From Yamagishiella unicocca (taxonomy: Eukaryota; Chlorophyta; Chlorophyceae; Chlamydomonadales; Volvocaceae): a DNA stretch of 64,000 nt. The first letter of the stretch is position 1. Every line of letters starts with the position of its first letter. The stretch is taken from assembly GCA_003116995.1 (NCBI GenBank), contig BDSL01000053.1:558001-622000 (forward strand), in the 5' to 3' direction. The position numbers and the translations under genes were made by a program. This document shows positions 1 to 64,000 of the stretch, piece by piece. Below the pieces are notes generated by a model, which saw only the letters and a list, made by a program, of their open reading frames with translations, was not told the origin of the DNA and made no database searches.

Positions 1-3000
1 GGGTAGGGCCACCACCTCTGACCGAGGTAGGGTACACATTTAACCAAACACATGCTCAACCTGAGCCCTTGGCCTGGTCCGTCCTCGCTGCCATTCGGGG
101 CTTCAACGCATATGACACCCAGTGTTGCTGACCACAATTACCACCCGGCTGAGGTTTTTTGTCGGTCCTGAGTGGCTCCCAGTCAAGCGAAGCTCCCACT
201 AGGCTGCCTTTCCACGGCTAGGGTGCTGGCACGTGCGCTGGTTGCGTGTTGCTTCACCTTTGTCGTGATAGGGTCGTCTTGCGAGGTCTCCGGCTGCGAC
301 CGTTGCGAGCCAGAGGTGTGTGCGGGGCCTTGGCCGTCGTGGAGAAGGCCCGGCACCTTCCCTCGCCCAGCCTCATGCTCCGCAGCTGTTGCTAGGCTGT
401 TGAGGGCATGGAAGGCGTTGAGCGTGTCTGGGTCTAGGTCGCCGCCGACAGTGGTGGCCGCTTCGCTCGCCAGTTTGAGGCACTTAGGCGACGAGCAGCG
501 TGGACAGGGCAGCGGCTGCCGGTCGGCGCCGAGGCAGTCCTATGTTAGGCGCTTGCCACTGAGACGGGTGTCCAGGTTTCCGGGGCGGCGCCAGTGTCAC
601 GAGTGCCTCGCGGCTGAGCGCGAACGTGGCACAGGTGACAACGTTGGCGGCGAACTAAGGCTGTCACGACGGTCCACGTATATTTCAGGCAGCACGGATA
701 CGTAGAAGCCCTTGCCGTGTCGGGCCTCCTCCGCGCAATAAACGCGGCAGGCCCCACGGCGGCTAGAGTGTTGATAGGTAGCTTGCGCCTGCGGGCCAGC
801 GGTCCGACTTCAATTATTGGAAGGGCTGTTCCAATCGAAATACGTAGGCCACTGTCTGAGAATATGGTAGCTGCATTTCGGTGCAAGTGGCCACCGAATA
901 AATACAACAGCAAACAGCGTCTTGGCTAAAGCTTATCAGCCACAACTAGAATAGTAGCCGTGTTGGATAGGTGGTCTAGGCACCCCCGGCTCAGCAACGC
1001 ATAAGGAGGGTTCGAGGACGATGTAGGCACGCCATCGCAGCGCTTGACCAACGCTATTCAAATCAGGCTCTATATCGCGCCTCAGAAGCCAGAACCCAGC
1101 AATATTAGGCTCTTAATGGTCCATACGGGAGCGCACCCGCGTCCGACGGTCCGATTCACGGTCCCTCACCGAAACTCGTACTATCGTGTCGCGCCTTGCT
1201 CCAACTAGGAACGCACGAATGTAGTTGCTTCACTACTTCATAAACGAGGTTCCCGCGGGGTTCTCCAGTTCGTGCGGCGCATTTAGCACTCAAATAATAG
1301 TAGCCGCTACCCTGGTTGTTGGCTTTGTCGTCGAAAGGTGAGGACTATGTGCTTGCCTATTTTTCAAGTTGTAGATGAGAGCTTCAAGCGCCTGAGTCAC
1401 AGCGCGCCCCTTACTATTTCGCGGTGTTGTACACGTTGGAAAGGTCATGTCTCATGTGTCAACGCTTTGGGGTAGATTGGTCCTTCGTCACGCATGCATT
1501 GTACTTCTTCCCCAATCATGCCTAACTGTCCGGCCGATAGATTGCTTGCGTCCTTAACCTTGTCCCCGCCCTATCGCCCCACCCCTGTCGCTTCCACCAT
1601 CCGCAAACTCCTACCCTTTGCAGTGGATCTTTAGCCATATTAACTTAAAATGTTCCCATTGCACGATGGAGGCCAGCACATTTAGGCAAGCCTTTCCTTG
1701 GGACCCGCCCACTCCGCCCCACCTGCTCCGCTTTCGAATCCAATCCCGCAGTGCAGCGCGTTGTCATTCGAAATAACCCAGTCGATAATTCAACCTGCAC
1801 GTGCGGAGCAAAGACTGTGCCTGTCGATGATCGCCTGCATAAACCCATACGTCGCGGCCCCCAGGAGCGTATACGCAGGTATACGCCACGATGGCCCTTT
1901 CCACTGGAGCATTGCCATACATGACAGGCGCCCCGTTACTCGTCAGCGTAAATGATCCCGATGGAAGCAACGATAGCCTAGCTACGCGCGCAGCAAGTGC
2001 TCACAGCACGACTGACCTCCATATTTCGTCATGTGAAGCCCGGCCGGTGGCGCCATGGCACTGTGTCTTCATAACACGTATGAGGCGAGCTGCAGCCGGT
2101 GAGGACGTTCTGCTTCCTGCGTCCCTGCCTCCTTGCCGTGTATTATCAATACTGACAGCCATGTTTGCGCGCAGCCGCGGCGGTTGGCTTGGACCCGTCT
2201 GCTGCTAAGCGACGAGATCAAGCAAGAAACTGCTTAACTAAGCTCCAATGCGCTGTCACATGCTGGTTCGTTGCTACGGGTCGTTGGTAGCACACCAATA
2301 CAGTACATGTTGACCGAAACTGTATGTCTGCCTGGAGCTCCGAAAGCCCCCGTCACGGCAACCTCTTCGTCCGCCGCCTCCGCTACTCATCATCACGAAG
2401 CATCGTCATCATCCGTCATACCCCATCTGCATAGCAATGATAAGCTGGCGGCCTGGCGGTTTCGCTGCCACGATTCGTCACCTCCACCCTCCTCCACTTC
2501 CCGTCCCAACTGCTAAGACTTTATCCATTGCACAGACAACCGCCGTAACATACTGCATCCCTTCCAAATGGTAAAAACACGTCGAAAACATCATGCAGCG
2601 GATGGCAAAAACGTCATGCAACCGCTGGCAACGGGTCGTGCGGTCGTAAGCTCCACTGCCGCGACAAGGACACCCAAGTCTTCCCCCCCAACCCCACACC
2701 CCTTGCGCGGACAGCCCACTAGCCCACACGCACGTCGCCTAGCGATACGGCAATCAAGCCAGATACCAGAACATACATCACATCTATTACAGTGTACGAA
2801 GTCCCCATCATGTTCCTGCACGAGGCACATGCACCACATTATACCATTACCACGGGGTTCATTTTTCTTCCAGCATTCCAGCATCTCTAAAAGAGGCAGT
2901 CCAGGCGCTACCATATCTCCCAGCCCGTGATCCGCACGCGGGCTCACTCCGTTCGCTCCTCGCCATCACTCCACACCGCCTGTCACCCGCACCGCCCGCA

Positions 3001-4183
3001 CTCCGTTCGCTCCTCGCCATCACTCCACACCGCCTGTCACCCGCACCGCCCGCTCGACAGCTGCAATGCCGCATCAAGCGGCGACCCCACCACCCCCACA
3101 GGCCGCAGACACCACATCCAGTGACAACACGAGCGCAGCGCTGCGTATCGCTGCCACCGCACATGTGTCCCCAGACCCACCATCGAGACCCGGCGCGCCC
3201 CGGCGGGTTTACCTCACTGGCTGCGAGCAACGCATTATCACAAGTTTCCGTATGCTGGCGATGAATTAGCTGTCCGCACACTGACCACTCGCCACACACA
3301 TACACACATACACACACCCTCCACTCCAAAAGAAGGCAAGAGGCCTGCAGGCCGCACAGCAGGCGGCCGAACCCCCCCTCCTCCTGGCTTTCCTCACAAC
3401 CCCTCAGGACACGCCCTGTGTCTGGCCAGGGCAGGCGCGGGGGCAGAGCCGGCATCGGAACTGCACCGCCGCCTTGACACCCTCCGGTAGCGAGGAGCCA
3501 TCCATGTGGGGTGGGGCCCAACGCACACGCCACTGCCCCTCACACACCGCACGACAGAGCCGCCGCTCGCGCGCGAACCCCGCACTCGGCAATCCGCACT
3601 CCCACCCTCCTCTCAACGCCCCTCGCAGCGGCTTCGCCGCCGCTGGCCGCTGGCCGAGTTGGCAATGGCAGCATAGGCGCTCACCCAAGCAGACTGCGCC
3701 GTCAGTGCCCACAACAACCCAATTCGCAAACATGCATGGTTTTTATTTCCGCTGCATCACATAACCCGGGAGCCGCGGCCCGCCCACCGAACCCAGCAGC
3801 CCCTTCCCCCCCACGCCGCGCAGCAGTGGTCCCAGCGGGGCCCCCGAGCCGGTCGTACAGCCGCGTGCGTGCATCCAGGGAGGGCGGGAGCGCACCTCCT
3901 CCTCCTGCGCAGACGCCGTCACGCTGGGGCCTGGGGGAGTGGCTTTTCAACGCCTCACACACACCAACACCAACTTGCGACAGCACACTTATTAAGATAT
4001 AGAAGCACATCCGCCGCTGCTGCAGCCACAGCCGCAGCAGCACATGAAGCAATAAAACAAGAGCCGGCCGAGGCACCACGCGCTGGCAAACCAATCCGGT
4101 CCAGGCGTTCCAGGCGTTGCTGCATCGCCTAGTGACCAGTGCCGGCAGCAGCACCGCCGCCGCGCAAGCTCGGGCCCTGACCC
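1..4183. other. Region without a convincing gene; probably includes the 3' UTR of the CCR4-type gene
   Basis: Open frames here are short and overlap on both strands. None shows a recognisable domain or a chain of phase-compatible exons. Roughly the first 2.5 kb is less GC-rich than the rest and looks intergenic. The right part lies downstream of the minus-strand CCR4-type stop codon at 4184 and may be its 3' UTR. TTACA at 2787-2791 (TGTAA on the minus strand) is a distant poly(A) candidate. A 54-bp direct duplication lies at 2945-3052. A small gene or degenerate transposon cannot be excluded. Confidence 0.4.
2945..3052. repeat. 54-bp tandem duplication (two copies)
   Basis: Two adjacent, essentially identical 54-nt units beginning CACTCCGTTCGCTCCTCGCC start at 2945 and 2999. 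The sequence is outside any supported exon. Confidence 0.85.
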
Positions 4184-7100
4184 TCACAGAGGTCGCAGCT
4201 CAAACCGCGTCATGATACTGATGTGGTCGCTGCCCCAGCCCTCCGCGGGCAGCCCCTGCGGCAGCAGCGCCAGGTCCGGCGGCTGCAGCACCGCCACCGG
4301 CACCAGCTGGAAACGAGGAGCTGGGCCATCGGCGGCCGCCTCGCCCCCGCCGCTGCTGCTGCCGCTGCTACTGCTGCTGCTACTGCCGCCGCTAGCCGAG
4401 GCGCAGCCGCCGTGCCGCTGCCCCTGCTCTTGGGAACCCTCGCCCTCGCCTCCGCGGCACCCGCACGGGGCCTCCCTGGAGGACGACCCTCCGCCAGGGC
4501 TCCCCCCCTGCTGCTGCTGCTGCGGACCCCGCCCCCCGGCTCCCGCGCCCCCCTGCAAGATGGCCTCGCCGGTGTACCAAATGAAGTCGACGGTGCCCAT
4601 GAAGCCGCTGTGGATGGACGTGAAGGAGGGCTCGGCGCGCGCCACCTCCATGTAGCTGCTCCGAAGCCGCAGCGGGTGCCGTACGACGAGATCCCCGCCC
4701 GCCTCGGACGCCGGCTCGCTTTGCGGGAAGTCCATGGACCGCCGCCCGCAGCCGGAGGGCCCTATGGACGACCCGTCGGCGCTGAAGCGGCTGACGGAGG
4801 GGCTCGTGTGTTGACGGCCCATCGCGCGGCAGCTGGAGCCGGATGGCGCCTGGTCACCTCCACAGACCCCGTCGAGGCCCGCGGCGTCGGGCCCGTCGCG
4901 CCCCTGCTGCTGCTGGCTGCCCCTCTGGCCGGCACCAGCGGAACAGCACGACGGCAGGCCCCGGCCGCCCAGCTGCTGGCGGCCCGAGCGGGCGGCCGTA
5001 AACTGCTCCCCCATGGCCAACCTCAGCTCCGAGTCCGACCACCGGTCGCGCTGCTTGGACAGAAAGGAGTCGAGCACCTTGGTGGCGGCGGCGGCCTTGG
5101 CCCCAGGCGACGCCGCCGCCGCCGCCGCCGCTGCAGCTGCCGCCACCGCCGTTGCAACTGCCGCCGCCGCGGCCCCCGTGGCGGTGGCGGCGGTGTCCGC
5201 GGCGATGCTTGCGAGCCGTTGAGCGACGGCCGCCGGCGAGGCAGTGGTCCCGGCGTCCGCCGCCCCCGCTGGGGGTCTCTCACGAGGTGTGAGGGGGGGA
5301 GATGCGCCGGCTGCCGTGACGGTGGCGTCGGTGGTGGTGGGGCTGGAGCCGGACGGTGCTGCTGCGGCGGCGGCGGCTGTCAGCTGCGCGTGCAGCTGCT
5401 TGACCTCCGACACGGGCTTGTACTGAGTGTGACACACGCCGTGGAGCTGACCTGCGGGCGCCACCGCGTGTTGCACGAGGGGTAGCATGAGGTGGAACCG
5501 GTGGGGCGGCGGGGGGCAGGGCAGGAGCGGGTTGAAGGGAGGTTGCAAGAAAAACCCGTGTACGAAAGGAAAATCGTTTACCGTTGACGGGAGGTGGGTC
5601 GGGGTGGTAAAGACTGTCGCTGGACGGACAGCAAACAAACGAGAGGCAGCCAGGACGCTCTGTCCGCACCCACGTCGCCAAAACCACAGCCCCCCCCCGC
5701 CCTCCGCAAGCTGTCCAAACCCATCCCCCACCCCATCCCCCCCCCATCGTCGCCGCCCCCCGCACCGCTGAGCTTCTTGCGGGCGGTCTGCGCCAGGTCC
5801 AGCGACCCACGGGTCACATACTGGTACAGCGGGCTGCCCGCGGTGCTGTTGAAGTCTCCCGTGATGATCGCCAGCGTCTGCAGGGGCGGCGCCAGCTGAC
5901 CCTCACCCGACCCCGCCTCGTGATCTGCCTGCCGGCCTGCCGCGCTGGGGGCCTTGCGCCTGCGGCCCTCGACCGCCGCGCCCCCCTGCGACTGCTGGAG
6001 GTCGCTGCCGCTGCCGCCGCCGCTGCCGCTGCTGCCGCCGCTGCCGCTGCTGCTGCCGCTGCTGCTGCTGCTGTGCGGCTCCTCCGCGGGCGGGTCTGCC
6101 GCCAAGTTGGCTGTGCGGTGGAGCAGGGTGCGCAGCTGGCCGAGCTTCACGTGGCCCTTGTCGGGGTCGAAGGTGATGTGGGTGGTGGTCACCAGCAGGC
6201 GCACGGAGGACAGGGCCTCGGCTGTGCGGCTGTAGGGGGGGAAGGAGGCGGTGTGTGTGTGTGTGTGGAATGGGAAACGGCCAGGGAGGTGGGGGCCGTG
6301 CAGGACTGCGCCATGCTTGGCGATGCGCCGTGGGGTTCGAGGTGTCGAGGTCGCCGCCTCCCTCGTCACCCGGCGGTGACACCGTTAAAACTCCCCGCCC
6401 CCCTCGCCCCCCCCCTCCCGGCCCCGCCCTCCACATACGCACCGGTCCATCCCCTCGGTGCTCCTGTGTCGTGGTGCCAGGCTGAGCATCATGGCCACGT
6501 TGTCATCCAGCTTAAGAGGCGCGAAGAACAGCTGCTGCGCGGAGCACACGCGCAACCGGTCCGTGCGCCTGCGGCGGTGAGAGCGCGGGTGCCGGGTCAT
6601 CGACTGCCACGCCAGCTGCCGAAAGACTGCTCCCACATAAACTCACACGCAGAAAGACCGGCATGCAGAAAGACTGCTCACACATAGTCACACGCAGAAA
6701 GACCGGCATGCAGAAAGACTGCTCCCACATAAACCCACATAACGCGGGAGGCCCTGGGCAGGGCACCCCCCACCCCACCGCGAAGGCTATGCAGGCGTAT
6801 GCAGCCACTACATTTCCCCAGTCGCGTTACCGGTTCTTTGATCGTAACCCCATCACGAAATTACTATGTCTACTGCACCAGCGCAAGGCCCCCCGGGGCA
6901 ACACCCATGCTTCGCCTGATTGTCTGACCGCCGATCGAGCCCGACAAACCGCGACACCTGCGGGGCGCGGCGAAAAACACGTTCACACGAACTAGGAGCC
7001 GGAGGGCGGAGGGCTTACCAAAAGGTCGCACAGCCGTCGCGCCTCCGCCCAGTTCGCCCAACGAAGCGCCCCTCGTAGCTGCGGTGGTAGCGGTGAGGGT

Positions 7101-9819
7101 TCTTGGGGGGTGAGGGTTTGAGGGGCGAGGGGCAGGGCGGGTGGAGCGGTGGCGGCAGCCCTGCCGGCAGCACGCCCTTACACAGGTCGCCTGATCGAAC
7201 CCCGTGCGACATAGCAGCGGTCCAGCGGCAGCTCAGCTGCCACCCCGGCAGCACCTAGAGGCCCTGGCTTCCAACTAACACGCAGCGTGGTCGGCCGCCC
7301 CTCCGCATGCTGCTGCTGCTCGCGGCACTGCCGCCTCCGTGTGTGTGACCGCCCGTGCTCCCTCCCTCGCCTCTCTCCAACACCCTTCCCTGCGACAGCA
7401 ACTCCCCCCCCCCTCCCGCAGCCCCCATCTCGGGTGTCAGCTCACCGGTCCCACCATCCCGCCCGTACCCATCCCGCCGGAACCGACGTCCGACACTCGC
7501 CGTATCCTAGCCTATCCGATACTTTGCCCCTCGTACGACCAACACGCGTTGCTCCGCTACCCACCCCATGTCCCGCATCTTCTCCTCCAGTTCCTGGTAG
7601 TGCTGCACCTCCTGCGGGTCGCCGGGGCAGCCGGGCGGGGAACGGGGCGAGCGGGGGTTTAAGGAGAATCCTCGAATCCACGGCCGACAAACCAAGGCGG
7701 TGATGATAGCGGGGCGAGCGGGGGGGACCACCACTGGGTGATAGCGGGGGGGACCACCATTGGGTGATAGCGGGGGGGACCACCACTGGGTGATAGCGGG
7801 GGGGACCACCACTGGGTGATAGCGGGGGGGACCACCACTGGGTGATAGCGGGGGGGACCACCACTGGGTGATAGCGCGGCGCGTGCCGTGCATCATCAGC
7901 GGCGCCGCCGCCGCATGGTGCACCTCACACCAACCACCACCAACCACCAACCGTCAAACCCACGTCCGGGTCGCCGTCCCGGCGGGGAGCGTACCCACGT
8001 GCCTTACCGGCGGCCAGCGCCCGCGCAGACAGCACCTGGGGCTGCCGTCCGATGGAGCACCGTCCCAAGACGTAACCCAAGACGTAACCCAAGACGTAAC
8101 CCAAGACGTAACCCAAGACGTAACCCAAGACGTAACCCAAGACGTAAGCGTAAGCGCTACTCGTGGTTTCCCCCTTCCTGCTCCCCCCACCTCCCACCCG
8201 CGCAACGCTCCTGCGCACCACCACCCCGCCATACCCCCCCCCCACTCTCATCCCGCTAGTAATGTCCTCTCTCCTCCTCTCAAAGCCAATTCCATGGGTT
8301 TCTTCGCCTCCCTCCGCTCCCACTGCCCCCCGCATTTCCCCGCCCCCCCCCCGGTTCTCCAGCATGCATCTCAAACGTCTGTTCTAAACGGTTTTTTCGG
8401 GCATCCACGGGTCTTCCTCGAACCCCCCCGGCCCCCACCTGCAAGCAAACCACATCCGGCTCCCAGTGGCGGATTTCCTCCAGCAGCAGCGGCCGCCGGT
8501 TCTCCCACCGCAAGTGCTCATCGGCCACGTCCCGGTACAACTTGGAAGCGAAGTGCTGGGCCTGAGGGCAGGCGGGTGGGAGGGTGGAGGGCGTTGCCGC
8601 TGAGACGCGAGTGTCGGGAGGTGGCGTGGGGCCCAGTTGGTTGCGAGATGGATGTGGGTCGCGTGTTTCGCGTTTCGCTTCGCGTGTTATACGGCCCCTC
8701 ATATGCCACCGCTGGTTTCCTACACTTGACTCCCCCCTGCCCGACTTGGGTCGCTGCAGGGTGCAGGGACGCCAACATGGGGGAGGCAGCCGGAGGCAGC
8801 CGGAGGCAGCCGGAGGATGGCGATGTCGGGTGTGCGGCGCGGACTGGGTTGAGAGGGGCGGGGGGAGGGGCCGCGCCGAGCTGGTGGGGCTGACTGGACG
8901 GCGCTGCAGGGAGTTGCGCTGGCAGGCCGCTCCGTTGGAAGGAGATGACGGGGTGAGAGGCTGCGCGCGAAGGGAATGCCGCGAAGGAAACCGTCCGACC
9001 GGCAGCTGGGGTCACCGGGATAACCCCGCGCGCATACACACGCACACACCCGGGACGCCGCCATCGACACTGCTCGCAAGTAGCGTGAGCCGCGACGGGA
9101 GCCGAGCAGTACTGCGCGGACGTGCAGGAGCCCAAGCCCAGAAGTTCGGGTGGTCCAGCCAGGTGTGCCCATCGCTTTCTGTGCAACGGATAATCTTAGC
9201 TGGCATGAAGCGCTGGACTTACATACGTGTCAGCGAGGATGTTGTAGCACATCACGCTGAACTTCCACGCCTGTGGCTGTGGCGATGTCTTCGCCGGGTC
9301 CGCCGGTTCCAGATCGCCCGCGCTGGGGCGCATGGGCGCTGGCGCCCCGAGAAGTGCAGATGAAGAGGCGCCAGATGCAGACGCTGATCTTGTGGCGGTC
9401 GGCGAGGCCGACGCTTGCGTCCAGACTCGTTGTCCATACTGTTGGGGAGTCGAGTCCCCCGTATCTGAAGCCTGGCAACCAAGCGACGCCTTTGGATTCG
9501 TTTGCTGAGGCTCAGCTTTCCGCAATGCGCCGGACTGCTCTTCCCGAAGAAACGCCTGCATGGACGTGTTCGCCAGCTGGACCGCAGCTGTGGAGCCGCA
9601 TCCAGCGGGCGCTGCCATGGCAGCTGCTGCAGCGCGAAGACTGCTGGTGACGCTCTGTGTGAATTCGTCAAGAGGCGAGTAAACAGGCGAGTAAACAGGT
9701 GCCGACTGTACTGACTTCTGCTGCGTCCTGCTGACATTTCCAGTGGCTTGAATATGCGATGCCATTGTTTGTACTTCACGGCGGACTCTCGCGCTGCTGC
9801 AGCGTCGAGCCCCAAACAT
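4184..9819 (-). CDS. CCR4-type exonuclease/deadenylase (endonuclease/exonuclease/phosphatase fold)
   Basis: Predicted Mg-dependent poly(A)-specific 3'-exonuclease related to CCR4/Angel/nocturnin, acting in mRNA turnover. Exons in minus order: 9819-9223, 8561-8439, 7611-7565, 7078-7019, 6568-6443, 6229-5766, 5451-4184 (894 codons). Family motifs appear in order: CYNILADTY near residue 197; WENRRPLL and DVVCLQE, the Glu being a metal ligand and the last two residues of the motif split by an intron; DGCATFW; LDDNVAMM; THITFDPDKGHVKLGQL; ITGDFNSTAGSPLY; and the C-terminal SDH motif GSDHISI just before the stop. The start chosen is ATG at 9819; a second in-frame ATG lies at 9765. There is no leucine-rich-repeat region, unlike yeast CCR4. 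Ser/Gly- and Ala-rich insertions interrupt the catalytic domain between the DFN and SDH motifs. Angel- or nocturnin-type substrates remain possible. Confidence 0.9.
5541..5579 (+). repeat. Intronic dispersed element, family A
   Basis: Carries TTGCAAGAAAAACCCGTG followed by TACGAA and a short A-rich tail. It lies in the last CCR4-type intron (5452-5765), on the acceptor side. In gene sense the TTGCAA end faces the exon. Related copies are at 21311, 43536, 48361 and 55884. Confidence 0.7.
6620..6740 (+). repeat. Tandem repeat, ~45-47-bp unit, about 2.5 copies
   Basis: Units beginning GAAAGACTGCTC start near 6621, 6668 and 6713. They lie inside the CCR4-type intron 6569-7018. Confidence 0.8.
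7656..7692 (+). repeat. Intronic dispersed element, family D (acceptor-proximal)
   Basis: Contains GTTTAAGGAGAATCC followed by a CCACGGCCGACAAA core. It lies 45-81 bp from the acceptor of CCR4-type intron 7612-8438. A second copy is at 37697-37732, in the opposite gene-sense orientation next to a donor. Confidence 0.7.
7720..7875 (+). repeat. 26-bp tandem array, about 6 copies
   Basis: The G-rich unit contains GGGGGACCACCACTGGGTG followed by ATAG. Copies are nearly identical, with one C-to-T difference. The array is in the middle of CCR4-type intron 7612-8438. Confidence 0.9.
8064..8147 (+). repeat. 12-bp tandem array, 7 copies
   Basis: The unit is CCAAGACGTAAC, perfectly repeated. It sits in the same CCR4-type intron as the 26-bp array. 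Confidence 0.9.
8355..8426 (+). repeat. Intronic dispersed element, family B (donor-proximal)
   Basis: Reads CAGCATGCATCTCAAACG, then TCTGTTCTAAACGG, a T-run, and CCACGGGTCTTCCTCGAA. In the sense of the minus-strand gene the CGAGGAAGACCC end lies just after the donor at 8438. Related copies are at 12794, 18799, 22454, 22619 and 32516. Confidence 0.85.
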
Positions 9820-10606
9820 AGTTCTCCTGAACGTGCTCCAAAGTCTGCCCACTATCTCCCAGGCCTAAGCCTGGCAACAGTACGGCTGTGAACACTGACT
9901 ACCGCACAACTGCAGTAAGCGAATAGCGGTTGTGCGTGTCGCCGGCTGATGGACGTGGCGAGGGGGGGGGACAGGCAAAGTCCCGCCCTTAAAAAGCCCC
10001 GCGGCGAGGATAAATTGTTGCTATGTTGGCCGGCTCTAGCATTACTGCTAGTTTATTCTGCAAGCCGCCGCAAAAGCGATGAAACGTCAATAAAGCTTGA
10101 ACCCCGCTCCGCTAACACTCTTGTATCCTTCGCACCAAAAAAAATATTATTGTAATCGCATTTAAATATGCATTTGTGTGGTAGGCGACAACACCTCTAC
10201 ACGCTTATTTTGCAACCGAAACTTGAACACCGTCGCAAGCATGAGGTGTCGGCGGGATCGCCGATGGAGGGAACCCCCTTCCCCCCAACTGAACATGACA
10301 GCAAAAGTTTTTTGTCCTTGTAGTGTTGTAGATACTGTGATACTTGCATGGGACTTCCATCATATGACACGTGGAGTGCCCTTTCGCGAATGTTGGGGTC
10401 AAGCACGTCTTTAAAACCCGGCCACTGTCAAACACCCTCACAACCACAATCGATATTACTGACCATGAGATTTCTGCTGAAAACTCCAAACGCCGTTTTG
10501 GGATAGGTATACTGTATGTTTACCTCCAGAACGTGCCTGGCTTCTACGACTCACTGCAGAAACACCGACGTTTGCATTATATTAGGGAATGCGAAGTGTA
10601 AACAAC
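9820..10606. promoter_or_regulatory. Shared divergent promoter region (CCR4-type gene / HPP gene)
   Basis: This 787-bp gap separates two start codons pointing outward (9819 minus, 10607 plus). It must hold both promoters and 5' UTRs. It is more AT-rich than the coding DNA, with A/T runs around 10135-10170. No specific element can be assigned. Confidence 0.5.
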
Positions 10607-13600
10607 ATGGCCGAGACACCGCAGGCGGCAACCACAACCACAACCACCGACAGGATGGCGCCCGGAAACCCACCTGGCGACGGCGCCCCCTTCGGTACCC
10701 CGCTGGTTGTCGCACGGCATGAACCCTCGTCAGCCTCCGATATGGTCCGCCGAGCACTAACCGCTCCTTGGCGCAGTGCGCAAGCAAAAGCCGACGCTTC
10801 GCGAGGCGGAGGCGCCGACCGCAGCGCCCACGTTATCGGGAGCGCCAGCACAGCTGTTGCCGCCGACGCTTCAGTCCGCAGCCGCATGAGCCTTCCTCGC
10901 AGTAACGGCAGCGGCGCGTCGCACCGCAGCCTCTTCACCATCGACGGCCTTCCCGAGCCCCTACCGGCCGATATCTCCGTAATCAGCATTCAGCAGGACG
11001 AAAGGAGCAGGGGCCGGGGCGGGGGTGGAAGCGTTGCCGGAGGCAGCCGCCATCAACCAGGGCGCCCATTCGCGCATGCTGCCACGGCCATCGGTGCTTC
11101 TACTGAGGCCAGCGGCTCTGGGCACCAACGGCAGCGGCAGGCACAGCAGCAGCGGCAGCAGTCTCCCTACGCCTACACCTCCACAGAGCAGTGGCAGGCG
11201 CGTAACTCTGCAGGAGGCTACTCGCCGCCCCCGCTACTGCCATCCTCAAGCATGCAGCAGCAGCAACAGGCCGCAGTAGCAGCTGTCCCGAACCAGACAG
11301 CTTCGACCGGTACGGGGTTGCTGGGCGTCATGCACGACTTGCTTGGTCTGTCGGGGGGGGCTGACGTGTTCGTACGCAACCGCAACAACCTCGTCACCAT
11401 CAACAACGTAAACATCAACAACCTCAACGTCAACACCATCAACGTCAACAACACGCGTGCCGCTGGCGCTGCTGTGGCCGGCACCGCCCACTCGGGCGAG
11501 CCGTTGCTTCCTGCGTCGCCCACCAGCGATGTACCCGCAGCGGCATCTCCCGGCAACGGCAACGGCAGCGGCACCGCCGCCGCCAACCACCTGCGCCAGG
11601 TGGCAGCCAGCCCCGGCCTGGACGACTACTGGGACAGCGCCCGCAACCCCATGAGCATCAACTACAACCCCTCCCTGGACCACCATCAGCACCCCCTGGA
11701 GCAGCAGCACCCCGCTGGCACCCCGGGCTCGCGCCAGCCCCGCCCTGTCAGCGGTGGTGCCGCCAACAGCGTGACGCCGTTGTCGCAGCCGCGTGAGTCA
11801 TCGTCCGACGGCAGGCGGGGGGCCGGCGCGGCGGCATTTGAGGCCGCTGCGGGGCCGGCGAACGGCGTAGGTGCCGCCGCCGCCAACGGCGCGTACGGCG
11901 CCCTACAGGGCGGCGGGAGCGGCCACGGCAGCGGGCAGTTCGTGGTGTTGGATATGAAGGGTCCCCTGGGCACCCCAAGCACAACGGAGGCCGCGGCCGC
12001 GGCGTTTGCGTCCGGAGCGGCTGCCTCCCCCGCGGCCCCGGAGGCCGCCGCCGCCGCAATGGGGCTGCCGCTGACGCTGCGCGGCCGCGTGGCGTCGTAC
12101 TTTGGGAAGTGGCGCGGAGTGGACGACACCCTGATGCCCGCGGATCAGCCCATCGACGTGTTTTGGTCGTGGCTGGGGGCCTTCCTGTCCATCCTGGTGG
12201 TGGCGGCGCTTAATGAGTACCTCACGTGAGGCGGGAGGGGGGAGGGAGACAGGGCGGGAGGGGGGAGGGAGAGGAGGGGAGGGAGAGGGAGGGCAGGGAA
12301 GGAGGAGGTGACGCCACCGGTGTGGGGCGACGATGCGGCTAGTCCGGTGAGAGGAACCCGGCATGACCCATGGCTAGTCATGGTGGCTCCAACTGCTCGC
12401 TCCAGTGACCCCCCCTCTCCCGCCCTCTCCCGCCCGCCGCCTGCCGCCTGCGTCACGTCCCCGGCCGCAGCCCCCGCGTCAGCCTGCCGCTCATGATCGC
12501 CTCGTTCGGAGCTTCAGCAGTGCTGCTCTTTGGGGTCCCCGCGTCCAAGCTCGCTCAGCCCCGGAACTTCTTGGGTGGGTGGCTGGCTGGCGGGGCGGGT
12601 GCGGGAGCCGGTCCAGCGGAAGGGAAGGGATCTGGGAGACCAGTGGCTGGCCAGGTGGCTGGGCAGGTGTGCTCTGCGAGGGCTGCCCCCTCTTCGCGTG
12701 TCCTTGCCGCCGCTCCCTCCTCCGCCGCCGCCGATTTCGCTTCGCCGCCGAAGGTCGACATGCGACCTCCGTCTTTTCCACACCCAACCTCTCCGGCATG
12801 CATCTCAAAGCGTCTGTCCTCCAAAAACGGTTTTTTTCGCATCCACGGGTCTTCCTCGAAACCTCCCGCCCTCTCCGCAGCCCTGGCCCCAGCTACACTT
12901 CCCATGTCGAGTAACCTGTCCGGTTCTTTTCTGCACACACACACACCCCGCAGGTGGCCAGGTGGTCAGCGCCGTGGTTGGGGTGCTGGTGCGACTGATG
13001 TTCACATCGGCGCCGCACCTGGTGTGGCTGTCGGCGGCGTTCGGCATGTCCCTGGCGCTGGCGGCCATGCAGCTGACGCGCACAGTGCACCCGCCGGGTG
13101 GGTGAGGGGATCGAGGAAGGCCCGCGGACTAGGAAGACCTACGAGTAGGAAACCGTTTGGTACACATGTTTGGAGATGCGCCCGCGGGGTGGGTGATCGG
13201 GTCAGGAGGGGTCCGCGAGCGCGCGGTGGGGCTGAGAGTGGGCGGACACAGCGGGCTAGGCTTTGGACGCTCGCTCTAGCCGTGCGGCAGCAGCACTGCT
13301 ATGTGCGGCTGGGACGAGACGAGACGAGGAGTGCACAGCCCCATGCCCTCCGCAACACTCCCGAGCCTTCCTTCGCAACGTCTGCTTCCCTGCTCCGGCT
13401 GGCGGGGGCGCCACACCACATTGCACATTGCACGTCGGTCGTTGGACATGTGCCACGGCCTCCGCCGTTTCCAACCCGGTACCCCACACACGTGGTGCAC
13501 ACCGCAGGCGGCGCCTCCGCCCTCATCGCCGCCTCCGCTCCCTACATCGGCCCCTGGCAAGGCTTCAAGTTCGTGCTGACTGTGTTTTTTGGCTGCGTCG

Positions 13601-13677
13601 CGATGCTGGTGGTGGCGATCCTGGTCAACAACCTGAGCTCCCGGCGGCGCTACCCGACGTATTGGATGGGCAAGTGA
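10607..13677 (+). CDS. HPP-family integral membrane protein
   Basis: Exons 10607-12225, 12483-12574, 12954-13097, 13508-13677 give 674 codons. The C-terminal ~170 residues form an HPP domain with four predicted hydrophobic helices: FWSWLGAFLSILVVAALNEY, then LPLMIASFGASAVLLFGVP, the AQPRNFLGG segment, VVSAVVGVLVRLMF, and the diagnostic THP-PGG motif LTRTVHPPGGASALIAA. The tail ends YPTYWMGK. Plant and cyanobacterial HPP members include plastid-envelope nitrite transporters, so nitrite or anion transport is the best inference. The ~500-residue N-terminus is low complexity (Ala, Gly, Ser, Gln) with an Asn ladder at about residues 265-282. Plastid targeting is not evident by eye. ATG 10607 was chosen; ATG 10589 is also in frame. 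Introns 2 and 3 carry dispersed elements. Confidence 0.9.
12794..12863 (+). repeat. Intronic dispersed element, family B (acceptor-proximal)
   Basis: Runs from GCATGCATCTCAAAGCG to CCACGGGTCTTCCTCGAAA in HPP intron 12575-12953. The CTTCCTCGAA end faces the downstream exon 3. Confidence 0.85.
13107..13155 (+). repeat. Diverged family B element (donor-proximal)
   Basis: ATCGAGGAAGGCCCGCGG followed by AGGAAACCG lies about 10 bp after the donor of HPP intron 13098-13507. It has the orientation seen in other donor-side copies. Confidence 0.55.
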
Positions 13678-15834
13678 TGAAGCCACGTGTGGGGCAACGC
13701 ACGCCTCAGTCTGGCGACGTAGTGGGCACGGCCCCGGGACACAGCCCCAACCAATGACGACTACATGGCCCCTTGCCACAGCCCCAACCAAGAATAATAA
13801 ACCTCGGCAACAATAAGCTTTTTTGTGTAAGTCTCCCCGCTTCGCCAGCGCCGCTGCTACCCAGGCCTGTTTGCCATATGGACGGCGCTTGGCCGCGGTG
13901 ATGGCAGATCAACTCCCGCAGGGTTTGCAGTTTGTACCTTTGATCCATGCGTGGTACCTGAAGACCCACGATGCAAGTGCCTGGCCTCCGCCTCACACGA
14001 TCGCAATGTGATGGCCGTCGAGTGGGTGAGGTCATGCATTAATACATGTTCTAAAAGGCAAGGCTGGCCCGAAATGGAATTGCGGGTCGAAATGTCAAGA
14101 AAGTGCATGTAGTACGAATTGGGCGCTGATGTGTACAGTGCGTTTTTCCTGTTGGTACGGTCGGTTTATACGGCCGGTCGGTTTGCCGTTTGCACGCCGG
14201 TGTGATGTACGGCTCCAGGTGAGCGGGCCAAGAGACGAGGAACGATGGATGCGGAGGCAGAAGGGGGGGCAGAGGATGAGCTAATGTTGCACCCCCTGCT
14301 GCAGGTCGGCCGCCTTGTTGTTGCGAACACTATCCGTGGCGGTCTCCTCAGTACGACGCCGACAAAGACGGTGGCTGAACTACGCCATGAATGGAAGTAA
14401 ATAATCGTACATTACCTTTTTGAGGCCCCTTGGTTGCGATGTCATCTTGAGTTTTATATCCGGGCGCCTTTTAAGGGCGGCTGCGTTGTGACATGATACG
14501 TCTAATGTAGTAGTAGTAGTAGTAATAGTACAACAGCATGCCCAGGTATGGATGGCCAAGAAACTCAATTATTGACCGCTCAGCCCGCCTAGGCGTTAAC
14601 GGTGGTGGGGGATGCCTTTGCTTGTCGACGGGACCGATCCTATTGTATTCTTGCAGATCGGCCTCCTCTTCTGTTTCCATCTCTCCGACGAGTTGGGCGA
14701 GCTACCTTTCGAGTATTCCTGCAGCCACGGCACAGTCCGCAACCCTCGCAGAGCGTCTTGGCGATACGCTCTTAGCTTCGCTTCGCGTGGTGTTGTAGGG
14801 AATAAACAAACCGCGGATGGCGGGTACGAAACATAGCTGTCGTACGAGGTGGCGATTCGTACGCTGGCCGGTGACCCCGTGCCGCTGCGTCCACGGCACA
14901 CTCTGGATGCCTGCATGCGGATGCTTGCATGGAACACATGCGTCATTGTCACCGGCTCTGTCATGAAGCCATCATGCCACGCGCCAAAGCCGTCGTGCCC
15001 GCTCCCAACCCCACCTCCCCGAACCCACCAGCACGGGTACCTGCTGCCGCCTGCGATAGCGCGGGCCTGGATGTACGTCATGTCGTGCAATTGGTGCAGG
15101 CATACCCGTTAACCGACCCCAGCCAGGTTCCGGAGCGCGATGAGTACGCCGCGAGCAGGGGCGGGGGGTCTGGTGGGCGCTGAGCTGGGTGCGGTGGCCA
15201 AGCGCTGGGTGCCTAAATCCCCACCAGGCGACCCCAGCGGAAGTGACGGGGATCCCAATCGGGATCGGGAGGGGGAGTGATCCTCACAGTCGGCCTCGAC
15301 CAGAAGCTCATACACACTTAGCAAGAGCTCCATTAAAGCTGGCCCCAGAAAGGGTGTGGTATACCATACCTATTTTACGGTACTTCTAAATTCCTACCAG
15401 CGCTGAATTCCTACCGAGGAAAGGAACCTCAGCACGGTTGCTGCTGCGGTGCCAACACCTCCCGCACGCAGCCGCTACCATCCTGCACTTGCCAGCCCCG
15501 TCGCGTCCCGCCTGGCGACGAGGCTCCGGCGCGCCGCGCTGTTGCGACCTGTCCCCTCAAGCCCAATACGACAAGCAACCGCCCTCAACGCGCCAACCCG
15601 CGGCAGCCCCGCAAGCCCCCAACGCGCCAACCCGCGGCAGCCCCCGCGCGCGGCCGAGCCAGCTCCCCTCACTCGGTCCAAGCATCGATCGGTCCCCACA
15701 TCCACAGTTCCGCGCCAGCACCGGAGGTAGGGGGATTCGAACTCTCGCCCTTGCCTTACTCCCCCAGCCGCGCCGCACAGCAGCCCCAGCCCCAGCCCAT
15801 GCACACCACCACCCCCGCCGGCCTCCGGCTGCTG
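13678..15834. other. Intergenic/3' UTR stretch, no supported gene
   Basis: This lies between the convergent HPP and PX genes. TGTAA at 13826-13830 ends the HPP transcript. A TAG/TAA-rich microsatellite occurs near 14508-14530. No frame shows a domain or a convincing exon chain. The right part is probably the PX gene's 3' UTR. Confidence 0.45.
13826..13830 (+). terminator. TGTAA poly(A) signal of the HPP gene
   Basis: This is the volvocine-type poly(A) hexamer equivalent TGTAA, 149 bp after the HPP stop, following a T-run. The spacing fits a short 3' UTR. Confidence 0.65.
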
Positions 15835-18800
15835 CTACTCCTGCTGCTGCTGCCGCTGCTGCTGGCCCCCGCCGACCTGTACCTCCAGGTCTCTGATCCG
15901 TGCCTGCAGCTGCGCACTGGCTGTGCTGTGCGCCGCTGCCGCCGCCGCTGCCGCCGCTGCCTCCTTCTTGTGCGCCTCGCGCTCCTGAGCCGCCAGCGCG
16001 CGCAGCCGCTGGACCTCCTGCGCCAGCAGCGCGTTGTCGGCGCGGGCTCGCTCCAAAGCCACCTGCTGCTGCTGCTGCTGCTGCGGGGGCGGCGCGGGCA
16101 GCTGCTGGCGCGCCGCCGCGGCCGCAGCCGCTGCTTCCGCCTGCTCTCGCCGTTTGCGTTCGTCCACCTGGTACCAACGACGGGGTACGTGGGGGCCGAG
16201 AGCTAAGCGAGGCAGCATCAGGCCAGGCTGCAGCGGCGCAGGTGGCCTGAGCTGGGCTGCACCTGCCCCCTACTAGCACCCCGATCGTCGCGACTGGACC
16301 CGGACGCTCCCTGCTGGTGCCGCGCTGGTCACCTAAACGCTTCTTTGCCAGCCGCCCAAACTGAACCTGACCCACGCATTGCGAGCCCCTCCCCCTTCCC
16401 GCGGCTCTCCCCGCGCCCTTCCCGCCCTCCTCCGTGCCCTTCCCGCCCTCCTCCGCGCCCTTCCCGCCCTCCTCCGCGCCCTTCCCGCCCTCCTCCGCGC
16501 CCTTCCCGCCCTCCTCCGCGCCCTTCCCGCCCTCCTCCGCGCCCACCCTGCCCCACCCGCGCCCCCACACCCACCAGCTGCTGCTCCTGCTCCGCCAGTC
16601 GCGCCTGCAGCAGCTCAACCTGGCTGCTCCGCTCGTCCACCTCCTTGCTCCGCTGCTGCACCTGCCCCTGCAGCTCCGCCGCGCCCCGCTGAGCCTGCTC
16701 GGCCCGCTGCTGCTGCTCGTCCACCCGCTCTTGTAGCTCGTCCACCCGCCCTTGCAGCTCGTCCGCCCGCTGCTGCGCGACCAGCGTCGCCGCCGCGTTG
16801 CCGCCCACATCCCACTCCTGCAGCCGCCGCAGCAGCTCCCCGTTGTCGTCTCGCGCCTCAGCCAGCTGCGCCTGCAGCTGCGAGACCTGTGTCGGGGCGA
16901 CCGGTCGAGGGAGGGGCAGCAGCATTCAGGGACAGCCAGCGGGGCAGCCAGCGGGTAGCACGGGAGGCCACGTCTGTACGACCGTACGGGCGGCAGTAGG
17001 TACCTGTTGGGCATGGGCCGTACTCCGGCTTGTCAGCGTTTCTTGCAGCTGCGCGGCGAGCTGCTCCAGGGAGGTGCGCGCGGCGTCCGACTCCGCCAGC
17101 CGCGCCCGCAGCTGGGGTCGGAGCGGGGGAGGAGGGTGGCGGGGAGGGTGCACATCGTCACGTCACGTTCGGGAGCGTCATTCCGACCGCCGACAACGGA
17201 AGCATTGACGTTGGCAAGCAAGCAGGCCGTCGCAGAGTGCAACAAAAAGCCCAGCGCAGCGCACCACAGCACAGCATAGCACGGCGCAGCACAGCAAAGC
17301 ACAGCACGGCGCAGCACAGCACGGCGCGCACCTCCGCCGCCGGCCCCTCCCCCGCCCTCTCCAGCTCCAGCTCCCCCAGCCGCTCCGCCATGGCACGGTT
17401 GGCGTCTCGAAGCATGGACGTCTCGCTGATGGCCTCAGCGGCTTCGGAGCCTGCGGGGGGACAGCGGAGCGGGTGACGCGGGCTGACCTCCGCCTCCCAA
17501 CACAGGCGCCCGCCACAGCCCCGCCAAGTGGCGCCACACGCCCCAGGTCCCTCCCTGGAGCCGCAGCTCCGAGACCCACATGCCGTCTCCAACCGCTGGA
17601 CGAGCACGTCCACCAACCGCCGTACGTCCGCACGGCTCTGCAGGTGGATGCCCAGGCGAGCTAGCGGGTCGGCGGCAGCGCCGCCGTTGCCAGTCACGGC
17701 GGCGGCGCCGCCGCCGGCTGCCTGCCCGTGTTGTTGGTGGCGGTCCTGGTGGTGAGGTGGCGCTGCGCGCTGCGGGGTGCGCAAGGGGTGGGTTGGTGGC
17801 GGTCATGCAGCTCGATGTCGGGCAGGGAGTGGGGACAGTGCGGTCAGACGACTAGGAGCGGCTGACCATTCGACGCACCTCGTGTTCCCCTCCACCGCCA
17901 GTCACAGCGACCCGCGGGTCGTGCCCAGCGTACCCAGCACCGCCGCCGCGCGAGGCTCCCGCCAGCAGCCCCTCCTGCGCGCTAGCCCCTCCTGCGCCGG
18001 CGCCTGCAGCCCACGCCGCCGCTGCCGCCATGCTGGTCAACGCTGTGGTGCTGGCGGCGACGCTGGGCCCCGAGGCGTCGCTGGCGCTGTCGTCGCCGGC
18101 GACGCTGCCGCCGCCGCCGCCGGGGTAGGCGAGGTGGCGGCGGGTGGCAGCGGGCCCGTAGCTGGCCTCGGAGGGGGTTGCGGAGGGACTGGCGCCGCGA
18201 GGGAAGTCGGCGTCAGCCAGGGACGTGGAGCCGTCGGCCAGTAGCCTGTGGTGGTTTCGGAGGGCCGTTGGCGATGAGGTGTCAGCATAGGGCCCGCCTC
18301 CCGCCCTCGCTCCCCCCCTCCCCGGTTCTTTACTTGTAACCCCCCTCCCCGGCGTCCACAGGTTTGCCGGTCGTCCGTCCCAATGCTCCAGCATGCGCCC
18401 ACATCCTCGCTGTCCGCCGACCATGCGCCCACTATCCTGTCTTTTTCGTGTCACCGGCTTTCACGCCACCCCCCCGTCGTCCTCGCGGCCCTCGGCGCCC
18501 CCCACCCTGTCCGCGCGGCCCCCCGTGTGCTGCTCCCGCACCGCTGCTGCTCCAGCCTCCGCCGCTGCTGCTGCTGCTGCGCCCGCGCCAGGGCCTTATC
18601 GAACTCCAGGAACGACTTGAGCTGCGGCCCCCGCGCCACCTCCGCGGTGCCGATCAGCCGCCACAGCCAGCGCTCCAGCTCCCCGCGCCGGCGCTCCAGA
18701 GCGTCCCGCTTGTCGCCCAGCACCAGCGGGTGCTTCGGGGGCGGGGCCATGCCCCTGGCCGACATGACGCTGGGGAAGGCAGCCTTGAGCTGCCGGGCGG

Positions 18801-19576
18801 AGGAAGACCCGTGGATGCGAGAAAAAACCGTTTAGAACAGACGTTTTGAGATGCATGCTGGAGAACTGGGTTGAGGATACGAAAGGGGTGGGGATGAGGT
18901 GGGGGGAGGGCAGCATCAGGAGGAGAGGTACCCTGTGTGGTCCAGGGAGGGGAGGGCGGCAGAGTGTGGCAAAGAAGGCCGACGACGGGCGGTGCTGGAG
19001 GTTGCAGGTGCGATGGGTTAGGAGGGTTACATAAAAGAACCGGTAACTCGACTTAGGAGTTGTAGTGGGTTAGGAGGGAGTTGCGGTCGCGAGTGGATGG
19101 CAGTACGGCAGGGGTGACGGGGCTGACGCTTGTGGCTCCGGGAGGCACACGTGGGGGGAAGTCAGGGAGGGGGGGGATATGCGCGCTGTAGTAGGGATTG
19201 GTGCGGACGAGCCGCACCCTGCCTTTGGGCCTCGCTGTTCGAACACGAGTAGGGCAAAGGTGCGATGCAGGCAACGGCCAGATAGCACCGCACCTGATCA
19301 TGCAGATGCCGAAACTGGCTGTACCTCCGCAACACGAAGAAAGGTGCTGAATCCGTAAGAGCCGCGCCGTTACTTTGTCCGCTGCCCTCATCATTCTGTT
19401 GCTGGAAGAAGACGTTCACTCGGTAGAGCTGCGCAAAACGGAGGGCCGGGCGCAGTTAGCCCGAGTGCAGCACCGGTTGTTCCTGCCACACCACCGCCAC
19501 CTACCACAACGGGCTCCCCGTTTTCGTCCTTTCCAGTGATATGGGTTGGAATATTACATGCGTAACGCCAAGCCAT
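15835..19576 (-). CDS. PX-domain and coiled-coil protein (EREX/EREL-like, putative endosomal Rab5 effector)
   Basis: Exons in minus order: 19576-19505, 19428-19294, 18789-18506, 18245-17879, 17769-17580, 17450-17332, 17111-17004, 16886-16575, 16167-15835 (639 codons). The N-terminal ~150 residues resemble the PX domain of plant EREX/EREL proteins: WRYACNIP, GEPVVLYRVNVFF, then FVLRRYSQFRHLHDQ, where the Arg-Arg-Tyr pocket binds phosphoinositide in this family, LKAAFPS, PPPKHPL, and a FLEFDKAL end. A Gly/Ala/Ser linker follows, then a long coiled coil (RADELQGRVDELQERVDEQQ and similar heptads). Family knowledge suggests binding of endosomal PI3P and Rab5-type GTPases. The ATG at 19576 begins very close to the PX core, so an upstream exon may be missing. 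The stop TAG at 15835 follows a Gln-rich tail. A general sorting nexin is the alternative. Confidence 0.8.
16413..16543 (+). repeat. 21-bp tandem array, about 6 copies
   Basis: The unit is GCCCTTCCCGCCCTCCTCCG plus one base, in PX-gene intron 16168-16574. It creates long spurious open frames on both strands. Confidence 0.9.
17262..17331 (+). repeat. Short GCACAGCAC-type tandem repeats in an intron
   Basis: Imperfect 5-10 bp units (AGCACAGCAC / GGCGCAGCAC) fill the donor half of PX-gene intron 17112-17331. Confidence 0.7.
18413..18467 (+). repeat. Intronic dispersed element, family C (donor-proximal)
   Basis: Contains CATGCGCCCACTATCCTGTC and then GTGTCACCGGCTTTCACGCC. It lies about 40 bp from the donor of PX intron 18246-18505 (minus gene). 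Related copies are at 26660, 27183 and 48404. Confidence 0.75.
18799..18870 (+). repeat. Intronic dispersed element, family B (acceptor-proximal)
   Basis: GGAGGAAGACCCGTGGATGC through TTTAGAACAGACG to GATGCATGCTGGAGAA. In the sense of the minus-strand PX gene the CTTCCTCC end lies 10 bp from the acceptor at 18790. Confidence 0.85.
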
Positions 19577-20089
19577 GAAACTTTGCCTTGAAGAGCCTTG
19601 TCAGGTCTTGCCTTGGTACGTCCGATACCTCGGGGATCAGCAGATCCACATCTTGTCTATATATGTCATGTATGCTACGCTCTCCGTTGTCGCAAAAAAG
19701 CAGACAGAGCAAGAAGACACAATGTCTTAATGCCAGATTATCAAGGTAGGAACTGAGCGCAGCTTCGGGCTGCTACACATATTCTAAGGCACAAGGAGTA
19801 CATTTTCGACTAGACAGGGTAAAAGTTGGAATTGGGTTGCAAGTAGTTGCCGTTGCCAGGCCGCTAACGACCTGCATAATCGCGTAAGCCCTGCTGACGG
19901 TCAGCAGCTGACCAGTACGTGAGAGGCGTAACTTCTACCTCACTCCATCCCAGGACCTGCGACATATATTCATAATAATTGGTGCCTTCGTTACGTGTCG
20001 CCGAGCGACAAGCGTGGCTCCCTGTGACAGACTCCGACGCAGCACTTTACACTCTTCACCTGTCCCCGCAAACGTTTTGTTAGGGCAAA
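19577..20089. promoter_or_regulatory. Shared divergent promoter region (PX gene / FSH hydrolase gene)
   Basis: This is a 513-bp gap between outward-pointing start codons at 19576 (-) and 20090 (+). It is AT-richer than its surroundings. No individual promoter element can be named with confidence. Confidence 0.45.
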
Positions 20090-23000
20090 ATGAGCGTCGA
20101 GAAGGAAACTTTGTCGCCACAGGGCCGCCTGCGGGTGCTGTGCCTCCACTCCTTTCGGACCAGTGGCTTGATATTCCAGCAGCAGGTAAGCCACCACCAG
20201 GTGTCGGTAACCATCGCTTCCTCCCCCACAAACCCTTACAACCCCAAACTCGCATCACGCAATCCCACAGCCACAGTCCCCCTTGCCCCGCCCACAAAAC
20301 CCTTTGCCTTCCCTCCCTGGACCGACAGCTGCAACGCGCAGGCCTCCTTGAGGCGCTCTCAGACCTGGTGGAGTTCGTAAGTCTCTAGATCTGGAACCAA
20401 AGGGCGGGCGGGGATCTGGGTCAGGATCCACGGAGCCAGCCGACTGTGCTCTTCACCCAGTCCGACCACCTGCCTCCACCTTCCCGCAGACCTTCATCGA
20501 CGCGCCTCACCCAGCTAGCGGCCCCATCCCTCGTGACGTGCGGCCGTACTTCGAAGGCCCCTACTACGAATGGTTCACAGCGGAGGCCGTGGTGAGTGGT
20601 TGGGGAGGTGCCTGGCTGGGTTGGGTTGGGTTTCGGAGCTGCCGTACGGCCAGGGCTGGGGCGGAAGAGCGCTGAGGACTGCTTAGGAACGGCAACCGAG
20701 GCTGGGAGGGGGGGAGCCGGAACATGTGTAGTCCAGTCAACCAGCCAGCTAACCAGTCAGCCAGTCAAGCCAGTCAAGCCAGTCAAGCCAGTCAAGCCAG
20801 TCTTGCGCTAGTGAAACGTTTTTGGGTCAGCACATGCTTCGCCCATGAAACCATCACGTGTCTTGATGGTTGAGTGTCTTGATGGTTGAGTGCCGTGGCT
20901 CGGACGCGGGGGCCTCCTGCTACAGCCACTGCGGCGCCACTCAATCCCCCTGTCGCGGTTCCTGGCCGGTTCCAGGGCGACCTGGTCGAGTTCGACGAGG
21001 CCAAGATGGAGGTGGGGCCTTTGGAGGGTTACAGAAAAGAAGCGGTAGCTCGACTTGGGAAGTACAGTGGGTGCATAGCCTTCGGCTTTTGGAGGGGGGA
21101 GGTGATTGAGGGGCGGGGGGGGGCGACAGAGGGGCCGAGGAGGTGCGGGCCACAGTGCGGACTCGTCAACGGCCGGGCTCGGCTGTCTGGCTGCAATAAA
21201 ACAAGTGCCGTAGCACAGCCGCCGCCTGGCATTCCGGAATGGGCCGCTCGAGCGCGGCGGCCTGGACAACGCTCCCGCACGCCCTCCGACTTTAGTCCTC
21301 CCCCGCCAAGTTCCCCAGCATGCATCTCTAAACGACTGTTTTGAACGGTTTTCTCTTTCGTGCACGGGTTTTCCTTGCAAACCCCCCTGCCCCGTGCTCT
21401 CCTCGTCGCCGCCCCCGCCGCCTCGCCGTCCGACGCACCCTGCGTCCAGGCTTCGGAGCGCTTCCTGATGTCCCAGCTGGCCGAGCGAGGCCCCTTCGAC
21501 GGACTCATGGGCTTCTCGCAGGTAGGCCGCGGCACGGGACCGGAGTGACGGCGAGACGGGAGGATTGAAGATTTGCTGGGGAGCCATTATGAGGTGCTTG
21601 CATGTTTTGGGTATGCAAAGCAGGCCTTCCTCCCCTCTCCCCGCGAAGCCACCCACCCACCCTCCTTTCCGCCTCGCCCTGGCCGCCAGGGCGCGGTCAT
21701 ATCTTCAGCGATGGTGGCGCTGCAGCGGGCGGGGCTGCGGCCGCAGCTGGCGGCGCAGGCGCCGGTGCGGTTCTGCATCCTGTTTGGAGGCTTGAAGGTG
21801 AGGAGCGAGCCGAGCCTGCCTGAGGCTGGGGCTGGGGCTGCTGAAACACAGTCCGCCCTGCCCAGATACCCACCAGCTCCCCCTGCCAGCTGCCTGCCAG
21901 CTGCCTGCCATCTACCCGCCAGCTACCCGCCGTCACCTTACAGAGCGCCTGCCCTCGCCAGCTGCTGGACACCCTCCGCCGCCTGCTGTCGTACATCGTC
22001 CCTCGTACTTGCACACCCACCACCACCGACCGACGCATTGCACCGGGCCGTACACCCTGGTTCTGGATCCCGACCGTAGAGCCGCCACCCGGGTCACGTG
22101 GCTGCCTTCGAGGCGCTGTCCGGCAAGGTGCCGTGCCCCTCGCTCCATGTGTACGGCGACAAGGACGCGTTAAAAAATGTGAGTGGGCGGTCCAGGGAGG
22201 CGTGCTAAACGGAGGGAGCGGGCACCTTTTTGCCGGATAGGATTGGGCTGCCGCATTGGCTGCGGCAGGACGCTGCGCCCTCTCCAGTACTCTCGCCGTG
22301 CCGTGTTCCTGCTACGTCTTCTGCCGCACCTGCTGCACCCGCTGTTCGTGTCATCGCTGTCTGCCTTCAGCGCCCTTCCCCCCTGCCCCCTAAACCCCAT
22401 TGCCGCCAATCCTCTCCCCCTATTGCTCCATTCCCTCCCCGGTGCCCCCCGGTGTCTGTTCTAAACGGTTTTTTCTGGCATCCAAGGGTCTTCCTCGAAC
22501 CCTCCTCCTCCTCTCCTCCCCTCCCCTCTCCTCCCCTCCCGCCCCCAGCCTCATTGCGTGGAGCTGGCCGACTCCTTCCAGGGCGCCACCGTGCTGCTGC
22601 ACCAGAGAGGTGTGTGGGTTTCGAGGAAGGCCCGTGGATGCCAGAAAAAACCGTTTAGAACAGACGTTTTGAGATGCATGCTGGAGGACTGGGTTGGGGA
22701 GAGGTGTGTGTGGGGGGGGGCCGAGAAGGCCCAGAGAGAGGCGGGGGGGGAGCGGCGGTTTGCATGTTTTAATTTGCCGCTAAGCCGCCGCAAAGCTCCC
22801 TCCTCGGAAAATGGTCAGTCCGTACGGCGCGTATCGCACGACCCAGCGACGGGGCCCGCAGGAGGGAGTGGCGAGGTTGTGTGTGTGGTGTGGTGTCTGT
22901 GTATGTGTATGCGGGAGGTGGCCATGTTGCAGGCAGGACATAGGACATATATGTGGGTGGGATTTGGGGGAGGTTAGGTTATTGTACGGAGATGGTGGGA

Positions 23001-23519
23001 TTTGGGGGAGGGTCGATTGTAGTACCGAGATGGCGGCACCTCATGGCCCGCCGTGCCTAACACAGTTGTGTGAATGGACAGCGTGCAACCCTGGACATGC
23101 TACGTTGCTGTGCTTCCGCAGGTCACGTCATCCCCGCCCTCCAGCCGCAGCAGCTGGCGGCGGCCCGGGCCTTCATTCAGTCGGCGGCCGTGGTGGCGGC
23201 ACCGCTCCAGGCATTCCCTGACCCGCGGCTGCTGTCCCGACAGCCCACCTCCATGACGTACAGTGCCGTACAGCTTCCGGGCCGGAACACGGAAGGGAGA
23301 ATGCGGAAGCTGAGTGCGGGCGCGCGGGCGGGGCGGGGCGAGCAACTGGAGGTGGCGGCAGCGGAGAGGCGACCGTCGGGGGCGGCCGAGTGGGGGGGTG
23401 AGGCTCTGAATGCGGTGGCGATGCCGCCGGGTGATGTGTTGGGTGCGGGGCGGCGGGATGGAGGGTGGTCTGTGGTGGCAGGCGCCGGCGGCCCCACGCG
23501 GCTTGGCAGTAAGCTATGA
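20090..23519 (+). CDS. FSH-family serine hydrolase (OVCA2/FSH1-like, alpha/beta hydrolase)
   Basis: Exons 20090-20185, 20329-20376, 20490-20591, 20976-21011, 21450-21521, 21690-21797, 21944-21997, 22080-22178, 22549-22609, 23122-23519 (357 codons). Starts MSVEKETLSPQGRLRVLCLH, the first beta strand of FSH proteins. Then come FIDAPHPA, the nucleophile elbow GPFDGLMGFSQ|GA with the catalytic Ser near residue 117, RFCILFGG, PSLHVYGDKD with the acid near 201, the VELADSFQGATVLLHQRGGH segment, and His near 227 in GHVIPA. The triad is complete. The family contains carboxylesterase-like serine hydrolases; the substrate is unknown. The C-terminal ~100 residues after the core are low complexity. Exon 7 is the weakest, as its donor is GTCCCT. 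Convergent with the rhomboid gene. Confidence 0.88.
20742..20809 (+). repeat. 9-bp tandem repeat CAGTCAAGC
   Basis: Five near-perfect CAGTCAAGC units follow a few diverged CCAGTCAACCAG-type units. The array is in FSH intron 20592-20975. Confidence 0.8.
21311..21385 (+). repeat. Intronic dispersed element, A/B hybrid (acceptor-proximal)
   Basis: It begins like family B (CCCCAGCATGCATCTC, then AACGGTTTTCTC) and ends like family A (GCACGGGTTTTCCTTGCAAA). It is about 65 bp from the acceptor of FSH intron 21012-21449. The chimera links families A and B. Confidence 0.75.
22454..22501 (+). repeat. Intronic dispersed element, family B, truncated (acceptor-proximal)
   Basis: TCTGTTCTAAACGG, a T-run, then CCAAGGGTCTTCCTCGAAC. 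It lies 47 bp from the acceptor of FSH intron 22179-22548. The GCATGCATCTC end is missing. Confidence 0.8.
22619..22692 (+). repeat. Intronic dispersed element, family B (donor-proximal)
   Basis: TTTCGAGGAAGGCCCGTGG through CCGTTTAGAACAGACG to GAGATGCATGCTGGAGG. It starts 10 bp after the donor of FSH intron 22610-23121. With the copy at 22454 it flanks the 61-bp exon 22549-22609 as an inverted pair. Confidence 0.9.
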
Positions 23520-24211
23520 GTCCACTGCGGTAGGGATGGGAAGTGGCGACGGGGCGGGCGCAGCGCCACGTGGTGTGACTCGGCCACCGAGCATGTGCGT
23601 TTGCAGCGGCCGACTGCTCGTAAGACGCAGTTGCGGTGCTGCGAAGGTGCGAAGTTGCCCTTGGGGGCCTTATACGGTACCCGGCGAGGGGCCGGCCCGC
23701 GGTGGAGGTCAACCGAGCGAGCGGGATTGACGACCTGACGGGGGGGTGAGGAAAACGGGGGGGGCCGGTGCGACAACAGGCAGCGACGACCGTTGCGCGC
23801 GGCTGGGGAGGCGGCGTTTTGAACGTTACCGACGCTGGGCTTTTATCAATACGCGCAAGTGGGCCAGGAATGGCGAGCGGGCGGGTAGTTGCGGGCCATT
23901 GGAAGTTGACCGTTGACGGGCGACTTGACAAGTGAACGCGGCCGGGAGTTTGGGTAGGGCTGTGCGGTGCAGGGTGTCGGGACTGCGGCGGCGGCGGGCG
24001 AAGGCGGCGTCCAGATGGTGGTGTTGGTGGTCTGGTGGTGCGCCAGTAGCTGGCAGAAGTAATCGTGTTGGTGTATGTACATAGTGGTGTCGGTCTGCTT
24101 CGGCCTGCGTGGCCTGCTCTGGAATCAACGAGCTGGAAGACACCCCACACACAGCTTCTGAGTTGGGATGTGCTACTGGATGTGCGAGCGCTGTGCTATG
24201 CCGGCCCCTCC

Positions 24212-24216
24212 TGTAA
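24212..24216 (+). terminator. Candidate TGTAA poly(A) signal of the FSH hydrolase gene
   Basis: Plus-strand TGTAA about 690 bp after the stop at 23519. It is the signal nearest the convergent gene boundary. Confidence 0.4.
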
Positions 24217-24406
24217 GGTTGCGAAAGCCCCCATTGGCCTGTCCCTGCGCTAACCCCTTCCCTACTCGCCCGGAGCCTTGACAGCGGTCATTCGGTCCGT
24301 GAATTTGGCCTCGCCCCCACGGCCTGCTGGCTGGTGTGGTGTGCTGTCGAGCCCCTGCTTCTTAGGCTCGTAATTTGGCGCCACCAACAATACAGTGCAT
24401 CTGGGG

Positions 24407-24411
24407 TTACA
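24407..24411 (-). terminator. Candidate TGTAA poly(A) signal of the rhomboid gene
   Basis: Minus-strand TGTAA about 550 bp after the rhomboid stop at 24959. Confidence 0.4.
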
Positions 24412-24958
24412 ACAACGAAATAATGTATGCCGGTAATTGCGAGCCCCATCACTAGCAGGTTTTCAGGTTTAGTGTCGGTTTCTGGGTTTTAGGGTTTGGG
24501 ACTCGGTCATCGCGGTGTTGCTCCCGTGCCGCCCCCCCTTGCAGCATTTGCCCCAAGACGGACAGGCCACCTCAGCGGCCTATTACTAACGGGGAGGGAT
24601 CCTCCTGCTACTACTTTGTCCTCCTCCTCCTCCTCTTTGTCCTCCTCCTCCTCCTCCTCCTCCTGCGGAATCGTTGCGCGCTTCGGGTACCGCCCGCCCC
24701 GCCCGCTACCTGTCACTGAATCCAGTGGGTTTTTTCGTATACACCCAAGTATTCAATACAGTCCGATACAATGTAGCATCCAATAAATGACGCTCGTTGC
24801 CTAGCTCACTTTACTCCTCACATCCTTCTACTGTATCACCTACTGTCCCGGGCGGCGAGACTCTCACCAACCCCCGCTCCAGAACCTGTACGACACACTG
24901 CTAGGACGCCAGCACGGCCACAGGCCTCCGCGAGGTCCCTAGCCGGGACCCCGCCCCG

Positions 24959-27900
24959 TCACCCCCGCGAAGGCGCTTGCGAGCTAGACGTTCCGGCGCC
25001 GCTGCCACCGTTTCCACTGCCACCCAGTCCGCCCCCGACCCTTCCCGGCCCGCCCGCCGCCATGCCCCACGGCAGCGCAGGCCCGGCTGCGGCCATGGTA
25101 GGCCCCGCCATTAGGGACCCCCCTGCCCCTGCCCCTGCCCCTGCCCCTGTCCCGCCCGTTGGTGCACCGGATCGCACCCGGCCCGCTGCGCGGCCGGTCA
25201 CGGTGCTCAGCTGCTGGGCCGCCGACGCCACCGCCGCCGCCACCGCCCCCATGGCGGCGCTCACGGTGGCGCCCGCGGTGGCGCTCGCTGCGGCGGTGGT
25301 GGTGGTGGTCTGCGGCTCCGAAACCCCCGCGCGCTCCATGAGGTCCAGCTGGGCGTCCTCGGCCCCCTCGCCGTCGCTGGCGGTCGGCAGTAGCCGCACG
25401 TACGGCAGCCCCAAGCGGCCTTCCCGCACGAGGCCAAAGCAGATGCCTGTTCGGCGGGTCGCAAGGGTTAGGGTTAGGGGTCCGGGGTTAGGGGTCCGGG
25501 GCTAGGGGTCCGGGGCTAGGGGTCCGGGAATAGGGTTTTTGGGGGTTATAAGCGCCGCAGCGTTGGCGGTGGTGGCGCGAGCTCACCTGCCTCGTGCCCC
25601 CACCCCGCTCGCCTACCTATCGCGACCCAGGTGACCAGACATCCGGTCCAGTAGGGCGTCATCCAGTCCAGCCAGCCGGTCGCCAGCACCAGGCCCACCA
25701 GGATGCCTGAGGGTGGAAGGCAGGAAACCCGTGCACAAATACACGCGTCCTAACACGAGGGAAGCATTGGCTACGCTTGCTGGCGGAGTTCCCACCCAGC
25801 CTCACCCGACATGTGCCACAACCCACCCAAGACACGTTTCTACGCCACCTCAACCACCCCCCGCCCGCCACCTCAACCACCCGACCGCCACCTCAACCAT
25901 CCCGCCCGCCACTTCAACCATCCCGCTCGCCACGCCAACCACCCCGCCCGCCGCCTCAACCACCCCGCCCGCCACCTCAACCATCCCGCCCGCCGCCTCA
26001 ACCATCCCACCCGAGAGGTGCCGCGCCCACCCCACCCGACATGCGTTCCTACACTGTCCGACATTGTTTCCCTCGCCTCCCGGCGTCCGCTCCAGCCACC
26101 CCACCCGAGAGGTGTCCCAGGAAGGAGGCGTTGGGGATGACGACTTGCGTCACCACCAGCAGCAGAAAGGGCGCCGCCGTCATGGGGACCGACGTCAGGC
26201 CCAGCAGGCTGAACCGCTCCTGGTGACCTGCAGGGTGCACGCGGAGGCCGAGGGGGCCGAGGGGGGCGGCGGGCAGGCAGGAAGGCAGTAAGGGCCCCGC
26301 GTGGGTTGCGAGGGGCCCGCTGCGGGGTTGGCCTCATCGCCACATGACCATCTTCGAGTGTGAGCCCGTGCGTTTGACCACCTCCTGGCGAACTGCAGTA
26401 CCGGTAGCAGCAGCCAGCAGCAGCAGCAGGCAGGCAGCTGTTGCCACCCCGCCCGGCCTCCGGCCTCCGGCCTCCGGCCTACCTGGCGTGCGCCAGGCTA
26501 TGAGCGTCATCCAGCCGAAGAGCACACACGAGTAGCCCACCATGGTGCTGTGACGCAGCCGCTCTCGCCGGAAAGCCAGCACGCCGGCGTGGTGGAGCGC
26601 CAGGCAGACCTGCACGCGCGTGTGTGTGTGGGGTGGTGGTGGTGGTGGTGGTGGTGGTGTAAAAACCGTTTAACGCAATGGGGCAGGATAGTTGGGGGGG
26701 CGGGTAGGGCGGCAGGGGGGAAGGGGGCTGTGAAGACAGCGCCGAGCCAAGTGGGTTTCGGAGCTGTGTTCTGGATAGGTCGCGAGCCCCTGACCTGCAG
26801 TAGGGGGAAGCGGACCAGACGGATCAAGCAGCAAGGGCGAAAGCACCGCTCAACGGCATACTCCTCACCACCCTAGCGGTCCTCTTAACCTCTCCAGACT
26901 GGGCCGGCTCCCTGCCCGGTCCCTTTCCTGCGCCCCGCACACCCCACACCCCCACACCCCGCACACCCCGCACCCCCACACCCCGCGGGCCCATCTACCT
27001 ACCGCGCCGCTTCCCAGCAGCAGCAGCACGCTTGTGGCCAGGTAGCCCAGGCTGGCCCCCGGCCGCCCCGCCGGCTCCGCCTGCTGCGCCAGCCCCCACA
27101 GCGAGCTTACGTTCAGCACCAGGTGCAGCAGCTCGAAGTGGGACACCTGGGCGACGTGTGTGTGTGGGGGGGGGATTGGCATGAAAACCGGTGACGCGGA
27201 AAGGACAGGATAGTTGGCGCATGGTCGGCGGACACCTAGTTTGTGTGTGGGGAGGTGTTGTGAGGAAAGCCCATGCCCGAGGAATCTGAGTAGGAACCCG
27301 GTTGGCGAGGCGGGGGTTGGGCGGCGGCGGTGGCGTTGGAGCGATGGTTGGTCGGTTTCGGAGCGGATGGGGAGGGGGAAGGGGGACCAGGCAGGAGGGC
27401 TGAGGCGGCAGCCATGCGCTGGCACCTTTCCGTGCAGGTGTCACATTTGGGGCTGGGTTGCGGAGCAACAGCTAGCTGGCGACTCCTCCGTTTTGGCGGC
27501 ACCACGGCCCCTCCTCGAGCCCCGTCGTCACCGGTCCTTTTATGTAATCCCCGAGGCCCCCCGTCACCTGAGCCGTCACCAGACGCCACCACTGTCGCTC
27601 CGCCACGAAGCGCTGGTGGCTGAGCCCCACGGCTGCGGGGGCGACCCCCTGGTGGAGCAGCCACAGCCACACACCCACACATAGCGCAGTCACGGAGCTG
27701 GTGCCCGGGTGCTGCACCACCTGGGGGTGGGTGGGGAGGCGGCGGAGGGAGATGCGATGCGCATCACACGATTCGCCGTGGGCACGCTATGTGGGCTGGC
27801 CCAGATCGGGAGATGGGGAGATTGAGCCTTCATCATGGTTCCGGAGCTCTTTAGGGAAACGGGGCCGACGGGATGGCACCGGCGGCCTGCCCATCTGGGA

Positions 27901-28291
27901 AGCGGCTGCGACCCGTGGGGCTCTGTGCGTGTAAAACTAGGAGGGTTGGCGCCATAGGGCCCTTCCATGAGGCGAGGGCGGCCAGAAGGGGCGGGCGGGC
28001 ATCGGGGGACAAGGGATTGGGGGGTGCACATTGTGAGTCATGCCCTGCATCAGGTCCTGCAGGTTGGACGGTTAGGGCGGGCGGGTGGCCGCTGCCGGGC
28101 ATGATGGGTGCATGATGGCCAATGTGCCGGTGTGTGAACGAGCCATGGAATGCGGCAGGGAGGGCGGTCATGATGGTGGGCCCGATGGGCGGGGTGAGTG
28201 GCATGGCAGGCGAGTGCAGGCCGTGGTCTGGGGGCCCCGGGGCCCCTCGGGTCGTAGGGCTGGTTACCTGCAGGTGCAAGGGCACGCCCAT
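24959..28291 (-). CDS. Rhomboid-like intramembrane serine protease (Arabidopsis RBL13-like)
   Basis: Exons in minus order: 28291-28268, 27720-27568, 27146-27003, 26609-26483, 26227-26105, 25706-25617, 25446-24959 (382 codons, all phases consistent). Begins MGVPLHLQVVQHPGTSSVTA, as plant RBL13 proteins do. Then come LSHQRFVAERQWWRLVTAQV, SHFELLHLVLNVSSLWGLA, the catalytic-Ser helix TMVGYSCVLFGWMTLI (Ser near residue 134, GxSx as GYSC), and the His helix ASFLGHLSGILVG (His near 188). About six hydrophobic segments are visible. Ser and His are both kept, so activity is possible. The HxxxN-type segment is HLVLN. The C-terminal ~100 residues after VREGRLGLPYVRLLP are Ala/Gly/Thr-rich and poorly conserved. 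The first exon codes only eight residues; its ATG at 28291 matches the family start. Confidence 0.9.
25463..25530 (-). repeat. Interstitial telomere-like repeats in an intron
   Basis: GGTTAGGGTTAGGGG is followed by GGTTAGGGGTCCG- and GGCTAGGGGTCCG-type units. The block abuts the acceptor of rhomboid intron 25447-25616. In gene sense it reads as C-rich CCCTAA-like repeats. Confidence 0.7.
25854..26012 (+). repeat. ~21-bp imperfect tandem array
   Basis: Units of the type CGCCCGCCACCTCAACCATC, about 7 copies, in rhomboid intron 25707-26104. Confidence 0.85.
26660..26694 (+). repeat. Intronic dispersed element, family C (acceptor-proximal)
   Basis: TAAAAACCGTTTAACGC followed by GGGGCAGGATAGTTGG. 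It lies in rhomboid intron 26610-27002 beside a GGT microsatellite. In gene sense it is the reverse of donor-side copies. Confidence 0.7.
27183..27232 (+). repeat. Intronic dispersed element, family C (acceptor-proximal)
   Basis: GAAAACCGGTGACGCGG then GACAGGATAGTTGGCGCATG and GTCGGCGG. It is ~37 bp from the acceptor of rhomboid intron 27147-27567. Confidence 0.8.
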
Positions 28292-28827
28292 TCTCCTTGT
28301 GAGCTGTTCCCTCACTCCTCGCGGTTCAGGAACAGTTTAGAAACTGCTTAACAGGCGCATCCAGACCGTGGGAGGTTGGCCGTTGGCAATTCGTCCAGGT
28401 GTTGTCAGGGGCACATATTCAGCACGCCTTCTGGAAGAATAACAAATACGTTTTTGGGGATTATCGATGCCGTGAAGTGCGGGCTTTGCTCCAGGGAAAC
28501 TACCTATAGCTTCATGCTGGGAAGTGTATCTGTTCACTTAATCGATACGGTATGCTATTCGTCTTCTTAGTATCCGCACCTACGAAACCCCACAGGTCCT
28601 TTGCTACGTGCGCCTACACTGAATTCCTCTCGAGTAGCTCAGAACTGCGCGCCGGCACAGCTGGCCTGTGCCTTATGTTGGTCACCGACTGCAATTGAAG
28701 GCATTATAGGATGTCATATAGGCGTTTGCCTTCAAAGGACGAACCTACAGTTTTAGCGGGGCAGCTTTCCTCCGAGGCGGTTGAGCACAACCACTGCCCG
28801 TGGCGCTAGTATGCCGCGGCCAAGAGG
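28292..28827. promoter_or_regulatory. Shared divergent promoter region (rhomboid / cyclase opsin)
   Basis: This is the gap between the rhomboid ATG at 28291 (-) and the tentative opsin ATG at 28828 (+). The DNA is AT-richer than the exons. If the opsin first exon is wrong, the region extends to about 29128. Confidence 0.4.
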
Positions 28828-31800
28828 ATGAGGAAGGCACTTAGCACAGGACTTGGTGCACGGGGTGGAATGCGGCAGAGGACGGGCTTGTCCCTGCCTC
28901 GGCAGCGGGAGGCTGCTCCACAGGTTTCAACAGCTCCAGCGACTGGTGAAGACACTGCAGACCTTGAAGCTTTTCACGGATGGGTGAAGACCTGGACGTG
29001 GACGTTGTAAGCGGGACTGCTGGTCTTGGAGTTTCACGGATTCCGGCTTGACGGCACTCAAACATCAAGATATGAATCGTCCACACTCTTCACAAGTTCC
29101 CAATCTGCTTTATTGGATTGCTGTCTAGGATGCTTCTGTCGCTGTGTTCGTTTCCCTTGCTGACGAATGGGCTTTGTGCGGCGTCCCGCCATTCAGGACT
29201 GGTGCTTTTGTTTATGTGTTAGCTCGATGGATTTTAGAGCAATGCATACCGGCAGACCCGCTGGCTTATGCGGAGCTATCCAAACAGGTGGGGACGTGTC
29301 ATCGCCCGCCGGCTCTGCCACCTGACCGTGAGGATTACATGGGGAGTTGCGCCCAATGCACTCCTATAGTGGTATATCGGTGCCCAATTGCACATTGGGA
29401 AGTATGCTTTGAGTGCGGGGAGTTTGTTGGCGTCCTATGGCGGTCGCATGGCAAGCGCGCTCTTATATGCTCTTGGAGACTCAATGCACCTTACTTGACA
29501 TTTGCAGGTGCCTCTGTTGGTGTACCAGATGAGCTCTACAGCGTTCTTCACAGCGTTGGTGCTAAACCTGACATCCGTTATGTTTGAGGATAACGCGCCA
29601 AAGCGGCAATTGGCCTTACTGAGCTGTGCTATTAAAGGAGCGGCTTGCCACACGGACATGTTGTTGGTTACTGGCCGCGCCCATGTCGTTTTTGACGTCT
29701 ATGGCTCCATGTAGGTTGCTGTCGCCGATTGGACAAACACCAAACGGCAAGGGCTTTGTGTGGTGACGCTGTCGGGTCATGGTGGAGCGAGGGGTTAAGG
29801 GACGGGTCTCGCTGGGCTTACTTAGGCACCCCTGGCCGAGTTTAGCCTTGTCCCATACACTCCGGCTGTCCATCAGAGCACCAGCTGCGTTTCTCGTGCT
29901 ACTTCGCAAGGCGCATTCTAGGTTACATGCGAACCAAAGGGCCTTGCACGGAGGAGTGCGTGCGTGAGCTACCAGGGGCAGGATGGCGTGCGGGCGTACC
30001 CAGATCTGTCTGCCTGGTGCTTGCGCTTGGATGTCGGAAAGGTACTCACATTGGATCATGCCGCAAGGCTAGGCGCCGGACGACACACGCCGCACCAGTG
30101 CCGATCTGGGTCGTTCTGCCGATCTGGGTCGTTCTGCCGATCTGGGTCGTTCTGCCGATCTGGGTCGTTCTGCCGATCTGGGTCATTCTGCCGATCTGGG
30201 TCGTTCTGCCATCCTGGGTCGTGTTGCCGATCTGGGTCGCGACACCGCGGGAACGTCAGGCACCGTGCGCACCGCACCCTTGGTTTCTGTCAATTGCCCG
30301 CGCTGACGTTCCCTATCCCTCCCGCCTCCGCGTCTTGTCCCACATCTGACGCCCGTAGCGTCATTCCACAGCGCTACGTGCAGTGGCTGGTCACCACCCC
30401 CACCATGGTGTATATTCTGTCGAAGATTTCGGACTTCACGCCGCTGCAGACCGCCACAGCCATTAGCCTGGACGTGATCATGATCCTGACGGGCCTGTGG
30501 GCCAACTTCCTGCCCGGGCCCTACCTGAACTGTAAGTCAAGTGCTGGTCCGGGCAGTTTAAAGAGGGAGTCAGGCCGGTTTAAGCGGCCGGCTGGGGGCG
30601 CCCAGCGAAGTCCGGCTCGTCGCGTAGCGTTATGGCGGCGGGGACGATCCTATAAGGAAGGTCCATCCGGGGTGCATTGGTGAAGCTCAGCCGGTTGTGC
30701 AAGTAGCACGCATTCTGGAAGCGGGGTTGAGGAGGGGTTGACGACGGGCACAGCACGACATGCCTTTTAACTCGCGTCGAAGGCAGCCTTGGCGACGCAT
30801 GGCAGCGATCTGGGTCAGGATCTGGGGCGCCCTCCTGGAGCACTGCTCTGGCTGCTGGCTTCGGCCGCAGCTAGCGTCCAGCTACCAGCGGCCTGGGGCG
30901 CGCAGCGTCGGCGGAGCGCTTACGGGCCCGGGCTTCGGGCCCTAGGGCTCGCCAGCCCCTAGCCGCACAGCAGCTCCTGGTGCAGCGGCGGCGGTGTCGC
31001 AGCAGGGTCTAAGGCGGCAAGGCGTCAGTAGCATGGGAGAAAACCCGCAGGTCGGCACTGAAAAGTTAACCGAGTAGGAAAGTTTGGCACACTCGTGTCG
31101 GTGGCGGGGCACCAGGCTGAATACCGAACCTGCGGCGCAGAGGAGCAGGCTCGTGAGACACGGGTCGTCACCGCCGGCGCCGGGTGGGCGGGAGGGGTCC
31201 CACGCCCTAGGGGCAGCCGACGCGCCCCCGCGCAGCACGAGGGCGCGTCGGCTGCCGGTCTAGCGCCTACCCCAGACCAGGGCCTGCCAGTACCCCCTCC
31301 TTATGTCACGTGGAGGTTGCAGAGTCTGGGCAGCTCCTCATGTAAATAGGGCGGCGACCGCAACCCATGCAAATGCACCGGCAGGCCCCTCCCTGGTAGC
31401 AACAACGCGCGCTAAGGGTAAACGCATTCTGGTTACAAAAACTGCAGTATCCTGGCTCTTCGGCATGCTCGGAGTCGCGACCCCAGCTGTCGTGCCGCTT
31501 GCCTTGACCTTCCTGTTGCCGTACACGGCGCCGCGCACGTCCTACAGGGTTCATGTTCGGCGTGAGCACGCTGGCGTTCATCGGTGTGCTGTACATGATG
31601 GGCCTTATGGTGTACTCTGCGGTGAAGGAGCACACGAGCGCTGCCTCGCGCCGCTCGCTGCTGTTCATCTACATGTGCACGCTGTTCATCTGGAGCCTGT
31701 TTCCCCTGGCCTGGGTGCTGCACGTGGTCAACTTCGACTCGCCGTACGGCGAGTACCTGAACGTGTTTGCGAACTTCATGGCGAAGGTGGGTTCGCGGGC

Positions 31801-34800
31801 CCTTCCTGGACCCCGCTGACAGTGGTGCGCTGGATCGTCTGCGAAGGAGCGGGTGGGGTGTGGGGCGTACAACCCTAAAACTTGATGCCGTTGGGGCGCC
31901 TGGCTGGCCCGGGTGGTGCACGACGACCGTGGGAGGGTTTGGGCCACGAAGGCGTCCTCAACTGTATCGTCATGCGCGTCTTCGTGGCGAACGTGCGCCA
32001 CGGGAGGATCTGAAGGCAGATGGCCTGGGGAATATGTTATCCGAACGCACCGGAGGTGATCGCATTCGGGCAAGCGGCCCAGCGCTGTGATTGATCGCCG
32101 TGCACAACGAGCGGTGACATGCAGCTAGGAGTCGGCGACGTCAAAACGCCAGTCCCGGGGGCGTCACCATTGCTTCCTCTCAACCCTGCCCACCTCCTTC
32201 CGGCCCCCAGGTGCTCTTCTCGTCATCTATTATGTACGGCAACTACATGACGATTGCGCAGCGGCGCCTGCTGGCGCAGCAGGAGGCGGAGAACCAGAAC
32301 CGCGTGCAGATGATCCAGGAGCTGAAGGAAGCGGTGACGCGGAAGGACCAGTTCATGAGCCTCATGAGCCACGAGCTGCGGACGCCGCTGAACGGGATCA
32401 TCCAGCTGTCGGATGCCCTGGTGGGTGGGTGGTCGCGGGTGGGTGCTGGTGCTGGGAGCGCTGCACTGGTCGTCGCGGAAACGGGCCCTGATGCACGTGC
32501 CTCCGGTCTGGGGAGTTTCGAGGAAGACCCGTGGATGCGAGAAAAACCGTTCGAGCTGGGGAGGGCTGCTGGTCGTGGCGCTACCTCCGCAGCGGTCGCA
32601 GCGATTCCGCTGTGGCTCATGCCTGAAAAGGCAACAGTTCAAAAGCAACATGCGGGTCCGTTCGCCTGCCCTGCGAACAGGTCCGAGGCGCGGGCGGAGA
32701 GATGAATCCCAAGGGGCAGCATTTCGTCAAAACCATCAAGAACAGCTCCAACCACCTGCTCAACATCATCAACGACATCCTCGATGTGGCCGCGCTCAAG
32801 GTGTGCGCACACACAGGCCAGCACAGCGCACTGCACCCCTGCCGCACCCCCTACCGCACCTCTACCGCACCCTCGATTTCTCGCTGTGTCCTGCATCCTC
32901 CTTGAACCTCCGCTTCGTGACGATCACGCTGCGCACCTTGCCTCACACATCTGCCACCGTCATCGCCAAGCACCCACCAAGCAGTGCGGGGGGGACGGTA
33001 CTCCTGCCGTCGCCTAGCATCCATTCCCCTTTTAACACCCCCCTCCCGTCTTCCTACTCTTCGCCTCCCGCCGCCTCGGGCGCCCCCTTCCGCGCTTGGC
33101 CGGCCGCAGGAGGGCAAGCTGACCATTAAGCACGACCTGTGCTCCCTGGCCAAGGCAGTGGACCACGTGGTCGATATCGTGGCGCCGCTTGCCAAGAAGG
33201 ACGTGGCCATCGAGCGGTGCGTGGACCCGCGCACGCCCTTCATCATTGCGGACTTCAGCCGCGTTATCCAGGTGGGGCGATGGGCACGCCGTGCCTTGGT
33301 GGCGAGCGGAGCCCCACAAAGGGCTGTTGGGACTGGCCGGCACGGGCCTGGCTGGCCGACGCAGCCCGGAGTCGGCAATGCGGGCATGCAAGCAGCATCA
33401 CAGCCAAAGGCACAGCGCAGCGTGGGTTGGGGCGTGAATGCGATTCGATTTTTGTCGGTGCCGTGAAACCCTAAAGCCCTAAACCCTAAACCCTAAACCC
33501 TAAACCGCGCCCCCCCCCCTCCCGGCCCCCGCCCTCGTTACCCAGATCCTCTACAACCTGGCGGGCAACGCGCTCAAGTTCACACACAAGGGCCGCGTGG
33601 CGGTGCGCGTGGCGCCCTCGCCGGACGGCAGCAACGTGATGCTGCAGGTGGCGGACACGGGCATTGGAATCCCGGCGGACCGCATCAACGGCATCTGGGG
33701 CGCGTTTGAGCAGGTGGGGACGGCGATCCCGCGGATGCACATCGTGTGTGGTTCGGCATAGCAGGTACCGGTGATATGGCGCGTCCTGCATGGCTTAACA
33801 TCTGCGGTGCGCTGAGCCCCACGCGATCTTGCCACGATCTTGCCGCGGTCGTTGCAGGTGGACATGTCGGTGACCCGCAAGTACGGCGGAACGGGTCTGG
33901 GGCTAAACATCGTCAAGCAGCTGGTGGAGGCGCACGAGGGGTCGATCGAGGTGCACTCGGTGGAGGGCAAGGGGACGACCTTCACGGTCACGCTGCCGGT
34001 GCTGCAAGCGAGCGCGCGGCGCAGCTTGGAAGTGCAGGTGGGGGGTTGGCGGGGCTGCGGGTTGGGGCGGCGGGCGAGAGAGCGTTGCGCCAGGGCTCGG
34101 GCGGCGCTGTCACGGGTGAAAATGGCGGACAAAAGAAATCTGCGGTTCGGCGCCTGGTGTTGCCGTGGGCCGTTGCCGTGCTACGTCTAGTGTCGCGTCC
34201 TACGGTCCTACGGTCCTACATCTATGGTGCTGCCGTGGGCCGTTGCCGTGCCGGCGGTGGTTGCCGCTACATGCGGGCGACCCGGAACTCGTCTCCTCGC
34301 GCACCCCCATGGCTACTTGCCTGCGCCCCCCTCGCTTTAGCTTTGCGTTTTCTTTATCTGTACCACCCCCTCGCCAAACACACGATGTGGGACAGGTCAT
34401 GGAGAGCCTTGAAAAGTGTGGGCATGGCTCTGCAAAGGACGCCCTAGTCAAGAAGCGGTCCAAGCGGCTATCCACAGCTCGCGGCAGGTGTGTCGCCATC
34501 CTTCCACTCGTTTAGACTGCCCGAATTGATTCATTCAGGAACAGGGTTGCGCAGCGGGGCAGCGCACGGCTGCCGCCACAGGGCTGCACACGGCCGGCGG
34601 CAATGCCTTCCTTTTGCGCCGGGTAGTTGAGTGGGACGAGGTGGTGTTGCTTGCCATGTTTCCAAAGATGCGAATCTCCGAAGTCGACGCCGGTGGGGAG
34701 GGGAAAGGGAGCTCAAAAATATTACTCCAGGGCAGGTACCCAGGGCACACTATCATCATCACCATCATCGTCATCCATACTACTCACTGTACGTATGTGC

Positions 34801-37800
34801 GCCTGTGCGCCTTCCGTTTGCTCGCAGCGGCCTCGAGGACACGATCACGCAGTTCGCGAAGAGCGTGACCCGGCGGGCCAGCGGCTTGTTGTCGCCCAAG
34901 GTATGGTGTGCTGCGGCTAAAATGCCCTTCCGGATCACGACATCCTCTCCTCTCGCCGATAGCGGCTACATTTCGGCCGATCATTCGCCACTGGCGTGAC
35001 CTGAGAACCCTGGCTCCGTACGTGCTGATTCTTCTCTCCAACGCCTTCTCCCCGCCCTTCCTCTTTCCCCTTCCCTCGGCCGCCGCTTATCTGCTCTCTG
35101 GTTCTGCCTCCGCTGCCGTACGTCACAGCGACAGCCGGATGCCTCGGCGGTGGACACCAGCTCCGGGGGACCCCACGGCCAGGAGCGGGAGGACGTGCTG
35201 TACCGCCGCCGCACTCAGGTAGGAATCTAAGAGCCCTGCAGCCGCAATCCCTTCGGTATGGTGGGAGTGGTAAGGACACCCTGTGGACACCCTGTGATTG
35301 CACTCCCTCCCACCGTCCCGGCGTGGGTGCCCCATCCGCTCCCTCCCAAGCGCCCTCCCAAGCGCCGCACCTTACGGTACCCACCCCAACCGTTACGTCT
35401 TCGTATCGCTCAGCCTTATAACCGCTGCAACCTGACCCCAACCGCTGCATCCCGATCCCAACCGCTGCATCCTGATCCCAACCGCTGCATCCCAATCCCA
35501 ACCGCTGCATCCCGATCCCAGCCGCTGCATCCCGACCCCACCCGCTGCATCCCGATCCCTCCCACCGCATGCCGCCCAGGAGCTCGAGCGCGAGAACTTC
35601 ATGGGCGACCTGCAGCGCCGCACCGAGCACAAGCGCTCCATGGAGGAGGCGCAGCTGGTGTCGCGGCAGCTGGAGCTGTCGGAGCCGGAGCGCCGCGCGG
35701 AGCGGGACAGCCGCTCCCTGGAGGGCCTGGAGCTGCAGCTCGCTGCGCGGCCCTCCATGGGGGACTGCCGCCGCCGCCTGTCCGCCTCCACCACCTGCAG
35801 CAGCGGCTGGGGCAGCCGCCAGCGCTGCGATGCGGATCCGATGACCGGAGGCACCGCCGGCGCGTTCAACGCGTGGCGCGGCGACGCCGCGGCCGCGGCG
35901 TCAGCGGCCATCAACGGGCGCTTCGGCGCAGCGAACGCTGAGCCACGTGAAGCCAGCCTCACGTCCACCATGGGCAACTCTGTCGGGGACATTTTTGAGC
36001 AGCTGCAGCTGACCAGGGCCAGCGTCGACTTTGTCGACTCTCAAGCGGGCACCGGCGGCAGCGGCACGATCGTGCGGAAGCTGTCGGGGGCGTCGGTGGG
36101 CAGCAAGTCGGCAGCCGCGCCGCCGTCGCTAGCGCTGCGGATGTCGACGTACGGCCGCGCCGGCGCCAGTGGTGGCGGCGGCGGTGGCTCGTCCCACATG
36201 TTGCTCAAGTCGGCTCTGGAGTCGGACTTGTATCGCCAGAGGCGGGATTCGTACGACGACGCCAGCAGCGTGGGCGGGGAGTCGGAGTCGGAGGCACCGC
36301 GGGCCGGCAGACGGAAGCCGCTGCAGCACAACCGTTCCGGCAAGATACCCATGGCGGGGGGGATGAGCGGCAGCATTTCGTCCGCCGCGGCGGCTTTGGC
36401 CACCGCGCCGCCGCCGGGGCTGACCTTGGATAAGTTGGCGTACAGCGACATGTTTGGCACGATCCAGATCCTGTCGGTTGATGACGAGGAAGTCAACCAG
36501 ATCGTGCTGGAGGAGATCCTCACCAGCTCCGGCTACCACTTTGCGCGCTGCATGGACGGCCTGGAGGCGATCGAGTGGCTCTGCTCCTCCGAAACCATGC
36601 CCGACCTCATCCTCCTGGACTGCATGATGCCCAACATGTCGGGCCACGAGTTCTGCGCCACGCTGCGCAAGGTGCGCCGCTGTGAGGGAGGTGGCACAGG
36701 AAGAGACGCTCCTGGACTGCGGCGGCAGCAGTGGGGTGGGGCTGGGAGGGGTTGGTTTTGCGAAAAAGGGGGGTGCTGGATGCGGGCCTGTTCGGACTGC
36801 GGCGGCGGCAGTGACGCAGGGTTGGAAGGGGCGTGTGTGGGGGGGTGCTGGATGCGGATGCAAGGGCGCAGATGATGACTTGCGGAGGACCCAGGACTCC
36901 GAACAGACGAGCGTATAGCGTACTCCCTGATGTCGACTTGCGTCTAGTAGCACCGCCACACCGGCCAGTCAGTGGTGCGGTCGCCCGCGGAGGGTTGCCA
37001 TGGGCCCCTGTGAGCAGCTCCTCCGGGCCCCCCTATGGGCCCCTATTAGCAGCTCTTCCGGCCCCCCCCACCATCAATCCCGCTCTGCAGCCGCCACATC
37101 ACCGCCACGCCGCCGCCGCCCCCTCCCAGGTCATACCCGGCAACGTGCTTCCGGTCATCATGGTGTCAGCCAAGTCCGACGAGGACAACATCGTGGAGGG
37201 GCTGCGATCCGGATCCAATGACTTCGTACGGAAACCGTACCAGCGCGAGGAGTTGCTGGCGCGCATCGAGACGCAGCTGCGCCTGAAGAGCGACAGGTGG
37301 GCGGGATTGAGAGGAGACCCGTGGGTCGGCAAATATAAGGGAAACAAAACCTTGGGAGGAAAAGATGGGGACTCGTGGGAGCGACTGGGCGTGAGGGTGG
37401 GCGTATTTGCGCTCGCAGCCGCTGCTCCCACTCCTGTATGTCGCTTGGTCCTTGCTCCAGCACCCCTTTGCCGGCCTGGTAGGTTGGCACCCAAACGGAA
37501 ACCTACCTTCCCCGCCGCCACCTCCGGCCTGCCCCCGCCGCAGCTGGTGGCTGGCGGAGCTGGTGAACAACGTGGACGGTCGCGAGACGGAGAGCATGAA
37601 GCTGCTGAAGAACATCCTGCCGGAGTCCATCATCGCGCGGATGCAGCAAGGGCAGAAGTTCGTGGCGGATTCACACAGCCACGGTGAGCCCCGAGGGGGT
37701 TTAAAGAGAATCCGCGGATCCACGGCCGACAAAGGGGGTGGAAGCATGGAACAGGACCTGGCCCCGGGCAGGAATGACGCGGGATTGGCTGCGCGTTTGG

Positions 37801-40800
37801 GAGGGTGCGCCGCTCTTGGAGGGAGCATTCGCGTGCGAGCCGCGAATTTGCCTTTTATTCGTCCCGTCAAGCCAGTATGCTTCCCTAGTGCGCCCCTCGT
37901 CACACGCCCTTTCCCTCCCCCGGCCCTACCCCGTGCCCTCGTCCGTCCAGTCGTGATCCTCTTCAGCGACATTGTGGGCTTCACCAGCCTGTCTTCCAAG
38001 CTGCCCAGCGCGGAGGTCTTCCTGATGCTGTCCAACATGTTCACGTCGTTCGACAAGCTGACGGACCGCTACTCGGTTTACAAGGTGCGGGTCCAGGGAG
38101 GGCCGGCAGCCCGCCTGGCTGGACGTTGCAAACTCCCCCATTGCCAACAACACCCCCTCCTCCTCCTCCCCGCCGCACCACCTGCCCCTCCTCCCCGCCG
38201 CACATCCTCCTCCTCCTCCCCGCCGCACCACCTCCTCCCTTGTCGACTCACCGGCGATCTCCTGCCCCAACCCGCCTGTCCAGGTGGAGACCATTGGCGA
38301 CGCGTACATGGTGGCCGCGGGGCACGACGAGGACGAGGACAAGGCCAGGAAGGGCTCCCCGCTGATGCGGGTGCTGGGCTTCGCCCGCGCCATGCTGGAG
38401 GTGGTTCGCAACATCACGGCGCCCAACGGGGACCGCATGCGCATCCGGATCGTGAGTGGGGGGAGCGGAGGGAGAGGGGGGAGCGGAGGGGGAGGCGGAG
38501 GGAGCGGAGGGAGCGGAGGGAGCGGAGGGGATAAGGGAGGCCGGAGCGGGGGGCGAGGACGGAGGGGGAGAGGGGGGGGGGTTTCGCTCGGGTCCACGAG
38601 GGCCAGACCGAGGTCTGTCCGGGTACGCAAGGTTGGGGCGGCACTGCGCCGCTCGACGCACTCGTCGCACCTGAACCCTAACGCCCCCCACACTGAACCC
38701 CCCGCGCAACCCCCTCTTATCCCCCCACCCCCCACACACATAGGGCGTGCACTGCGGTCCCGCGTTCGCGGGGGTCATCGGCATGAAGTGCCCGCGGTAC
38801 TGCTTCCTGGGCGACACCGTCAACACCGCCAGCCGCATGGTGAGCCGGCCGCGCAGCGGTCGAGAGCTTGATTGGGCGGCTGGGAGCTGCAGGGAGGGAG
38901 GGCCGGGCGCTCGGCTGGTGGTAGTGCGTGGAGGGGGCTCGGCGGCGCTGTGGCAATGGGTTAGGTTTCCACTAGCCTGGGTAGCTGGCTGGCAAGGCGC
39001 CACCGCGGTGTGACGCCGCCTGGATCTGTCGCTCCACTACTGCACCACCACCAACGTGCGTGCCGTGGCTCCGGGTGCTATGGCACGTGAGCTCCTGTGC
39101 CCTCCCCGCCCTTTGCTTGTTAAAGCTGCCCTGATAGGCCTCACGGTTTGTGAACAGACCACATTCGTGACCAACTGACTGCTTCCCTGACTGGCCCATC
39201 CACCGCTCGGCGCAGGAATCCACTGGCTTCCCGATGTGCATTCACGTGTCAGAGAATGTGTTTCGGTTCCACCCCAACCCGGAGGCGGAGCTGCAAGAGG
39301 TGAGTGGGTTGAGGGAGGAAGCACGTGGGCGGCGGTGGGCGGGTGGGTGCGGCGGCCCTAGGGACGGGGCGAGGACCGCGCCATTGGCCGGGAAGGTTAG
39401 GAACGCCTCCCTAAACCCCTCGATGCCTCCCTAAACCCCTCCATGCCTCCCTCCCTGAACCCCGCAGGTGGGCGAGCGGGAGGTGAAGGGCAAGGGCCGC
39501 ATGCGCACCTACCTGGTGCGCGTGGGCGCCTGGGAGCAGGCCATGAGGGACTTCGCGGCGAGGCAGCAGGCAGCCGCAGCCGCAGCCACGCTGCAGGCGC
39601 GGCAGCAGGAGCAGCTGGCGGTCATGCACGCAACCATGCAGCGGCTGCAGCTGCAGGTGGACGCTGCGGGAGGGGCCCCAGGGGGCGACGGCGCCAACGG
39701 CAACCCCTTCTTCAGCCCCTCACCGTCACAGCTGGTCCTGATGGCGGGCGACTCGGGCAAGAGCCGGGAGCTGCTGCACTCTGACTCCATCGACAGCAAC
39801 GCCTCGTGCATAAGCCCCATCGACGCAGCCAGCCCTCTAGGCCACGTCGCGCCGCAGTCGCAGTCGCCCCTCCGCGCGGGGCCCAGCGGCAGTCGTTCCG
39901 CGGGGCAGCTGTCGCTGGTGCCGGACGGCAGCGGCGGCCGCTTTGTACACCTGCTGTCGACGGTGGCGGAGGAGTCCTCCTGGCCGTCTTCGCCGGTACT
40001 GGTGCCGGCAGGGCAGCCCAGCGGCTTGGGGCGGGTCGCCTCGGTCAGCGCGACTGGGCTCCGAAGCCCGCTGTCGCGGACGGAGCTCTCGGCGTCCAGG
40101 GTGAACCCGCAGTTCACGTTTGGCTCCGAGGCGTACTACTGTGAGGATTCGTCTGAGGACGGTGGCGCCAGCACCCTGAACGGCATCGTGACCGTCTCGG
40201 GAATGCTGCGGTCGTGCTCGAGCAGCCTCAACGGCCTGATCCCCGTGGGCGGCAGCAACAACCAGCGCCACTCCTCGGACTCGACCGGCGCCGGCGGGGG
40301 CGGCGCCGGCGAGCTCCGACGCAACGGGCATGGGTCCGCCGCGGAGGTGGTGACAGCGCATCCAGAGCTGGCCCGCAGCGGCTCGCCTCCAAGCGCTGAC
40401 ATCAAATTCGTGCAGCAGCTGTTCTCTGTGGGGTCGCTCAGCCCCAACACCGTCGGCGGAGGGCTCAACGCCGGCCCGCTGCCCACCACCATCGCCTACC
40501 TGGAGCAGCGCATCACCCACCTGGGCTCGCAGCTCGTGACGGAGGCGGCGGCACGGCAGCAGCTGCAGGTGGGGAAGGGCGCGGGTCCGGGGTGCCGCCA
40601 ACGTCTTCCGCAGTTGGCGAGTTGGGGGTGCCGCCAACGTCTTCCGCAGTTGCGAGTTGCGTTAATCATCCGCGGCGTACCCCAGCTCTCGCTTTGACGC
40701 TCTCTACCGGTGGCTGTGGTCGTGGTGGTGGGGAGGGGCCACGCACGCTGGGTTGGTGTAGCCCGTTGGCTATGTGACGCGAACAACCATGCTGTACCCA

Positions 40801-41024
40801 AGTACTGTACTCGCGTTTGTGCTGATCGCATGTGCTGATCCCACGGTCGGTGCCGCCGTGCAGGACGATCTGGATTCGGAGCGGCGCCGGTCCGCCAGCG
40901 CCCTGCAGCAGGCGGGGCTGGTGCAGCAGCAGGCGCTAGCCTCCTCCGCGGCGCGGTACGCCGCCAGTTTGGCGTCACTGGGTACAGCGCAGCGGGCGCA
41001 GCAGGCGCAGCAGCAGCAGCAGGC

Positions 41025-41061
<37 letters not shown>

Positions 41062-42665
41062 CACGACCCCAAGGACACCCCGCAGCGCTCGCCCCGCACA
41101 CTCGATAACAGCGGCGAAGGCGGCGAGGGCGGCGACTCCTGCCGGGGGCTTTCGTTGGACGGTGAGCACCGGCTGATCCTACCGGCCCACGAGCAGCGCC
41201 GGGGCTCCTCGGAGAGCCACGACGGCGAGGTGGTCATTCTGGGGGCTTCCAGCGAGGACGCAGCCGCCGCCACTGCGCCCAACAGCACCAGCTCCACGGC
41301 CGGTGCCCTGGGAGTGGTCAAGGATGCTGCATCCGCGTCGGAGATGCCCGGGTCGCCTTTCGTCCTGACGGACATTGAGTGGCACAGCAGCGTGGATGCG
41401 TCGGCCGACAGCAGCGCCGGCGGCGTCCGCAGGCCCGGACCGCGCCCGCCCAGCGGCGTGCACTTGCTCGACACCGACGCGCCGGCGGAGGTGCTCGACG
41501 GCGCCGCCGCGGTCCCATACGTCCCTAAGGCTTCACGGGCGGCCGCGTTGGCTCGCAGGTGGGGTTTTGGATCGAGGGGGGCCGCCAAAATCCGGCGTTC
41601 TGGAAGGGGGGACTGCGGTAGGGTCATGCCGGCTCATGCACCCTAGCTGGTAGGGCCTGACACCGCGTCATGCAGCGTGCATCCTATACCACATCTGCAG
41701 GGTGGCACCGGCGGGCACGCTGCTGTGTGTCTGGAAATAAGCCGCAAACACATGACCCCGGTCCACCTCCCTGCCGCCCCCGGCCTCGCCCCGCCCCCCC
41801 TTCCCGCCGCTTACCGACTTTTTTCCCGGACCCGCCTCTGCCCTGCACCCTCCGCGTCAACAGCAGCAACACGCAGACACGCAGCGCGCCGTGCCCTTCA
41901 GCCGGCATGCCCGCCATCCACCGGATGCTTGGCGGCGGTGCCGCCGTGCACGTCCACGGCCTCTTCGGCCTCGAACTGGCGACCACGACCACCACGGACC
42001 GCCACTCGCCTGCGCTGCCTGCGTGGCTGCTGCCGCGCTACAGCCTGGACCAGTTGTTCAAGGAGCTGGGGCTGATGCCTTACCTGCCGCGCTTTCATGA
42101 CGAGGCTATCCGACTGGACATGCTGCTGGGGATGGACGTGTTGCAGCTGGAGCGGCTAGGGCTCAGGTGCGGGCGGGGGGAAAAGGTCGGCTCGGCTCGG
42201 CTTGGGTCGGCGCGCGATGGCATGGCATTGCCCGCATACAGTGTTACTGAGTACAGTGGGGCGTTGCGTGGCCATCCCAACCAACCCGGGCGCAGCGGGC
42301 ACGGCGCGGGTACGCCGCCCGGTCTTCGCCCTGAGCCCCCTCGCCGCCCGCTCGCCGCCCTTCAGCTCTACAACTCTCAACCCCGACTCCCTAGAAACCC
42401 GCCGCCTCCGCCCGCCATCTGCATCCCCCCACACTCCGTGGATTCGCGGGATATATTTTCACCCCACTCTCCCCGTGCAGCTTCTCCTGTGCCGCTTCAC
42501 CGACTTCCTTCACGCCCGTGCGCCCGCAGGCCGCTGGGTTACTGCATCCGCCTGCGCGAGGCCGTCGTGGATATGGCGCGCGGCCTGCTGCGAGCCTGCG
42601 AGGACGCCGCCACGTTGGCTGCGGCGGACGGGACGGATGCCCCTCTCGCGAGCGGCGAGATGTGA
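28828..42665 (+). CDS. Two-component cyclase opsin: rhodopsin, histidine kinase, receiver, guanylyl cyclase, SAM
   Basis: Exons: 28828-28983 (tentative), 29129-29287, 29508-29710, 30359-30531, 31548-31786, 32211-32420, 32702-32800, 33110-33271, 33546-33713, 33858-34037, 34396-34487, 34828-34900, 35129-35218, 35580-36671, 37130-37296, 37544-37683, 37951-38084, 38284-38451, 38744-38839, 39216-39299, 39468-40568, 40864-41558, 41864-42166, 42530-42665 (2039 codons). Type I opsin: helix [13 protein letters not shown], helix [12 protein letters not shown], helix [13 protein letters not shown], retinal Lys near residue 310 in NFMAKV. His[12 protein letters not shown] (His near 364). ATPase: [24 protein letters not shown]. 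Receiver: SVDDEEVN, phospho-Asp in [10 protein letters not shown] near 1015, VRKPY. Cyclase: [33 protein letters not shown]; the Glu and Cys predict GTP. A polyQ linker and a C-terminal SAM-like domain follow. Expected role: light- and ATP-controlled cGMP synthesis at a membrane. Only the N-terminal exon is weak. Confidence 0.92.
30104..30240 (+). repeat. 18-bp tandem array, about 7-8 copies
   Basis: The unit is GATCTGGGTCGTTCTGCC, with slight drift in the last copies. It is in opsin intron 29711-30358. Confidence 0.9.
32516..32558 (+). repeat. Intronic dispersed element, family B, short (donor side)
   Basis: TTTCGAGGAAGACCCGTGG followed by GATGCGAGAAAAACCG, in opsin intron 32421-32701. Donor-side orientation; the GCATGCTGG end is lost. 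Confidence 0.75.
33466..33506 (+). repeat. Interstitial CCCTAAA telomere-like array
   Basis: Five CCCTAAA units, one diverged (AGCCCTAAA), lie 40 bp before the acceptor of opsin intron 33272-33545. TTTAGGG is the plant-type telomere motif, also reported for some volvocine algae. Confidence 0.85.
35421..35575 (+). repeat. 20-bp tandem array, about 8 copies
   Basis: The unit is ACCGCTGCATCCCGATCCCA (starts at 35441, 35461, 35481 and so on). It sits immediately before the acceptor of opsin exon 14. Confidence 0.9.
37697..37732 (+). repeat. Intronic dispersed element, family D (donor-proximal)
   Basis: GGGTTTAAAGAGAATCCGCG then ATCCACGGCCGACAAAGG begins ~14 bp after the donor of opsin intron 37684-37950. 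It is the mate of the copy at 7656. Confidence 0.75.
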
Positions 42666-45600
42666 CTCTAGGCGCGGGGAGGACTGGCCCAAGCTCCCTC
42701 ATGCTCCGCGGCGCACTCGCCCCTGCCATTATGCCGGCGGCGGCGGCTGCAACCATGCCACCCGTAGCTGCTATGACTGCGGCGGCGAGGTGGCGGTCGC
42801 CTGGGGCTCCTCCTCGGCCGGGTACGCCTTTACGCCTTTTGACAACACGAGATGACATGTCTCTGCATGCGTGCGCTGTGTGTGCAGCTTGCGCTGTGGA
42901 TGATCGACTTGCGCTGTGGATGGGCGACTTGTGCTGTGGATGAATCGACTTGCGCTGTGGATAACCGACTTGCGCTCAAGATGGATGACTGAGACATAAA
43001 AGGGGGGCTGGGTCGCTGCAGAAGAGGCTGCGTCGCCGCTTCCTGGTAAAGGCAAAACCGGTGACCAATCACGCGTATGCATCGTATATCGCCGCATTCG
43101 ACAGTACGACGCGCGGCTTCCTTCGGAATACTTCGTCATAGAAATGAAGCCTCTCCGGCGCCAACTCAATGGGACGCCCATCTACGCCTAGTCTACGTCT
43201 TGGGATAACTTATCCAACGCATGATGACGAGTCTCAGCGACTCTGTTTCCATGGTTACATTTCCATTAGGCTGCGCGCGAACTGCGGGTCGGTATTTACA
43301 ATCCTTGACCGCATCGCTGTGCGATAATCGTACGTATTTATTTACTTTGCGCAGCGAATGGCGGCAACAGTGCATTTGCCAGCGGCAGCGGCGCGCGTCA
43401 GAACCCCGGGCCCACGTGGCATTATGTGATCCGGCTGCCAGCGTGTAGCCGCCACGTAAGGGCTTAGGGGGCGTGCGCGTTGGCACGGCAGCCACCGGCC
43501 GGGGATGGGGCGTGTGGTAGCGGGTCGGGGAGGGATGTTGCAAGGAAAACCCGTGTACGAAGAAAATCGGGGAGGGATGGGTCGGCGGTGGTGGCGGGTG
43601 CGGGAGGAGATGCAGCTGGCAGGCATCTTTCCGGCGCCCATGCGCCTGCCGGTTGCTGCGGCTACGGTGAGTTAGTGGGGAGGGGAGGTCCCTCGGGAGG
43701 GAGGAGGGACGAGGGGAGATGTGCGGGGGTGCGGGTCCCGAGAGGGGTTGGACGAGTGGCAGCATGCGACAACGCGGTGTGGTTTCTGCGTTCCGCCGAT
43801 GATGGGAGCACGGATGCATGGTGGCGGTGGCTGGCTTGCTGGTTGATTGGTTGGTTGGTTGGCGTATTTCAGATGTCATGGGTGCCGGGCAGCGCGTCAT
43901 GGTGGTTCTCATGCCGTTGCTTAGGGGGCTCCGCGGGAGGCACGTGTCTGTTGTTGGGCGGAAGGACCCAATGCATACATGCATGGTTGGTTGAGGGATC
44001 TCGCCCCCGCGGCTGCTGCTGGCTGAAACCCGGAGTTGCCGACCGCGGCCCCGCGCGAAGAGTACACCATTCTTATGCATTGTTACCCGGCAGCAGTACG
44101 TCCGCGTCCGGGCACGTGAGCGGGGGAGGCGCCAGGCCGGTTTCCTATTGGTTTCCGCCTAGAGCCCGGCCTGTGAGTCGAGACATCTTGTGCGGGTGCT
44201 CCCACGCCGAGTCTGGACGTTGACGTCGAAGGATGAGCGGCTGCGTACTGACCACCCCAATGGGTCCATTCGGGAGCGTGGCACTGGCGGTGCCCAGGCA
44301 GGGGCCCGAGAGGGGCGAGGGAGGGAGCTAGAGCGTGACGTGGGGCCGTGAGCACGTGTCAAGCGGGTTGGTAATGGCCTGCCACCGCCACGACCATCAC
44401 TGTCACGATTGTCACTGCCACAACCATCACTGTCACGACCATCACTACCAAGGCGGCCTGAGTGCAGCAGTGATGCCGTGCGCGGCCTTCGGAGGCGTGT
44501 GCGGACTTGACCACTGTGGGTTGCTGGTCATATTTCCTTAGGGATTGGTCCATGTAGCTTATCACTTGTCCGGCCATGTTTACATGCGGTGCGAGCGCTG
44601 AGTGGCGCTCGAGCAATTTGCCGGTTGGCGCGGTTGGCTTTACGGCGCGGTTGAATGGAGAAATTCCAGGTTACAATTTTGTTGTTGACCTCTGCCAGGT
44701 TGCCTTTTTGAGCGGGGAGGGAGATCAGTTGAGCGCTGTGACCGGCGGAGGGCGCACTCCTTCAAGACGGTACCGTATCAGTCCGGCCCGTTTTGTCCTG
44801 CCGCGCGAGCGGCGACGAAGTTTTGATAGCAGGGTTGGTTGTTGGCGACTCTGCGCCGGGAATATTTTACGAAGATGCACCTGGACAACCGCGTGGGTGG
44901 GACGTGAGACTGCGGGGCGGGGGCTAGTTGGCTCTCGACCGAGTGCTTTAGAGTGGGCGGGTGGGGGCGGGTGTCCGCCAGATGCGTGATTACCCGCACT
45001 GCTGTCTACTCTTTGTGCGTGAACGTTGCCCGTGTTTGGGCCAGCACCAATGTGGAAATGAAACGCGAAAAGGACAGCCGCGGCATGGAAATGAATCACC
45101 CATGTGTACGGACTCTTGGGACGAGCGCGCCTCATTGCATGCCTGCGGTGCAAACAGCGCGAGCTGTGGGGCAGTCCGCGCTCCCAGAAGTGTTGGCGTG
45201 CATGGCTGCGCTATTAGATTTGATTGCACCTACAAAGATCTAATGCGTATAATGCCTGTTGGCCAGAGGGCGCTGTGGTATTTACCGGTATTCGGCGGTT
45301 GTAAGTTGAGTTTTTGCCTGCATTGACGAGGTGGTTCCCTGATACTGGATCGCTACTACGGTGCGTCACACGTACTCCCGTGTCTTCCGTCGCGTGAAGT
45401 CAATACCTCCTCCTATTTGGGTTCCTTTCTCGGGACTTCCAGCCAAAGCGTAACACGGCCCACGGTCTTTGCCTTTCCTGCTTTCGTCACCTTCGACTTG
45501 GCAGTGCCGCACTGCCGGTTCTTCCCGCCATGCCGCGCCTCCGTTGTCTACCTCGGCCGCAAACCGCACTGGCATAGTGTGCTGCGATGTGCCCGGAGGT

Positions 45601-46319
45601 TCTGCGACGCGCACGGTGATGTGCCCAGTGGTCCTGCCTTTTGGTCTGGAACGCTGCCTAGTCCACTAATCTATAGCTCGTATGCGCCGCCACCCTTCCC
45701 GTCGAGTCTCCTTTCCCAATCCTCGCGACTCTCAACCAAAGGGCACCACAGCCCGTACGCGGGTTTCGTCCCTTGCCAAGTTGCCATCCCCTGCTCCTCG
45801 ATCTAACGCGCTCGTCTTATTTCCCATATAGCCGTTGGGTACATGGCGGTGATAGGTACGATAGGAATGGGTTTCACGTCGACTGTTTGGAATCTAGGGC
45901 GTACGATTGACCGTTGCATGGCATGCATGCCGCAGCACTTTGCTACCCAAGCTATGGACCAAACGCGCTTGGAGAAGTTTTGGACAATGTGTGCTAACAC
46001 TTCACTTTGTCTCTGTTGGGTTTACTTCTTACTTCGTTGACTTGTGCGCTAGAACGGTAATGGCATTACCAAAGCGGCTATATTAGACCGATTCTAAACA
46101 ATGAAACTGCCGCCCTGATTGGTTATCGTTGACTATGAGCTCGGACCAGGAAGCTGGCCTCACCCAGCACCCCAGCACGTTATCGGCGGCAGCGACCTCC
46201 CGGAAGCGGGCATCTGGATGCTGTCTCTACTGCTCTAGGCGCTCGCCATTCTTTATTGCTGTTGAAGAGGGTAAGCACCAGAGCGGTTCTTGGCAAGGGC
46301 GACTCTTTGGTTCCACAAG
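42666..46319. other. Intergenic region, no supported gene; possible 5' exon of the ankyrin-RING gene at its right end
   Basis: No frame shows a known domain. Repeats of a GACTTGCGCTGTGGAT type occur at about 42892-42980 and a CCATCACTGTCACGA-type array at about 44390-44450. A family A element is at 43536-43570. An open frame after a possible acceptor at about 45830 ends at 46040 and codes ~65 residues, but has no partner exons. A possible upstream exon of the next gene ends at GAAGAGG|GTAAGC (46270); its reading frame is unsettled. Confidence 0.35.
43536..43570 (+). repeat. Family A element outside a modelled gene
   Basis: GTTGCAAGGAAAACCCGTG then TACGAAGAAAATCGG, almost identical to the intronic copy at 5541. 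It may mark an intron of an unrecognised gene. Confidence 0.7.
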
Positions 46320-49300
46320 GTCCTGGTGGTGGATGCAGGCGATGCAGCGGAGGTGGCGAGGTTCCTACGCGAAGATGCATTTTGGTTAAAGCAGGCTGAT
46401 AAGAAAGATAGGCGCACCGCGTGGCACATCGCCGCGGAGAATGGTCACATCGAGGTGAGCGCGCTGTCATACATGATGCGCCAACTTGATGCTACCATCC
46501 TCGTGAGTGATTCGGTAGGGCGCTCCAAGCCGTAGCTCGCTAGCGCCGAACCTATGTTTCGTACGAGTATTGCATATTGCTAGCGGAGACGGCAACGCGT
46601 GCGCGCCTCGCTGGGTAAGCAATCTACGGGTCGGCGTCTTTTACCAGAATTCCGATTTTGCAGTGATGGCCGTTGACGTCCTCTCCGCCGCACCCTTCGC
46701 GCTCTCCCATCTCCTGGCCCCTCTGCGCGATAAACCTTGGCTGCTGTTGAATGAACACGTTGCTGTTCCTATCCCTGATACCATTCCGAACTCCGATGCC
46801 AATTCGGGCCTACGTCAGCCACAATACACCTCTCCCGAGTTGCTTCCCCTCTTGGCCACCCCGCCCTCAATCACCACATTTCGCCCGATATCTCCAGACT
46901 CTGTCTTGCCAGACCTGACCTGCCCCATCCCGCCTCTTTACGCCACAGGCACTTTATGCCACCTCCCCCTCTTTATGCCACCCCACCCCCTTCATGCCAC
47001 AGTTTCTTTGTGCCACCCCTTCCCCCACTTTAAGCCCCACCCCCTTTTAATGCCGCCCCCCCCTCCGCCCTCCTACCTCTCCAACAGCACGCAGGGGCTT
47101 TCTGCGCCCACCTACCCACCGCTTATCCCCCGACACCAACACATCCTAACAGCAACCCAACCCGTCTCTGGCGCACCGCCACCTCCCATCCCACCTCACA
47201 CTTGGACCCCTTCCCACGTCTTTTGCAACCTCACTGGACGGCGCCGCTCCCGCCTCGTGCCCTTTTGCCCCCGCCTGTGTCCCTCACCTGCAGGTGCTGC
47301 GTGCGCTGGCGGACCGCACGAGGGAGGAGGACGTGGGGCTCATGTGGAGCGGACACATGTCGCTGTCGTCCCGTATCATGGCGATGGCGCGGGACCCCCT
47401 GGGTCCGGAGGAGGTGGGCGGCCGGTGTCGGTTGGGGGACGTCGGAGCAACCCCATGGCCGGACGCACAAGGGAAAAAACGGTGGATAGCCGGCAGATGG
47501 AGAACGCTGGTCGGGCGGAGGCGGGACGGAGGGTAAAACCGTGAACTGGCAACGAGGCGGGGGCCATGGCGGGGCGGAGGTGGGGGCCGGAGGCACAGGG
47601 CGTACTTCCGAAAGCAACGTTGCTGTTGGCGTTAGGCAAGGAGGCCGCTTCCCAGCCGTCTTCTTCTTGCCAATCGGCCTGAGCATGGTCCGCTCCCCTC
47701 CGCCCCGGTGTTTCCCCCCCGGTCCTCTCAGCGTGTGGTGGAGATGGTCAACGGCCGCAGCGCCTGGGGGGTCACACCGCTTGCTCTGGCGGCGGTGAAC
47801 GAGCAGGCGGACGCAATCAAGTACTTGCTCTCGATAGGTAGGTGGGCGGAGGGGTTTGATAGGAAAAAAGGGCGGAGGGGAAACGTGGAGGCGTCAAGGT
47901 CCAACACACGGGCGGGCCAGGGCGAGCAGGGGCAATGGATGAGGCAGGGCATAGGGGGACAGCGGCGGAGTCAAGTACAACGGACGGACGGATGGCTTGG
48001 GGCGTGGGGCAGCAACGGTGTGTTGGCTGAGGCGGTCGCCTTCCTGGATATGGACGACATATGTATGGTGCGGGTGCAGCACCGCTCCCACATGCATCAT
48101 GTGGCGGGTCTCACGCCTCGGACGAGTACCTGCGGCGGCTGGCCCGCGCCCTGACCGCCCGTGTGTGCCCCCTCCCACCGGCCCTCCGACCCACGGGCTT
48201 TCCTCACAAACCTCCCTCCGGCCACCCGCCTCGCCGCGGACGTCTGCCCGGTCCCAGGCGCCGACCCCTGGCTGGGCGATCACGAGGGGCGCAATGCGGC
48301 GCACTACGCGGCGAAGGCGGGATCCATACGGGGGCTGCAGGTGGGCGCAGGGGAGGAGGGGGGGTTGCAAGGAAAACCCGTAGGGAGGAGGGGCGGGGGT
48401 GTTGTAGAAACCGTTTTACGCGACGGGACAGGATAGTTGGCGCATGGTCGTCGGGGGGTTGGGGGTGGAGGTGAGGGGGTCAGAGCTCGGGAAGAGTATG
48501 GGACACACACGCGGCGAGCTGGTTGCGGTCAGAGCCGAGGTTTCGGAGCTGGGCCGGGCTGGGCTGGGACACGGTCATGCAGGGCTAGGTCGGGGCTCTT
48601 GCAGCATCTCCCTCAGCCCCGGGAGGGGTCTGGCGTAGATCAGATCGGACTGGAGGCTTCTTCCGTCCCACAACGCCGTGTTGTGGCATACACACCGTTA
48701 CCCGTCACCCGTGCTGCCGCAGGTGCTGCTGCAGGAGGAGAGGCCCGCCAGCAGCCGGGCCGCCAGCCATAACCACTCGGGGACCAGGTGGGCCGGGGCG
48801 GGGCCCGGGGATGGTGGCTGCCTCGGGGTATAATGATGATCATCATGCCTTGCTGACAGGGGCTTCTCGGGTCTCCAGCCCATCCACCGTCTCCAGCCGC
48901 CGCCGCGCGGGCGGCATTTCCTCCTCCCCGTTCCCCCCCGGCCTTCACTCCCTGTCCTCCCCTTCCCTCCCCTGTCCTCCGCTCCCAGATACGTGGACTC
49001 CATGGACGCCTTCGGCTTCACCCCGCTGCACTACGCCACCTGGGCCAACCGCCGCTCCGCCATGATGCTGCTGGTTGGCTTCGATGCCAACATCATCGCC
49101 AGATCGCTGGTGCGACCACACCCGCACTACCACCACCACCACCCGCACCACCACCACCACCACCACACGCGCCCGCAAATACAACCACCGTTGTCGACCA
49201 CGCCACCACCACCACCACCACCAGTACAGACGCCACGTAGCCGACGGGGCAAAGCGCCAGGGACACGTGGGCCAGGTCCGGCTGCTAGTTCTCTGGGTTG

Positions 49301-52300
49301 TCGGACTTGGTGTTTGGCGGCCAGGGCCAGATGTACAACGTGTGGGCTCCCAGCCAGTGTGGGCACGCGAGTACCTCATTCCGCATGCCCTACTGCGCTG
49401 AGGCAAGCACGGACGACAGCCGAGACACGCCAACCTCTTTACCTTGTTGGGTACCTTTGGACCCATCGCCTGGCCCCGTGCCGCCCCGCTCTCCTCGCCC
49501 CGCTCTCCTCTCCTTGCTCTCCTCGCTTTCCTCCCCAGCTGCCCCACTGCCCCCGTGCCGCCCCGCTCTCCTCGCTTTCCTCCCCAGCTGCTCCACAGCG
49601 ACTACTACAACCTGCCCGCTGGCTCCACGCCGCTCCACGTGGCCTGCCTGCTGGGCTGCCTGGACCGGGTTAAGCTGCTGCTGAGGGCGTACGTGAGTGG
49701 GGCGAGCGGAGGGGTTGGGGGTGGAGGAGAGGACGGCTGGAGCACGGGGCACGAAGTGGGCCTAGGCGCTGGGATCTTGAGCTGGCAGAGCGGGATCTTG
49801 GGCTGGCAGAACGGGATCTTGAGCTGGCAGAGCGGGATCTTGGGCTGGCAGAGCGGGATCTTGAGCTGGCAGAGCGGGATCTTGAGCTGGCAGAGCGGGA
49901 TCTTGGGCTGGCAGAGCGGGATCTTGGGCTGGCAGAGCGGGATCTTGGGCTGGCAGAGCGGGATCTTGAGCTGGCAGAGCGGGATCTTGAGCTGGCAGAG
50001 CGGGATCTTGAGCTGGCAGAGCGGGATCTTGAGCTGGCAGAGCGGGATCTTGAGCTGGCAGAGCGGGATCTTGGGCTGGCAGAGCGGGACGCGCGGGTTC
50101 TGTCGGGAGCAAGAGGGTCGGCGGGGGAGGGCCAGTGCGGTGCGGGGACACTAGGGACCAATGCGCCGCATGCCGTGAGCCGGCCAGCTGCCGCTCACCT
50201 GCGGCAGCCCGCGCCGCTGCGCCGCTGCTCCCCGTCCCCTCCGCCCCGCGCTGCTGCCTTCACCCAACCCGCGTTGCTGCCTTCACCCAACCCACGCTGT
50301 AGGCTCCCACTCGCGCGGACTCCTCCTCGCCCACCTCTGTTTGCCTCCCTCCCCCTTCCCCTATGTCGTGTTAACGGCTTTCCTCGCGCCCCCCCCCGGC
50401 CCCCGCAGTATGAGACCGCCGCCGACCTGCTCCCCAGCCAGACCGCCATGATGACCACCGTGGAGCGCCGCCGCCGCGCCCGCAGCCACCCCGACCCCCG
50501 GCTCATCCTCACTCGCACGCAGCGGCTGCCCTTCCACGTGGCGGCAAGGTGGGGCCGGGCGAGGAAGCCCTGCTCGTCCGTCTACCCCTCCGCCTCCTTC
50601 CCCCGCTTACCCCTGCCCTTGATGTTAATGTTGATGTTGGACATGATGTTGATGTTGCTGCCGTTGTCGATGCTCTCTCGCCCCCGCGCTGCCCCCACAC
50701 GTCTCAGCCTCTCCCATCCGACGCGTAGGTGTGTTAGGCTTAGCGGTAAGGTGTATGTTAAGTTGTTAACGCATGCACGCACGCACTCGCGCTGCTGTCT
50801 TGCGCTCCTCAGGTGCGGTCACCGCCACCTGCTGGACTGGCTGGACCCCTCGGTGCCGCTCATGTTCCTGTTCGGCGGCGAGGAGGACGGACCGGAGGGC
50901 AGCAGGGGCAGCGGCATGGTGGCGCTGGTGGGGGTGTCCAGGTGCGGGCCCTACTGGGGGGGCCAGGGGCGGAGGTAGCCAGTCGGGCGGCCAAGCCTGG
51001 CTGTTTAACAGCTTGGGTGAGAATGACGACGTCTCTGGCGGGTGAAAGGTGACACCCTTATCCCGATGAGGGCATTGATTTCACATCCCGCACATCGGCA
51101 CTTCTTCCGCCGCGGCCACCGACCTCGTGCTCCTCCTGCCTCCGTCTCCTGCCGCGGCGGGGCCAGGCTGACGGTGATCGCCGCCAAGGCGCTGCACCAG
51201 GCGCTGTTGGACTCACTGGACGCGGCAGAGGAGGACATCCGGAGGCACCGGGAGGCGGCGGAGGCGCGCAGCGAGGCGCGGCGGAGGCGGAGGGAGGAGC
51301 GCCGGACCGCTAAGGAGGCCGAAGCAGCGGCGCAGTCGCTCAAACAGGGCAAGGTACGCGGGCGTGATGCCGCGAGGGCGGAATGGGAAGGGAAGGGAAG
51401 GTGTGCAACAGGGTGACAGGAGGCGGGAGGGCAGGGTGGGTGGGTGGGGCTGGGCAAAGCGAGCGGACGGATGAGTTCTTGCCTGACCCAGCCGGCGCAG
51501 GAGTGCGCGTAATGGGTTAGGCGGGTGGCATCTACAATGTTGTATCAGCGGTGGGACAGGGGGCTGAAGCAGCCACTACTTGCGCCGCTAGTGGAGCAGT
51601 GCGTAAGGGCGCTGAGGCCGCGCTGCTCATGTCCTGCTGGGTCCTCGTGTCATCGGAGATAGCTTGCTTAAACGACACCGCTCCCGGCTGCTCTGCTGCA
51701 GGAGCCGCCGCCGGACGGGCTGAGGGGCAAGCTGCGGCGGCTCATGGAGCGAGCCTCCAGGGAAAACCTGAACGAGGGGACTGGCGCGCGGGAGGCTGGC
51801 GGCGGGGCCGAGACCACGTCGGGCTGGCGGGCCTGGCGGGCGCGGGGTCGGAGAGGCCGGCGGAAGGCCACCACCGCGGGCACTGCTGATGCGTCGGCGG
51901 GGGCAGCAGGAGAGGAGCAGTCCGGTGCGGCCCGCTCACCCCGCTGGCGCCACCGCCGAGGCGCGGGGGCGGCTGCGGTGGTGCGGGGGGGGGCGGCGGC
52001 AGCAGCACCTGCTGGGGCTGAAGAGGGCGCAGCGCCCGCAGCTGGGGGGGCAGCGAACGGTGGCGGCAGCAGCTCTTCGGTCGACAGCGACGGGAGCAGC
52101 AGCGATGGTGGCGGCGGAGGACGCAGAGCGCACGGAGACACCACCGCCCGCCGCCGGCAGCAGCAGCAGCAGCAATCGGATTCGCAGTCGCAGACGCTGG
52201 GAGGCGGCAGCCTCCGCCGCCGGATCTTGCGAGAGAGCGGTGGCTCGCAGCACTTGCAGCAGCAGCGCATCTCCAATGCTGGCGGCGGTGGCGGCGGTAC

Positions 52301-55300
52301 TGATGCTGCCACGGACGGGGCGGACCCGGATGGCGGCGGTGCCGCCAGCCTCACCCGTACGATGTTGCAGCGGCTTTACCGCGGGTCGCTCAGGCGACAG
52401 AGCAGCGGCGGCGCGTCCAGTGCGCGAGCGCAGGCGGCGGCGCAGCTGAATGAACGGCTGAACCGCGCGGGAATCACCATTCCGGAAGGGCCGGATGAGG
52501 AGGTGGCGTTCTTCAGGTGGGTTAGGGAACCGGGGGAGGAGGGGGATGGCAACTGGGTTGGCGCCGAATGGGAGTTGGGTCAGCATTGGATGCCATATGG
52601 GTCAGCATTGGATGCCATATGGGTCGGCATTGGATGCCATATGGGTCGGCATTGGATGCCATATGGGTCGGCGCTGAATGGGTTGTGGGTCGGCGCTGAC
52701 CTGCGGGAACGTCTCGGTGCTCAAGAGCCTGGTCGGCAAGGGCATCGTCAGCAACGTGACGAATGCGCTGAACCTCGTGGGCGCGATCGCGATGGGCAAC
52801 ATGGACTGGTTTTTGAGGCTGAGCGGGCAGGTCTAAGACGAGAGTCGTGAGCATGCTCACGCTCGTCTAAATCTGCCCGCTTAGCCTCAAAAACCAGCCC
52901 ATGTTGCCCATCGCGATCGCGCCCACGAGGTTCAGCGCATTCGTCACGTTGCTGACGATGTTGTGGGTTGGCTCGATGGTGCTTAGGCCACATATTGCTC
53001 TCGCCTGCCAAGGGGTTCACATGGCACCTTCACAACTTCAACAGCAAAACCTTGTCTCCTCGACTTCCCCGCGTGCTCATCACTGTACCGTGCCCGCGCC
53101 GTGCCTACGTGCAGTCCTGGTCGGGAGCCTCGCTACAACATGCCCACCCAGATCCTCCTACCAGGACAGCGCCCCTCGGAAACGTCCAACGGCGTTTTAG
53201 CGCGGCCAATGTCCAGGCGGACGTCGCTGGAGCAGGCCGCAGCGGCCCAGCAGGGTCAGGGAGTAGAACCGGGCCCGACCCGTGGGTCGCTGGACCAGAC
53301 GCGCGGAGGCACAGCGGACAGCACCCGGGTGCTGCACGCGAGTGGAGCCGGGGAGGGGGAAGGGGTGGCTGGCGCCAGCGGAGGAGCGGAAGCGGCCGGC
53401 GCGGTGCTGGCAGCGGTCCCGAGCTCCGGCCTCTTGGCGGGGGCAGACGACAGCGGCACGGTGACGACGCTCCTGACGGAGCTGCTCGCCAGCAACGGGG
53501 GCGCGGAGGTCGGCGGCTCCGCCGATGCCGATGCGGGCGGTGCGGCGCCTCGGCAGCCCCGGCCCTTGGAGCTGCCGTCCCTGACCACCGTGGAGCGCCT
53601 GCCGCCGCCGGCGCCACCGCGGCTGTCAGTCACGTTCGAGGAGGGTGCCGCCGCCGAAGGGCAGGGCGGCGCCCCCTCCTCACCCGCATCCACGGGCCTT
53701 CCTCGAAACCCCTCCTCACCCCAGCAGGGGTCCAGCCAGGTCTCGCCGGCGGGAGGCGCACCGTCATCGCCTCGGTCCTCTCCCGCTGCTGCCGTGAGCC
53801 CTGGCAGCAGCACCGTCATCGCAGCCTCCACCTACCGCTCCATGGACAGCAGCAGCTCGCAGACGCAGCTGCAGATGCAGACCCAGGGCTCACTGCAGCT
53901 GCCCGGCACCGCCGCAGAGCCGCCGGCCTCGATTCCGCCCTCGTTCGCCCCTGCCTCCGCGGAGCTCGGTGGTGCCGGTGGCAGCCTCGCGCAGATCCGG
54001 CCGGCTGGCGCGAGCAGCAGCAGCAGCCGCACGCAGGTGGTGGACGGCTTGCCGCATTTGGGCGACCAGCAGGTCCCCACGCCAGCCCCGGCCGTGGCAG
54101 CGGCCGGAACGGCTGCGACGGAGGGAGGCGCGACGGTGAGTTGCGATAGCTGCACGTGGAACGTGACGTGGGTACCGGGACAGAAATGAGGGAACCATGC
54201 TCGACGTCCTGTTCTCGCCACCCAGCGGCCACCCACCGCAGTATGTGTTGCTTCCGCGGCTCCCAACCAACAAATCAACCAGCTAACGGTATCGACCCAG
54301 CAGTGCAACGAGAACCGAGTGTGCGCGCGATCACTGACACGGCGACTCCCTCCGGCCCTGGCGGGCTGGGGCTCCTGCCGGCCGCTTGCCGCCCTGATCA
54401 GTGCTCACACGGCCCCCCCGGCCCCCTGGTTTTCCCCTGGTGCCGCAGGGCGATGAGCAGAGCTGGGGCTTGGGGCGGGTGGGGGCGGGCGCGAGGATGC
54501 TGCTCAACAGCTTGAAGAGCACTCTCCGCCGAACAAGTGGGCAGCACCAGGCGCAGGTGCGTGTGGGGGGGAGGGGGGGGAGACAACCAACCCTTGCCTC
54601 GACATATGAGAAGGAAGGGAATTACGAGCGGGGAATAGATTACTTCATGGGATGGGGTAGGGAGAGGTGGGGTGAGGTGTGGGCGGCCTTGCGGGTATGA
54701 GAGAAACCCCGTGAAGAGTAGGACCGTGGCCTTGCGGGTGGGTTCGGCACCATGTTGATCGGCCACTGGAAGGCGAGGACATGCAACCCGGTTCCTCGGG
54801 GGCACCCACGGCCCTGCTACGGACTCCGCCGGCGCTACGTAAGCGCCGTGATTTCAGGTCCGCAACCGCCTCCGCTCGGGCTGCCGCCCCTCGAGGACGT
54901 ATCGTCACCCGGCTTACGTCCTCGATACCCCACCTCTGTCCACTCCCACGCCTCCATGCCATCAAAGCACGCACCTGCATCCCCGCCGCTCACTCCCGGA
55001 AGTGGCGCCCTGGTGCAGGTGCTGCCGCTGGAGCACGCTCCCCGCGGCGCCAGCCCCAGCCGCGGCCACCGGCATCGGCGCCGGCACCCGGAGCAGCGCT
55101 CCGAAGCCAACACCGGCCCGCCGCCCCCCGGCGGTGACGACGCCGACGGCCGCGAGCCGCCCGCGTCACCCAACACCTCGCACCACCGCGGCAACGCCTA
55201 CCACCACCACCACCACCACCTGACGCCGAGAGGCGTGCGCCTAGCGAGCGCCCGCCCACACGCCCGCGTCTCCATGTTCGGACGAGCCAGCGCAGCCAAC

Positions 55301-56237
55301 AGCGTCGACGGCGGCGACGCCGTCCGCAGCCCCAACGGTGCTGGGAGGCGCCGCAGCCGCGCGGCGCTGTCGAAGCGCTCGCTGCTGGCGGCGGCGCGGC
55401 ACATCGCCGGCGAGCCGAGGGGCCAAGACGACGACGGCGGGGCTGAGGGGACGGACAAGGATGGCGAGGAGGAGGAGGAGGGGGAGGTGGCGGGTGACGA
55501 GGTGGCTCAGGGGGGCGGGGTGCTGCGAGTGGACGACTGCTCGTCCTTCTCGTCCACCTGCTCGATGAGGGCGCGGGCCAGCACAGCCGATGCTGCCGGG
55601 ACGGCTGCGACGACGGAGGGCACCGCTGGCGGAGGCGCTGCGGCCGCCGCTGCGGCGGCCGCCGGCGATGACAGCGACGAAGACGTGTGCCCGGTGTGTC
55701 TGGACGAGCCGCCCAATTTACTGGTGAGGGCGGGGGCGTGGCGTGGTGGGGCGGCGAGGCGAGGTGGTAGAGGCCAACCGCACGGATCTTCCTTGCCGTC
55801 CTCCTCTGACGGTCCACTCCTGGGCACTATTCGGCTGCGTCTCTCGCCACCCTAGTGCAATGCGGCTGAATCCCGCGCGACTCGAACACGGGTTTTCCTT
55901 CGTACACGGGTTTTCCTTCGTACACGGGTTTTCCTTGCAACCCCCCCGCCTACGGGTTTCCTCCTGAACCTCACACAGTCGCCAGGCTCCCGCCGCGCGC
56001 TGCCGACAGCTTGCTTGCGCACCGCCGCGCGTCCCGCCGCGCACTGCTGCTGGCCCCTCCTCACACCTCTTCCAACCCCGCGTGCAGGTCCAGACGTGTC
56101 GCCACCCGATCTGCATGGGTTGCGCGAGGGACCTGGTCAAGCGGCACAGCCTCACGCCGGCGTTGTGCCCCTACTGCCGCGGAGTCATATCCAGCTTCAA
56201 GGCGCGGGTAGCGCCGGGCGCGATGTCGCGGCGTTAA
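46320..56237 (+). CDS. Ankyrin-repeat RING-finger E3 ubiquitin ligase (XB3/XBAT-like), 5' end unresolved
   Basis: Exons 46320-46454, 47294-47413, 47732-47837, 48258-48340, 48723-48787, 48989-49109, 49588-49692, 50409-50548, 50813-50941, 51167-51353, 51702-52516, 53115-54135, 54449-54556, 55019-55723, 56088-56237 (1329 codons plus stop). The N-terminal half has about six ankyrin repeats: TAWHIAAENGHIEVLRALAD, GVTPLALAAVNEQADAIKYL, GRNAAHYAAKAGSIRGLQVL, GFTPLHYATWANRRSAMMLL, STPLHVACLLGCLDRVKLLL, RLPFHVAARCGHRHLLDWL. A charged helix and ~600 low-complexity residues follow. The C-terminus is a C3HC4 RING: CPVC, then TCRHPICMGC, then CPYC. Plant ankyrin-RING proteins of this layout ubiquitinate substrates bound by the repeats. 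The first coding exon upstream of 46320 is not identified, so the start given is the first certain exon, not the initiator. Confidence 0.85.
48361..48380 (+). repeat. Intronic dispersed element, family A, short (donor-proximal)
   Basis: GGTTGCAAGGAAAACCCGTA about 20 bp after the donor of the ankyrin-RING intron 48341-48722, followed by a family C copy. Confidence 0.65.
48404..48452 (+). repeat. Intronic dispersed element, family C (donor-proximal)
   Basis: AGAAACCGTTTTACGCGAC then GGGACAGGATAGTTGGCGC and ATGGTCGTCGG, in intron 48341-48722. Same gene-sense orientation as the PX donor-side copy at 18413. Confidence 0.8.
49772..50093 (+). repeat. 21-bp tandem array, about 15 copies
   Basis: The unit is GGGATCTTGAGCTGGCAGAG plus C, alternating GAG/GGC at one site. 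It lies in the ankyrin-RING intron 49693-50408. Because 21 is a multiple of three, all frames stay open and give misleading repeat proteins. Confidence 0.95.
52576..52690 (+). repeat. 22-bp tandem array, about 5 copies
   Basis: The unit resembles ATGGGTCGGCATTGGATGCC plus AT, in ankyrin-RING intron 52517-53114, directly upstream of the large inverted repeat. Confidence 0.9.
52743..52960. repeat. ~100-bp near-perfect inverted repeat (long hairpin) in an intron
   Basis: The left arm (52743-52840) and the reverse complement of the right arm (52861-52960) match for the first 60 bases without a difference. They then differ at three positions and one short indel. The centre is the perfect palindrome GTGAGCATGCTCAC at 52847-52860, so there is almost no loop. 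The left arm carries a GC3-rich open frame (IVSNVTNALNLVGAIAMGN) ending in TAA. No consensus acceptor precedes it, and the flanking exons splice in phase across it. Confidence 0.9.
55884..55942 (+). repeat. Family A element, tandem triplicate of its core
   Basis: Three successive ACACGGGTTTTCCTTCG-type units, the last ending GGGTTTTCCTTGCAAC, in the last ankyrin-RING intron 55724-56087. Acceptor-side orientation. Confidence 0.75.
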
Positions 56238-57319
56238 TCCACGACTCTCCACAGCCACCTGGAGGGCAAGGACATATGGGGGGCTTAAGGAGACGTGTGG
56301 GGGAAGGATGAGTGATCTTTGGGTCGTCGGTTCCGGTGCAGTGGTTCCTGCGGCGTTGTTGCGTTGGTCGGGCGGCGTCAGGGGTCCGGAGCAGACCGCG
56401 AAGGAAGAAATGGCGCGCGCCGGGAGCTGAAAAGAAACGCAGCAAGCACCCGTGATGTACGTTTCCTTAGGACTGCGGTGGTTGTTGGGGACGAGAGTGA
56501 AATTGTGCGTGGGTGCTTGATCTGTGCTCTGACGGGGCGTGCGCCGCGTATGGCGCAAAGGCGCCTGCGCCTCTGCTGCCGGCGGTGGGCGGCGGTGATT
56601 GCTCCTGGGAAGGAGCCGCACGCGCAGGAGGAGGACGTAGCACAATTTTGCAAGTTGAGGTGTTTCCTGTAGTGCTTCCTTATTGCTGTTGCGATGAACT
56701 GGGACAGCCAAATGCTGGAACTGCTCATGTATCGATTAGGGTGCCTCTTCGACTTTCTTGCTCTTCCCGCTGCCATTGGTCGGTCTTTTATGATGTGGCG
56801 GCGTCTAGTAGGGTTGACATGGCAAAGTACATATTACAATATATTATACCTGAGCATAACGTTGGGTGGCCGCCGACCTGTGTGGTGCTGCGGAGGATAT
56901 GGTTGCAGTATTGGCATGGTTTGTGGCTGGCAAGGTGGTGTTCGCGCCGCTTTGCGGGGGAAGAGGACGGGCCGGCGTAACCTCGCTGCGGCTCACGAAG
57001 CGAGCGAGCGAGTGACTCACGAGGTATCCGATTGCGTCGTACTCCTTGGAAATTTTCAAATGCAAAGGATACATGCCCCTTAGATAATAAATACCACTTT
57101 CCTCGTTTGAAGAGGAGAGGTAATAATACGCCTCGGCAGTTGGCGGAACCCAGGGGGCGCACGAGCACGCCATGCGATGTCAGACCCTCAATTCCGTTCA
57201 CATCAGTCCTCTTCCAGATTACTCAGCTCTTCTCATGCCCGATAGCAGGCCTGTTTAACGTTCTATCTACCTAGAGCCGCGGCCTGTGTTGTGGCTCTGC
57301 CCTAAGGCGTTGGGGAACG
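56238..57319. other. Intergenic region between ankyrin-RING and zinc-finger genes
   Basis: Head-to-tail spacing of 1.08 kb, holding the 3' UTR of one gene and the promoter of the next. GC content falls after 56640. No supported coding sequence. Confidence 0.5.
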
Positions 57320-60300
57320 ATGCAAAGCCGTCCAAGGGGCCCCTCCAAATTGCCGCCTCGAGGACCCCCCGCAGCCGCAGTCGTCGGCAAACAGTGGCCG
57401 CAGCAACAGCAGCAACAGCATCAATCTTTCACGCTGTCCCAGCAAGCTGAGCTGGCCTCCATTCGCGCGGAGTCGCCGCTCCACTTCCTAGCCGACACCG
57501 CGGTCGCCGACGCGCACGCAGACCAGCAGGCCGCCCTCGTAACAAACGCTGTGGCGCTCACCCCGCTGCCTTCTTCAGACTTTTGGCCAGCGGCCAAGCG
57601 CCAGCGACAGCCGCTGCAGCCGCCCGCCTACCAGCGCTGCTCCTCCCCAGCCGCGACCGACCGGCTCCAGTCGCTGCCCGCCTCGAACCCCGTCCGCAAC
57701 ACCAGCTTCTGCAGCCCGGTCGTGTTCCACGGCATTCCATCGACAACCGGCGCCGGCGGCGAGCCGCCGGGTGCGGTAGCGGCGTCCTCGAACGGCTGCA
57801 TTGGAGTGGGGTGCGCTGAAGGCTGCTACGCTGACAATGAAAGCTACACTCATACCAGGCTATCGCCGCCTGCCACCGAGTCGCAGCCACTGCTTCCGCA
57901 GTTTGCACCGTACCAGCAACAGCAACAACAACAGCAACAGTACCAGCAACAGTACCAGCTCCAGCACCAGGAACATTCAGCGGCGGCGGCCGCCAACCCA
58001 GAACCTCCTTCGGGCCCTGCGTCCCTCCCGCACTTCAACGACCTAGCGCCAACCGCCAACGGTGACCTTTCTCCTGCAGCGGCAGCGCCGGCGAATCCGG
58101 AGCCCCCGTCCCTGCCCCGTGGCTGGCTGGGCTGGGCGCTGCGTGCCGACCCCGCGGCAGCGGCCCGCACCGCCGCCGACGCGGCGGCGGCGGCGGCAGC
58201 AGCGGCAGCGGCGGCGGCAACAGCAGCGGCAGCGGCCGCTGCAGCCGCTGCACCTGCAGCCAGGGCTGCCGGCCGGGCTGTATGCGATACAAGCGGCTCG
58301 GATTGCGGCGCTGCTGCTGCTGCCGATCCCGCGGGGGAAGCGGCGCAGCACCAAGGCGTCGACGTAGGCCTGACCCAAGGCTATGAGCAGTACGACAATG
58401 ACATGGACGAGCAGACGGACTACGATCCTCTGGGACTGGATTTTAGCGGCGGCGGCGGCGGTGGTTGTGGTGGGGCCAGCAGCCCGGATCACTGCCGGGT
58501 GATGTTCGAGCTGCCAGCCGAAGAGGGCATATGGCGCGACGCGGACGCAGTTGCTGGGATTGACCCTGTCAGGACATCAGCAGAGGCGATTTCGTTGCAT
58601 CGGAGCCGACGGAATGGGAGGAGCTCAGGTTCGGCCTCAGCGCATGAGGAGCAATGGCAGCCGCAGCAAGTGCCCAAGCACGAGGGCTATCCGGACATCC
58701 AACAATTGCAACAACCGCGACCGCAATATCAATCGCAGCAGCCACTGCAACAACAGCAGCAAGATGGTGTGTATTACGATGCAAAGCAGGAGCAGCAGTT
58801 TGCTGAACTGGGTCTTGGGCCGCAAAGCGGGCCCGACAGTCGGCTCGCGGCGGTTGCCAGCAGTTGGGACGAGCGGAGTCAGGGAGCTGAGATGACACTA
58901 GCAACAGCGGGTGTGTCGGCGGAGGCGCCGGCAGCCGAGGCGCCGGGGTACGAGGCGCCGGGGTACGAGGAGGATGACGCTGAAGAGCAGCAGCGGCAGC
59001 TGCTGCGGACCAAGCGAGGGAGGAAGGTGGACAGGGCGCAGGCTGAGGCGGCAACTCGACGCGTGCAGGAGGTGTTGCGTATGCACCAGGTGACGTCATC
59101 CCTGCCGTACCTGCCGTACCTAAGCTCCGCCGCCAATGGAGGCGACGCCGGCGCTGCGGAGGCGGTCGCCGCGGCCGCGGCTGCCGCCGCAGGTCTGCCG
59201 TTCGGGCAACGTCAGGGGACCAGCGCAGATGTTGGGACACCTGCGGTGGCAGACGGCGGCGCCGATGGCCAGTACGACGGCTTCAGCGGCGGCGGCGGCG
59301 GCGGCGGCGACGCCCTGGGGCCGGCGGGCGCCACCGCCATCACCCCCTTCCCCATCACCGCCATCACCGGCGGCGGTGGCGGTGTTGGCGGCGGCGGCGG
59401 TGTTGGCGGCGGCGGCGGCGGCGGGGCTGTCCGGGCGTGCTATGAGTGCGGTGCGACCAGCACCAAGTGCTGGATGGCTCACAAACAATTCCCGGCGGAA
59501 CGCACATGCAAGGCCTGTTACAAGCGGTGCGTGAAGCGGAGTCGGGTGCAGCGCATCGGGGTGGGGGCCAACATGGGTGCGCGCCTGGGTGCGTGTATTG
59601 GACTGGCACGTAGCGTGTATGTAAAACCCTACAAGCGACTGAAGATGTGGGTTGGCGGGCATTCACCACGCAATTGCAGGTTCCTGCGTCACAACCACTA
59701 TGGTCGGGTGGCACCGTTACCGCTATGCGTCGGGGAGGAGGAGGAGGAGCCGCCGGAGCAGGGGGCAGAGCCACTGGCGATCGTTTTGCTCGCGGCCCAC
59801 GGCCGGGACGAGAGCGGCGGCGGCGGTGGCGGCGGCGGAGCTGGTGGTGGACTGCGGCGGTGCTATGAGTGCGGCACGACCCGTACAGGGGTGGGTCAGT
59901 GGGTCGGTTGCCGGTGGCCGTTGGGTAGCGCCAGCAGGAGGGGAAATGGGAGGCCGAGCGGTGCCGCTGCCTAGCTGGTGGTTTTGGACTCATGTTCAAG
60001 GGACCTGCGGATTTGTGTTGGTGGGGTTGGTGCAGACCAAACTGGATGACGGCGGCTACCCCATTGTCATGCTAACCCCAACTGCACGTTCCAACCGCCT
60101 GCAACCGTTCCAACCGCCTGCAGGGAAATTCGTGGAAGCGGCACAAGCTGGTCAAAGGGGAGATCACGTGCAGGTGAGCTCCAGGGTGGGGCAAGGGGGT
60201 AGAGGGTTGGAACCCTGGCGCATGGTACGACAGGTGGGGCTGTGGGCGGTGGCTGGGGCAGGGCGCCTACCGTACTGTAAATTTTGATATGGCTGACACG

Positions 60301-60738
60301 TCCCCCTGCTCCTCCCCATCCATCCCATCGACCTCTTGTCTGGGCGCAGCGCCTGCTACAAGCGCTTCATGTACAAGGTGCGCGCGAGCTGCCCGCAGCC
60401 GCTTTGCGTTGATTTGCCGCTGAGTCGCGAAATTCCCTCCACGGAAATTGACAACAATCTGGGCGGCGGTGTGTACACGACAAGCAGTGCCGGGGTGTTG
60501 GCATGGACCGTGAGGAGGGCCGGAGCCTTGATCTCTACCATACCCTAGCGTCCTCAGCGTTCCTGCGCCCCTTTAACGCGCCTTTTCCCCTCCCCTCCCC
60601 TTGCCACACCATGCTGCAACGAATACTACTACCATGCGCGACTTTGTGCTGGCGTGCGGACGCGCTGTTTGATGACCCCGGCCGCAGAGCCACGGCAGCT
60701 ACGAGCGCCAAACGCCGCAAGTGATGTACCGAAGGTGA
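57320..60738 (+). CDS. Protein with two C-terminal GATA-like zinc fingers, putative transcription factor
   Basis: Exons 57320-59526, 59680-59890, 60124-60173, 60350-60377, 60688-60738 (848 codons). The first ~700 residues are Gln/Ala/Gly-rich with QQQQ and AAAA runs, typical of algal regulators. Finger 1 reads CYECGATSTKCW, about 10 residues, then CKACYKR|F. Finger 2 is assembled from three exons: CYECGTTRTG, NSWKRHKLVKGEITC, SACYKRFMYK. Both follow C-x2-C-x(19-21)-C-x2-C with the GATA-type CGxTxT...W and ACYKR signature, but the second half differs from the plant CNACG box. A nuclear DNA-binding role is inferred. The last exon (SHGSYERQTPQ to stop) is phase-compatible but short. The start is the first ATG of the long frame. 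Confidence 0.7.
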
Positions 60739-62629
60739 TGAGCTACGTGGCTGCCCGCGCAAGTGGACTGGGCTGGATCGGCAGACTGGGTATCACGGCT
60801 TCACGGGCCTTGTCTGGAATGCACCTGGCCGAGCTGACGGCATGTCGACAAATGCCTAGCGGAGTCGAGTTGAATTGCGGCATGGGGCCGTAGAAAGCGC
60901 TGGGCTGTGCTGGGCTGCGGCGAGCTTGGTAGGGCTGGGCTGCTTTGCTTTGACGAATGGCGTGGTGGTGTGGCGGAGGGTAGAGAAAGGCCGGTGAATC
61001 AGTATAGGATGTATGGGAACGAGGGGTGGTGCTTGTGCCAGCTAGGGCACAGCAGGATCGGGAGCAATTTCCGAACAGGCACGCGGCGCGCCATGTTGAG
61101 CGCTCCAGGAAAAAAAGTGCAAAGAGCACGGATCAGGGCCGTGATGCAAAAAATTACACGGAAGTTTTCAGTGTACGGCTACTCGTACAGCGTGTCGCGG
61201 AACTGTGGATGGTGGCGTGGTTTCGGAGCGCATGTGAACGGATGTGGGCCAGGTTGGGGCGTGCGGGCGACAGAGGCGCTATGATTGCGGCGTCAGCATC
61301 TTGTCGGGGCGGCTGGCAGGAGGACTGACTTCCAGCCTGAAGGCCTGTGCGCGCGGTTGTCGGCGGGATACACACCATTCGGCCTGGTAGTCATGCAAGG
61401 CAACACCCGTAAAAACCTGTGCGCAGTGTGCGCGTGAAAGTGAACGTAAACAAAAGCTTTGTGTAAGCCCCAGAGCCGCACGCAAATAAACGACGAGCGG
61501 CAGGTTTGAAGATGCAGCCCGACGCGTCTGCGCCCGGCAACGAAAAGGAGGGTCTCACACGGGCGACTTGCACAGCAGCGACCCACCACTGCGTCTCCTT
61601 CAGCGTCAGATGATGCGCCCGATGGCTCTACCCAAGGGTCCTACGATGGGTCCATTGCAGCAGCCACTATTATTACCGACCAACCACTGCAACCGCCAGG
61701 AACTGCGGCACCAAATGTGCTCCTAACGATGTGATGCAAAACCCGACACGCTAAAGCGACCCACATACACGCGAGATTAAGGGCCACAAACATTAACACA
61801 GGCCGTCCAGGTCAGCACTGAGAGAGGCGTAGCCTGGCATCGCGTCTGGTATTGAACAACAGCTCACCTTCGAGGTCAGGAGCCCAAGCGCCATATTCAA
61901 TCGTATACCACGCCTAGAGATATAATAAACTTCAACCGAGCAACACGCCGCCTAGCAAAGTTCAGTGCAATTCCGTCCAAGAAACCTTCGAAAGTTAGAA
62001 GTTGAGCTGCAACGTCACCAAAACAGGCACTCACCTCTTCTGGCCACGCAAACATAATACAGCTACGGTACGCGACTGGAACAAACCCTATGACGTTGTT
62101 GTAACGGTTACAGTGGGTTCCAGACCAAGAGGTAGAACCATGACGTGTTCGAAATCCAGCAATTATCCACTCAGCCACTCTGTACCTCCGAGGGGCTCTG
62201 TCACTAGGACCGCCCAGGTACCTAATAGGGCGGCGGCGGCGGCGGATAATTATCCACCTTTGAGAAGTCTGAAGTGTCGCTGCGCGAAGGCTTGCCCCTC
62301 AGGCTGAAGCTCCTAATCGGACCGCTCATTTCACCGGCCTCCTGCGACCCCTGTTCACACGTCAGCAGAGGGGAGCGGAGCAGGTCACATCGAGGCCAGT
62401 ATGGGCTCGAGGGTTACTTAGCAAGGGTTTGTAGTTCAACGGCTCACTAATTGGGGCAACAATCAAATGCGCGGCACCTCCATTATATGGCATGTCCCGC
62501 CCTTCCAGGTGACGGGCCCCCTCCGCCACCCCGCCACCTCATCTCCTCGAATTACCTCCCTCCCTTCCCGTACGCGTGAATGTACGACGATGACCCCGGA
62601 CATTCCAACCGTCAACCAACCAACCTTAC
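60739..62629. other. 3' region of the zinc-finger gene and unresolved 3' part of the four-helix gene
   Basis: TGTAA near 61460 is a possible distant plus-strand poly(A) signal. A minus-strand frame from about 62180 to the stop at 61897 could be a terminal exon of the membrane-protein gene (joined through a weak acceptor), but this is uncertain. No other gene is supported. Confidence 0.35.
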
Positions 62630-63841
62630 GGGCTCCGATTCCGCAGAGGCAGCACAGGAAGAGCATCTCCACACCGCAGAGGGCGACGCAGGTCCAGGCC
62701 AGCCCATAGCAATTCTCGCGTTTGTCCTGGCCCGGCATCCCAAAGTCGTCAGGGCCTCCGCGTTCGTTGGTGAACAGCGTCGCAGTCCAGGCCCAGAGCC
62801 CCAGGTTAACACCGGCCAGCGCGAACGACGACACGAGGCTGAGCACAGCCCTGAGCCCGCAGCAACATGAACAAAAGCACATCGCGAGTCAAAGCGGAAG
62901 CCGAACGTGGAACACCAAATCAGGTGCGATCAGGGGAGACTGCGACGGCTGCTGTCAGCGAAGGATTGGTTTGGCTCATTACCCTGCCGTGAGACGCATA
63001 ACGTACGGCTCGCGGCCCTGGATTGAGCCGTCCCCCCAGCTGTTCTGCTTTAGAGGGGGTTCTATCCCCTCTGCATCGTAAGTCGTTGCCTGGCCTTCAG
63101 CGACACGCAGCCATACTACCGTTTGAACACGGGCAGAGTCCTCCTTGATTATCCAGCACCGTCTTCCCCCACGCTTTCAGGGCTGATTCGCATTTCTGGG
63201 CTGGCCTAGGGGTCCTTCACCGCTCGTAACCCCAGTCGAGGCGGTGGCCACTCGCCAACCGGCATCGCAGAAACTTACCCCGCCCCAGTCTTCTTCGTCT
63301 GCAGACGAACAAGGAAGGGGTGGCAGCAAACGGAGCCGATAATCAGGAGAACAGCACATGGAAGCAGAGTCAACACGCCGAGTCGCTCAGTTTCGAAGTT
63401 GCTTACTGCCTGCTTTGGATGCTGCTTAGTTTCGGGTTTGCATACTGTCAAATTGCTAGTTTCTAATCTTGAAATTGCTTGTTGCCGAAAACTACTACGG
63501 TTCAAAACCAGCTCTGGCTCGAGATCTCCCGCAACACACGATGTCGTACTACACCTTTCAGGAAAGGTCTTGCAAGTGGATGTCCATTCTCGATCCATCC
63601 TCGTAGTGCCCAGGATACAACAACTATCCTCGTAGTGCCCAGGATACAACACACGAGCATGTGGTGAACGTACAGCGCCCGTCCGGTTTCAGCAGGCTTG
63701 ACCGGGCTTCGTCAGCAGACATGTGACCCCCCCTTTCTGACCTGTCCGTCCATTAGGGCCCATCCACCCACCGTAAAGCAATACAGTAATAGGCCCATGG
63801 CGGTGGAGGCTACTGTGAAGGCGAAGGACACCTTTGTCGCA
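62630..63841 (-). CDS. Four-helix membrane protein, partial (5' end beyond the window, 3' end unresolved)
   Basis: Three phase-compatible exons in minus order: 63841-63772, 63385-63279, 62850-62630. They encode four strongly hydrophobic segments in sequence: VSFAFTVASTAMGLLLYCFT, VLTLLPCAVLLIIGSVCC, AVLSLVSSFALAGVNLGLWA and WTCVALCGVEMLFLCCLCG. A ~25-residue polar loop (NERGGPDDFGMPGQDKRENC) separates helices 3 and 4. The layout recalls tetraspan/MARVEL-type proteins, but no family-specific motif is certain. The first exon visible starts in phase 2, so the initiator lies to the right of 64000 or in an unseen exon. The donor after helix 4 is GTAAGG; the following exon is not settled. Confidence 0.5.
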
Positions 63842-64000
63842 CTGAGGGGGCACGTATGCGGAGGCGGCGTGGTTGGGATTTGGCAAGGAGCACCGCAGGT
63901 GATACGTTCTTGGAGGTGAGAAGCTAAGGACGGGAGTCAGTGTAGCTTTATCAGGTCCTCGTAGTCAGTTTGGGTAAGAAACCAAGCACTAATTTGGGGG
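63842..64000. other. Probable intron of the four-helix gene at the window edge
   Basis: On the minus strand this reads into a pyrimidine-rich acceptor ending CCCCCTCAG at 63842. No coding exon is recognised in the last 159 bp. Confidence 0.35.

Follow-up and report, generated by a model that had tools for sequence, protein, structure and literature searches.

Introduction

LINEs that are 5′-truncated in introns have a fixed 3′ end, a ragged 5′ end, and target-site duplications (TSDs), and insert by target-primed reverse transcription. Coprina is a member of the endonuclease-deficient group of Penelope-like elements. Excerpts of one published account describe elements of this group as using chromosome ends or double-strand breaks (PMC3846280). 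A published screen for introners (Gozashti et al. 2022, PMC9860276), again as excerpted, requires similarity to begin, at each of the two intron boundaries, no more than five bases into the exon or ten into the intron. A published comparison describes the introns of volvocine algae as conspicuously long and, as excerpted, regards the driving mechanism as likely ancient (PMC8226300).

The window, a 64-kb stretch of Yamagishiella unicocca, carries short intronic repeats. Like 5′-truncated intronic LINEs, these have a fixed 3′ end, a ragged 5′ end, TSDs, and a probable target-primed mode of insertion; unlike LINEs, they prefer a G-rich rather than a T-rich primer, and polar introns make their orientation predictable from position. 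They share a telomerase-related reverse transcriptase (RT) with endonuclease-deficient Penelope-like elements (Athena, Coprina), but differ from these in being mainly intronic, at G-tracts, and near-strictly oriented to splice sites. 5′ truncation and short TSDs are common to these copies and, in the excerpts considered, to the wider Penelope group (PMC3846280). Canonical GIY-YIG Penelope elements have a telomerase-related RT and a proposed target-primed mechanism too, as far as the excerpted sources go (PMC3846280, PMC11167929), but here neither an endonuclease domain nor a hammerhead ribozyme is detected. We consider it likely that the repeats are 5′-truncated copies of a Penelope-like retroelement that are primed on GGG, oriented by polar introns, and lengthen existing introns.

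Sample and gene models

The window was compared with an independent 200-kb stretch of another contig, giving 264 kb in total, with 98.6 kb of intron sequence and 63 recognized copies. Exon/intron models are ab initio, from a home-made, iteratively trained HMM that missed at least one small exon. By these models, 55 copies lie in introns, 6 in intergenic DNA, and 2 in coding exons. Orientation was scored on intronic copies only, and the 6 intergenic copies of the 63 carry no score. For young copies, an 81-nt query, which favors copies about 80 nt long, returned 40 near-identical copies from across the genome; two segmental duplicates were dropped. In the remaining 38, 34 are intronic, 33 of them placeable. 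The significance threshold for TSDs was the 99th percentile among mismatched flank pairs. The genome-wide control for motif counts was the same pattern read backwards.

Repeat families in the window and the genome

The repeat motifs are present where the original prediction had located them. The 17-mer GGAAAACCCGTGGATGC (at most one mismatch) has 2798 genome matches, and with at most two mismatches the family A 23-mer has 1477, the family C 20-mer 1732, and the family E 23-mer 886. All four reversed controls give 0 matches, which rules out a chance origin of the motifs. Exact 10-mers following G-runs were too noisy for listing families. Of the four families originally proposed, A to D, the first two are subfamilies within a single element rather than separate families; the kinship of A and B had itself been proposed, and the hybrid copy ending at 21380 supports it. 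GCATGCTGG is an internal portion of family B. Family E is additional to the original four, and the motif of family F is TTGTGAGGAAAGCCC. In total, the recognized fragments cover 2.9 kb, or about 3% of the intron sampled (98.6 kb).

The window contains 27 copies, 24 of them intronic by the HMM models:

3379..3399, minus strand: family F, weak; predicted intergenic DNA
5543..5579, plus strand: family A; intron of the minus-strand gene 4184-9064, faces the acceptor at 91 nt; TSD-like GTTGAAGGGAGG with one mismatch
6793..6846, minus strand: family E; mid-way in a 996-nt intron, faces the donor 718 nt away, with the acceptor 277 nt away; sole exception in the window
7658..7696, plus strand: family D; faces the acceptor at 46 nt; exact 15-nt TSD-like repeat CGGGGCGAGCGGGGG
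8349..8423, minus strand: family B; faces the donor at 15 nt
12782..12861, minus strand: family B; faces the acceptor at 92 nt
12875..12936, minus strand: family E; same intron as 12782..12861, faces the acceptor at 17 nt
13109..13181, plus strand: A/B; intron 13098-13507, faces the donor at 11 nt; 20-nt TSD with two mismatches across the exon/intron junction, so that the donor is repeated
18377..18465, minus strand: family C; minus-strand gene, faces the donor at 76 nt
18796..18874, plus strand: family B; faces the acceptor at 26 nt
19027..19074, plus strand: family E; same intron as 18796..18874, faces the acceptor; 13-nt TSD TGGGTTAGGAGGG
21029..21085, plus strand: family E; faces the donor at 17 nt; TSD-like TTTGGAGGG
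21304..21380, minus strand: A/B hybrid; same intron as 21029..21085, acceptor 69 nt away
22452..22500, minus strand: family B; faces the acceptor at 48 nt; junctions backed by a gap-free protein alignment
22619..22697, plus strand: family B; intron 22610-23121, faces the donor at 9 nt; TSD GAGAGGTGTGTG across the exon/donor junction 22609/22610 (protein alignment used)
26660..26695, plus strand: family C, weak; faces the acceptor at 49 nt
27180..27249, plus strand: family C; faces the acceptor at 33 nt
27258..27283, plus strand: family F; same intron as 27180..27249, faces the acceptor
27523..27547, minus strand: family E, weak; same intron as 27258..27283, faces the donor at 20 nt
32516..32552, plus strand: family B, 37 nt; donor half, faces the donor; TSD-like CTGGGGAG
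37700..37733, plus strand: family D; faces the donor at 16 nt
43538..43562, plus strand: family A; predicted intergenic DNA; exact 13-nt TSD TCGGGGAGGGATG
48184..48209, minus strand: family F; faces the acceptor at 48 nt
48365..48381, plus strand: family A, only 17 nt matched; faces the donor at 24 nt
48404..48454, plus strand: family C; immediately after 48365..48381, in identical orientation
53684..53708, minus strand: family B, cut to about 25 nt; exact 13-nt TSD GGGTGAGGAGGGG; exonic in the HMM models, by eye an acceptor pyrimidine tract
55859..55940, minus strand: family A; acceptor half, faces the acceptor; first 18 nt in three tandem repeats

Copies have one fixed end and no terminal inverted repeats

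One end of the copies, the head, is constant and nearly always lies beside a G-tract, while truncation of the opposite end leaves copies of about 25 to more than 500 nt, the combination of fixed end and variable truncation that marks target-primed retroposons. GGG occurs within 8 nt of the head in 36 of the 38 young copies and 52 of the 63 sample copies; only 23 of the 63 have GGG immediately next to the head, the head positions of diverged copies being extrapolated. Families C, D, E, and F have the G-rich flank in common, and C, D, and E have TSDs. In the unselected sample, matched lengths are 17-87 nt, with the upper limit set by the profiles; copies selected with the 81-nt query span 75-524 nt. 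They include copies of 138, 198, 221, 465, 516, and 524 nt, the last two running to the edge of the locus examined.

The original prediction had called for a check of target-site duplications, and these were found: TSDs of variable length, 7-20 nt, flank copies and exceed the control threshold in 13/38 young and 14/63 sample copies. A significant TSD is lacking from most copies. In some cases, the TSD duplicates a splice site. At locus L037, the reading frame is open by eye on either side of the TSD, making it a candidate exonic insertion.

The predicted terminal inverted repeats (TIRs) are absent: none of the 38 young copies carries a reverse-complemented head at its opposite end, which rules out a TIR DNA element or MITE. 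The head is the 3′ end of the RNA; in the orientation originally used, the retroposons are read in reverse. Copies on the donor side and on the acceptor side arose by separate insertion of a retroposon with a single fixed 3′ end. The copies at 21029..21085 and 21304..21380 form an outward-facing pair in one intron that mimics TIRs.

The elements appear to lengthen introns and not to create them

If the repeats were introners, TIR DNA elements would have entered exons and become introns, with both ends coinciding with splice sites. Several observations fit this. The copies are enriched in introns (55/63), some heads lie 5-20 nt from splice sites, outward-facing pairs occur in 2 of 7 multi-copy introns, and some TSDs include splice sites. 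As with introners in the excerpts cited above, the repeat families occupy introns of many unrelated genes, have ends near splice sites, and occur in both orientations. However, one end is ragged, TIRs are lacking, and two of the longest copies enter an RT frame. The ends also fail to coincide with both splice sites, a check raised with the original prediction: among 46 element-bearing introns, an element lies within 10 nt of the donor in 2, of the acceptor in 0, and of both in 0, and no element spans a whole intron. Similarity at both boundaries, the hallmark of introners in the excerpted screen, is thus found in 0/46 introns, and existing introns are enlarged instead. After removal of the elements and a nominal 13-nt TSD, at least 194 nt are left in 46/46 introns (median 325.5 nt); introns without elements have a median length of 276 nt. 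We therefore reject introners for this sample, and as a general account we hold them to be highly improbable. The elements appear to fill or lengthen pre-existing introns. From the original interpretation, colonization of introns by mobile elements, supported genome-wide, stands, as do the A/B kinship and the single fixed end facing the nearer exon; TIRs and the origin of introns from elements find no sign here.

Long copies continue into a telomerase-related reverse transcriptase

The longest A/B copies continue into the coding frame of an RT. Collinearity between an A/B-type 3′ end and this frame is seen at L030+L069 and at L073, with an internal deletion within the RT in L030+L069; the RT link is demonstrated for A/B only, at these two loci. 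An RT was sought for C, D, E, and F as well and not found. At the RT-bearing locus L072, an A/B-type end was considered as the 3′ end of the element itself and rejected: homology to L073 continues past it, and it is therefore a nested copy. Upstream in L073, the 3′ end recurs as a 28-nt inverted repeat, and nested copies confuse its reading as a pseudo-LTR.

The RT has homologues in Chlamydomonas, Tetrabaena, Gonium, Pleodorina, and Volvox. Its fold is closest to telomerase, in line with the telomerase-related RT of Penelope-like elements. Searches of Pfam, the PDB (by sequence), and Rfam with the RT and its RNA bring up nothing useful. PF26215 is a precomputed label on the RT homologues only; our own Pfam scan of five of them did not return it and gave sub-threshold RVT_1 in three. 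No GIY-YIG domain is found beside the RT, and the genome has only 2 Pfam GIY-YIG matches, neither adjacent to an RT match, although a divergent domain could escape this search; Rfam finds no hammerhead ribozyme in 31 kb of element loci. Because neither feature was detected, membership in the Penelope group is incomplete. As read from sequence, the long copies would carry a Penelope-like RT with no detected GIY-YIG endonuclease.

The short copies could instead be a non-autonomous, SINE-like family of about 80-110 nt mobilized in trans by the Penelope-like RT. Lengths of the 38 young copies peak at 79-83 and 104-110 nt, and short copies greatly outnumber RT-bearing ones, with 2798 matches of the 17-mer versus 46 of the RT. 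However, copies of 138-524 nt exist, the longest collinear with the RT element; the 81-nt query biased the set to copies of about 80 nt; and the peaks lie in G-rich stretches, where target microhomology could fix the 5′ junction. We regard a separate short family as unlikely.

The head faces the nearer exon

The orientation rule of the original prediction is real and general; it is near-strict rather than strict. In the window, 23 of 24 intronic copies face the nearer exon. The rule is obeyed by 30/31 intronic copies in the 200-kb stretch, which had played no part in the prediction, making 53/55 in the whole sample, and by 31 of the 33 placeable near-identical copies genome-wide. The observation thus extends from the window to a second contig and to young copies across the genome. 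The titles and opening abstract lines of open-licence papers yielded no report of such an orientation pattern.

Near the donor, introns contain 47% G and 22% C; near the acceptor, the proportions are 22% G and 47% C. This skew is nearly equal in introns with and without elements. Therefore, recognizable copies do not explain the polarity, and its creation by the elements is rejected. We describe the target with a 16-nt matrix trained on 38 copies from outside the test set; G occupies each of positions -3, -2, and -1 in 88-90% of these copies. The matrix predicts 76% intronic copies (observed, 87%) and 46.8/55 obeying the rule (observed, 53/55). A simpler null, with runs of 4, 5, or 6 G as the target, accounts for 43-45/55 and falls short. 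The excess over the passive model has P=0.006 for all copies and P=0.04 with one copy per intron. The near-strict orientation follows from insertion beside G-runs in introns with a G-rich front and a C-rich back. For the most part the rule is passive: targeting of G-tracts in polar introns largely predicts it, and it is somewhat stricter than the model.

The rule could instead reflect selection, if both orientations inserted and wrong-way copies near splice sites were lost through splicing damage, for example where a pyrimidine-rich CTTCCTCGAAACCCC on the sense strand close to a donor disturbs splicing. Besides the small excess, fewer copies than expected lie in coding exons (2/63, versus 11.6% predicted by the matrix). 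However, 10/11 copies more than 130 nt from a splice site still obey, where selection should be weak, as do the near-identical, presumably young copies. We give little credence to selection as the source of the rule. Targeting could alternatively be active, with nicks or R-loops at G-rich intron ends attracting the element during transcription. The 53 obeying copies against 46.8 expected, and the preference for introns over intergenic DNA (55 to 6), fit such coupling. However, the matrix alone gives introns 76% of the weight, and copies on the acceptor side have their G-tract on the template strand, a location not predicted by a model of non-template R-loops. Transcription-coupled targeting is, in our judgment, improbable.

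Discussion

GGG priming by a Penelope-like element would account for these features as follows. The element RNA would end in ...TCTTCCTCGAAA(CCC) and pair with GGG at the 3′ end of a nick or break, and target-primed reverse transcription would yield a new strand that reads GGG-head-tail. Since donor sides are G-rich and acceptor sides C-rich, GGG-3′ ends would point inward from both sides of the intron, and the head would thus face the nearer exon on either side. Coding exons would escape through selection and because G-tracts are scarcer in them than in introns. With each insertion, an existing intron would gain a fragment and a G-rich TSD, and occasionally a duplicated splice site. A related RT lineage follows GT repeats in 4/4 copies examined, as primer matching predicts.

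A further reading, possible but doubtful, likens intron borders to telomere ends: an endonuclease-less, telomerase-related element would prime on GGG-3′ at both borders, so that, as its tail and a G-rich TSD are added time after time, introns grow inward from the two ends, their polarity is reinforced, and splice sites are occasionally copied. The nearly equal skew of introns with and without elements counts against the reinforcement part.

These results carry a caution, that outward-facing retroposon tails at both intron ends can imitate TIR introners. They also turn the orientation puzzle into a testable mechanism, the strand polarity of introns combined with a G-primed retroelement. As the recognized fragments make up only about 3% of sampled intron, a driving role in intron length is conjectural. 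At 63 copies in 264 kb, the elements nevertheless densely supply new intron sequence and duplicated splice sites in a group whose introns are unusually long. If telomere-like priming is true, the introns of volvocine algae would repeatedly gain length and alternative splice sites from it.

Gene models

Genes are predicted ab initio with a two-strand gene HMM trained on the window (C53:558001-622000, 64.5% G+C) and 200 kb of contig C1, together 264 kb or 0.2% of one 133.4-Mb genome. At convergence, the HMM yields 34 genes and 274 introns longer than 40 nt (median 304.5 nt), with the donor signal AG/GTGNG and a C-rich acceptor signal ending in GCAG; 256 of 281 introns in total are canonical. For one predicted window protein, the best matches come from Pleodorina starrii (76% identity), Volvox africanus (73%), and species of Chlamydomonas and Edaphochlamys (70-71%), which places the organism among the volvocine green algae. 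Within the serine-hydrolase gene (20090-23519), alignment to the proteins of Pleodorina, Volvox africanus, and C. schloesseri is gap-free across the exons flanking the element-bearing introns; one small exon elsewhere in this gene is missed by the HMM. Fragments of six other window genes match the Pfam domains HPP, PX, rhomboid, rhodopsin-histidine kinase, ankyrin, and, below the curated cut-off, endonuclease/exonuclease/phosphatase. The predicted gene at 30405-42665 encodes bacteriorhodopsin-like, HisKA, and HATPase domains, followed by response-regulator- and cyclase-like sequence recognized by eye; by such inspection it is a putative enzyme rhodopsin.

Other repeats in the window are:
7691-7898, minisatellite, 26-bp unit, mainly in a predicted intron, starting next to a family D copy
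30081-30257, minisatellite, 18-bp unit
35380-35593, minisatellite, 20-bp unit, mainly in a predicted intron
49687-50152, 21-bp minisatellite of the ankyrin gene, mostly in a predicted coding exon (repeat GILSWQS)
52522-52697, minisatellite, 22-bp unit, mainly in a predicted intron
52743-52960, near-perfect inverted repeat (93 nt, 32-nt loop, 96% complementary) crossing a predicted exon/intron junction in the ankyrin gene

Copy number and age

The repeat motifs of the original prediction are present where it placed them. Genome-wide, the family B core matches 2798 times, A 1477, C 1732, and E 886 (D is left out of the count), and reversed-pattern controls for the same four give zero matches. 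Six profiles (A, AB, C, D, E, and F) detect 63 copies in the 264 kb, which extrapolates to about 32,000 in the genome; 55 lie in introns, six in predicted intergenic DNA, and two in predicted exons. With an 81-nt family B query, the 40 top-ranking candidates of 2686 were scored, and all 40 match at 98-100% identity, spread over many contigs; part of the family is therefore young. Removal of two segmental duplicates of one locus (L044) leaves 38 young copies as an independent set. Family heads also form tandem arrays at C14:182796-183038 (G000; 44-nt period), C25:975158-975323 (L035; 57-nt period), and window 55887-55940 (18-nt period).

Structure of the element

Aligned copies share one sharp end, the head (TTTCGAGGAAGACCC for B), and diverge at ~25 nt (53708), 37 nt (32516), ~80 nt, or up to 524 nt from it. 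Of the 38 young copies, 33 have GGG flush with the head and 36 have it no more than 8 nt away; for the 63 sample copies of all families, the corresponding counts are 23 and 52. Flank duplications are present at three fetched loci (L037, L056, and L058). When G matches are discounted and all mismatched pairs of flanks serve as control, the target-site duplication (TSD) score exceeds the 99th percentile in 13/38 young and 14/63 sample copies, and the 95th in 18/38 and 20/63. Families A, AB, C, D, and E all include copies above the 99th percentile, whose duplications span 7-20 nt. The terminal inverted repeats proposed originally are not found: the reverse complement of the head is at the other end in 0/38 young copies. 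Read on the opposite strand, the element is, judging by its sequence, a retroposon whose 3′ end is constant and whose 5′ end is truncated. Linkage to reverse transcriptase (RT) is seen for A/B only, at two loci (L073 and L030+L069). At another RT-bearing locus (L072, contig C154), itself a further copy of the RT element, a short A/B copy is nested between C-tracts in the 3′ region, about 80-100 nt past the RT stop.

A second, related RT lineage of the same genome has the 3′ end TTTTATAAATGC (also written TTTTATAAATGCTGAGC), preceded by GT repeats (GTGTG) in 4/4 copies examined. Copies of the second RT lineage are:
L074, C302:16000-20400
L075, C1:2536800-2541200
L012, position 1663, 14 nt inside an intron, head toward the donor
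L022, position 8561

The GTGTG flank is compatible with the 3′ end of each element selecting a primer that matches it.

Orientation toward exons

The head faces the nearer splice site in 53/55 intronic copies (23/24 in the window, 30/31 in the C1 sample). Among the young copies, 34 of 38 are intronic, 33 are placeable, and 31 face the nearer exon, the exon behind falling outside the 971-nt locus for 11 of these 31. The proposed orientation rule holds near-strictly; the two exceptions among the 55 are window 6846 and C1-sample 92983.

In 210 canonical element-free introns, the first tenth is 47% G and 22% C, and the last tenth 22% G and 47% C. This polarity is strong and symmetric along all sampled introns, including those without recognizable elements. 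Runs of at least six G or C are 3.3 times as frequent in introns as in intergenic DNA (3.45 vs 1.03 per kb). A 16-nt target matrix was built from the 38 young copies, 88-90% of which have G at each of positions -3, -2, and -1, and was run on the C1 and window sequence. It assigns introns 75.9% of target weight, intergenic DNA 12.5%, and coding exons 11.6%, compared with 87%, 10%, and 3% of observed copies. The matrix expects 85.8% of copies overall to face the nearer exon; simpler G-run nulls expect 43-45/55. Matched for distance, it expects 46.8/55 vs 53 observed (P=0.006), and with one copy per intron 39.9/46 vs 44 (P=0.04). The rule is therefore mostly passive, with a modest excess left unexplained.

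Effects on introns and splice sites

Element-bearing introns have a median length of 404 nt, compared with 276 nt for element-free ones. With each fragment and its nominal 13-nt TSD subtracted, the 46 element-bearing introns retain at least 194 nt (median 325.5) and still exceed element-free introns (P=0.003), as would follow from insertion into larger introns that already existed. Of these 46 introns, two have an element 10 nt or less from the donor, and none has one that close to the acceptor or to both sites. Twelve copies lie 20 nt or less from a splice site, and in four the TSD takes in the site:
window 13109 (region 13098-13181), donor, two mismatches
window 22619 (region 22610-22697), donor
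C1-sample 3285, donor
C1-sample 40400, acceptor, one mismatch

With such a duplication, the insertion would be flanked by two candidate splice sites.
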